Assembly (NCBI GenBank): GCA_910575585.1
Contig: CAJTGF010000053.1
Coordinates: 1 to 37,514, forward strand
Length of the DNA: 37,514 nt
DNA from: Clostridiaceae bacterium
GTDB lineage: Bacteria > Bacillota > Clostridia > Lachnospirales > Lachnospiraceae
Direction of reading: 5' to 3'
In this document: one piece after another, positions 1-37,514 of the stretch
Layout: every line of letters starts with the position of its first letter
Numbering within the stretch: the first letter of the stretch is position 1
The notes under the pieces: generated by a model
Told to the model about the DNA's origin: nothing
Seen by the model: only the letters and a program-made list of their open reading frames with translations
Database searches by the model: none
Made by a program: the position numbers and the translations under genes

Positions 1-300
1 CAGCGTCCCCTACCGAAACCACCTTAAGTGAGCAAACCTTAGCCAGCGAATTCTGGTTTTGCCAGTCAGAGAAGGAGAGATGTCCCGGCAGGGTGAATAT
101 ATGCCATGGAGATGAGACCAGGAAAACAGGAGGGCCTCACCCCGAGTGTTTTCCGCTTTGGGCTCATCGGAATGTTCGGCATATCTGAACCCGGACGGGA
201 CAGCTCTCCTCTGACTGGCCTCACGATACTCCCCGCCCATTGCTCACTCAACAATACAGCAACATAACGAATTTAAAGTTCCGGTTTATCCGGGTTAGGA
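1..300 (+). repeat. Structured repeat element, copy A
   Basis: This is one of three copies in the window; the others are at 32265-32582 (inverted) and 32649-32936 (direct). The sequence folds into one long rod. An outer stem pairs 24-35 with 240-251 (TTAAGTGAGCAA with TTGCTCACTCAA). A long variable stem pairs 61-87 with 196-219. Conserved short stems pair 100-105 with 178-183 and 111-116 with 163-168. A variable terminal hairpin pairs 121-128 with 147-154. A small CCAG/CTGG hairpin lies near 43-56. The left end runs off the window, since copies B and C extend about 18 bases further on that side. Copies A and B share an extra flank of about 40 bases (roughly 260-300) that copy C lacks. No protein is proposed: the minus-strand reading frames here are by-products of the inverted repeats. 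It could be a mobile noncoding RNA or a MITE-like element. Confidence 0.85.
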
Positions 301-336
301 GATCAGCAGATTGTAGATCCATGGAGGGACAGGGAT

Positions 337-945
337 ATGAGATTATATTTGATCCGTCACGGTCAGACGGATTGGAACGTGGCGGGAAGGATCCAGGGAA
401 GCACGGATATTCCCCTTAATGATACGGGGAGGCAGCAGGCGGCGTGTCTGGCAAAGGGCATGGCCAATAGGCCGGTGACCCAGGTTTTTTGCAGCACTCT
501 TTCCAGGGCGTACGAGACGGCCGCCGCCATCGGGGAAAGCCAGGATGTGCCGGTATGCAGGCTTTCGGAGCTGGAGGAGGTAAACTACGGGAAATGGGAA
601 GGGCTGACCATGGAGGAGATCCGGAAAAGATACCCCAAGGAGCTGGAGCAGTGGTATTTGAGCCCTGTGGAGGTGGCGCCGCCGGGGGGAGAGACCCAGA
701 CCCAGGTGTATGAGCGCTGTAAGCGGGCTGTGGCCAGGATCCTGGACCAGGCTAAGGGGGATGTGGCGGTGGTGTCCCACGGGGCTACGGTGGTCTTTCT
801 TTTGGAATATATGCTGGAAGGCACAGGCCGCAGTGAGGAGGATGACATTATCGTGGGAAATGCCAGCATTTCCACAGTGGAGTATGACCGGGAGTCTAAA
901 AGGTTTGCATTGCGGCAGTTAAATGACAGAGAGCATCTGAAGTGA
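337..945 (+). CDS. Histidine phosphatase family protein (phosphoglycerate mutase-like)
   Basis: This 202-residue protein belongs to the histidine phosphatase superfamily, cytosolic enzymes that hydrolyse or transfer phosphate through a phosphohistidine. The N-terminal signature LIRHGQTDWN places the nucleophilic His at residue 8 beside Arg7. The partner arginine is in LSRAYET (Arg57), and the second catalytic histidine is in VVSHGAT (His148). Length and layout fit the cobC/GpmB-like branch, whose members act on small phosphate esters; the true substrate cannot be read from the sequence. A GGAGG ribosome binding site at 322-326 supports the ATG at 337. The gene starts 37 bases after repeat copy A, so its promoter lies in or beyond the repeat. 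A weak hairpin follows the stop. It could be an alpha-ribazole phosphatase, but no cobalamin genes are nearby. Confidence 0.9.
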   Translation: MRLYLIRHGQTDWNVAGRIQGSTDIPLNDTGRQQAACLAKGMANRPVTQVFCSTLSRAYETAAAIGESQDVPVCRLSELEEVNYGKWEGLTMEEIRKRYPKELEQWYLSPVEVAPPGGETQTQVYERCKRAVARILDQAKGDVAVVSHGATVVFLLEYMLEGTGRSEEDDIIVGNASISTVEYDRESKRFALRQLNDREHLK

Positions 946-972
946 GTGTTTTTGGACTACAGGACATGGCTT

Positions 973-1005
973 ATGGGAAGAGATTGTGTATAATCCTCTT
1001 CCCAT
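973..1005 (+). terminator. Possible terminator hairpin after the phosphatase gene
   Basis: ATGGGAAGAG (973-982) pairs perfectly with CTCTTCCCAT (996-1005) around a 13-base loop. Only a weak T-rich stretch follows, so this may be a poor terminator or part of the purL leader. Confidence 0.4.
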
Positions 1006-1119
1006 ATTCCTTATCTTATGATATTCTTTATGTAACTGTTCACCAGGTCTTATGATCATCTGCTTTTTGTGATGCGGGGACCTGAAAAGAAACCATGCGA
1101 GGAAGGAGACACCATCCAC

Positions 1120-4100
1120 ATGAGTGTTAAGAGGATTTTCGTTGAGAAGAAGCCGGATTTTGCCGTGAAGGCCCGCGAACTGGCGGGGGAGATCGGGAGC
1201 TATCTGGGGATAGAGACCGTAACCGGGGTCCGTGTGTTGATTCGTTATGATATTGAGAACTTGTCCGGGGATACCTATGACAGAGCCCTGGGGACTATTT
1301 TTTCGGAGCCGCCTGTGGATTTTCTCTATGAGGAGGACTTTCCAAGGGACGAGACGGATCTGGTATTTTCCGTGGAATACCTGCCGGGGCAGTTTGACCA
1401 GAGGGCAGATTCCGCCCAGCAGTGCGTAAAGCTTTTGAAAGAGGACGAGGAGCCGGTAATCAAAACGGCTACCACCTACGTGATCTCCGGCGGGCTGACC
1501 GGGGAGCAGGCAGATTCCATTAAGTCTTTTTGCATCAACCCGGTGGATTCCAGGGAGGCGGGGATGGAAAAGCCGGATACCCTGGGGACTGTTTTTGAGA
1601 CGCCGGAGGATGTAAAGATCTTTGAGGGATTTTGCGGGCTGGGGCAGGAGGATTTGAAGGAATTGTACGAATCTTTGAACCTTGCCATGACGTTAAAGGA
1701 TTTCCAGCATATCCAAAATTATTTTGCGGGGGAAGAACACAGGGATCCTACCATGACGGAGATCCGGGTGCTGGACACTTACTGGTCCGATCATTGCCGC
1801 CACACCACGTTCCAGACAGAGCTTACGGATGTGACGTTTACGGACGGGGATTACAAGATGCCCATCCAGTCTGCCTATGAGCGGTATTTATCTGACCGGG
1901 ATAAACTTTACGGCGGGAGAACGGACAAGTTTGTGTGTCTGATGGATCTGGCTCTTTTGGCCATGAAGAAGCTTCGCGCCGAAGGGAAGCTGGAGGATCT
2001 GGAGGTGTCGGACGAGATCAACGCGTGCAGCATCGTGGTGCCTGTGGAGATCGACGGCGTGGCGGAGGAGTGGCTGGTGAATTTTAAAAACGAGACCCAC
2101 AACCATCCCACGGAGATCGAGCCCTTTGGCGGCGCGGCTACCTGTCTGGGCGGCGCGATCAGGGATCCGCTGTCCGGGCGGACTTATGTGTACCAGGCCA
2201 TGAGGGTCACCGGCGCGGCGGACCCAAGGAAGTCTCTGGGAGAGACCCTTCACGGGAAGCTGCCCCAGAGGAAGCTGGTTACCGGCGCGGCTTTGGGGTA
2301 TAGTTCTTACGGCAACCAGATCGGGCTGGCTACCGGGTATGTAAAGGAGATCTATCACCCGGACTATGTGGCCAAGCGCATGGAGATCGGCGCGGTCATG
2401 GGGGCAAGTCCCAGAAAGAGCGTGATGCGGGAGACTTCGGATCCGGGAAATATCATCATCCTTTTAGGCGGGCGCACAGGGCGCGACGGCTGCGGCGGAG
2501 CCACCGGATCCTCCAAAGTCCACACCGAAAGCTCCATCGAGACCTGCGGGGCCGAGGTGCAGAAGGGCAACGCGCCTACGGAAAGGAAGATCCAGCGTCT
2601 GTTTCGGCGGCCGGAGGTCAGCAGCATCATCCGCAAGTGCAACGATTTCGGCGCCGGCGGGGTGTCTGTGGCCATCGGCGAGCTGGCGGCAGGGCTTCGG
2701 ATCGATCTGGACAAGGTGCCGAAAAAGTATGCGGGGCTTGACGGAACGGAGATCGCCATTTCCGAGTCCCAGGAGCGCATGGCGGTCGTGGTGGATGAAA
2801 AGGACGTTGACGCGTTTTTGACGTACGCGGGCCAGGAGAATCTGGAGGCCGTGGCCGTGGCTGTGGTGACCCGGGAGCCAAGGCTGGTTATGATTTGGCG
2901 GGGAAAGACTATTGTGGATATCAGCCGGGCTTTTCTGGACACCAACGGGGCGCGCCAGGAGGCGTCGGTTGTGGTGGAAGTTCCCAACCGGGAAGGCAAT
3001 CCATTTGGGGACAGGCCGGATATCCCGGATGTAAGGGGGAAATGGCTGAACATGCTTGGCTCCCTTAATGTATGCTCCCAGAAAGGGCTTGTGGAGATGT
3101 TTGACGGGTCTATCGGCGCAGGTTCGGTATTTATGCCTTACGGCGGTCGCTATCAGCTGACGGAGACCCAGACCATGGTGGCAAAGCTGCCGGTACTCCA
3201 GGGAAAGACGGATACGGTGACCATGATGAGCTATGGATTTGACCCCTATGTGTCCAGCTGGAGCCCTTACCACGGCGCGGTGTACGCAGTGGTGTCTTCG
3301 GTGGCTAAGATTGTGGCATCCGGCGGTGATTTCAGGAAGATACGGTTTACGTTCCAGGAGTATTTCCGCAGGATGACCCAGGAGCCGTCCCGGTGGAGTC
3401 AGCCTTTTGCGGCTCTTCTGGGGGCTTATGAGGCTCAGCTGGGATTCGGGCTTCCCTCCATCGGGGGCAAGGACAGCATGTCCGGAACCTTCAATGATAT
3501 AGACGTGCCGCCGACTTTGGTGTCCTTTGCCGTGGATGTGGCCAGCTTAAAGCATGTGATCACTCCGGAGTTTAAGCGGGCGGGCAGCAAGATCGTGGTG
3601 TTTAAGGCCCTGCGGGATGGGTACGACCTGCCAAGGTATGACCAGCTGATGGAAGGGTACGAAAAGATTCTGGAGGATATGAAAGCCGGCAGGATCATTT
3701 CTGCATATGCCGTGGAGCGGCACGGCATGGCGGAGGCGGTCAGCAAGATGGCTTTCGGCAATCAGATGGGCGTGAAGATCGAGCATAATGTTGACCCAAG
3801 GGATCTGTTTGAGGCCGGATTCGGCAGTATCGTGTGTGAAGTCCCTGACGGACAGGTAGGGAATCTGGCTATAACCTATACGGTGATCGGAGAGGTTACG
3901 GAAAAGGGTACACTGGAATACGGACCAATGACCATCTCCATGGAGGAGGCGCTGAACGCTTGGACCGGCACTTTGGAGCAGGTATTCCCCACCCGGACAG
4001 GGGCAAGTTATGAGACGGTTCCTGACAGGCTCTATGATGTGAAGGAGAAGGGGGAGAGCGTCCATATCTGCAGCCACAAGACGGCGAAGCCCCACGTGTT

Positions 4101-4884
4101 TATCCCCGTATTTCCAGGGACCAACTGCGAGTTTGACAGTGCCAGGGCCTTTTTGCGGGCCGGGGCTACGGTGACAGACCTGGTGTTTAAGAATATGAAT
4201 GCCAATGATATCCGGGAGTCGGTAGAAGCCTTTAAAAAGGAGATCGCCAAGGCCCAGATCGTCATGTTCCCGGGAGGGTTCTCCGCAGGGGACGAGCCGG
4301 AAGGGTCTGCCAAGTTCTTTGCGGCAGTGTTCCGCAACCAGGTGATCAAAGAGGAGATCGAGAAGCTTCTATATGAGCGGGACGGGCTGATGTTAGGCAT
4401 CTGCAACGGGTTCCAGGCGCTGATGAAACTGGGGCTTATTACCGAAGGAAGGATTGAGCCTCAGCACTCGGATTCCCCTACTTTGACCATGAATACCATT
4501 GGGCGCCATGTGTCCAAGATGGTGTACACAAAAGTTATGACCAACAAGTCTCCGTGGCTTATGGGAGCCCAGCTTGGAAAGGTGTACGTAAACCCTGCTT
4601 CCCACGGGGAGGGGCGGTTTGTGGCCAATGAGCAGTGGCTGAAAAAGCTGTTCGACAACGGACAGGTGTGTACCCAGTATGTGGATGAGCAGGGAAGGCC
4701 CACGATGGATGAGTTCTGGAATCCTAACGGGTCTTACATGGCCATTGAGGGGATCACCAGCCCTGACGGGAGGATCTTGGGCAAGATGGCCCACTCGGAG
4801 AGACGGGGCCAGGGAGTTGCCATGAATATTTACGGGGAGCAGGATCTGAAGCTGTTTGAGTCGGGGGTGGAGTATTTTAAGTAG
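1120..4884 (+). CDS. purL: Phosphoribosylformylglycinamidine synthase, single-chain (FGAM synthase)
   Basis: This enzyme catalyses the fourth step of purine biosynthesis, converting FGAR, glutamine and ATP to FGAM. The 1254-residue chain contains all parts fused: an N-terminal PurS-like region, a linker, two AIR-synthase-like halves with the motif NFKNETHNHPTEIEPFGGAA, and a C-terminal class I glutaminase domain. In the glutaminase, the nucleophile is Cys1095 in LGICNGFQ, and His1162 and Glu1164 (SHGEGRF) complete the triad. The open frame reaches back to 1069, but the ATG at 1120 (MSVKRIF) is preferred because AAGGAG lies at 1103-1108 and the shorter form matches the family start. Length fits the clostridial large PurL. 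No other pur gene is adjacent. The rpiR-type gene starts 11 bases after the stop, so the two may be co-transcribed. Confidence 0.97.
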   Translation: MSVKRIFVEKKPDFAVKARELAGEIGSYLGIETVTGVRVLIRYDIENLSGDTYDRALGTIFSEPPVDFLYEEDFPRDETDLVFSVEYLPGQFDQRADSAQQCVKLLKEDEEPVIKTATTYVISGGLTGEQADSIKSFCINPVDSREAGMEKPDTLGTVFETPEDVKIFEGFCGLGQEDLKELYESLNLAMTLKDFQHIQNYFAGEEHRDPTMTEIRVLDTYWSDHCRHTTFQTELTDVTFTDGDYKMPIQSAYERYLSDRDKLYGGRTDKFVCLMDLALLAMKKLRAEGKLEDLEVSDEINACSIVVPVEIDGVAEEWLVNFKNETHNHPTEIEPFGGAATCLGGAIRDPLSGRTYVYQAMRVTGAADPRKSLGETLHGKLPQRKLVTGAALGYSSYGNQIGLATGYVKEIYHPDYVAKRMEIGAVMGASPRKSVMRETSDPGNIIILLGGRTGRDGCGGATGSSKVHTESSIETCGAEVQKGNAPTERKIQRLFRRPEVSSIIRKCNDFGAGGVSVAIGELAAGLRIDLDKVPKKYAGLDGTEIAISESQERMAVVVDEKDVDAFLTYAGQENLEAVAVAVVTREPRLVMIWRGKTIVDISRAFLDTNGARQEASVVVEVPNREGNPFGDRPDIPDVRGKWLNMLGSLNVCSQKGLVEMFDGSIGAGSVFMPYGGRYQLTETQTMVAKLPVLQGKTDTVTMMSYGFDPYVSSWSPYHGAVYAVVSSVAKIVASGGDFRKIRFTFQEYFRRMTQEPSRWSQPFAALLGAYEAQLGFGLPSIGGKDSMSGTFNDIDVPPTLVSFAVDVASLKHVITPEFKRAGSKIVVFKALRDGYDLPRYDQLMEGYEKILEDMKAGRIISAYAVERHGMAEAVSKMAFGNQMGVKIEHNVDPRDLFEAGFGSIVCEVPDGQVGNLAITYTVIGEVTEKGTLEYGPMTISMEEALNAWTGTLEQVFPTRTGASYETVPDRLYDVKEKGESVHICSHKTAKPHVFIPVFPGTNCEFDSARAFLRAGATVTDLVFKNMNANDIRESVEAFKKEIAKAQIVMFPGGFSAGDEPEGSAKFFAAVFRNQVIKEEIEKLLYERDGLMLGICNGFQALMKLGLITEGRIEPQHSDSPTLTMNTIGRHVSKMVYTKVMTNKSPWLMGAQLGKVYVNPASHGEGRFVANEQWLKKLFDNGQVCTQYVDEQGRPTMDEFWNPNGSYMAIEGITSPDGRILGKMAHSERRGQGVAMNIYGEQDLKLFESGVEYFK

Positions 4885-4895
4885 GGAACAGATCA

Positions 4896-5771
4896 ATGCT
4901 TGTTAAAGAAAAACTGCAAAACAGAGAGTATTTTTCGGATATTGACAGCCGCATAGCGGATTACATCCTGGACATGGAGGAGAGACTGCGGGACACCAGC
5001 GTGCGGAAGATGGCAAGGGAGCTGTATGTGGCTCCCTCCACCATCATCCGGTTCTGCCAGAAGGTGGGGTACGAGGGGTTCAATGACTTGAGAGAGGATT
5101 ATCTGAAAGAAGTGGAGTATCTGTCCTCCCATTTTAAATCCCTGGACCCTAATTTCCCTTTTGACAAGGGGGACAAGGAGATAACCGCGGCTGGCAAGAT
5201 CGAGGTACTCTATGAGGAGATCCTGCGGGACTGCAGATCCCTTCTGACGCCGGAGATCCTGAAAAAGGCCGTAGATGTCATTGACAGGGCCACGGAGATC
5301 TACGCGTTCACCCTGGGGCCTCAGATGGGGCTTGTGGAGATTTTCCAGGACAAGATGGCAAGGGTGGGGAAGATGGTCCACGCATGCAGCCGCATAGGGG
5401 AGGGCTATTATGAGGCCAGCTGCTGTCAGGGAACGGCGGCGTTTATTATCATTTCCTACACCGGGGAGACCGAGATTGGGTTAAAGATCACGAAGAAGGC
5501 AAAGGAGCGGGGGATCCCCACCATAGCCATTACTTCTTACGGAAATAATTCCCTGTCAAAGGTGTGCGACGTATGTCTGTATGTGTCTACCAGGGAGAAG
5601 CTTGTGAAGAATCTTGGGACCTTTGGTCTGAACGTGTCGGTGATGTATCTTTTGGACGTGCTGTACGCCGGGTATTTTAACCGGGATTACGACAAGCATT
5701 ATCAGACGAAAGTGAAAGTGGCCAGGGAGTGCGACGGCAGACATTCGGACAATCCGATCCTGGAGGGATAG
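4896..5771 (+). CDS. MurR/RpiR family transcriptional regulator
   Basis: This 291-residue sugar-phosphate-responsive DNA-binding regulator has an N-terminal HTH_6 domain (about 1-77) with the typical stretch TSVRKMARELYVAPSTIIRF, and a C-terminal SIS domain (about 105-250) expected to bind a phosphosugar. The SIS core IIISYTGET (near residue 190) and the IPTIAITSY strand are clear. The gene sits 11 bases after purL and about 200 bases before a GH4 6-phospho-beta-glucosidase gene. In this family such linkage usually means local control, so the GH4 gene is the likely target, with a phosphorylated beta-glucoside as a plausible effector (inference). Ribosome binding is weak (AGGGAA at 4884-4889), which suggests coupling to purL translation. 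Confidence 0.92.
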   Translation: MLVKEKLQNREYFSDIDSRIADYILDMEERLRDTSVRKMARELYVAPSTIIRFCQKVGYEGFNDLREDYLKEVEYLSSHFKSLDPNFPFDKGDKEITAAGKIEVLYEEILRDCRSLLTPEILKKAVDVIDRATEIYAFTLGPQMGLVEIFQDKMARVGKMVHACSRIGEGYYEASCCQGTAAFIIISYTGETEIGLKITKKAKERGIPTIAITSYGNNSLSKVCDVCLYVSTREKLVKNLGTFGLNVSVMYLLDVLYAGYFNRDYDKHYQTKVKVARECDGRHSDNPILEG

Positions 5772-5820
5772 GACTGGAAGGGAACGTTGTTCACCATCCC
5801 AAAGAGAAAAGGGAAGGGAA

Positions 5821-5952
5821 ATGAAAACACTGTACCAGATGGGGCCCAAGGCATTGACAAACAGGGGAAAATCCGTGAAAATAGAAGTACCAGAAAGGCG
5901 GGGCAGCCCGGAGGGGACAGGGTTTAGCGTTCAGGGGGCCTTGCCGGAATAG
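5821..5952 (+). CDS. Possible small ORF (43 aa) in the leader of the GH4 gene
   Basis: An ATG at 5821 follows a purine-rich GGGAAGGG site at a short distance and opens a 43-codon frame starting MKTLYQMGPK and ending GALPE. Its stop (5950-5952) lies directly before the GAAGGAGG site of the GH4 gene at 5970, an arrangement compatible with translational coupling or a leader peptide. It is basic and shows no membrane segment or recognised domain. Supporting evidence is only the start site and spacing; chance is a real alternative. Confidence 0.3.
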   Translation: MKTLYQMGPKALTNRGKSVKIEVPERRGSPEGTGFSVQGALPE

Positions 5953-5969
5953 AAGGAGGATAATCAATC

Positions 5970-7373
5970 ATGGAAAAGAAACCCGTAAAGATTGTGACTA
6001 TCGGCGGCGGGAGCAGCTACACTCCGGAGCTTATGGAGGGCTTCATCAAGCGGTATGAGGAGCTTCCCATCAAGGAGATCTGGCTGGTTGACATTGAGGA
6101 AGGGAAGGAGAAGCTGGAGATCGTGGGCAAGATGGCTCAGCGCATGTGGGACGCTTCCCCCTACGACGTGAAAGTGCATCTGACCCTTGACAGGAGAGAG
6201 GCGCTGCCGGGAGCGGATTTCGTGACCACACAGTTCCGTGTGGGCCTTTTGAACGCCAGGATCAAGGACGAGCGGATCCCTCTGTCCTACGGCATGCTGG
6301 GACAGGAGACCAACGGGGCCGGCGGCATGTTCAAGGCGTTCCGCACCATCCCTGTGATCCTTAACATTGTGGAGGACATGAAGGAGTTGTGTCCCGACGC
6401 ATGGCTGGTGAACTTTACCAACCCAAGCGGCATGGTAACCGAGGCGGTGATCCGTTACGGCAAGTGGGATAAGGTCATCGGTCTGTGCAATGTTCCGGTA
6501 GGGGCTATGTTAAGAGAGCCGGGGATGATCGGCAAGGAGCCGCAGGAGCTGATCTACAAGTTCGCGGGACTGAACCATTTCCACTGGCATAAGGTGTTTG
6601 ACTTAAACGGAAAAGACGTGACCCAGGATATCATCGACAAGCTGTACGACCCGGCTGCGGATGCGGGAACCCCGGCGAATGTGTTTGATGTGAAGTACTT
6701 TAAGGAGCAGCTGGATCAGATGGGTATGATCCCATGCGCTTACCACAGATATTACTACAGGCAGGAGGAGATGCTCAACCATGCCCTGGAGGAGTACAAT
6801 GATCCTGAGAAGGGTACAAGGGCTCAGCAGGTGAAGCAGACAGAAAAGGAGCTGTTTGAGCTTTACAAGAATCCGGAGCTGAATGAGAAGCCGGAGCAGC
6901 TGGCCAAAAGAGGCGGCGCCCACTACTCGGATGCGGCCTGTGAGACCATTGCTTCCATCTATGCCAACAAGAATACCCATATCGTGGTATCCACCAAGAA
7001 CAACGGCGCCATTCCGGATCTTCCGGCGGACTGTGTGGTGGAAGTTTCCGCCCATGTGGGCGCTTGCGGGGCTCTTCCCATTGCCTTCGGGTCCCTCCGT
7101 CCGGCAGAGAGAGGCTGGCTGCAGGTGATGAAGAATATGGAATTGTGCGTGTGCGAGGCGGCTGTGACGGGAGATTACGGCATGGCGCTGCAGGCATTTA
7201 TCCTGAATCCCCAGGTTCCCTCCGGCGAGACGGCTAAGAAGGTGCTGGATGAGCTTTTGATCGCCCACAAGAAGTATCTGCCCCAGTTTGCAAAGAAGAT
7301 CGCCCAGCTTGAGAAAGAGGGCGTTACGGTGAAGGATGACGTGGCAAGAGAGCTGTCGGCTCAAGGGCTGTAA
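5970..7373 (+). CDS. licH: 6-phospho-beta-glucosidase, glycoside hydrolase family 4
   Basis: This 467-residue cytosolic enzyme of family GH4 uses NAD and a divalent metal to cleave 6-phospho-beta-glucosides delivered by PTS transport. The N-terminal Rossmann motif KIVTIGGGSSYTPEL (about 7-21) is present. The metal-binding cysteine is in GLCNVPVG (Cys173), and the metal-binding histidine is in GLNHFHWH (His203). The CNVP form is typical of the LicH/CelF beta branch, whereas 6-phospho-alpha-glucosidases carry CDMP, which is why the beta specificity is chosen. A strong GAAGGAGG site precedes the ATG. The RpiR regulator upstream fits control by phosphosugar. No EIIBC permease is in this window, although HPr and enzyme I are encoded at 23.6-25.6 kb. 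A strong terminator follows. Confidence 0.93.
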   Translation: MEKKPVKIVTIGGGSSYTPELMEGFIKRYEELPIKEIWLVDIEEGKEKLEIVGKMAQRMWDASPYDVKVHLTLDRREALPGADFVTTQFRVGLLNARIKDERIPLSYGMLGQETNGAGGMFKAFRTIPVILNIVEDMKELCPDAWLVNFTNPSGMVTEAVIRYGKWDKVIGLCNVPVGAMLREPGMIGKEPQELIYKFAGLNHFHWHKVFDLNGKDVTQDIIDKLYDPAADAGTPANVFDVKYFKEQLDQMGMIPCAYHRYYYRQEEMLNHALEEYNDPEKGTRAQQVKQTEKELFELYKNPELNEKPEQLAKRGGAHYSDAACETIASIYANKNTHIVVSTKNNGAIPDLPADCVVEVSAHVGACGALPIAFGSLRPAERGWLQVMKNMELCVCEAAVTGDYGMALQAFILNPQVPSGETAKKVLDELLIAHKKYLPQFAKKIAQLEKEGVTVKDDVARELSAQGL

Positions 7374-7392
7374 GGATTTTAATTTTATATAG

Positions 7393-7438
7393 AAAGAGGA
7401 GCTGCTTACATTTTGTTACGTAAGCAGCTCCTCTTTTA
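7393..7438 (+). terminator. Rho-independent terminator after the GH4 gene
   Basis: A 17-bp perfect stem (7393-7409 with 7420-7436) has AAAGAGG at its base and CCTCTTTT on the 3' side, with a 10-base loop. It separates the core genes from the restriction-modification island. Confidence 0.85.
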
Positions 7439-7459
7439 ATGGGAGAAATTAAAAAGAAC

Positions 7460-7488
7460 TTGTGTTCGACATATAAATATGTTATGAT
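7460..7488 (+). promoter_or_regulatory. Putative sigma-A promoter of the methyltransferase gene
   Basis: TTGTGT (7460-7465) and TATGAT (7483-7488) are separated by 17 bases in an AT-rich stretch between the upstream terminator and the methyltransferase start. The -35 is a partial match. Confidence 0.5.
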
Positions 7489-7524
7489 ATAGCAAACAGA
7501 CCGATGAAGTTAAGGAGTGGTTCT

Positions 7525-8385
7525 ATGAAAAAGGCGGATAAACCAGCGATCAACATGGATGAGGTGATGAATCAGGTTTTTGAAGGTGATTGCCTTGAAT
7601 ATATGAATAAGATTCCGGATGGCAGTGTTGACATGATTCTTTGTGATCTGCCGTATGGAATGACACAGAATGAATGGGACTGCTATATATCTCTGGACGA
7701 ATTATGGAAACAGTATAATCGAATTATTAAACCCAACGGGGCCATCGTATTAACTTCCAATGGGATTTTTACAGCAAAACTAATCTTAAGTCAGCCTCAT
7801 ATTTATAAATATAAGTGGGTCTGGGAAAAATCAAAGCCAACTAATTTTCTCAATGCCAAGAAGCAGCCCCTTCGCAAACATGAAGATGTGTGTGTCTTTT
7901 ATAAGAAACAGCCTACCTATCATCCGCAGATGACCAAGGGTGACCCATACGATAAGGGGGTAAGAAAGGACCAGCTTTGCGGAAATTACGGTGACTTTGA
8001 GCCGGTTCATGTGGCCAGCAAGGGGGAGCGCTATCCGACGGATATCATATATGTGAAGACGGCTGAATGTGAAGGAGCCGTTTTACATCCCACCCAGAAG
8101 CCCATTGAGCTTGGAAGATACATGGTGCGGACCTATACCAATCCTGGGGACGTCGTATTGGACAATACATTTGGCAGCGGTTCCTTTCTGGTTGCCGCAT
8201 TAATGGAAGGAAGGAACTTTATCGGCATTGAAAAAAATGAAAACGTTGCGTTGTTTAAAAGGGAAGATATCGATTATATTGATGTGGCCAAAAGAAGATT
8301 ATTTTTGGCCTGGGAACAGCTGGACAAAAAGACGCGAAAATACATAAAGGAACAAAATCTTATTTCTGAATTTCAAGAAAGGTAA
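7525..8385 (+). CDS. Site-specific DNA methyltransferase, beta class (N6-adenine or N4-cytosine)
   Basis: This 286-residue DNA amino-methyltransferase has the catalytic motif IV DLPYG at residues 41-45 near the N-terminus and the S-adenosylmethionine-binding motif NTFGSGSF at 214-221 near the C-terminus. That order defines the beta class. HPTQKP before motif I is also typical. An in-frame ATG exists at 7504, but the ATG at 7525 has AAGGAG at 7512-7517 with 7-base spacing and is preferred. Its stop directly abuts the nuclease-methylase gene, so the two form an operon. The pairing suggests that this enzyme methylates one strand of an asymmetric site, with the fused enzyme modifying the other (inference). 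It is more AT-rich than its neighbours, as expected for a horizontally acquired defence gene. Confidence 0.92.
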   Translation: MKKADKPAINMDEVMNQVFEGDCLEYMNKIPDGSVDMILCDLPYGMTQNEWDCYISLDELWKQYNRIIKPNGAIVLTSNGIFTAKLILSQPHIYKYKWVWEKSKPTNFLNAKKQPLRKHEDVCVFYKKQPTYHPQMTKGDPYDKGVRKDQLCGNYGDFEPVHVASKGERYPTDIIYVKTAECEGAVLHPTQKPIELGRYMVRTYTNPGDVVLDNTFGSGSFLVAALMEGRNFIGIEKNENVALFKREDIDYIDVAKRRLFLAWEQLDKKTRKYIKEQNLISEFQER

Positions 8386-11142
8386 ATGCGGATGGGGATT
8401 ATTGTCAGGAAGAATGAGAGAAGCTGGGCAATCGTAATTATTTCAGAAATAAGAGTCATGCTGAAAGGCATGAATCTAAAGATTAAAAGTGCCGGGGGAG
8501 AAAGTACCCTATCGGTAAACAAGAAAAGCATGTTTCCGGATGTTTTGTTGTATGAGGATGAGGCGCAGAACCGGATTTTACAGGGATGGGAATTGAAGAT
8601 GCCGGATGTCCCCATTACCGACCAGGAACTCATAGAGGATGCGGCCAGAAAGGCAGACGCTTTAAATTTAAACAGTTTTGTGATCTGGAACTTTACATAT
8701 GGAAAGTTATATATAAAGAATCCATCCGGTGGTTTTCAGGAAGCCAAGGTGTGGAGCGGAACGAACCATATTAAGAGCCGTAAGGACGTAAACACCTATA
8801 AGGCAGAATGGTTACCGGTTATAAAAGATATCATAATAACCGTCAATGAATTTTTACTTCATGAAGCCATATGGGCATCGCCCATCGAATCTACCATATC
8901 CGACGGACTTATGACAGAGGTTATTCGGAGGAACAAGGATCTGGTTGCGGAAAATCTTAAATTAGAAACCGTCAGCAACATGGAGATGGAGCGTCGATTA
9001 AAAGTCTGGTGGAGCGCATTTAAGAAGGAATATGAAAAAGACGAGAATAATATGTATTCCGCATACGCAAAGTCGATTCTGCTGAACTGGCTCAACCGAA
9101 TTATGTTTGCCAATACCATTAAAAAATATCACAACTGCGCTTATAGGATTGATGATATTGACAGTACGTCTACGCCGTCAGACGCAAATGCGGTTATGGA
9201 GGAGATTGTAAGACAGGGCGATTTTTACAATGTGTTTAACGGGTTGGAGTACAATGAGGTCATACCGGAAGACACATGGATTGATATTGTGGATTACAAT
9301 CAGTTTCTGATTGAGAATAAGATCGAGAAGATTGATCAGACTGTGCTGCAGGAAGTTTTGGAAAAGACCGTTCATACGGCGAAACGAGAAATCAGAGGAC
9401 AGTACGCCACTCCGTACGGTCTGGCAGATCTGCTGTGCCAGATTACGATTAATGATTGGAATGACCACTGCGCGGATCTGTGCGCGGGAACAGGTACTAT
9501 TGCGAGAGCGATCATAAAGAACAAAACAGAAAGGCTTCGCAGTCCAAAGGCTGCGTTTAAAACCACATGGATAGCGGATAAATATGCCTACCCTTTACAA
9601 ATTGCTAACATTGCAGTGACTAATATGGAGGCGTTGAATATACCGTTAAACATATTTCAGTCAGATGTCTTTGCTGTAAACACCAACCATAAGATAGAGA
9701 TAAAAAGTCCGGTTGATGGCAGTGGGATCGAAAAAGCAATACCAAAGTTTGGGGCAATTGTTTCGAATCTGCCATTTGTTGAGTACAACAAAATAGGGGC
9801 TGACGAGATCGAGTATATTAGTCAGTACAGGCAGCAGATAAAGGATAATACGGGAATAGAGTTTACGTTAGGAAAGACAGATTTATATAATTACCTGCCC
9901 TTTAAGCTGCATGGGTTGTTGAAAGCAGGCGGACGTTTAGGGATCATTGTATCAAATTCATGGCTTGGCACGGAGATTGGCAGGAAATTTTTTGAGGCGC
10001 TACAGTTTTATTACCAGGTTCAGTCAGTGGTCATTAGCAACTGCAAACGCTGGTTTGAGAATGCGGATGTTGTGGCGACCTTACTTGTTCTACAAAGGAA
10101 AGAGGTATCTGCGCCGGATGAGCAGCTGCATATCAATTTTTGGATGATTCATAAGGATATCAAACAGATCGATGAAGATGAGAAAGAAACCATTATTAGC
10201 AGCATCGTACTTGGAGAGGAGACTGACAGGGCGGTAAATTCCTGTAAACGTTATTCCATTGAGGTAATCAGGAAAATTACAGACAAAGGGATCTCTCTCA
10301 ATGCTTTATTCCATGATGTGTCATGGATTGATAAGTTAGGGGAGTGCCTGATACCTATTGAGAAGGTGTTTACGGTAAAGAGAGGGGAGCGCAGAGGCTG
10401 GAACGCTTTGTTTTATCCTGCGAAAAATCATGGAATTGAGGACGAATATATTAAGCCGGTGCTTAAAAATCCGGCATTATTAAAATCTTATACGGCACAA
10501 ACGGATATTGCTGCGTTTTGCTGTCATAGATCCAAGGAGGAGCTGCGCAACCTGGGACATGGAGGCGCGTTAAATTGGATTGAAAAATTTGAGAATATTA
10601 AAAATGGGACAGGGAAATTGTTGCCGGAAGCTTTAAAGCGTCCCGGAAGTTTTTGGTATGAAATGGATGATGGGGCCAAGGCGGATTTTGTAACTGCCCT
10701 TAATCCTGACAGGCGGTTATTTGTATCCAAGTTTCTCGTAAGCACATTTGTTGATCAGCGTTTTACGAGGATGCTGATAAAGGATGACAGCATATCCAAA
10801 GAGCTGCTTCATGCATTGCTAAATTCGGTATTCGGCATGTTTGCCATGGAAGCCATTGGCTTTGGTCGGGGGCTGGGGGTTCTGGATGCAAGCAGCACAA
10901 AGCTTAAGAAGATGTACATGATAGATCCTGGAAGGATTTCCCGCGCAGATGAGGAAATGATTGTTAAGTTGTTTGACAGGATCAAAGACCGTAACGTAAT
11001 GGATACAGAAGACGAACTTAATGACCCTGACAGGAAAGAATTTGATCATAAGGTTTTGCGCGCAATCGGCCATGAAGATTTATATGAGTCCATTGTAAAG
11101 TCTCTGTTATCGATGCAGTTTACGAGACATGCCGTAAAATAA
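8386..11142 (+). CDS. Type IIG-like restriction-modification enzyme (PD-(D/E)xK nuclease fused to N6 methylase)
   Basis: This 918-residue protein appears to combine nuclease, methylase and target recognition in one chain. Near the N-terminus FPDVLLY (Pro51-Asp52) followed by WELK (Glu69, Lys71) forms a PD-(D/E)xK nuclease core. The S-adenosylmethionine motif ADLCAGTGT lies at about 363-371 and the catalytic motif SNLPF at 460-464, an NPPF variant. The gamma order (motif I before IV) fits Type IIG enzymes. The C-terminal third (about 620-918) probably holds the target recognition domain. The ATG at 8386 touches the preceding stop; the ATG at 8392 has better spacing from AGAAAGG (8376-8382) and could be the real start. 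It differs from the BREX PglX layout by the N-terminal nuclease. The recognition site is not predictable by eye. Confidence 0.85.
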   Translation: MRMGIIVRKNERSWAIVIISEIRVMLKGMNLKIKSAGGESTLSVNKKSMFPDVLLYEDEAQNRILQGWELKMPDVPITDQELIEDAARKADALNLNSFVIWNFTYGKLYIKNPSGGFQEAKVWSGTNHIKSRKDVNTYKAEWLPVIKDIIITVNEFLLHEAIWASPIESTISDGLMTEVIRRNKDLVAENLKLETVSNMEMERRLKVWWSAFKKEYEKDENNMYSAYAKSILLNWLNRIMFANTIKKYHNCAYRIDDIDSTSTPSDANAVMEEIVRQGDFYNVFNGLEYNEVIPEDTWIDIVDYNQFLIENKIEKIDQTVLQEVLEKTVHTAKREIRGQYATPYGLADLLCQITINDWNDHCADLCAGTGTIARAIIKNKTERLRSPKAAFKTTWIADKYAYPLQIANIAVTNMEALNIPLNIFQSDVFAVNTNHKIEIKSPVDGSGIEKAIPKFGAIVSNLPFVEYNKIGADEIEYISQYRQQIKDNTGIEFTLGKTDLYNYLPFKLHGLLKAGGRLGIIVSNSWLGTEIGRKFFEALQFYYQVQSVVISNCKRWFENADVVATLLVLQRKEVSAPDEQLHINFWMIHKDIKQIDEDEKETIISSIVLGEETDRAVNSCKRYSIEVIRKITDKGISLNALFHDVSWIDKLGECLIPIEKVFTVKRGERRGWNALFYPAKNHGIEDEYIKPVLKNPALLKSYTAQTDIAAFCCHRSKEELRNLGHGGALNWIEKFENIKNGTGKLLPEALKRPGSFWYEMDDGAKADFVTALNPDRRLFVSKFLVSTFVDQRFTRMLIKDDSISKELLHALLNSVFGMFAMEAIGFGRGLGVLDASSTKLKKMYMIDPGRISRADEEMIVKLFDRIKDRNVMDTEDELNDPDRKEFDHKVLRAIGHEDLYESIVKSLLSMQFTRHAVK

Positions 11143-11228
11143 AAGACTCTGTAGGAGACAGCCCGGGAATAAAACAACAGCGGCTGCGTCATACTAAGCG
11201 TACGACTATGAGGAAAGGAAGATAACAG

Positions 11229-11669
11229 ATGACGGACAAGAACGCGGATGCGCAGCTTTTGAATTTTATTTACCAGAACTCCCAGATGGGGGCGGATTCC
11301 CTGGGGGAGATCTTGCCTATGGTGGAGGCAGGAACCTTTAAGGAGGGGCTGAGGGCTCAGCAGAAGGAATACCAGCAGATTCATGATCAGGCGGGAAGGA
11401 AGCTGAACGAGGCGGGGTATGACGAGAAAGGCATCAACACCATGCAGAAGATGATGACCTACCTGGTGATCGATATGAAATTGATGGTGGACTCTTCCCC
11501 GTCTCATGTGGCCAAGATGCTGATCCAGGGAAGCAACATGGGGATCATTGACGCCCAGAAGCGGATCCATGAATACGAATCTGTGGCTGACAAAGATGTG
11601 GTTAAACTGATGAAGCGCTTGCAGGAGTTTGAGGAGAAGAACGTAGAGAGGCTGAAAGCATATTTATAG
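11229..11669 (+). CDS. Uncharacterised small helical protein (146 aa)
   Basis: I do not recognise a named family. The protein is almost wholly helix-forming, rich in Gln, Glu, Lys and Met, with no signal peptide or membrane segment. It could form a four-helix bundle, for example ferritin-like, but the regular pairs of metal ligands of a ferritin are not evident. A good site (AAGGAAG at 11215-11221) precedes the ATG, and a strong hairpin follows the stop. Codon use is GC-rich like the core genes, so it belongs to the backbone rather than to the AT-rich island upstream. It is probably monocistronic. Confidence 0.75.
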   Translation: MTDKNADAQLLNFIYQNSQMGADSLGEILPMVEAGTFKEGLRAQQKEYQQIHDQAGRKLNEAGYDEKGINTMQKMMTYLVIDMKLMVDSSPSHVAKMLIQGSNMGIIDAQKRIHEYESVADKDVVKLMKRLQEFEEKNVERLKAYL

Positions 11670-11673
11670 AGAT

Positions 11674-11711
11674 CATGGCCTGCAGTTATGGGCGCTGCAG
11701 GCCATGGTTTT
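11674..11711 (+). terminator. Terminator between two convergent genes
   Basis: CATGGCCTGCAG (11674-11685) pairs with CTGCAGGCCATG (11695-11706), followed by GTTTTTAC. It ends the plus-strand gene just before the end of the minus-strand pepC gene. Confidence 0.8.
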
Positions 11712-11731
11712 TACATAAGATTTAGGCAGGG

Positions 11732-13066
11732 TCAGGCCAGAGAGCCCATGGGATCCCAGGGATTCAGCGCAATGGTCTCTGTGTTCAGGATATCCAGCTG
11801 TTCTTTGGTCAGATATTTTTTGTTTACCACCACCTGGTACATGTATTCGTTAAACCAGTCATCGCTCATGATAAAATATCCTTTTTGGCCCGGGTCTTCT
11901 CCCCAGCTGTTTTCCACCCTCCAGCGGGTGGGGGTCTCGTCTCCTGTCAAATTGACGCCCTGGAATACCATGGCGTGGGTCATAAGGCTCTGGCCGTAAT
12001 CCAGCCGCTGTCCTTTGGTCATGGGAAGATCCAATTGAAAGAAATCACTCAGATCGTAAAGGGATGTGTCCATGATGCCTAAGTCCCGGTTGATGCAGGG
12101 TCCCATATCGCAGCCGAACCACACCGGTTCCCCGTCTTTTAGCTGGGCGATGGCCGCTTTTTTTAAGTCTTCAATGGGAAGATTGATGTAACAGATGGGA
12201 TTGCCCTCTTTTACATTGCCCAGCATCCGCACCGTATACCGACGGTGAAACGGTTTGTCAGCAGTGGGGGCGTTAATGAGGCTTATGTAATCATTTAAGT
12301 CCATATCCACGTATTTTTTGAAAAATTCCCGGGGTGTAAGGCCAATCTCCTGGATAAAGTTTCCGTCTTTGTCCCTGGCTTCCATGTCCACGGTCTTTGG
12401 CGGCTCTCCAAGGCAGATGCAGAGCATGCGGTAGATGTCGTTTAACATGGCTGCCTTTTTCTCTTCCAGGGTCTGGCGGTGGGTCCCCTGTGACGCCAGA
12501 TCACGCAGGATGCAGGCATCGTTGCGCAAAAGTTCGGTGAGAACGCGGTTCATCTCCCTGGTGCCGCTGGAGATGCTGGATTCCGGCATGGAGTATTTGG
12601 GAACAACGCCGTATTTATTTATCAGGTTTACCGCCATATCCCACTGGCCGCCGTCGCAGACAGGGTCTGTCAGCAGGTAGCTTACAAGACGTCCCTCCAC
12701 CGGTTCTTCAAGGGTATCTAAGATGTTCTCCAAAAACCAGTTGGATTTCTCCAGTTTATCCCAGAAGAGCAGATAGCTCTGGGACAGTTCAAAATTTTCC
12801 AGGTTGCAGCTTTTGATGATGCGGAAACGCATTACGTTGGTGGCGGCAAATAGCCAGCAGCGGCCGCTCTGCTTTTGGTTGGTCATCTTGCCCTGCTTTA
12901 AGGACAGGGAAAATTCGTGGTTGGCGCGTCGTATGGCAGCGGGATTTTTGCAGCTGTTTAACAGGCCGCCGGACATGACGGCATCTCTGGCCACCCGGCT
13001 TGCGCGGTCCGCGTTGAAGTCGCTGCTGTATGTTCCCAGGTGGTCTGGGGTAATGGAATGATTCAT
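11732..13066 (-). CDS. pepC: Aminopeptidase C / bleomycin hydrolase family (peptidase C1B)
   Basis: This 444-residue cytosolic cysteine aminopeptidase trims peptides for amino-acid supply. The papain-like catalytic Cys70 lies in NQKQSGRCWLFAA, the histidine in LMTHAMVFQG and the asparagine in WRVENSWGE, so all three catalytic residues are present. The length matches PepC proteins (about 440-450 residues). The C-terminal tail ends in MGSLA; in the bleomycin hydrolase fold the tail sits in the active-site cleft and limits the enzyme to aminopeptidase action. On the minus strand an AGGAGG site precedes the ATG, and a strong promoter lies about 70 bases upstream. It faces a terminator shared with the plus-strand gene at 11229 and stands alone. 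Confidence 0.95.
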   Translation of the reverse strand: MNHSITPDHLGTYSSDFNADRASRVARDAVMSGGLLNSCKNPAAIRRANHEFSLSLKQGKMTNQKQSGRCWLFAATNVMRFRIIKSCNLENFELSQSYLLFWDKLEKSNWFLENILDTLEEPVEGRLVSYLLTDPVCDGGQWDMAVNLINKYGVVPKYSMPESSISSGTREMNRVLTELLRNDACILRDLASQGTHRQTLEEKKAAMLNDIYRMLCICLGEPPKTVDMEARDKDGNFIQEIGLTPREFFKKYVDMDLNDYISLINAPTADKPFHRRYTVRMLGNVKEGNPICYINLPIEDLKKAAIAQLKDGEPVWFGCDMGPCINRDLGIMDTSLYDLSDFFQLDLPMTKGQRLDYGQSLMTHAMVFQGVNLTGDETPTRWRVENSWGEDPGQKGYFIMSDDWFNEYMYQVVVNKKYLTKEQLDILNTETIALNPWDPMGSLA

Positions 13067-13137
13067 TCGAAAAACCTCCTGTGTAAAATGGTTTGTTTGT
13101 AGGGTCGTGGGACCCGGCGCCGGTGGGCGCTTCCTAT

Positions 13138-13166
13138 ACTATAGCGCAAAAATAGGGTTTTGTCAG
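13138..13166 (-). promoter_or_regulatory. Promoter of pepC
   Basis: Read on the minus strand, CTGACA (13166-13161) and TATAGT (13143-13138) are separated by exactly 17 bases, close to the sigma-A consensus, about 72 bases upstream of the pepC start. Confidence 0.75.
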
Positions 13167-13332
13167 CGGAAATCATGATGAATTTTTTGGTTATTGTAAG
13201 GAGTTATTGTAAGGGAGACCGCAAAAGAGGTGGAAAACCGGGAGAAAGTGTGATAAAATAGAAAAGATATAGCGCTGTTTTCAGTGTGCGGGAGATAGTT
13301 TAGGGAGAGAGCACAGGGGGGCAGGAGGAAAT

Positions 13333-13770
13333 ATGAGTAAAAGCGAATCGTATGTATCCGCCTTGGAGGAAAAAGGGCTTTTTGTCAGTTCGGGTCATAA
13401 AACCCGTTTTAAGGAACTGGTGGACTGTTATGGAAGTTATCCGTTTTTTACCAAGGGTCTTTGCAAATGCATGTATTTGTCTGCCTGGGATGAGGAGCAT
13501 TTTGCCATGATCTTGCAGGTACTGTCGGACCTGGCCATTGGCAGGGAGCGGAATACGGAGGAGATGCGGCTTCAGGGAGAGGCGCTGGCAGGCCAGCAAA
13601 AGGGCGGGGATTTTTATGTGTTTCAGCTTTCCAACGCGTTTTTGGACGGGGAAAGGTTTGTCCTTAAAGGGGATGAAGATATTTCCGAGCAGATCAGATA
13701 CATTATCCGGCAGGCTTTGAGGGCGGAGCAGGTGATCGACTGCGTGGAGGGAGAAAAAGAGACGCGGTAG
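13333..13770 (+). CDS. Hypothetical protein (145 aa)
   Basis: I do not recognise this protein. It is soluble, with three cysteines in the N-terminal half (LVDCYGSYPF and GLCKCMY), and mixed helix and strand. There is no signal peptide or membrane segment. An AGGAGG site 6 bases before the ATG makes translation likely. It is transcribed away from pepC; a TAAAAT box near 13254-13259 could be its -10 element, but no good -35 is visible. The lipoprotein gene follows after about 130 AT-rich bases, so they may be separate units. Confidence 0.75.
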   Translation: MSKSESYVSALEEKGLFVSSGHKTRFKELVDCYGSYPFFTKGLCKCMYLSAWDEEHFAMILQVLSDLAIGRERNTEEMRLQGEALAGQQKGGDFYVFQLSNAFLDGERFVLKGDEDISEQIRYIIRQALRAEQVIDCVEGEKETR

Positions 13771-13903
13771 ATATTTGCACATATTTGTAAGAAATATTCA
13801 GTTTTCTTTAATAGCTATTATCATTTGGATGGGATATAATGGCAATGCGTTTCAGATAGACGGAACGCTAAAATGAATCTGAAAATATGAGGAGAACAAG
13901 ATT

Positions 13904-14614
13904 ATGAGAAAGAGATATTTCGTATTGGCAATGAGCATTGCGGCTGCTATGATGGCAGGAGGATGTTCGAAAGGGGCTTCTGATACCAATCCTACTAATA
14001 ATACAGAGACGGCCCAGACAGAGACAGGAGAGCAGCAGGAGAGCAGCTCCATGTCAGACAGTGAGAAAGCAAGCTATTACGCTTCGGAAAACTCCCAGGA
14101 GGAAGACCTGGCCCAAGGGCCTGTTAAAGTGGAGGGAACCATCACCCAGGTGGGAGAGGATTCCATCACCGTGGACAGCAATTCGGAGACGGGATATATA
14201 GGAGAGATGGTGCTGATGATCGACCCGGATAGCACCTTGGTGCTGGATGGCGTCAATGGGCTTCCGGTTCAGCTTTCGGATGTGCAGCTGGGGACCTTTG
14301 AGGCTTACCTTGGGCCGGCTATGACCATGTCTCTGCCGCCTCAGACTACACCGTATGCGGTCATCGTCAATATTCCGGAGGGACAGACCCCGCCCCAGTA
14401 TGTGGTAGCGGCAGGAAAGGTGGATGATGTCCAGGGCCGCCAGACACTGACAGGTGTGGATGAGAGCCAGTATACTCTTGCCCGCAGCGTGGATGTGCAG
14501 CCGTTTCTGACAAAGAATATCGTCAAGCTGGAGGATATTGACACGGATTCCCGCTGTCTGGTGTGGATGAACGACGAGGGAGATGTGGACCGGATCGTGC
14601 TGTTTGGAGAATAA
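13904..14614 (+). CDS. Putative lipoprotein (236 aa), function unknown
   Basis: The N-terminus MRKRYFVLAMSIAAAMMAGG followed by Cys21 is a lipoprotein signal peptide with a clear lipobox, so the mature protein should be anchored to the outer face of the cytoplasmic membrane. A Ser/Thr/Glu-rich linker (about 22-65) leads to a beta-rich domain beginning with EGTITQVGEDSITVDS, which resembles small OB-like or barrel folds found in Firmicute lipoproteins, and a second half with a similar strand pattern. No catalytic motif is seen. The serine acetyltransferase gene begins 43 bases after its stop, suggesting co-transcription. Confidence 0.8.
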   Translation: MRKRYFVLAMSIAAAMMAGGCSKGASDTNPTNNTETAQTETGEQQESSSMSDSEKASYYASENSQEEDLAQGPVKVEGTITQVGEDSITVDSNSETGYIGEMVLMIDPDSTLVLDGVNGLPVQLSDVQLGTFEAYLGPAMTMSLPPQTTPYAVIVNIPEGQTPPQYVVAAGKVDDVQGRQTLTGVDESQYTLARSVDVQPFLTKNIVKLEDIDTDSRCLVWMNDEGDVDRIVLFGE

Positions 14615-14656
14615 GAAGGAACGGGGCCTGGCCCCATATAGGGAGGTCATCACGGA

Positions 14657-15538
14657 ATGGAGAAATCATTGGAACTGGAAGTGCAGGAGCTGGTATCGGA
14701 TATCCTTGAGGATTACAAATCAAACCGGGATATTGACCGCATGGAGGATTTTTTTAATCAGCCGGATAAGGATGTGATCATTGACATTGTCAACAAGATG
14801 CTGCGCATCTTGTTTCCGGGATATTACAGGGATAAGTCTTACCGGGTGTACAATGCAGCCAGCCAGCTGTCCATGCAGATTGAGGATGTGATGTACTACT
14901 TGAGCAAGGAGATCGTAAAGGTTTTAAAGTACAGCTCAAGCTATGGCAGCGGAAGCGAGGAGGAGAACCGGAATACGGCCAGGAAGATCACCATCGCGTT
15001 TCTTAAGAAGATCCCGCAGATCAGGGAGTATTTAGAGACCGATCTGGAAGCGTTTTTTGACGGAGATCCGGCGGCGGAGAATAAGGATGAGATCATCCTG
15101 TCTTATCCGGGTATGTTTGCCATTACGGTATATCGGATCGCCCATGAGCTGCTGCTTTTGTCGGTTCCTTTGATCCCCAGGACGATGACCGAGTATGCCC
15201 ACAGCGTTACCGGGATCGATATCCATCCCGGCGCTGCCATTGGGAAGTATTTCTTTATTGACCACGGCACCGGGATTGTGGTAGGTGAGACTACTGTAAT
15301 CGGGGAGCATGTGAAAGTGTACCAGGGGGTGACGCTGGGGGCGCTGTCCACAAGCGGAGGACAGAAGTTAAAGCACACCAGAAGGCATCCCACCATTGAA
15401 GATCATGTGACCATTTACTCCGGCGCCTCTATTTTGGGAGGCGAGACGGTCATTGGCCGCGGGTCGGTGATCGGCGGCAACGCGTTTATCACCAGGTCTG
15501 TGGAGGCCGGAGGGAGAGTCAGTATTAAGGATAACTGA
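14657..15538 (+). CDS. epsC: Serine O-acetyltransferase
   Basis: This enzyme transfers acetyl from acetyl-CoA to L-serine, the first step of cysteine synthesis. The 293-residue chain has a long helical N-terminal region (about 1-180) and a left-handed beta-helix of hexapeptide repeats (about 190-290). The catalytic parts GIDIHPGA (Asp188, His190) and IDHGTGIVVGETT (His203) are intact. The length fits the EpsC branch, which is longer than proteobacterial CysE. GGGAGG at 14640-14645 supports the ATG at 14657. No cysK is in the window. No T-box or S-box structure was recognised upstream, so cysteine-responsive control is not evident. A small cupin gene follows 51 bases later. Confidence 0.93.
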   Translation: MEKSLELEVQELVSDILEDYKSNRDIDRMEDFFNQPDKDVIIDIVNKMLRILFPGYYRDKSYRVYNAASQLSMQIEDVMYYLSKEIVKVLKYSSSYGSGSEEENRNTARKITIAFLKKIPQIREYLETDLEAFFDGDPAAENKDEIILSYPGMFAITVYRIAHELLLLSVPLIPRTMTEYAHSVTGIDIHPGAAIGKYFFIDHGTGIVVGETTVIGEHVKVYQGVTLGALSTSGGQKLKHTRRHPTIEDHVTIYSGASILGGETVIGRGSVIGGNAFITRSVEAGGRVSIKDN

Positions 15539-15589
15539 GAAGACGAAGCAGGATGGTCTAAAAGACGGCAGGGAGAAGGAGATATGGCT

Positions 15590-15931
15590 ATGTTGGATGA
15601 GCGGTGGGTATTTTATAAGAACACGACGCCGAAGACGGTTGCAGAGGGTGTGGTGCGCCGGGTTCTGGCGTACGGGAAAGACTTGATGTGCGTGGAGAAC
15701 CGGTTTGAAAAAGGGGCCGTAGGTTCCCTCCATCATCATCCCCACACCCAGATCACCTACGTGGTCAGCGGAGCGTTTGCGTTTGAGATCGACGGGGAGA
15801 AGAAGGTTGTGAGGGCAGGGGATACCATGCTTAAGACGGGCGGTGTGGAGCATGGGTGCGTCTGCCTGGAGGAAGGCGTTCTGCTGGATATCTTCAGCCC
15901 TATGAGGGAAGATTTTGTTGATTCTATGTGA
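15590..15931 (+). CDS. Cupin domain protein
   Basis: This 113-residue single-domain cupin is probably metal-binding. The conserved motif GSLHHHPHTQITYVVSG gives histidine ligands followed by a beta strand, and a later HGC (about residue 90) supplies the second-motif histidine. Such small cupins act as isomerases, dioxygenases or sugar sensors; the substrate cannot be told here. The frame opens at ATG 15584, but AGAAGGAG (15574-15581) leaves only 2 bases to that codon and 8 to the ATG at 15590, which I prefer. A strong terminator follows directly. Confidence 0.88.
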   Translation: MLDERWVFYKNTTPKTVAEGVVRRVLAYGKDLMCVENRFEKGAVGSLHHHPHTQITYVVSGAFAFEIDGEKKVVRAGDTMLKTGGVEHGCVCLEEGVLLDIFSPMREDFVDSM

Positions 15932-15941
15932 ATGTTAGGAA

Positions 15942-15968
15942 GCCGGGGAGACCCGGCGTTTTCTTTTT
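15942..15968 (+). terminator. Rho-independent terminator after the cupin gene
   Basis: GCCGGG (15942-15947) pairs with CCCGGC (15952-15957) around a tight GAGA loop and is followed by GTTTTCTTTTT, a classical terminator. Confidence 0.9.
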
Positions 15969-16000
15969 GCGGCAATGAGGCTCATAAGACAAAAAAGTGC

Positions 16001-16042
16001 TTGCGTAATCCAGTGGAATGAGGTAAACTGTACTAGTACGGT
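16001..16042 (+). promoter_or_regulatory. Possible promoter with palindromic operator of the exporter operon
   Basis: TTGCGT (16001-16006) and TAAACT (16024-16029) are 17 bases apart. Overlapping the -10 and just downstream is a near-perfect 16-bp palindrome at 16027-16042 (ACTGTACTAGTACGGT), placed where a repressor would block transcription. The -35 match is weak. Confidence 0.4.
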
Positions 16043-16143
16043 TAATACACATGGATTTTTTGATAATTTTTTGAAGAAATTGGAAAAGGTTGTTCGTTAT
16101 AGTTAGGTGAAGAAATGTGATTACGGTGTGAAGGGGGATCAAA

Positions 16144-17661
16144 ATGGACGAGAACAGAACTTTGGAGACCATAGAGATTGAGGGATCTGTGGCGCAGGAA
16201 GAAAAGCAGGCAGGGCAGGCGTATGTCGGTCAGGAAGGATCCCAGACTGCAGCGGCCGGGGAAGTGATGACCGAGGAGGAACGGCAGCTGATGGAAGAAG
16301 AGGAACAGCTGTCTAAGGAGGAGCAGCAGTTTGAGGCGGAGCTGGCAGAACTGATGAAGACAGAACCGGCGGATAAAAAGGGAAAAAAGAAGAAAAAGAA
16401 AAGGCCCAAAAAGGAGAAAGGATCCAGAAAGCCGTGGAATAAAAAGAAGAAGATCCTAGCAGCTGTGGCTGTCCTGGCAGCGGCCGTGGTGGTGTTTAAA
16501 GCCTGCGGCGGGAAGAAAGATCCCGGCCTGATGGTCAGCACCACGCCTCTGACAAAGGGGACCATACAGCAGGAACTGACCATAAGCGGGCCTGTCAGCG
16601 GTACGGACAGCGTGGATGTGGTGTCCAGTCTTCACGCGGAGGTGACGGATATTCAGGTAAAAGAGGGCGATCATGTGGAGCAGGGACAGCTTTTGGCCCT
16701 GATCGACAGCAGCGACGTGAAAAAGGAGCTGGATATGGCCCAGAATGCTTATGACCTGGCAGTGTCTACATACAATGAGCAGCAGATCCTGGCGGAGAAC
16801 GGATACGCCAAGGCCATCCAGGAGAGGGATGCGGCCCAGAGGGATTTTGACAGAATAAGCGTTCTCTATCAAGCAGGCAGCGTGTCCCGGCAGGAGTGGG
16901 AGACGGCTCAGAACCGGTTAAGGGACGCCCAGAGGGAGACAAAGACTTTTACGCTGCAGGACGGAAAGCCGGTGGCCAACGAGTCTTACATGCTCCAGAT
17001 AAAGAACGCGGAGTTTGAGTTGGAGAAGAAGAGGGAGCAGTTAAGCGATACAGAAGTCACGGCTCCTATTTCCGGCACCGTGGTCAGGGTCAATGCCAAG
17101 GTGGGGCGTTTCGCGGATAAGATCGAGGATGATAAGCCCATGTTTATTATTGAGAATTTGGAGAATCTGGAGATGAAGGTCAGCGTCAGCGAGTACTCCA
17201 TCGGGCAGATCCAGGTGGGGCAGGAGGCGGTGATCTCCGCGGATATCTTAAACGGGGAGACAGTCACAGGCCAGGTTGCGGCCATCTCACCTACAGGAGA
17301 GGAGAAGGGCGGAGGTTCCACGGAGCGGGTGATCCCTACTACCATCCAGATCACGGAGGATAATAGTAAGATGATCGCAGGGATAACGGCCAGAGCCAAG
17401 ATCATCCTGAATGAGGCGGAAAATGCATGGATTGTGCCGATCTCCGCAGTGTTGGAGACAGAGGAAGGGCTATTTGTGCTGACTGTGGACCAGGGTGTGA
17501 TCAAGCGAATCGCCGTGGAACTGGGCGTGGAGAGCGACATCCAGGCGGAGGTGATCCCTGTGGATGAGGCCAGCTTTACGGAGGGCATGAGCATTGTGGC
17601 GGCCCCGACTCCTATTATGACAGATGGCATGAAGGTGATGGAAAACGGAGCCGGGAATTAG
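16144..17661 (+). CDS. Efflux adaptor protein, HlyD/MacA-like membrane fusion protein
   Basis: This 505-residue adaptor should link the ABC exporter encoded next door to its substrate path across the cell envelope. It has an unusual cytoplasmic N-terminus of about 100 residues: a Glu/Gln-rich helix (about 41-72), then a very basic Lys-rich stretch (78-103). One membrane segment follows (about 104-120). Outside lie a biotinyl-lipoyl-like half (VTDIQVKEGDHVEQGQLLAL), a coiled-coil hairpin (about 195-300), the second lipoyl half (VTAPISGTVVRVNAKVG) and beta-barrel domains. A purine-rich site precedes the ATG, and the ATPase gene starts 11 bases after the stop. Substrates of Gram-positive MacAB-like systems include peptides and drugs; none can be assigned here. 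Confidence 0.9.
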   Translation: MDENRTLETIEIEGSVAQEEKQAGQAYVGQEGSQTAAAGEVMTEEERQLMEEEEQLSKEEQQFEAELAELMKTEPADKKGKKKKKKRPKKEKGSRKPWNKKKKILAAVAVLAAAVVVFKACGGKKDPGLMVSTTPLTKGTIQQELTISGPVSGTDSVDVVSSLHAEVTDIQVKEGDHVEQGQLLALIDSSDVKKELDMAQNAYDLAVSTYNEQQILAENGYAKAIQERDAAQRDFDRISVLYQAGSVSRQEWETAQNRLRDAQRETKTFTLQDGKPVANESYMLQIKNAEFELEKKREQLSDTEVTAPISGTVVRVNAKVGRFADKIEDDKPMFIIENLENLEMKVSVSEYSIGQIQVGQEAVISADILNGETVTGQVAAISPTGEEKGGGSTERVIPTTIQITEDNSKMIAGITARAKIILNEAENAWIVPISAVLETEEGLFVLTVDQGVIKRIAVELGVESDIQAEVIPVDEASFTEGMSIVAAPTPIMTDGMKVMENGAGN

Positions 17662-17671
17662 GAGGTAAGGT

Positions 17672-18370
17672 ATGGCAGAGGAGCTGATTCGGTTAAAGGA
17701 CCTGGTGAAGATCTATGATACAGGGGCGATCAAGGTTCTGGGTCTGAAAAGGATTAATATGACCATATACAGAGGGGAATTTGTGGCTATTATGGGTAAG
17801 TCAGGGTCAGGCAAGTCCACGCTGATGAATATTTTGGGTTGCCTGGACCGGCCGTCCATGGGACATTATTATCTGGACGGCATTGATGTGGCTTCCATGA
17901 CTTCCAATGAATTGTCGGAGATCAGGAACAAGAAGATCGGGTTTGTGTTCCAGTCGTTTAACCTGATCTCCAGGACGTCGGCTCTTAAGAATGTAGAGCT
18001 GCCTATGACGTATGCTAAGGTGGGGAAAAAGGTCAGGCGGGATCGGGCTTTAAAGCTTTTGGACCGGGTGGGGCTCCTTGCCAGGGCGGATCATATGCCC
18101 AATGAGATGTCGGGAGGACAGAGGCAGAGGGTGGCCATTGCCAGGGCGCTGGCCAATGAGCCGCCGCTGATTTTGGCCGACGAGCCTACGGGTAATCTGG
18201 ATACGGCGGCGTCGGAGGAGATTATGGGGCTTTTCGCGGAGCTTCACAGGGAGGGGGCCACGGTGGTGGTGGTCACTCATGAGGAGAACATCGCGGAGTT
18301 TACGGAAAGGATCATCCGGTTTCAGGACGGACAGATCATCAGTGATATCAGAAGGGGGGAGGGGCAGTAG
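17672..18370 (+). CDS. ABC transporter ATP-binding protein, MacB/LolD type
   Basis: This 232-residue ATPase powers the neighbouring permease. Walker A is GKSGSGKST (residues 42-50), the signature is MSGGQRQR, Walker B is LILADEPTGNLD and the H-loop is VVVVTHEE. The NEPPLILADEPTGNLDT block is typical of the MacB/LolD group. An AGGAGG site sits before the ATG. The last base of its TAG stop is the first base of the GTG start of the permease, so translation is coupled. It forms a three-gene operon with the adaptor and permease. Confidence 0.96.
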   Translation: MAEELIRLKDLVKIYDTGAIKVLGLKRINMTIYRGEFVAIMGKSGSGKSTLMNILGCLDRPSMGHYYLDGIDVASMTSNELSEIRNKKIGFVFQSFNLISRTSALKNVELPMTYAKVGKKVRRDRALKLLDRVGLLARADHMPNEMSGGQRQRVAIARALANEPPLILADEPTGNLDTAASEEIMGLFAELHREGATVVVVTHEENIAEFTERIIRFQDGQIISDIRRGEGQ

Positions 18371-19581
18371 TGCTTTTGGAAAATATGAGTATGGCGTTTG
18401 CTGCCATCCGGGTAAACAAGATGCGGTCGTTTCTGACTATGCTGGGTATCATTATCGGCATCGGGTCCGTGATCTCCATTGTGTCCATCGGCGATACCAT
18501 GCGCAGCTTATTTGCGGACTTGTACAAGGATGTGGGGGTGACCCAGGCTTATTTCTGCATCGGATACTGGGTGGATGACGTGCGCCAGAGCGATTATTTT
18601 ACTCTGGATGAGCTGGAACGGGTGCGTGATGTGTTTGGGGATCAGATCGACTATATTGACAGCAACGCCTATGCCAGCGGGGAGGCTATCACCAAGGAAG
18701 TGTCGGTGAATTTTAATTTTCAGGGGATCGATTATAATTATATTGACGTGCAGCCGGTGGATATGGTTTATGGGCGGTACCTTAATGAGGGAGATATCCT
18801 GGGCCGGAAGAAAAATGTGGTCATGGATGTGGACAGCGCCAGGCTTTTGTACGGGGAGGAGAATGTGGTAGGCAGAACCTTCCGCACCAGCTTGTACGGA
18901 TATGTGGATGAGTTTACGGTGGTGGGGGTCTACAAAAAGGAAATGAGCCCGTTTCAGAAGCTGATGATGGGCGGGCAGTCGGATAAAGGGTCGGCGTTTG
19001 TCCCCTATACCCTGCTGACCTGGCCCAATGATTATTTTTATTATCTCCATGTGTATGCCAGTGAGGATGTGGATCTGGACGCGTTTTTTCAGCAGCTGAA
19101 GGAGTATGTGGCGAATTATAAGGGGAGAGAGCCAGAGGATATCTATATGGAGACGGCGATGCAGCAGATGAACTCCGTGGATTCGGTAATGGGCGGTCTG
19201 TCGGCGGCTGTTGGCGGGATCGCGGCGATTTCTTTGCTGGTTGGCGGGATCGGCATCATGAATATCATGCTGGTGTCCGTGACGGAGCGGACCAGGGAGA
19301 TCGGGATCAGGAAGTCTCTTGGGGCTAAAACGCGGGATATTTTGGTGCAGTTTTTGACGGAGTCGGCTATTTTGTCGGCTTGCGGGGGGATTATTGGGAT
19401 TACTATTGGGGTTGGACTGGTGTCGATTTTGGGTATGGCTTTTGGGATTGGGGTTGTGATTAAGCCGGGGGTTGTGATTGTGGCGGTGTCGTTTTCGGCG
19501 GTGGTGGGGATATTTTTTGGGTTGTATCCGGCTTCGAAGGCGGCTAAGGCAGATCCGATTGATGCTTTGAGGTATGAGTAA
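18370..19581 (+). CDS. ABC transporter permease, MacB family
   Basis: This 403-residue permease has the MacB layout: membrane helix 1 (about 20-42), a large extracellular MacB_PCD domain (about 45-260), then three helices in an FtsX domain (about 275-400) with the motif VTERTREIGIRKSLGA. It begins with GTG at 18370, overlapping the ATPase stop by one base, with GGGAGGGGC just upstream; the ATG at 18385 is an alternative. From about 19330 to the end, codon choice shifts sharply to G- and T-ending codons with little C, unlike the first two thirds, although the protein reads normally. The same bias continues in the gene at 19925. The shift is described as a finding. Confidence 0.93.
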   Translation: MLLENMSMAFAAIRVNKMRSFLTMLGIIIGIGSVISIVSIGDTMRSLFADLYKDVGVTQAYFCIGYWVDDVRQSDYFTLDELERVRDVFGDQIDYIDSNAYASGEAITKEVSVNFNFQGIDYNYIDVQPVDMVYGRYLNEGDILGRKKNVVMDVDSARLLYGEENVVGRTFRTSLYGYVDEFTVVGVYKKEMSPFQKLMMGGQSDKGSAFVPYTLLTWPNDYFYYLHVYASEDVDLDAFFQQLKEYVANYKGREPEDIYMETAMQQMNSVDSVMGGLSAAVGGIAAISLLVGGIGIMNIMLVSVTERTREIGIRKSLGAKTRDILVQFLTESAILSACGGIIGITIGVGLVSILGMAFGIGVVIKPGVVIVAVSFSAVVGIFFGLYPASKAAKADPIDALRYE

Positions 19582-19590
19582 GGGGAGTAG

Positions 19591-19694
19591 GGTATGCTGG
19601 CTGGGCCCCTGGGAGGGGCCAGCGGCGCTAGTGGGAGGAGAGGGTATGCTGGCTGGGCCCCTGGGAGGGGCCAGCGGCGCTAGCGGGAGGAGAG
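19591..19694 (+). repeat. Two tandem copies of a 52-bp GC-rich hairpin unit
   Basis: The 52-base unit starting GGTATGCTGGCTGGGCCCCT occurs at 19591-19642 and 19643-19694 with one difference (GCTAGT versus GCTAGC). Each unit can form a GCTGGC/GCCAGC hairpin. It lies directly after the permease stop. No reading frame is proposed here. Confidence 0.9.
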
Positions 19695-19770
19695 GGGGGG
19701 GTGGCTGAGTGGGGCCGCAGTGACGTTCGATTCCGCTTCGCTCCATCTCACTCCACGGGCTTCGCCCTAT

Positions 19771-19845
19771 GGAAAAATCAAGAGGAAGGCATCCTTATGT
19801 GAGCAGAAGCGTGCTCCCAACGGGTGCCTTCCTCTTGATTTTTCC
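19771..19845 (+). terminator. Long rod-like hairpin, probable terminator of the exporter operon
   Basis: Bases 19771-19794 pair with 19822-19845 over 24 positions with one mismatch, and the loop contains a second small GAGCA/TGCTC stem. The arms contain GGAAAAATC and GATTTTTCC, so a U-tract is present on either strand. The interval 19582-19924 otherwise holds only the tandem repeats, a promoter and about 75 bases (19695-19770) in which I see no feature. Confidence 0.7.
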
Positions 19846-19855
19846 GCACTGCTCA

Positions 19856-19884
19856 TTGCCAGCGGGGAAAATTTATGCTATACT
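19856..19884 (+). promoter_or_regulatory. Promoter of the membrane-protein / cdaA cluster
   Basis: TTGCCA (19856-19861), a 17-base spacer and an extended -10 TGCTATACT (TATACT at 19879-19884) form a strong sigma-A match about 35 bases before the first gene. Confidence 0.75.
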
Positions 19885-19924
19885 AAGTTGATATATCTCC
19901 TAATATTGCATGGATTGGGGTGGG

Positions 19925-20347
19925 ATGGTGTTAAATGAGGACAGGCTTAAATTGATGACGGGTATTGGGTTGTTTGAGAAGCGGGAGGGGAAGAGGATCT
20001 TTCCGGTGTATCGGTTCTTTCGGAGTGATTATATTGGGAAGCATATGCTTAGGTCGTTTTTGGGGTTTTCGTTTTGTTGGGTTTTGGGGACGGCTTTGGT
20101 GGTGCTGTATAAGGCTGAGGATATTTTGTCGACGTTGAATCTGAATGAGATCGTGGGTTATGGCAGGATGTATATAGGTAGTTATTTGGTGGGGCTGGGG
20201 GTGTATTTGCTGATTACCTACTGGGTATACTGGAAGCGGTATGAGTATGCCAGCAGAGGCATGAAGGTCTATGTGGCAAAGCTGAAGAGATTGGAGAAGC
20301 GCTATGAGATGCAGGGGAAAAACGGACAGGGAGGTAGGAAAGCATGA
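19925..20347 (+). CDS. Uncharacterised two-helix membrane protein (140 aa)
   Basis: I do not recognise a named family. The chain has two membrane helices (about 45-65 and 85-105 from the chosen start) with basic ends, and a C-terminal cytoplasmic basic helix (KLKRLEKRYEMQGK). The frame is also open from an ATG at 19910; 19925 is preferred because GGGGTGGG lies just before it, but this is uncertain. Its stop overlaps the ATG of the next membrane protein (ATGA at 20344-20347), so the two are translationally coupled and probably act together. Codon use in the first half is markedly G/T-rich with C avoided. Confidence 0.7.
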   Translation: MVLNEDRLKLMTGIGLFEKREGKRIFPVYRFFRSDYIGKHMLRSFLGFSFCWVLGTALVVLYKAEDILSTLNLNEIVGYGRMYIGSYLVGLGVYLLITYWVYWKRYEYASRGMKVYVAKLKRLEKRYEMQGKNGQGGRKA

Positions 20348-21291
20348 TGGCTCTCCTGGAATTCAGGGAAATGTTAAGGTCCTTTTATGGGAAGTGTGAC
20401 GCGGTTTTGATTCCGGTCATTAAGTTCGTGGTGAGCGTAACGGCGTTTTGGCTGTTGAACGACAGTATAGGATATATGGAAAAGCTGAAAAGTCCTGTGG
20501 TCTGGCTGGCGTTGTCGGTGGTCTGTTCTTTTCTGCCTTACGGCGTCATATCTTTTCTGGCAGGCGTTGTGCTGGTGGCCCATATCAGCAGCGTGTCGCT
20601 GGAGATGGCGTTGGTGCTGTCGGTGATCCTTGTTATGGCTGCGATCCTTTACTACGGGTTTCAGCCGGGGGACAGCTATCTGCTTTTACTGACGCCTATT
20701 TTGTTCCACTTTCGGATCCCTTATGTGATCCCCCTTCTGGTGGGATTGTCCGGGGGGCTGGCCGGGGTGATTCCCGTAAGCCTGGGGGTGTTTTTATACT
20801 ACACCATCCAGTATGTAAAACAGAATGCCGGAGTGCTGACCAATGACGCGGCAGTGGAGATCACCCAGAAATATGTCCAGATCATAAAAAGCATGATGAA
20901 TAATAATCTGATGCTGGTAATGATCGCGGCCTTTGCGGCGGGAATCTTGGTGGTGTATCTGATTCGGACGCTGTCCGTGGACTACGCCTGGCATATCGCC
21001 ATTGTGGCGGGAGCCATGGTGCAGCTGATGGTGGTCTTTGTAGGCGATTTTATGTTCGATGTGTCGGTTCCCATGCTGGAGTTCCTTTTTGGCGTTATCG
21101 CTGCCATGATCCTGGCAGCCGTTTATAATTTTTTCGTGTTTGCGGTGGATTACAGCAGGACCGAATATGTTCAGTTTGAGGATGACGACTACTATTATTA
21201 TGTGAAGGCAGTTCCCAAGATCACGGTGTCGGCGCCGGATGTGAAGGTGCAGAAGATCAATTCCACCAGAAGCCGGCGGCGGGAGTTTTAG
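20344..21291 (+). CDS. Uncharacterised polytopic membrane protein (315 aa) upstream of cdaA
   Basis: About eight membrane segments are visible (roughly 20-40, 50-70, 75-95, 97-115, 125-150, 188-210, 215-235 and 240-270), followed by an acidic Asp/Tyr-rich tail (FEDDDYYYYV, about 277-286) and a basic C-terminus. I do not recognise the family; it has no ABC permease or symporter motif that I can see. It overlaps the preceding small membrane protein gene by 4 bases, with GGGAGGTAGG as its ribosome site, and lies 104 bases before cdaA in the same direction. Proximity suggests a role in the cell envelope or in the membrane setting of CdaA, but this is only inference. Confidence 0.8.
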   Translation: MMALLEFREMLRSFYGKCDAVLIPVIKFVVSVTAFWLLNDSIGYMEKLKSPVVWLALSVVCSFLPYGVISFLAGVVLVAHISSVSLEMALVLSVILVMAAILYYGFQPGDSYLLLLTPILFHFRIPYVIPLLVGLSGGLAGVIPVSLGVFLYYTIQYVKQNAGVLTNDAAVEITQKYVQIIKSMMNNNLMLVMIAAFAAGILVVYLIRTLSVDYAWHIAIVAGAMVQLMVVFVGDFMFDVSVPMLEFLFGVIAAMILAAVYNFFVFAVDYSRTEYVQFEDDDYYYYVKAVPKITVSAPDVKVQKINSTRSRRREF

Positions 21292-21395
21292 TGTGTGAAA
21301 GGCGGGGCAGGCATTGCCTTGGCCTGGGAAGGGATGCGGCCACAGGGGGCGCCCGTTGGGCGGAAAGTTAAACAAGAATAAGGGGAGGTGAGGAT

Positions 21396-22268
21396 ATGGC
21401 AGATATTTTTGGGATGTTCCACAGCTGGATGTCTTTTTTACCGAAGATTACATATATGAATATTGTAGAGATCATCATTATCGCGTTTTTGATCTATGAG
21501 ATTCTTCTGTGGATCAAGAACACCAGGGCGTGGACTCTCTTAAAGGGACTTGTTTTTATCCTGGCATTTGCCATATTGACATATATTTTGAGACTGGATA
21601 CCATCATGTGGATCCTGGAGAAGACGGCGTTAGTGGCGACCACGGCGCTGGTCATCATCTTCCAGCCGGAGCTTCGCAGGGCTCTGGAGCAGCTGGGGAG
21701 CAAGAATCTGGTCAGTATCCTGCTTCCTTTTGACGACGGTAAGCAAAACACCGGTTTTTCGGAAAAGACCGTAAGCGAGCTGGTGCGGGCTTCTTTTGAG
21801 ATGGCAAAGGTAAAGACCGGAGCGCTGATGGTCATTGAGCGGGGCGGCGCGCTAAAGGATATTGAGCGGACCGGCATTGAGGTGGACGGACTGGTCACCA
21901 GCCAGCTGCTGATCAATATTTTTGAGCATAATACGCCTCTCCATGACGGCGCTGTGGTGATACGGGGGAACCGGGTGGCTGCCGCCACCTGCTATCTGCC
22001 CCTTTCGGATAATGACAGCATCAATAAGGCGCTTGGCACCAGGCATCGGGCGGCTGTGGGCATCAGCGAGGTGACGGACAGCCTTACCATCGTGGTGTCC
22101 GAGGAAACAGGGCGCGTGTCTTTGGCAGAACACGGAGCTTTGAGAAAGATTGATGATGCGGATTCCCTGAGCCGGGAACTTAAGGGGCTTTTTGTGCAGG
22201 AGGAATCCGGCGGCCGGTTCAAGTTATGGAAGGGAAGGCAGAAAGATGAAAGAAAAACTGACAAATAA
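21396..22268 (+). CDS. cdaA: Diadenylate cyclase CdaA (c-di-AMP synthase)
   Basis: This 290-residue enzyme is a membrane-bound diadenylate cyclase that joins two ATP molecules into c-di-AMP, a messenger for potassium and osmotic balance and cell-wall state. Three N-terminal membrane helices (about 22-40, 48-66 and 74-90) precede the DisA_N catalytic domain (about 95-260). Its two key motifs are intact: DGA in PLHDGAVVI (184-186) and RHR in GTRHRAAVG (216-218). GGGGAGGTGAGG gives a strong ribosome site. The cdaR gene overlaps its 3' end by 23 bases, the standard pair in Firmicutes. No glmM is present here; instead, PTS genes follow. Confidence 0.97.
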   Translation: MADIFGMFHSWMSFLPKITYMNIVEIIIIAFLIYEILLWIKNTRAWTLLKGLVFILAFAILTYILRLDTIMWILEKTALVATTALVIIFQPELRRALEQLGSKNLVSILLPFDDGKQNTGFSEKTVSELVRASFEMAKVKTGALMVIERGGALKDIERTGIEVDGLVTSQLLINIFEHNTPLHDGAVVIRGNRVAAATCYLPLSDNDSINKALGTRHRAAVGISEVTDSLTIVVSEETGRVSLAEHGALRKIDDADSLSRELKGLFVQEESGGRFKLWKGRQKDERKTDK

Positions 22269-23559
22269 TCTGGGACTGAAATTTTTGTCCATTGCCCTGG
22301 CCATAATCGGCTGGTTTATGGTAGTTGACGTGGTTAATCCCCTGGTGGAGAGCACGGTGGAGGTTCCTGTGGAGATGATCAACGAGGAGATCCTGACCAA
22401 GGCGGATCTGACCTATGAGGTGGTGGGGAAAAAGACGGTGGCGGTGACGTATCAGGTCAGGAGCCGGGACAGACATCGGATCAAGAGCAGCGATTTCTAT
22501 GCATCTGCGGATCTGGCTGATTTGTATGACGTAACAGGCTCCATACCCGTGAACGTGGAGATCTCCAACCGGGAGATACGGGCCATGATCGAGGGGACTC
22601 CGGAGACAAAGCCCGGGGTGGTGCGGATCCAGACCGAGGAGCTGCAGAAAAAGAAATTCGATATCATTCCCCACATAAGCGGGGAAGTGGAGGAAGGCTA
22701 CGCGGCAGGCAGCGTACAGGTAAGACCGGAACAGGTCTATGTTACAGGTCCCGTTTCCGTGGTGGGACAGATCAGCTCTGTGGGGATAGAGATCGATCTG
22801 TCGGGAGCCGGCGGGGATGTGTCAGGAGGCGCCAAGATCGTTCTTTATGACGCCAACGGCAATCAGCAGCCGGACCTTATGGATGAGGTGAGCCTTAGCC
22901 GGGCGGAGGCAGAGTATAAGGTCAGCGTTTTGAAAGTCAAGACCCTGGGTCTGGATTTCCAGGTCAGCGGCGACGTGGCTCATGGTTACCGGTTCACAGG
23001 TGTGGACAGCGATATCCGTTCCATTCCTGTGGAGGGATTAAAATCCGTGCTTGCGTCATTGAGTACCCTGGTGATTCCTGCAGACCTTTTGAATATCGAG
23101 GGAGCCACGGGGGATGTGATCGTGGAGGTGGATCTGGCCAAACTTCTGCCCGAGAATATAAGTATAACTAAGGACGCGCCGTCTACGGCCACCATCACTT
23201 TGCGGGTGGAGGCGCTGGTACAAAGGACTCTGACCTTTGACACTGACGCTCTGGAGCTGGAAGGCGCCCAGGAAGAGTTTGAGTATGCTTTTGAGACCGA
23301 TAAAGCCAGCGTGCGGATACAGGGCCTGGCCGAGGATCTGGACAGTATCGGACCGGATGCCATTAAAGGCCGGGTAGACGTTTCGGGCCTGGATGAGGGG
23401 ACTGTTATGGTGGAGATACAGACAGACCTTCCGGAAGGTTTTGAGCGGGTGAGCTCTGACAGGATCCTGCTTTCCGTTACCCGGAAAGGGAGCCAGGGTC
23501 CCGACGGGGAGGAGGGGGCAGAAGATGAAAGCGAGACAGTAGAGGAAGGAGAAGAGTGA
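22246..23559 (+). CDS. cdaR: CdaA regulatory protein CdaR, YbbR-domain protein
   Basis: This 437-residue protein has an N-terminal membrane anchor (about 10-30, LGLKFLSIALAIIGWFMVVD) followed by repeated extracellular YbbR domains (about 40-420) and an acidic Glu-rich tail (from about 415). In Firmicutes CdaR binds and modulates CdaA. The open frame reaches back to 22192, but the start is set at ATG 22246 (MKEKLTNNLG), which has GGAAGGGAAGG upstream and begins just before the anchor. It overlaps cdaA by 23 bases, so expression is coupled. The HPr gene starts directly after its stop. Confidence 0.94.
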   Translation: MKEKLTNNLGLKFLSIALAIIGWFMVVDVVNPLVESTVEVPVEMINEEILTKADLTYEVVGKKTVAVTYQVRSRDRHRIKSSDFYASADLADLYDVTGSIPVNVEISNREIRAMIEGTPETKPGVVRIQTEELQKKKFDIIPHISGEVEEGYAAGSVQVRPEQVYVTGPVSVVGQISSVGIEIDLSGAGGDVSGGAKIVLYDANGNQQPDLMDEVSLSRAEAEYKVSVLKVKTLGLDFQVSGDVAHGYRFTGVDSDIRSIPVEGLKSVLASLSTLVIPADLLNIEGATGDVIVEVDLAKLLPENISITKDAPSTATITLRVEALVQRTLTFDTDALELEGAQEEFEYAFETDKASVRIQGLAEDLDSIGPDAIKGRVDVSGLDEGTVMVEIQTDLPEGFERVSSDRILLSVTRKGSQGPDGEEGAEDESETVEEGEE

Positions 23560-23564
23560 GGCTT

Positions 23565-23831
23565 ATGGTAACAGCCAAAGTAGTGATCAGGAATCTGACC
23601 GGACTGCACTTAAGGCCGGCAGGGATTCTTTGTAATAAAGCGATTCTTTACAAATCCAGGATTCAATTTCGGACAGACGATGCCACCACGGCTAACGCGA
23701 AAAGCGTTTTAAGTGTTCTGGGAGCCTGTGTAAAAAGTGGGGACGAGATTGAGTTCATCTGCGAGGGAGAGGATGAGCAGGAGGCTTTGGATTCCATGAT
23801 CAGGGTCGTAGAAGAGGGCCTGGGAGAATGA
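23565..23831 (+). CDS. ptsH: Phosphocarrier protein HPr
   Basis: This 88-residue protein carries phosphate between PTS enzyme I and sugar-specific EIIA proteins. The active-site histidine in TGLHLRPAG is residue 15, exactly the family position, when translation starts at ATG 23565. That favours this start over the in-frame GTG at 23556 inside the cdaR stop region. Ser47 in NAKSVLS lies at the place of the regulatory Ser46 phosphorylated by HPr kinase. The ribosome site AGGAAGGAG is at 23543-23551. The conserved KSxxxxxxL region reads normally. The gene sits between cdaR and ptsI, so the PTS core and c-di-AMP genes look like one transcription unit. Confidence 0.94.
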   Translation: MVTAKVVIRNLTGLHLRPAGILCNKAILYKSRIQFRTDDATTANAKSVLSVLGACVKSGDEIEFICEGEDEQEALDSMIRVVEEGLGE

Positions 23832-23863
23832 CAAAACATTAACTTTAAGGAGGGGAAAGCATT

Positions 23864-25576
23864 ATGTTTAAGGGAACGAATGCATCAGCAGGTATTGGTA
23901 TCGGCAAAGCGGCCATCATCAAAGAGGAAGAGATGGTGATCCGCCCGGATAAGGTTGCCAGCGTGGAGACGGAGGTTACCCGTTTCAGGGGCGCTCTGGC
24001 GGATACGGTTGCCCAGACCAAGGCTTTGGAAGAGACGCTGGCCACCAGAGTAGGCCAGAAGGAAGCAGAGATCATGCAGGGACATTTGATGCTCCTGGCG
24101 GATCCTATGCTGACGGGAGAGATCGAGGAGGCCATCAAGAGGGACAGCGTGTGCAGTGAGTATGCCATCGAGACTACCTGTACCACTTATGCGGATGTAT
24201 TTGCGGCTATGGATGATGAGCTGATGCAGCAGAGAGCTACGGATATGAGGGATATCAAGACCAGGCTGCAGCAGGTGCTCCAGGGTATCAAGCCTGTGGA
24301 CATCGCTTCTCTGCCGGAGGGCAGCATTATCGTGGCCAAGGACCTGACTCCGTCTATGACAGCCGGCATCAATCCGGCCAACGTAACAGGAATTGTGACA
24401 GAGCTGGGCGGCAAGACTTCCCACAGCGCCATTTTGGCAAGGGCTTTGGAGATCCCGGCTGTGGTTGCCGTGAGTAATGTGATGGATAAGATCGCGGACG
24501 GCGACAGCATCGTTTTGGACGGCAGCGAGGGTATTGTGATCGTGAAGCCTACGGACCAGGAGATGGATGAATACACGGCCAAGAGAGAAAGCTTCCTCCA
24601 GGAGAAGAAGGATCTGGAGCGGTTTAAGGGTGTTCCCACGGTGACAAAAGACGGCGTCCATATCGAACTGGTTGCCAATATCGGCAATCCTGATGATCTG
24701 GCCAAGGTTCTGGAGTACGACGGGGAAGGCGTGGGCCTGTTCCGCACGGAGTTCTTGTTTATGGACCGCACCTCCATGCCGACGGAGGAGGAGCAGTTTG
24801 AGGCATATAAGAAGGTGGCGGAGGGCTTATCCGGCAAGCCGGTGATCATCCGCACTTTGGATATCGGAGGCGACAAGGAGATCCCCTATATGGGTCTTGC
24901 AAAAGATGAGAACCCATTTTTGGGCTACCGGGCCATCCGTCTGTGCCTGGACCGGAAAGAGGACATCTATCGTCCGCAGCTTCGGGCTTTGCTTCGGGCC
25001 AGCGCCTTTGGCGGCATCAAGATCATGATCCCCATGATCACCTGCATCGACGAGATCCGCGAGGCCAAGGCTTTGATTGAGGACATTAAAAATGAGCTGG
25101 ACCGCAAGGATATTGCGTACAATAAAAATATCCAGATCGGCATTATGGTGGAGACTGCGGCCGCTTCCCTGATGGCGGATGTATTTGCCAAGGAAGTTGA
25201 TTTCTTCAGTATCGGGACCAACGATCTGACTCAGTACACCATGTCTGTGGACAGAGGCAATGATAAGATCTCCTACCTGTACTCCACCTTCAACCCGGCG
25301 GTGCTGCGCAGCATCCGCAACGTTATCAAATGCGGCCGCGAGGCAGGCATTATGGTAGGCATGTGCGGCGAGGCGGCCAGCGATCCGCTGATGATCCCGC
25401 TTCTGCTGGCCTTTGGGTTAAATGAGTTCAGCATGAGCGCATCGGCGATCTTAAAGTCCAGAAAGATGATCACCGGGTACAGCACCGAGGAACTTTTGGC
25501 GGTTGCCGACAAGGCTATGAGCTTTGTGACGGCTAAGGAAGTGGAAGCTTACATGAAGGAGTTCGTAAATCAGTGA
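23864..25576 (+). CDS. ptsI: PTS phosphoenolpyruvate-protein phosphotransferase (enzyme I)
   Basis: This 570-residue cytosolic enzyme takes phosphate from phosphoenolpyruvate and passes it to HPr, starting all PTS sugar uptake. Domains run in the usual order: the HPr-binding N-domain (about 1-145), the phosphohistidine swivel with GGKTSHSAILAR (His187), and the PEP-binding TIM barrel (about 255-540) with GVGLFRTEFLF, IRTLDIGGDK, IPMITCIDEIREAK and FSIGTNDLTQYTM. CGEAASDP supplies the general acid cysteine. GGAGGGG precedes the ATG. It follows ptsH by 32 bases. The GH4 6-phospho-beta-glucosidase at 6 kb depends on such phosphorylated sugars. Confidence 0.98.
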   Translation: MFKGTNASAGIGIGKAAIIKEEEMVIRPDKVASVETEVTRFRGALADTVAQTKALEETLATRVGQKEAEIMQGHLMLLADPMLTGEIEEAIKRDSVCSEYAIETTCTTYADVFAAMDDELMQQRATDMRDIKTRLQQVLQGIKPVDIASLPEGSIIVAKDLTPSMTAGINPANVTGIVTELGGKTSHSAILARALEIPAVVAVSNVMDKIADGDSIVLDGSEGIVIVKPTDQEMDEYTAKRESFLQEKKDLERFKGVPTVTKDGVHIELVANIGNPDDLAKVLEYDGEGVGLFRTEFLFMDRTSMPTEEEQFEAYKKVAEGLSGKPVIIRTLDIGGDKEIPYMGLAKDENPFLGYRAIRLCLDRKEDIYRPQLRALLRASAFGGIKIMIPMITCIDEIREAKALIEDIKNELDRKDIAYNKNIQIGIMVETAAASLMADVFAKEVDFFSIGTNDLTQYTMSVDRGNDKISYLYSTFNPAVLRSIRNVIKCGREAGIMVGMCGEAASDPLMIPLLLAFGLNEFSMSASAILKSRKMITGYSTEELLAVADKAMSFVTAKEVEAYMKEFVNQ

Positions 25577-25656
25577 CCATAGCCGGCCAGGACCGCTTAT
25601 ATGGGCGGTAAGGTCATCGCAAAAGCTGTGACCTGATGGATCAAGAGACAAAAAGG

Positions 25657-25710
25657 CGCATCCCCGTAAACGGCAGCAAAGGAGCAAAGTTTGCGGCGTC
25701 CGGGGATGCG
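25657..25710 (-). terminator. Stable hairpin after ptsI, terminator-like on the minus strand
   Basis: CGCATCCCCG (25657-25666) pairs perfectly with CGGGGATGCG (25701-25710), with an inner GCAAA/TTTGC stem. The T-run (CCTTTTT) follows only when read on the minus strand. A weaker AGGTCA/TGACCT hairpin lies just upstream and may serve ptsI. Confidence 0.45.
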
Positions 25711-25785
25711 TTATGGCAGGATCCGCGGATCCGTCAAAGTGATGGGGCCGGATCGTGACAGACATAACACAAAGGACAGGGGCGT

Positions 25786-27075
25786 ATGTTGGTTTACAGT
25801 ATCTGCTACGCTGCCAGCTGTGGATTGGCCTATATCGGATGGTATTATCCCTCCGGCGCGGTCCTGTTTCTGGCAGCCGGTTATTTATATTATAGAGATT
25901 ATCATAAGTCCGGCAATCTGGTCCATCTGCGGGGATTGTTCTGCGCTTTCTGGGTGGGAGGGCAGGCCGTTGCGTGCTTAAAGCTCAGTGATCTGCAGAG
26001 CAGGTGGAGTTTATGGACCTGGGCGTGCTTTTATGTGGCGCTGGCCGGTTTCTGGTGGGTTTATGAGACGGCTGACCGGCTGTACGGAGACGGTTACAGC
26101 AGGAGGAAGCAGACGGGCAACGGCGCTGTGCGCCCGCTGTTTCGATGTATGCAGGCAGTGACTGCGGTTTCCGTGGCTGCCTTTGTTTTTGAGGCGTCCG
26201 TGCTGAAATATATCCCTCTGTTTGTCAAGGGGGTGCCGCACGCCTATTCGGAGTTCCACTTGTCAGGAGTCCACTATTTTACGGTGTCCTGCGTGTTGGT
26301 GCCTTCCCTTGGAGTTCTGTTTTTTCTGGAGGGCGGAAGCAGACGGCGTTACAGAAATGTAATGGCCGGACTGATGACGGTCATTTCCCTGGCGATTCCT
26401 ATTTTGTGCGTTTCCAGGTTCCAGCTGATCTTTGCGGTGCTTTTGGCCTGCTTTACGTTCGGAGCTTACCATAGACGGATGAGCCTTTGGGTGATCCCTG
26501 CCCTGTTTGCGGCCGTGCTTCCTTTCTATGTGCTTTTGACCTTTGCCAGGAGTCATGACGTGGCTTATCTCAACGGGATCTTTGAGATGAAAAACAGCCG
26601 AATGCCTATTTTTATTTCCCAGCCATATATTTATATTGCCAACAATTATGAGAATTTTGACTGTCTGGTGGAGGCGCTTCCGCGGCATACCTGGGGGATC
26701 CGGATGCTGTTTCCGGTGTGGGCCCTGACCGGGCTTAAGTTTGTATTTCCGTATCTCATCAGCTTTCCGCTGTATGTGACCAAGACGGAGCTGACTACGG
26801 TTACGTTGTTCTATGACGCGTACTATGATTTTGGCATTCTGGGAGTGGGAGTGTTTTCCTGCCTTCTGGGGCTGGCGGCTTTCTGGCTGGTGAACGTCCT
26901 AAAGAACGGGAAAAGCCAGAATCCCATGTGGTATGTGTTTTACGGGCAGTTTGGGGTGTATATGATGCTGTCGTTTTTCACCACCTGGTTCAGCAATCCC
27001 ACCACCTGGTTTTACCTGGCAGTGACCGGGGCCATGGCGTGGTACTGCGGAAAAGACCGGGGCAGAAGATGGTAA
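25786..27075 (+). CDS. Oligosaccharide repeat unit polymerase (Wzy-like) membrane protein
   Basis: This 429-residue polytopic protein has about ten to twelve membrane segments. The region YIYIANNYENFDCLVEALPR, a long extracellular loop before a TTVTLFYDAYYDFGILGVG helix, matches the Wzy/O-antigen-ligase type family (O-Ag polymerase) that joins lipid-linked oligosaccharides outside the membrane. Such proteins are poorly conserved, so this rests on topology and the loop pattern. No glycosyltransferase or flippase is adjacent, unusual for a capsule locus, so it may act on a polymer made elsewhere. It lies about 210 bases after ptsI and 57 bases before hisC. Confidence 0.75.
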   Translation: MLVYSICYAASCGLAYIGWYYPSGAVLFLAAGYLYYRDYHKSGNLVHLRGLFCAFWVGGQAVACLKLSDLQSRWSLWTWACFYVALAGFWWVYETADRLYGDGYSRRKQTGNGAVRPLFRCMQAVTAVSVAAFVFEASVLKYIPLFVKGVPHAYSEFHLSGVHYFTVSCVLVPSLGVLFFLEGGSRRRYRNVMAGLMTVISLAIPILCVSRFQLIFAVLLACFTFGAYHRRMSLWVIPALFAAVLPFYVLLTFARSHDVAYLNGIFEMKNSRMPIFISQPYIYIANNYENFDCLVEALPRHTWGIRMLFPVWALTGLKFVFPYLISFPLYVTKTELTTVTLFYDAYYDFGILGVGVFSCLLGLAAFWLVNVLKNGKSQNPMWYVFYGQFGVYMMLSFFTTWFSNPTTWFYLAVTGAMAWYCGKDRGRRW

Positions 27076-27131
27076 AGCAAAACTGTGCGGGGAAAATGAA
27101 TGTTTGCTGAGATAAATGGAGGAATAACCTT

Positions 27132-28202
27132 GTGAAAATGTGGGAGGATTATATTAGAAAAGTGGTTCCCTATGTGCCGGGCGAGCAGCCACAGGGGGAC
27201 CTTGTGATCAAATTAAATACCAATGAGAATCCATATCCACCGGCTCCTGGGGTGTTGAAGGCTTTGAGAGAGATGGACCCGGATCAATTCCGCAGATACC
27301 CGGATCCGTCAGCAAGCTTGCTTACCAAGGCGCTGGCGGATCGTTATGGTCTGCCCCAGGACCAGATCTTTGTGGGGGTGGGATCGGACGATGTGCTGGG
27401 GATGGCATTTCTGACTTTTTTTAATTCCCAAAAGCCCATCTTATTTCCTGATATCACCTATTCTTTTTATCCGGTGTGGGCCGATCTTTTTAAGATCCCC
27501 TATGAGACGCCTGCCCTGGACCATGGGTTTTGTGTAGATCCTAAGGATTACAGAAGGGAAAATGGGGGCATCGTTTTGGCCAATCCCAACGCGCCTACGG
27601 GCATATATCTTCCCATCGACAAGGTGGAGGATATGGTCCGGTGGAATCAGGATTCTGTGGTCATCGTGGATGAGGCTTACATTGATTTTGGCGGACAGTC
27701 GGCCAGGAGCCTGATTGACAGATATGAAAATTTGCTGGTGGTGCAGACTTTCAGCAAGTCCAGATCCATGGCGGGGATGCGCATCGGATTCGCCATGGGC
27801 TCCCAAAAGCTCATTAAAGCGCTGCAGGATGTGAAGTACTCTTACAATTCCTACACCATGGATTACCCTTCGGTCATCCTTGGGGCAGAGGCGGTGAAGG
27901 ATGAAACATATTTTTGCCAGACTGTGGCCAAGATCGTAAAGACCAGAGAAGAGGGGAAAAGGCGGTTTACGGAGATGGGATTTTCCTGCACGGATTCCCA
28001 GACGAATTTTCTCTTTGTCAGCCACAAAAAGGCGCCGGCCAGGGCAATCTTTGAGGCGCTGCGGCAAGAGCGGATCTATGTGCGGTATTTTGCGGCGCCC
28101 AGGCTGGAGGATCATCTGCGGGTGAGTATCGGGACGGATGAGGAGATGGAGACGCTGTACCGGTTTTTGGAGAAGGAGCTGCCTAATTTATCATTGCGTT
28201 AG
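27132..28202 (+). CDS. hisC: Histidinol-phosphate aminotransferase family (PLP-dependent)
   Basis: This 356-residue fold-type I aminotransferase should transfer the amino group of glutamate to imidazole acetol phosphate, or act on a related keto acid. The N-terminal motif KLNTNENPYPP (27-37) is characteristic of HisC. NPNAPTG (151-157), VDEAYIDF (Asp180) and SKSRSMAGMRIGF with the PLP lysine Lys209 are all present. GTG at 27132 is chosen because GGAGG (27118-27122) is 9 bases away; the ATG at 27138 is less well spaced. No other his genes surround it, so a role as an aromatic or other aminotransferase of the same subfamily is possible. Confidence 0.9.
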   Translation: MKMWEDYIRKVVPYVPGEQPQGDLVIKLNTNENPYPPAPGVLKALREMDPDQFRRYPDPSASLLTKALADRYGLPQDQIFVGVGSDDVLGMAFLTFFNSQKPILFPDITYSFYPVWADLFKIPYETPALDHGFCVDPKDYRRENGGIVLANPNAPTGIYLPIDKVEDMVRWNQDSVVIVDEAYIDFGGQSARSLIDRYENLLVVQTFSKSRSMAGMRIGFAMGSQKLIKALQDVKYSYNSYTMDYPSVILGAEAVKDETYFCQTVAKIVKTREEGKRRFTEMGFSCTDSQTNFLFVSHKKAPARAIFEALRQERIYVRYFAAPRLEDHLRVSIGTDEEMETLYRFLEKELPNLSLR

Positions 28203-28249
28203 AGCGGAAGGGTTATTGCTAGAAACGGAGAAATGAGGCTGATGATGGA

Positions 28250-29374
28250 ATGGATGATGGGAGAAGGATCCTTCGGATCCTGCTGAATATTCTGGTTCCG
28301 GCAGCAGAGATTTTGCTGGTGTGCGTGGGGGGCTTGTGGCTCCTTCGGTTTTTTCTGCCATTTGTGATCGGGTGGCTGATCGCCATGGTAGCCAATCCGC
28401 TGGTGAAGTTTTTGGAGCGGCGTCTGAATCTGGTCCGCAGGCACAGTTCGGCCATTATCGTGGTGGCAGTGCTGGCAGGGATTATTGGCGGGTTGTATTT
28501 TTTGGTGGGAAGAGTTATAATAGAGATACGATTGCTCCTTGTGGACATACCGGATATTTATGAAACGGTCCGTCTGGAAGTGATGGAGGCTCTGGATTCT
28601 CTAAACCGGATGGTGGCCAGGATGCCGGCAGGGATCCAAGAATGGTTTGACCGGGCCAATGAAAATCTGGGCAGCATTGCCAGCGGCCTGATGCAGAGGA
28701 TCGCGTTTCCCACGGTGACTGTGGCGGGCCATGTGGCCAAGGGCATACCTGGCGCCCTGGTCAATTCCATTGTGGTGATCCTTTCCTCCTATTTTTTTAT
28801 TGCGGAGCAGGATCGGATCCGGGCTATGGCCGGAAAGCTGATACCCAAATCTTTTTATTCCTACGGCGGGCTGTTTCGAAAGGATATTAAGAATCTGATC
28901 GGCGGATATTTTCTGGCGCAGTTCCGTATCATGTTTGTGGTGGCTGCAGTGCTGGCGGTGGGATTTGTGATTCTGGGGGTCAGGTACGGGATCTTGCTGG
29001 CTGTTTTGATCGCCATACTGGATTTTCTGCCGCTGTTCGGCACCGGTACCGCCCTGTTCCCGTGGGCTGTGGTGAAGCTCCTGTCCGGGGAGACGGCGTT
29101 TGCGGCAGGGCTTGTGCTTTTGTATGTGTTGACTCAGGTGGTGCGTCAGATCATCCAGCCCAAGATCGTGGGGGACTCCATGGGGCTTCCTCCTCTTTTG
29201 ACGCTTCTTTTTTTATATGTAGGTTTTAAGGTCCGCGGGATCTCGGGCATGATCCTGGCGGTTCCTGTGGGACTTGTGGGTGTAAAGCTGTATGAGTACG
29301 GCGCGTTCGATTCCCTCATAGAGCAGGGGAAGCTTTTAGTACAGGAGATTAACAGACTTCGGAAAGAGGATTGA
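28250..29374 (+). CDS. ytvI: Sporulation integral membrane protein YtvI (AI-2E transporter superfamily)
   Basis: This 374-residue protein has about eight membrane helices in the AI-2E/PerM layout: two N-terminal helices, a third near 65-85, a long soluble loop (about 90-160), and a C-terminal bundle. DFLPLFGTGTALFPWA and VGDSMGLPPLLTLLFLYVGF match the YtvI group, sporulation-linked membrane proteins with unknown biochemical role. The ATG at 28250 is the only sensible start, though ribosome binding is modest. Its TGA shares its final base with the ATG of the GH25-like gene (29374), so both are co-translated. Confidence 0.88.
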   Translation: MDDGRRILRILLNILVPAAEILLVCVGGLWLLRFFLPFVIGWLIAMVANPLVKFLERRLNLVRRHSSAIIVVAVLAGIIGGLYFLVGRVIIEIRLLLVDIPDIYETVRLEVMEALDSLNRMVARMPAGIQEWFDRANENLGSIASGLMQRIAFPTVTVAGHVAKGIPGALVNSIVVILSSYFFIAEQDRIRAMAGKLIPKSFYSYGGLFRKDIKNLIGGYFLAQFRIMFVVAAVLAVGFVILGVRYGILLAVLIAILDFLPLFGTGTALFPWAVVKLLSGETAFAAGLVLLYVLTQVVRQIIQPKIVGDSMGLPPLLTLLFLYVGFKVRGISGMILAVPVGLVGVKLYEYGAFDSLIEQGKLLVQEINRLRKED

Positions 29375-30252
29375 TGAAGATTAAGAGAAGAGACCGATTA
29401 GCCGTTGGGGTTTTAGGGGCGTTTCTTACCATTCTTTGTCCCTGCCGGGCCTGGGCTTTTGACCCATGGACGAATCTGAATGGATACTGGATTTCTGCTG
29501 ACGGCAGAACTACCATAGAGGGCGCTTTGGAAAAGGGAGTGACCATTACCAAATATCAGAATAAATCGGGGGAGATCCAGTGGGCGATGCTGCCGGAGAA
29601 TGATATCTCCTTTGTTATGGTGCGGTTAGGCTACCGCGACGATCTGGATCCTTATTTTAAGACCAATATGGAGGGCGCGGCCAACGTTAAGCTGGATACC
29701 GGCGTGTGTTTTTACAGCAAGGCGGCAACCCTGGAGGAGGCCAGGAAAGAGGCTGCCTATGTGCTTGACGTGGTGAAGGATTACCGGGTCTCTTATCCCA
29801 TTGCCTTTGAACTGGACGCCCAGTTCGCGGAGGACAAGAAGCTGGACAGGATCCAGATCACCAAGCTGACAGGCGAGTTCTGCGACGCCATCGAGGAGGC
29901 CGGATACAAGGTGGTGGTGTTTGGGGACAGCGATTGGCTTAGCCAGCATGTGGAGACCAGGAAGCTTCCTTATGACGTGTGGTACAGCCGGTACGGCATG
30001 GCCCATGATTATCCCAATCGGGCCCTTTGGCGCTGCACGGACCGGGCGGATGTGAAAGGGATCGAGGGACAGGTGTGTCTGGAGTTTTCGTTTGTGGATT
30101 ACGGCAGGATCTTTCAGGGGACCGGGTGGAGAGAGATCAATGGAAAGAAATATTATTTTAAGAATTATGAGATGGTGAAGAACAGCGGGGTGAGGATTGG
30201 GGAAGAGGTGTATTTCTTTGATAAAGAGGGGCAGGGACAGAAGACGAAGTAG
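29374..30252 (+). CDS. GH25-like cell-wall protein with altered active-site acids
   Basis: This 292-residue exported protein has a signal peptide (about 1-28, ending in CRAWA), a domain resembling GH25 N-acetylmuramidases (about 50-245), and a short C-terminal cell-wall-binding-like repeat (GWREINGKKYYFKN and GVRIGEEVYFFDKEG). The fold markers ITKYQNKSGEIQW, FVMVRLGY and GVCFYSKAATLEEARKEA are clear. However, the usual GIDVS aspartate is Thr57 (GVTITKYQ), and the expected D-x-E pair reads PIAFELDAQ, with Glu146 and Asp148 in swapped order. It may therefore be inactive and only bind wall, or work differently. ATG 29374 overlaps the ytvI stop; the TTG at 29371 is less likely. Confidence 0.85.
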   Translation: MKIKRRDRLAVGVLGAFLTILCPCRAWAFDPWTNLNGYWISADGRTTIEGALEKGVTITKYQNKSGEIQWAMLPENDISFVMVRLGYRDDLDPYFKTNMEGAANVKLDTGVCFYSKAATLEEARKEAAYVLDVVKDYRVSYPIAFELDAQFAEDKKLDRIQITKLTGEFCDAIEEAGYKVVVFGDSDWLSQHVETRKLPYDVWYSRYGMAHDYPNRALWRCTDRADVKGIEGQVCLEFSFVDYGRIFQGTGWREINGKKYYFKNYEMVKNSGVRIGEEVYFFDKEGQGQKTK

Positions 30253-30255
30253 AGG

Positions 30256-30294
30256 AAGAGGTGAACTTCTTTGGGGAGGGGAGCCTCTTTTTTT
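30256..30294 (+). terminator. Probable terminator after the GH25-like gene
   Basis: AAGAGG (about 30256-30261) can pair with CCTCTT (about 30284-30289), followed by a run of T. The loop is long, so the hairpin is weak. It marks the end of the GC-rich core region. Confidence 0.5.
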
Positions 30295-30337
30295 AGTGAG
30301 AGGGGAGGTGGAACGGTGAACTAAAACCTAGAAATTG

Positions 30338-30367
30338 TTGCTGAAACAGATATGGATGGGGTATAAT
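30338..30367 (+). promoter_or_regulatory. Putative promoter of the small accessory genes
   Basis: TTGCTG (30338-30343) and a perfect TATAAT (30362-30367) are 18 bases apart in AT-rich DNA upstream of the gene at 30477. Confidence 0.55.
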
Positions 30368-30476
30368 TGAAAAGAGAGTGGGGATGGAAGACCAGTCTAA
30401 GGTTTCGTAAGCCCGGTGAGTTAAAAGATAAGGAAATTGGTCATGCTCCTGAGGAGTATATTCTGGAGGCGATTTC

Positions 30477-30923
30477 GTGTCGGATTATATTGTGAAGATC
30501 ATTCCCAAAGACCCATTTTACAAAGTCTCGGATGTGACGTTGCGATTGGCAAAGTCTTTTCTCCAAATGCGCGTACGCTGTGATTTTATTGAGGTTGGAG
30601 TCAGTGAAACACCAGTGTTTGTTGATTGTGGAGAAAATCTTGATAAGATTTCTTGCCCAGAATGTGGCGCGAAACTTGATCCAGAGTGGTGGGGAGAGGC
30701 TATGGATCAAGCTGCTGAATGCGGATTTACATCACTTAAAACAGAAATGCCCTGTTGTAAAAGATTGATGTCCCTCAATGACTTAGACTACGATTTTCTG
30801 TGTGGATTTGCTTCTGCTTTGATCAGTATTTTTAATCCGGTAGAGTATATTGATGATAAGATGCTAGAGGCTATTGAAAATATTCTTGGCATCCCTGTAA
30901 GGAGGATAGAGGCGCATATTTGA
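30477..30923 (+). CDS. Hypothetical zinc-ribbon-containing protein (148 aa)
   Basis: I do not recognise a named family. The central part has a CPECG motif (about residue 61) followed by EMPCCK (about residue 92), which could form a four-cysteine zinc site. The C-terminal half is acidic and helical. There is no signal peptide or membrane segment. It starts with GTG at 30477, with GGAGG at 30464-30468 as its ribosome site; no nearby ATG fits. Neighbours are a DUF1963 gene and other small orphan genes of the kind found among polymorphic-toxin immunity genes, so an immunity role is possible but unproven. Confidence 0.7.
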   Translation: MSDYIVKIIPKDPFYKVSDVTLRLAKSFLQMRVRCDFIEVGVSETPVFVDCGENLDKISCPECGAKLDPEWWGEAMDQAAECGFTSLKTEMPCCKRLMSLNDLDYDFLCGFASALISIFNPVEYIDDKMLEAIENILGIPVRRIEAHI

Positions 30924-31109
30924 TTTTTTAAGACAGTATGTTTAACTCTGCAAGTGGATTATTCGATGTCAGTGAAAAGAAGGTAGATTCTTGTTTGACG
31001 GAAGCAGTCGGTTCCTGTTAATTGCCGTTAAAGGGTTATAAAGTTAATGTGTAGGATGAAGTATATGGGAGAATAACTATTGGCTTACTTGATTAAATAC
31101 GGATAAAAT

Positions 31110-31781
31110 ATGGTTAAGAAATATGAGATAGTTGGATTTGAAAAGGCGTCAAAAAGGATCACAAAACCAATCACAAAATTTGGCGGACAGCCAATTGGAA
31201 TAAAGGAATCTCAATGGCCGGTTAGTCAAGGCTGGGATGACAAGATGATGTTTGTTGGGCAGATATTGATAGAAAAGGGGATGTTGGGAAACGACAAGGA
31301 TTCTATCGCATATATTTTTGTGACGCACCCCAAAAGTTGTGAAGATGACTTTTTTGATCCAGATGTCGCTGAATGGAATGGCGGAGAGAATGCGGTGATC
31401 ATTCAGGCCATCGAAGATATCGATTTTGAAAATGAAGGCTGTGCAGAGGGACCTACAGTATTTGATGAAAATAATGAAAGATTTGAGTACATTCCAATCT
31501 TAAAGGAGGGGAGCGATCCGGAATTTATAACAAGTAAAGAATACCGAAGGTTAGATGATGCCAAAAGAGATAACTATTTTAATAGCATAGATACAGACAA
31601 AATTGGAGGCACGCCTAATTTCTTTCGCGGGGATGAATGGCCAGAAGGAGAATGGAAGCTTCTCTTGCAGCTTCATTGTAATTTTTTGCCATTTGTATTA
31701 AATTTAGGAGGAGGGATGGCGATTTTGTTTGTTTTTATATCAGCTGATCATAAAGATGCAGGATTATTAGTACAATGTTAG
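31110..31781 (+). CDS. DUF1963 (YwqG-like) family protein
   Basis: This 223-residue protein shows the YwqG/DUF1963 pattern: FGGQPIGIKESQWPVSQGWDDKMMFVGQI near the N-terminus, KIGGTPNFFRGDEWP in the middle, and LLLQLHCNFLPFVLNLGGGMAILFVFIS at the end. Known members are soluble proteins of unclear biochemistry, and many occur next to polymorphic toxins as presumed immunity proteins. No toxin gene is in this window. The ribosome site is weak. The region 30924-31109 upstream and 31782-32001 downstream shows no convincing gene, only AT-rich DNA. Confidence 0.85.
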   Translation: MVKKYEIVGFEKASKRITKPITKFGGQPIGIKESQWPVSQGWDDKMMFVGQILIEKGMLGNDKDSIAYIFVTHPKSCEDDFFDPDVAEWNGGENAVIIQAIEDIDFENEGCAEGPTVFDENNERFEYIPILKEGSDPEFITSKEYRRLDDAKRDNYFNSIDTDKIGGTPNFFRGDEWPEGEWKLLLQLHCNFLPFVLNLGGGMAILFVFISADHKDAGLLVQC

Positions 31782-32001
31782 AATTGTTTAGTTATGGTTT
31801 TTAGAAAAACAATCTAATAGAGCCAATCGATTGATAACAGATGCAGAAGAAGGATAAACCAGTGGAAGGATGTCTTTCGGGAAAATAGGAAAGCGGATAA
31901 AAGTAAATGGGGATTTTGGGCTCAACCTTTGTAAAAGAGAAGAGTAACATTAAAGGGGAAGAATTATATAGGGAGTTAGAAAGATATGTTCTGTTAGAAA
32001 T

Positions 32002-32292
32002 TTGTTTATTGAGATTAACTTAACAGAATGTGATAAAAGTAATAAAATAAAGGTGATCAGAACTAATATAAGCGATAAACCTTTAGATGAAGATATAAAG
32101 AGACAATTATGTGTTGATATTTTTGATGAACCTTACAGGTATAGATACAACTCTTTTGATTGGTTTGATAAGTCAATTACTTTTTTTGAGATAGTAACTA
32201 TAGATTTTTTTGATGAAAATGAAGATTTATTATTTCAGATTGTTTATGAGTTGTTAAAATTATATCCTAACCCGGATAAACCGGAACTTTAA
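32002..32292 (+). pseudogene. Fragment of a small acidic protein whose 3' end lies in repeat copy B
   Basis: The frame (96 codons from TTG 32002) encodes an acidic protein (IDFFDENEDLLFQIVYELLKLY) that looks like a genuine immunity-type protein. No ribosome site fits, and the frame is open back to 31972 without a standard start, so the N-terminus may be lost. The last nine or so codons (NPDKPEL and stop) are read from repeat copy B, which begins at about 32265. The original C-terminus has therefore probably been replaced by insertion of the repeat. I do not recognise a domain. Confidence 0.5.
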
Positions 32293-32582
32293 ATTCGTTA
32301 TGTTGCTGTATTGTTGAGTGAGCAATGGGCGGGGATTGTCGTGAGGCCAGTCAGAGGAGAGCTGTCCCATCCGGGTTCAGATATGCCAAACATTCCGATG
32401 AGCCCAAAGCGGAAATCAGTCGGGTATCAGCCCTCCTGCTTTCCTGGTCTCATCTTCATGGCATAGATTCACCCGGACGGGACAGCTCTCCTCTGCCTGG
32501 CAAAACCAGAATTCGCTGGATAAAGTTTGCTCACTTAAGGTGGTTTCGGTAGGGGACGCTGCCTCAACTTTGCAGTGAAAAA
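32265..32582 (-). repeat. Structured repeat element, copy B (inverted relative to A)
   Basis: This is the reverse complement of copy A, about 90 percent identical by eye over 1-300 and including the extra flank TCCTAACCCGGATAAACCGG at its left edge. It extends 18 bases further than copy A can be seen to, sharing TTTCACTGCAAAGTTGA with copy C (read on the minus strand). The variable stem pairs 32346-32368 with 32479-32501 with one mismatch, and the terminal hairpin GGAAATCAG/CAGGAGGG differs from copy A but still closes. Copies B and C face each other across about 66 bases (32583-32648) holding no gene. Confidence 0.88.
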
Positions 32583-32648
32583 TATAGAAGCAGGATTCGT
32601 TCCCATAGATATTATGCACTACCTATCACCGCAGACAAAGCAGTTATC

Positions 32649-32936
32649 TTTTCACTACAGAGTCGAAACAGCGTTCCCTATCAAACCACCTTAAGTGAGC
32701 AAATCCCGGCCAGCGAATTCTGCTTTTGTCCGGGAGGGAAGGCAGGCTGTGTGCCGGGCGGGTGAATCTATGCCATGGAGATGAGACCAGGGAACCAGGA
32801 GGGCCTAACCCCTCCTGGTTCCCGTTTTGGGCTCATCGGAATGTCTGGCATATCTGAACCCGAACGGCACACAGCCTGCCTTCCCTCCCGGGCTCCGCCA
32901 CAATCCCCGCCCATTGCTCACTCAACAATACAGCAA
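32649..32936 (+). repeat. Structured repeat element, copy C (direct relative to A)
   Basis: The conserved parts match copies A and B (outer stem TTAAGTGAGCAA / TTGCTCACTCAA; GCCATGGAGATGAGACCAGG; GGGCTCATCGGAATGT; the CCCGCCCATTGC region). The arms of the two variable stems are nearly unrelated in sequence to those of A and B but pair better: 32730-32756 with 32865-32891, almost perfect over 27 bases, and 32790-32803 with 32810-32823, perfect over 14. Edges are defined by loss of similarity after ACAATACAGCAA and before TTTTCACT. Confidence 0.88.
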
Positions 32937-32997
32937 TTCCATTATTTTGCCATTTTGCGCAAGATACCGTTCTTAAGGATCTAAAGCAAAATTGTGG

Positions 32998-33102
32998 ATG
33001 GAAAATGACTGGTTTTACACATTGGAAGATTTGGAGAAGTTAGATAAAAGCACATTCCATTTCGAATGGTGTTATAATAGTCCTAAGCATTTAAAAAGGT
33101 AA
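32998..33102 (+). pseudogene. Short ORF (34 aa), probably a C-terminal gene remnant
   Basis: The frame begins MENDWFYTLEDLEKLDK and ends SPKHLKR. It has no ribosome site and starts about 60 bases after repeat copy C, so it is likely the tail of a small protein cut by the repeat. Composition resembles the immunity-type genes nearby. Function unknown. Confidence 0.35.
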
Positions 33103-33132
33103 TATAAGCTTTCATCTGGGGTATTATAAGAT

Positions 33133-33228
33133 ATGGAAAAGACGTATCTGGGAATGATCAAGGAGTTTAGCCAGGAAAAAGAGGATGGAAAATTTGAGTG
33201 GAGGAAGAAAGGAAAAGAAATCGTATAA
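33133..33228 (+). CDS. Short ORF (31 aa) directly before the 33230 gene
   Basis: The frame runs from MEKTYLGMIKEFSQEKE to GKEIV, and its TAA stop (33226-33228) is one base from the ATG at 33230. It could be a coupling leader peptide or a degraded gene. It lacks a clear ribosome site and has no recognised domain. Confidence 0.3.
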   Translation: MEKTYLGMIKEFSQEKEDGKFEWRKKGKEIV

Positions 33229-33229
33229 T

Positions 33230-33532
33230 ATGCATAAACTAACGTATATTCTAGAAAATTCAAATCTGTTTAATTGGTCTGATGCTTTATTTTTACCAGA
33301 AGATGAGGTTTGGAATAAAGAAACAGAAGGAATGGTTTTGGATCCCGATGAGGTAGAAGATGATGTGGTGGATTTGCCTAAAGAAGCAATAGATAATAAT
33401 TTCATGTATGTACTAAGCATGCAGATGATACAGTCCATTGTTATGAATGTAAAAGAGCAGAGAGTCGAAGCGTCAGAAGAAGATTTGGTAGAAGCATTTC
33501 TATTCTACTATGATAATGATGCATATATTTGA
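33230..33532 (+). CDS. Small acidic protein (100 aa), immunity-type
   Basis: The protein starts MHKLTYILENSNLFNWSDAL and ends FYYDNDAYI. It is acidic, soluble and without signal peptide. The pattern of an N-terminal W..ALFLP, a central VLDPDEVEDD and a C-terminal EDLVEAFLFYY recalls small families (DUF7716-like from memory) found beside polymorphic toxins. The frame is open from 33185, but ATG 33230 gives a natural N-terminus and lies one base after the stop of the preceding short ORF, suggesting coupling. No toxin gene accompanies it here. Confidence 0.6.
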   Translation: MHKLTYILENSNLFNWSDALFLPEDEVWNKETEGMVLDPDEVEDDVVDLPKEAIDNNFMYVLSMQMIQSIVMNVKEQRVEASEEDLVEAFLFYYDNDAYI

Positions 33533-33705
33533 TCAAAAATAGGGTCTAATTTTCTGCAACGGAACTAATGACGAACACAGCGAGTCTCGGGCTGATACTC
33601 CACAACCGGTAGTGAAAAATAATTTATGTCTTTGGAAAAACAGAGTATTTTTATGGCAGCAGCGAAGGAGAAGATCCGACAGATTATTTCAGAAAACGTA
33701 ACTGT

Positions 33706-34146
33706 TCAGCACCCCGTTAAGGACACATTGATTTTTGCAGGTGTTTCCAGAATGACTTTGGCTTCCTCCTCAAGCAGGCGGATCGTCCAGCGGGAGTGGC
33801 CTTCCGGGACTGGCCCGCAAGCAAGCTCGATAAGCCGGGCTTCCACGCGCCCATCAACCTTGCGCCTTGCATTATCTAAGTTTATGCTTCTTTTAAATTC
33901 AGTGACAGCATTAACACCGCCGTTTATATATTTTGTAACAGTATTTGTGACTGTTGCCAGACAGACGCCGTTGGATTTAGCACTTTGCTCATGGGTAAGA
34001 ACTTTTCCATGCGACTCGTCCAGGTCAAGGATTATCTGGCATCTGCAGCGTATTGTTTTTGAAGTTGCCTTCTTACGGATTTTGGATTTAAGTTCCTTGT
34101 ATTCATCTTCCGTAAGCTTGATTACATATTTTCTGGGTCTTGCCAT
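33706..34146 (-). pseudogene. Truncated IS630-type transposase (N-terminal HTH part)
   Basis: From MARPRKYVIKLTEDEYKELK the protein has the helix-turn-helix region typical of IS630-family OrfA, with SKTIRCRCQIILDLDE, LATVTNTVTKYINGG and PEGHSRWTIRLLEEEA. The sequence leaves the family after about residue 135 (VILETP), and the DDE catalytic half is missing, so it cannot transpose on its own. The ATG at 34146 is chosen over the upstream one at 34182. Plus-strand frames over this stretch are shadows. The AT-rich ACTATATATCAA near 34210 and a similar AGTATATATCAA near 34171 may be end remnants. Confidence 0.75.
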
Positions 34147-34221
34147 AGGAATCACCGCCGTTTTTTTCTTAGTATATATCAAAACGGCTGTATTTACCAG
34201 TATGTTTTAACTATATATCAA

Positions 34222-34596
34222 CATGTCAGCACACTAGAAGCAATTTATGAGCCGAGATTTCTGAACTGTATGTACGGATTCAGACCAAACAGGGGATGCC
34301 ATGGGGCAGTGAGGGAACTGTATAAGAGGCTGAAATTCCGGCAGAAACTGAAGGACATAAAAGTCTGGCTGTACGCTAATCGAGACCAGAAACTAAAGAA
34401 ACTGATGGGAATGCTCAATCTGAAACTGACAGGGCACTACAGGTATTATGGTGTCAGCTTCAACGGAAGGATGATAAGCAACTTCAAACTTCTGAACCGA
34501 AGGAGCAACAGGAAGAGCTATACATGGGAAGGGTTCATAGAAATGCTGAAATATTATCCGCTGGTAATGCCGAAGATATATGTCAGCTTATTCTGA
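34222..34596 (+). pseudogene. Group II intron reverse transcriptase / maturase, internally deleted
   Basis: The frame contains LEAIYEPRFLNCMYGFRPNR and GCHGAVRELY, the early RT motifs of group II intron proteins. It then jumps to KVWLYANRDQKLKKLM and LKLTGHYRYYGVSFNGR, which belong to the maturase X domain at the C-terminus. The catalytic YADD region and the N-terminus are missing, so the protein cannot be active. It reads on without a stop to the normal end. The intron 3' RNA end follows. Confidence 0.85.
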
Positions 34597-34617
34597 AACT
34601 GTAAATGTTATTATGAA

Positions 34618-34650
34618 GAGCCGTGTGCGGGAAAGCCGCACGCACGGATC
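34618..34650 (+). ncRNA. Group II intron domain V (remnant)
   Basis: GAGCCGTGTGCGGGAAAGCC followed by GCACGCACGGATC folds into the classic domain V hairpin. A domain VI-like stretch (GGGGCTGGCATCGTGAGGTG) and the probable 3' splice end CTACTCAAC follow at about 34655-34690. The 5' part of the intron is absent, so splicing is impossible. Confidence 0.85.
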
Positions 34651-34689
34651 TGTGAGGGGCTGGCATCGTGAGGTGCCTGTCTACTCAAC

Positions 34690-35290
34690 TCTCATGGGCT
34701 ATTTTACCAGGGAAGAAGATATGCTGTCCATGGTATTTTTAAAAGGTTATCAGTGGCCTTTTGACGTGAACAAGATCTTCGGAGGGTCTTCGGTCATCGA
34801 CCTTTTGGCCTATCAGGAGACCATTTTGAAGGGCAGAAGGGTGTACTTTGATTTTACCAGGAATCCGGGAGGAAAGGAAGTTCCGTTTGAAAAGTTATCA
34901 CAGGAAGCTTATGATTACTTAAAACAGGCGGGGGCTTTGTCAGGTACTCCCATTGAGCGGCTTCGGCAGATGAACGAGCCGGCAATCAGCTATTATCAGG
35001 ATCATCAGGTGGATCTCTGTCATGAGAAGCTGGAAGTGGCTGTATGCGTGTAGCATAATAACGGCGGGATTTCCACGGATGCATACTGGGAGACGAAGAT
35101 ACAGGGGCTGTTTGCAGTAGGCGAGGTGTGCGGAAGCCATGGAGTGACCAGACCCGGAGGAACGGCCCTGAATGCGGGGCAGGCGGCCGGGAACATGGCT
35201 TTGGGAGAACTGTGGAAGAAAGCATCCAGGCGGATGAGCGCCTGCGGCGGGATGATCCGGAACAGGGAAAAACATGGAGACGGCATTGGA
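34690..35290 (+). pseudogene. FAD-binding (fumarate reductase-like flavoprotein) fragment with in-frame stop
   Basis: Reading from about 34690, the frame gives the middle and C-terminal parts of a flavoprotein related to the succinate dehydrogenase/fumarate reductase group: MLSMVFLKGYQWPFDVNKIF, then HNNGGISTDAYWE, GLFAVGEVCGSHGVTRPGG and TALNAGQAAGN. The N-terminal FAD-binding part is absent. A TAG at 35051-35053 interrupts the frame where a Gln before HNNGG is expected, so a C-to-T change is likely. The fragment lies directly after the intron 3' end, so it was probably the intron's downstream exon. The stretch 35291-35466 shows no intact gene. Confidence 0.8.
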
Positions 35291-35466
35291 GGAGACGAAA
35301 GAGGAGCTGGAGAGGAAGGTTTTGGGCGTGGTATGTTTTCTCCCATTATAGTGGCATCTCCAGCGGACAAAGACCGTTGTTCCGCTGGAGGAAGTATCCG
35401 AAAGCATGCCGTCTGTTATGGGTTCCGGATGTCCGAGGTTCTTGCGGATAGGTTTGACCGTTTGAG

Positions 35467-36147
35467 TCAGCTGCGTTTGGCCAGATGGAACACTGCCAGA
35501 AGCCCCCCATAGCAGAAACACAGCACACCAATATGAAGAGCCGTAGAGAGAAAAAGCCCAAAACCGTCAAAACCATCCCAAAAAGAAAATACAGCACAAT
35601 AAATTCCGACAGAGATGATCAGGAAAGCCGCCGGCTTGACGATCATCTCAATTGCGTCCCAGGAAAAAGCCACGAGACGTTTTAGGGAAGTCAAATGAAG
35701 AAATGCTAATAAAAGTTCACTGGCCAGCATCCCCCACAGATAGGCCATAATCCCGAAACGAGGTATGCCTGCCAGCACAAAGGCAAGGCGCAGGAGCAGG
35801 GCAGAGACATTTTGAAGGAATGTGGTGGTAGTCTTTCCAAGTCCATTTAAAATACTTCCCATGGTGGTGGCAAGGTAGAGAAAAGGACATAGCCATGCCA
35901 GGATCTGCATAAAGGAACCGGCGGAAGAGTCTTTAAAAACACCGATGCCCAGTTCAGGGCCAAACAGGGTAAAGATGCCAATGCATAAAATTCCCATATA
36001 CAGGCTGTAGCGCAGGGACATGGAGATGGTCTGGGCGATGCGGGATTCGTTGCCGTCGGCCTGGGCTTCCGCTACGGTGGGGAGCAGGAGAACGGCCATG
36101 GAGTTGGTGATGGCGGAGGGGAAGAGGATAAAGGGGGAAGGAGTTAT
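35467..36147 (-). pseudogene. SpoVB-like MATE/polysaccharide flippase, C-terminal half only
   Basis: On the minus strand, ILFPSAITNSMAVLLLPTVA begins in the middle of a flippase of the SpoVB/MurJ-like superfamily. About seven membrane segments follow to the natural stop at 35467 (LAVFHLAKRS). The N-terminal half, about 230-250 residues in family members, is missing: the homology starts abruptly at about 36147. The ATG at 36099 is internal, so the gene is presumed dead unless a truncated product is made. It is convergent with the flavoprotein remnant. Confidence 0.75.
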
Positions 36148-36452
36148 AATAGGGATAAAGTTAGAAAACTTTGATAAACGCCGAAGTTTACGAGGTTTTT
36201 TGATTTTATTCCTATTTTTTATGCAGTACGGTTTTGTACCTAATAAGACACGTGAGATGAGCGGTTTTGTAGAGAGAAGGAAGGTGACAAAAATTTATCA
36301 AAACTGCTCTCAATGAAAAGGAATGAATGATGGAATATGTGTATAGTTTATAAGAAATATAGAGGCTTGTCAATGAAAAGGAGTGAGCTGGAAAACGGAC
36401 GGGAGATGGGATTTATGGAGACTTTTTTTTAGAGAGGAAAAGGAGGGATTCT
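36148..36452 (+). other. AT-rich junction region without a gene
   Basis: No convincing gene is present between the SpoVB break point and the DUF6075 gene. Two imperfect direct repeats, TCAATGAAAAGGAATGA (about 36309) and TCAATGAAAAGGAGTGA (about 36369), lie 60 bases apart. A strong AAAAGGAGG ribosome site for the next gene closes the region. Confidence 0.5.
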
Positions 36453-36737
36453 ATGGTGAAAGAAGGAAGGGCAATATTGTTTCGGAGCCAAAGCCATAAG
36501 TTGTTCTATGAACAGTATTTGCCGCAATGCCGGTATCAGGACGCTTACCATGCGGCATTGGTGTACTGTCTGGGAATCGACAGGGATACAAGAGATCATG
36601 TAAATGAGATCTATGATTTTAAGACAGGGTTCGTGAAGACTGAGTGTCTGCATGACGGGTGGCAGACTTCCGGGAGTAAGAAGATTGTCCGTATGGCTTA
36701 CAACTTATATAACAATGGAACTCCAAGCGTGTTCTAA
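36453..36737 (+). pseudogene. DUF6075 family protein, truncated at the C-terminus
   Basis: The 94-residue frame shows the DUF6075 pattern, LFRSQSHKLFYEQYL, ALVYCLGIDRDTRDHV, IYDFKTGFVKTECLHDGWQT and MAYNLYNNGTPSV, a family of unknown function common on integrative and conjugative elements of gut Clostridia. Members normally continue for another 30 or so residues after the TPSV stretch. Here the frame stops at 36735-36737, directly before the 165-bp palindromic element, which probably cut the gene. A strong AAGGAGG site precedes the ATG, so a short product may still be made. Confidence 0.75.
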
Positions 36738-36738
36738 G

Positions 36739-36903
36739 AATGTACTCTCGGAATCTCTCTTGCACCTGCCTTTGTGGATGATTTTCCGTCATATGCACAT
36801 AAATTTAATCAACGTACGTTCCACGTACGCCTCATAAATTTATGCACATCTGACAAAAAATCATCTCACAAAATCAGGCACAAAGAGACTCCGAGAGTAC
36901 ATT
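36739..36903 (+). mobile_element. MITE-like palindromic element (165 bp)
   Basis: The left end AATGTACTCTCGG (36739-36751) is the exact reverse complement of the right end CCGAGAGTACATT (36891-36903). Imperfect pairing continues inward for about 75 bases, including GATGATTTT/AAAATCATC and CATAAATTTA/TAAATTTATG, around a centre holding ACGTACGTTCCACGTACG. It encodes no protein and lies between the truncated DUF6075 gene and the ParA gene. A 3-base AAG flanks both sides and could be a target duplication. It could also act as a very strong terminator. Confidence 0.7.
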
Positions 36904-36926
36904 AAGAGAGTAACGGAGGAAAAAAG

Positions 36927-37121
36927 ATGGCAAAGGTAATAACCATAGCTTCACAGAAAGGTGGAGTGGGTTATGAAAAGTACGACTTGTGTGAATCTGG
37001 GCATTGGGCTGACCAGGAAGGGAAAAAGCGTCCTTTTGATTGATGCGGATGCCCAGGGCAGTATGACAGCGTGTCTGGGGATCGCGGAACCAGATGATCT
37101 GGATGTTACCTTGGTGAATTG
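36927..37121 (+). pseudogene. parA: ParA-family ATPase fragment with a 4-base insertion in the P-loop
   Basis: A perfect start (GGAGG, ATG 36927) begins MAKVITIASQKGGVG, the deviant Walker A of ParA/MinD ATPases used in plasmid or element partition. The next residues should be KST, but an extra TATG at about 36972-36975 shifts the frame and stops translation soon after. In the shifted frame KSTTCVNLGIGLTRKGKSVL, then LIDADAQGSMTACLGI, continues to DDLDVTLVN. After about 37121 the similarity ends, so the C-terminal two thirds are lost. Only the first 60 or so residues remain in two frames. Confidence 0.85.
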
Positions 37122-37289
37122 GATGTTTTTGGAGTGTCGCCTTATGGGGATGATGATTTAATTAAGTGTTTAAATACAATGGATAATGTTGTAGTGTATG
37201 TTTACAATAAAGAAAATAATGTAGAAACAACAGTATGGGAAAGGGCTCTTGTATGCCCGCATGTTATAAAGGATTCAAAAGAGCTATAA
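37122..37289 (+). pseudogene. C-terminal fragment of an unknown protein
   Basis: Right where the ParA similarity ends, another frame opens with DVFGVSPYGDDDLIKCLNTM and ends IKDSKEL at a TAA (37287-37289), 55 codons without a start. Its AT-rich codon use differs from the ParA part. It appears to be the tail of a different small gene joined to parA by deletion. I do not recognise the family. Confidence 0.4.
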
Positions 37290-37514
37290 TATTTTGGATT
37301 TTATATTAATTTTATTATTATTTCACCAGTTTACAACTTTTGAAATTTCCTAAAACCCGATAAAATGTAGTCTTCTACGACCTTTATTAAGGTAGAACAA
37401 TTTTTAATAGTTTCGAGAAAATTCCCGAAACTGCACAAAATTATGCTCGCTTGGATTTGCTGACCAATTTCGTACCTGGTTTCCTGAGCGCTGGCGGACT
37501 GATATTCAGAAAAG
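37290..37514 (+). other. AT-rich region at the window end, no complete gene
   Basis: The first 100 or so bases are strongly AT-rich. Small palindromes are seen: ACCTTTATTAAGGT (about 37380-37393) and GTTTCG/CGAAAC (about 37411-37432). The last about 120 bases have an open frame encoding NYARLDLLTNFVPGFLSAGG and running off the end; no start codon or ribosome site is visible, so it may be part of a further gene fragment. Confidence 0.3.

What the first reader, a model, noticed from the sequence alone, without database searches (positions are those of the whole stretch)
1..32936. A family of long structured repeats with covarying stems, possibly an undescribed noncoding RNA or hairpin element
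Three copies (1-300, 32265-32582, 32649-32936) share conserved loops, an outer stem and two inner stems (TATGCC/GGCATA, GATGAG/CTCATC), while two other stems vary. In copy C the long stem (32730-32756 with 32865-32891) is built from bases almost unrelated to those of A and B (61-87 with 196-219), yet pairs nearly perfectly. The terminal hairpin likewise changes from GGAAAACA/TGTTTTCC in A to a 14-bp GGGAACC/GGTTCCC stem in C. This is what selection on structure looks like, and it is hard to explain by simple repeat decay. I do not recognise it as a known RNA class, retron or IS end; no reverse transcriptase or transposase is joined to it. Function (mobile noncoding element, RNA decoy, recombination site) is open.
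Basis: seen in the sequence. Interest (0 to 1): 0.85.

Follow-up and report, generated by a model that had tools for sequence, protein, structure and literature searches.

The report
Capped hairpin jumping elements in Hungatella
The three repeats are halves of a gene-less jumping element of a gut bacterium; its folded core occurs at about 140 places in this genome and, on stems of quite different sequence, in other genera of the same family, which makes it an undescribed kind of mobile hairpin whose function is still open.

Summary
Observation confirmed and enlarged. Copies B and C are the two inverted arms of one 0.72-kb element (32266-32984); copy A (1-299) is half of another, cut by the contig start. 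The core hairpin ("cap", ~130 nt) has 140 distinct places in this genome and occurs in 21 of 397 sampled genomes of the family, own genome included. Rfam has no match. The outer ends match the ends of an insertion sequence of sister species (508-aa protein without Pfam/NCBIfam match); one nested insertion shows the site CCTAA without duplication. So the two-armed element is a non-autonomous derivative. In sister species the cap rides in a 215-bp element with other ends and ~9-12 bp target duplications, about 17 nt upstream of Shine-Dalgarno motifs. Covariation is strong (34 of 44 pairs). But in two other genera the outer stems are near-perfect palindromes of unrelated sequence between loci, without G-U preference, so DNA-level palindrome upkeep may explain stems. 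The cap shows conserved purine loops and, within Hungatella, strand-specific wobble tolerance. Most likely: a mobile palindrome whose cap is read single-stranded (RNA or ssDNA) for its own spread. Function unproven.

The parts
1..299 (+). Copy A: one arm plus tip1 of a two-armed element; the other arm is missing because the contig starts here
   Evidence: tip1 (rc of CCTAACCCGGATAAACCGG) ends at 299
80..204 (+). Conserved cap (core hairpin) of copy A
   Evidence: CM R1 match, E 7.4e-30
61..219 (+). Variable long stem of copy A (61-87 with 196-219) enclosing the cap
263..299 (-). Tip1: matches the left end of the IS found in G006, with a small hairpin CCGG-ATAAA-CCGG (by eye)
32266..32984 (.). 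Complete two-armed non-autonomous element (719 bp)
32266..32302 (+). Tip1 (left IS end), starts CCTAACCCGGATAAACCGG
   Evidence: 26 nt at 96% identity to the IS left end, E 1.5e-6 in a four-locus comparison
32303..32561 (-). Arm B (A-like arm), inverted; its cap at 32361-32485
   Evidence: E 1.7e-29
32562..32668 (.). Centre between the arms, short form (107 bp); long forms of about 460 bp occur elsewhere in the genome
32669..32936 (+). Arm C (80% identical to arm A); its cap at 32749-32873; long stem 32730-32756 with 32865-32891 unrelated in sequence to that of A
   Evidence: E 1.3e-29
32937..32984 (+). Tip2 (right IS end), ..TTTTGCCATTTTGCGCAAG..CTTAAGGATCTAA
   Evidence: 15-16 nt identical to the IS right end, weak alone (E 0.03 and 0.009 in a four-locus comparison); the same right-end stretch goes with the protein in G205, G193 and G154

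Best explanation
The window holds one and a half copies of a gene-less transposable element. Shown: it has two inverted arms. Each arm is a quasi-palindrome topped by a conserved ~130-nt cap made of short covarying stems broken by purine loops (ATGGA opposite GGAATG; a GA/GA step below the apical GGG/CCC). Its outer tips match the two ends of an IS that encodes a 508-aa protein of no named family. One nested insertion shows the site CCTAA without a target duplication. In sister species the same cap travels inside a 215-bp element with different ends, target duplications of about 9-12 bp (up to 14 if an ambiguous TAG is counted) and a target about 17 nt upstream of Shine-Dalgarno motifs. Caps also occur in other genera of the family on unrelated stems. 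Inferred: the element is moved in trans by transposases that recognise the tips. The palindromic stems stay perfect mainly by template switching, so their sequence is free to turn over. The cap is the part under selection; it is read in single-stranded form, as RNA of the cap strand or as single-stranded DNA, and serves the element's own spread or upkeep rather than the neighbouring host gene. Within this reading, recognition by a mobility protein is the likelier role, a trans-acting RNA the less likely one.
For: Multi-copy and mobile: 140 distinct cap places. One element lies inside another copy's cap (L110); the one uninterrupted counterpart found (L203) has CCTAA at the site. All 11 tip pairs that my patterns found (10 loci, one tip counted twice) are one tip1 plus one tip2. 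IS ends: two G006 copies, proteins 98% identical, different flanks, same ends; both ends go with the protein in G205 (92% identity), the right end also in G193 (79%) and G154. Single-arm form: direct-repeat score of 8 or more in the 25-nt flanks of 32 of 52 copies (31 of them at the edges) against 1.6% of 1019 shuffled flank pairs; an SD-like motif 8-26 nt from an edge in 44 of 52, background 3.5% per flank. Structure. Cap across genera: 58 matches (54 outside Hungatella), 97.5% of cells paired, 37 of 38 pairs with both-sided changes, covariation 0.840 against 0.220 shuffled. Strand-specific folding within Hungatella, outer helix left out: single-sided changes from the group consensus give G-U 59 and A-C 20, while loop transitions of the two types are 112 and 114 (p 1.2e-4); as distinct events 35:17 against 28:40, p 0.006. 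Cap versus arm: in G156 caps are 77% identical, arms from 75 nt outward at the level of shuffled sequence.
Against: The across-genus wobble excess (34 G-U, 11 A-C) rests on one column pair (23 of the 34); without it the count is 11:11. The across-genus alignment was fitted to the model, and its number of further pair types does not exceed shuffles (452 of 500 as high). 65-bp elements with the same ends and no cap exist at 11 of 22 further TIR instances by my reading (8 flagged by the script), all 11 with an SD-like motif nearby by eye, so the cap is not needed for mobility of that family. No autonomous partner of the single-arm family was found (PF01609 in 4 draft genomes, 20 of 23 hits read; 20 further TIR loci). 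The transposase role is inferred: no catalytic domain was recognised. No transcript data.
Confidence: 0.55

Rival explanations
1. Neutral palindrome upkeep: the element is an ordinary MITE and all covariation, the cap included, arises because template switching during replication copies one arm onto the other; nothing selects the fold.
For: Arms of 84-127 bp, 95-100% complementary, with unrelated sequence between loci; no G-U preference in arms; no G-U excess in caps across genera once one column pair is left out; mechanism described in PMC8794818 (abstract and part of the introduction seen).
Against: Template switching should not conserve unpaired loops, yet ten unpaired columns, all purines, are 94-100% conserved over the 58 aligned caps; G-U exceeds A-C in Hungatella cap stems while the matching transitions in loops do not differ.
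Confidence: 0.25
2. 5'-leader regulator: the element gives the downstream gene a structured leader that controls its expression.
For: 39 of 52 single-arm copies lie just upstream of an SD and start codon; G440 4 of 4, and 4 of 4 loci of G363, G316, G212, G246, in a wider 110-nt window with background 8.6% per flank; window copy A ends 37 nt before a gene start.
Against: Orientation is not kept: 31 antisense, 8 sense; G156 5 antisense and 1 sense of 11, G440 all sense. In the single-arm copies the strand with wobble tolerance is opposite to most host mRNAs. G367 0 of 6, G280 1 of 5 and G131 1 of 11 are at gene starts.
Confidence: 0.1
3. Trans-acting noncoding RNA or decoy, for instance in phage defence, carried by transposons because copy number helps.
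For: Cap kept across genera on different stems and different ends; strand-specific folding in Hungatella.
Against: No common protein gene beside six inspected loci (read by eye); one cap with its stems had no match in 50,697 phage records (one query only); no expression data.
Confidence: 0.1

Closest known systems
MITEs / non-autonomous IS derivatives of prokaryotes (review PMC10969869, passages read)
   Same: Gene-less, high copy number, mostly intergenic, terminal repeats and target duplications in the single-arm form, transcripts predicted to fold, ends shared with an IS in the two-armed form
   Different: One conserved internal cap is shared by elements with different ends and different insertion modes, over many genera, while stems turn over completely
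Bacillus cereus repeats bcr1-bcr18 (PMC6542083, passages read)
   Same: 100-400 bp mobile repeats restricted to one bacterial group, bcr1 with up to 130 copies; possible site-specific recombination-like mobility
   Different: TTTAT motif there; here IS ends at CCTAA, or ~9-12 bp duplications upstream of SD motifs; a shared cap in 18 of 334 sampled genera
REP/BIME with TnpA-REP (PMC2817692, PMC8266576, PMC3733652: starts of abstracts in listings)
   Same: Palindromes in high copy, in BIMEs in alternating orientation, possibly mobilised by an enzyme of the IS200-like kind
   Different: REPs are 20-40 bp; here a ~130-nt cap on stems of about 20 to 127 bp; a GTAG/CGTC foot and a REP transposase were not searched for
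IS200/IS605-type insertion sequences (starts of abstracts in listing; anatomy otherwise recalled)
   Same: Tip anatomy: subterminal hairpins, insertion at a short fixed sequence, no target duplication
   Different: The 508-aa protein matches no Pfam model, so no HUH/Y1 domain was recognised

Membership tests
MITE (two-armed element of the window) | No coding capacity of its own | tested here: met
   no open frame of 80 aa or more lies within 32293-32984
MITE (two-armed element of the window) | Ends shared with an autonomous element | tested here: met
   IS in G006 and G205; right end also in G193 and G154
MITE (two-armed element of the window) | Target-site duplication | tested here: not met
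   nested insertion L110 against L203 shows CCTAA and no duplication; no direct repeat seen at 32266/32984; not scored over all copies
MITE (single-arm element of sister species) | Terminal inverted repeats and target duplication | tested here: met
   TAGGTAATTGCGAAA..TTTCGCAATTACCTA; 32 of 52 with direct repeats
MITE (single-arm element of sister species) | Known autonomous partner | tested here: inconclusive
   none found; genomes are drafts
Any of 4227 Rfam families | Match at gathering score | tested here: not met
   best chance matches E 1.5 and 1.4
IS200/IS605 (for the 508-aa protein) | HUH/Y1 transposase domain | tested here: not met
   no Pfam or NCBIfam match above cut-off
REP/BIME | 20-40 bp palindrome with tagged foot and an associated TnpA-REP | tested here: inconclusive
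   size differs; foot and enzyme were not searched for
Group II intron | Domain V and intron-encoded protein joined to the repeat | tested here: not met
   the only group II match in the window is 34616-34689, 1.6 kb from the element

The most novel reading that the evidence does not exclude
The cap is a new class of mobile structured nucleic acid: a ~130-nt single-strand-read hairpin head that moves between unrelated transposon chassis and genera, and that sits on (perhaps builds, by fold-back copying) locus-specific near-perfect inverted repeats of up to 127 bp. It would be a transposon module defined by structure rather than by ends or sequence.
Probability: 0.22. Interest if true: 0.85.

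Novelty: new variant of a known kind. Interest (0 to 1): 0.62.

Why it matters
It is a good natural case for separating two sources of base-pair covariation, selection on a fold and self-correction of palindromes, inside one molecule. It also joins three things that I did not see reported together in eight literature searches (open-licence papers only): a structured motif shared by many genera of one family, interchangeable transposon ends, and insertion at a fixed distance upstream of Shine-Dalgarno motifs. It further exposes an insertion sequence whose protein has no named family in the libraries searched.

Tried and rejected
Autonomous copy in the window's genome: only decayed pieces of the IS protein (C111 with three stops, C3 59 aa with one stop). 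The ~7.2-kb insert in one copy (L108) looks like a separate mobilisable element with a serine recombinase (by eye). The PF01609 transposase beside a TIR in G003 is merely another target. Retron, riboswitch and group II readings: no Rfam match at the repeat; the only RT/maturase-like remnant (34270-34596, by eye) goes with the group II piece 1.3 kb outside the element. Internal ORF after the AGGAGG of the apical loop: not kept between copies (by eye). Stem derived from a phage: one query, no match. Arms as pieces of neighbouring genes in G156: inconclusive; open frames run into the arms at several of 11 loci (for example the last codons of a frame in L304), none proven to be gene sequence. Orientation-fixed leader RNA: rejected on orientation counts.
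Full report
What is there. The three copies exist as described. Copies B and C are the two inverted arms of a single element, 32266-32984: tip1, arm B (minus), a 107-bp centre, arm C (plus), tip2. Copy A is the half left when the contig began inside a repeat. In the 6.13-Mb genome the cap model finds 144 matches (150 candidates scored, so a lower bound), 140 distinct places; 74 of them form 37 diverging pairs within 1.3 kb, against 1 converging and 0 same-strand pairs; 18 of the 66 unpaired ones lie within 1.3 kb of a contig start. The centre is short (about 108 or 134 bp) or long (about 460 bp). A search with the B-C element in 61 genomes hit 11, own genome included, all among the 26 of the same genus, none of the 35 outside; three of the 11 (G006, G011, G019) have pieces of about 24-46 nt only.

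Ends. The outer tips match an IS found twice in G006 (proteins 98% identical, different flanks). Tip1 equals its left end (26 nt, 96%); tip2 shares TTTTGCCATTTTGCG with its right end, a short match that is weak alone. The protein recurs in G205 (92%, both ends present), G193 (79%, right end present; a left-end-like stretch lies 1.4 kb from the gene) and G154 (broken; right-end stretch present). It is found in 7 of 299 family genomes, own decayed copies included, and more distantly on 11 plasmid records, named ArsR regulator in one and hypothetical in seven; two have no annotation and one no gene there. It matches no Pfam or NCBIfam family above cut-off, no PHROG better than E 0.33 and no solved structure better than E 0.2. 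An element inside another copy's cap (L110) and the single uninterrupted counterpart found (L203) show insertion at CCTAA without duplication. In the window's own genome only decayed pieces of the gene remain.

A second chassis. In G022 and G007, and in two G016 copies that I examined, the arm alone forms a 215-bp element, TAGGTAATTGCGAAA..TTTCGCAATTACCTA. The 52 copies examined are the best-scoring ones with enough flank, one duplicate locus (L102) dropped. 32 of 52 have a direct-repeat score of 8 or more in the 25-nt flanks, 31 of them at the edges, against 1.6% of 1019 shuffled flank pairs. In 39 of 52 an SD and the start codon of an open frame lie just outside one edge, never both; control windows 100-400 nt away give 9-15 of 104 flanks. 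An SD-like motif lies 8-26 nt from one edge in 43 and from both in 1 of 52, mostly at 15-18 nt, and is missing in 8; background 3.5% per flank. TATAAT-like boxes lie in the last 18 nt upstream in 16 of 39 against 4-7 in the other 12-nt bins, so the SD rather than the promoter is the common feature. Core-less 65-bp elements with the same ends exist (11 of 22 further TIR instances by my reading, 8 flagged by script): the ends suffice, the cap is separable.

The cap over genera. A model of the core (R1, 37 sequences, 38 pairs) hits 21 of 397 genomes drawn from the family, own included, in 18 of 334 genera (at most 8 candidates per genome were scored there), and 3 of 391 drawn from the class, own included, all three in the same family. 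G156 has 66 matches, G131 12, G145 8. Stems under the cap differ: in G156 (11 of 66 places examined) arms are 84-127 bp, 95-100% complementary, 4 of 11 without a mismatch, and from 75 nt outward no more alike between loci than shuffled sequence, while caps are 77% identical; G280 behaves likewise in 5 places with stems of 32-64 bp; G367 copies share their stems; G131 stems are alike and shorter. In G145 two of 8 loci gave no stem beyond the cap by this method. Inverted pairs recur in three of 55 loci searched (L272, L290, L333). Sites at gene starts, in a 110-nt window with background 8.6% per flank: G440 4 of 4, four other genomes 4 of 4, G156 6 of 11, G145 4 of 8, G367 0 of 6, G280 1 of 5, G131 1 of 11.

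Selection or upkeep. On 59 arms, 34 of 44 pairs have both-sided changes, 0 of 500 shuffles as high. Over genera 37 of 38 pairs do, with a covariation score of 0.840 against 0.220; that alignment was fitted to the model, and the count of further pair types does not exceed shuffles (452 of 500 as high). Covariation alone does not settle the matter, since template switching makes compensatory changes (PMC8794818, abstract). Mismatches in G156 arms: GT 3, AC 9, other 5 of 1221. Single-sided changes from the group consensus in Hungatella cap stems, outer helix left out: G-U 59, A-C 20, transversion 22, with 39 compensated; loop transitions of the two types 112 and 114; as distinct events 35:17 against 28:40, p 0.006. 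Across genera G-U 34 and A-C 11 in caps, 4 and 6 in outer stems, but 23 of the 34 are one column pair, so this adds little. Ten unpaired cap columns, all purines, are 94-100% conserved. I conclude that the stems are kept mainly by DNA-level copying and that the cap is probably selected as a fold of one strand; RNA and ssDNA cannot be told apart here.

Function. Orientation to host genes is mixed (31 antisense, 8 sense; other genera differ), which argues against a leader regulator. No common protein gene accompanies six inspected loci. The mechanism I commit to is self-serving mobility or maintenance: tips are cut by an IS protein in trans; the cap is the single-strand head that such palindromes keep. 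Literature: eight searches showed me no description of this element; only open-licence papers are held.

Noticed in passing
L108 (G000:C19) about 653-7815: A ~7.2-kb mobilisable element (serine recombinase, mobilisation-like and BlaI/BlaR1-like genes, all by eye) sits inside the centre of one long two-armed copy.
   Followed up: partly
window 34616-34689: 3' end of a group II intron (Rfam RF00029) beside a remnant of an intron-encoded protein (34270-34596, by eye), not linked to the repeat.
   Followed up: no
window 33706-34182 (-): 158-aa frame that looks by eye like the N-terminal part of an IS630-type transposase, 0.7 kb from the element.
   Followed up: no
L055:1570-3024; G006, G205, G193, G154, G288, G324; plasmids: IS protein of about 508 aa without Pfam/NCBIfam match, annotated on plasmids as ArsR regulator (one record) or hypothetical (seven); may be an unnamed transposase family.
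   Followed up: partly
G007/G022, e.g. L243, L244, L246, L247, L251: Very short (65-bp) core-less elements with the same ends and, by eye, the same kind of SD-upstream target.
   Followed up: partly
L110 1380-2015: Element nested in the cap of another copy at CCTAA.
   Followed up: yes
L100 (G003:C2): A diverged single-arm copy lies directly upstream of a purL-like gene (by eye); in the window copy A ends 0.8 kb upstream of purL, probably coincidence.
   Followed up: no
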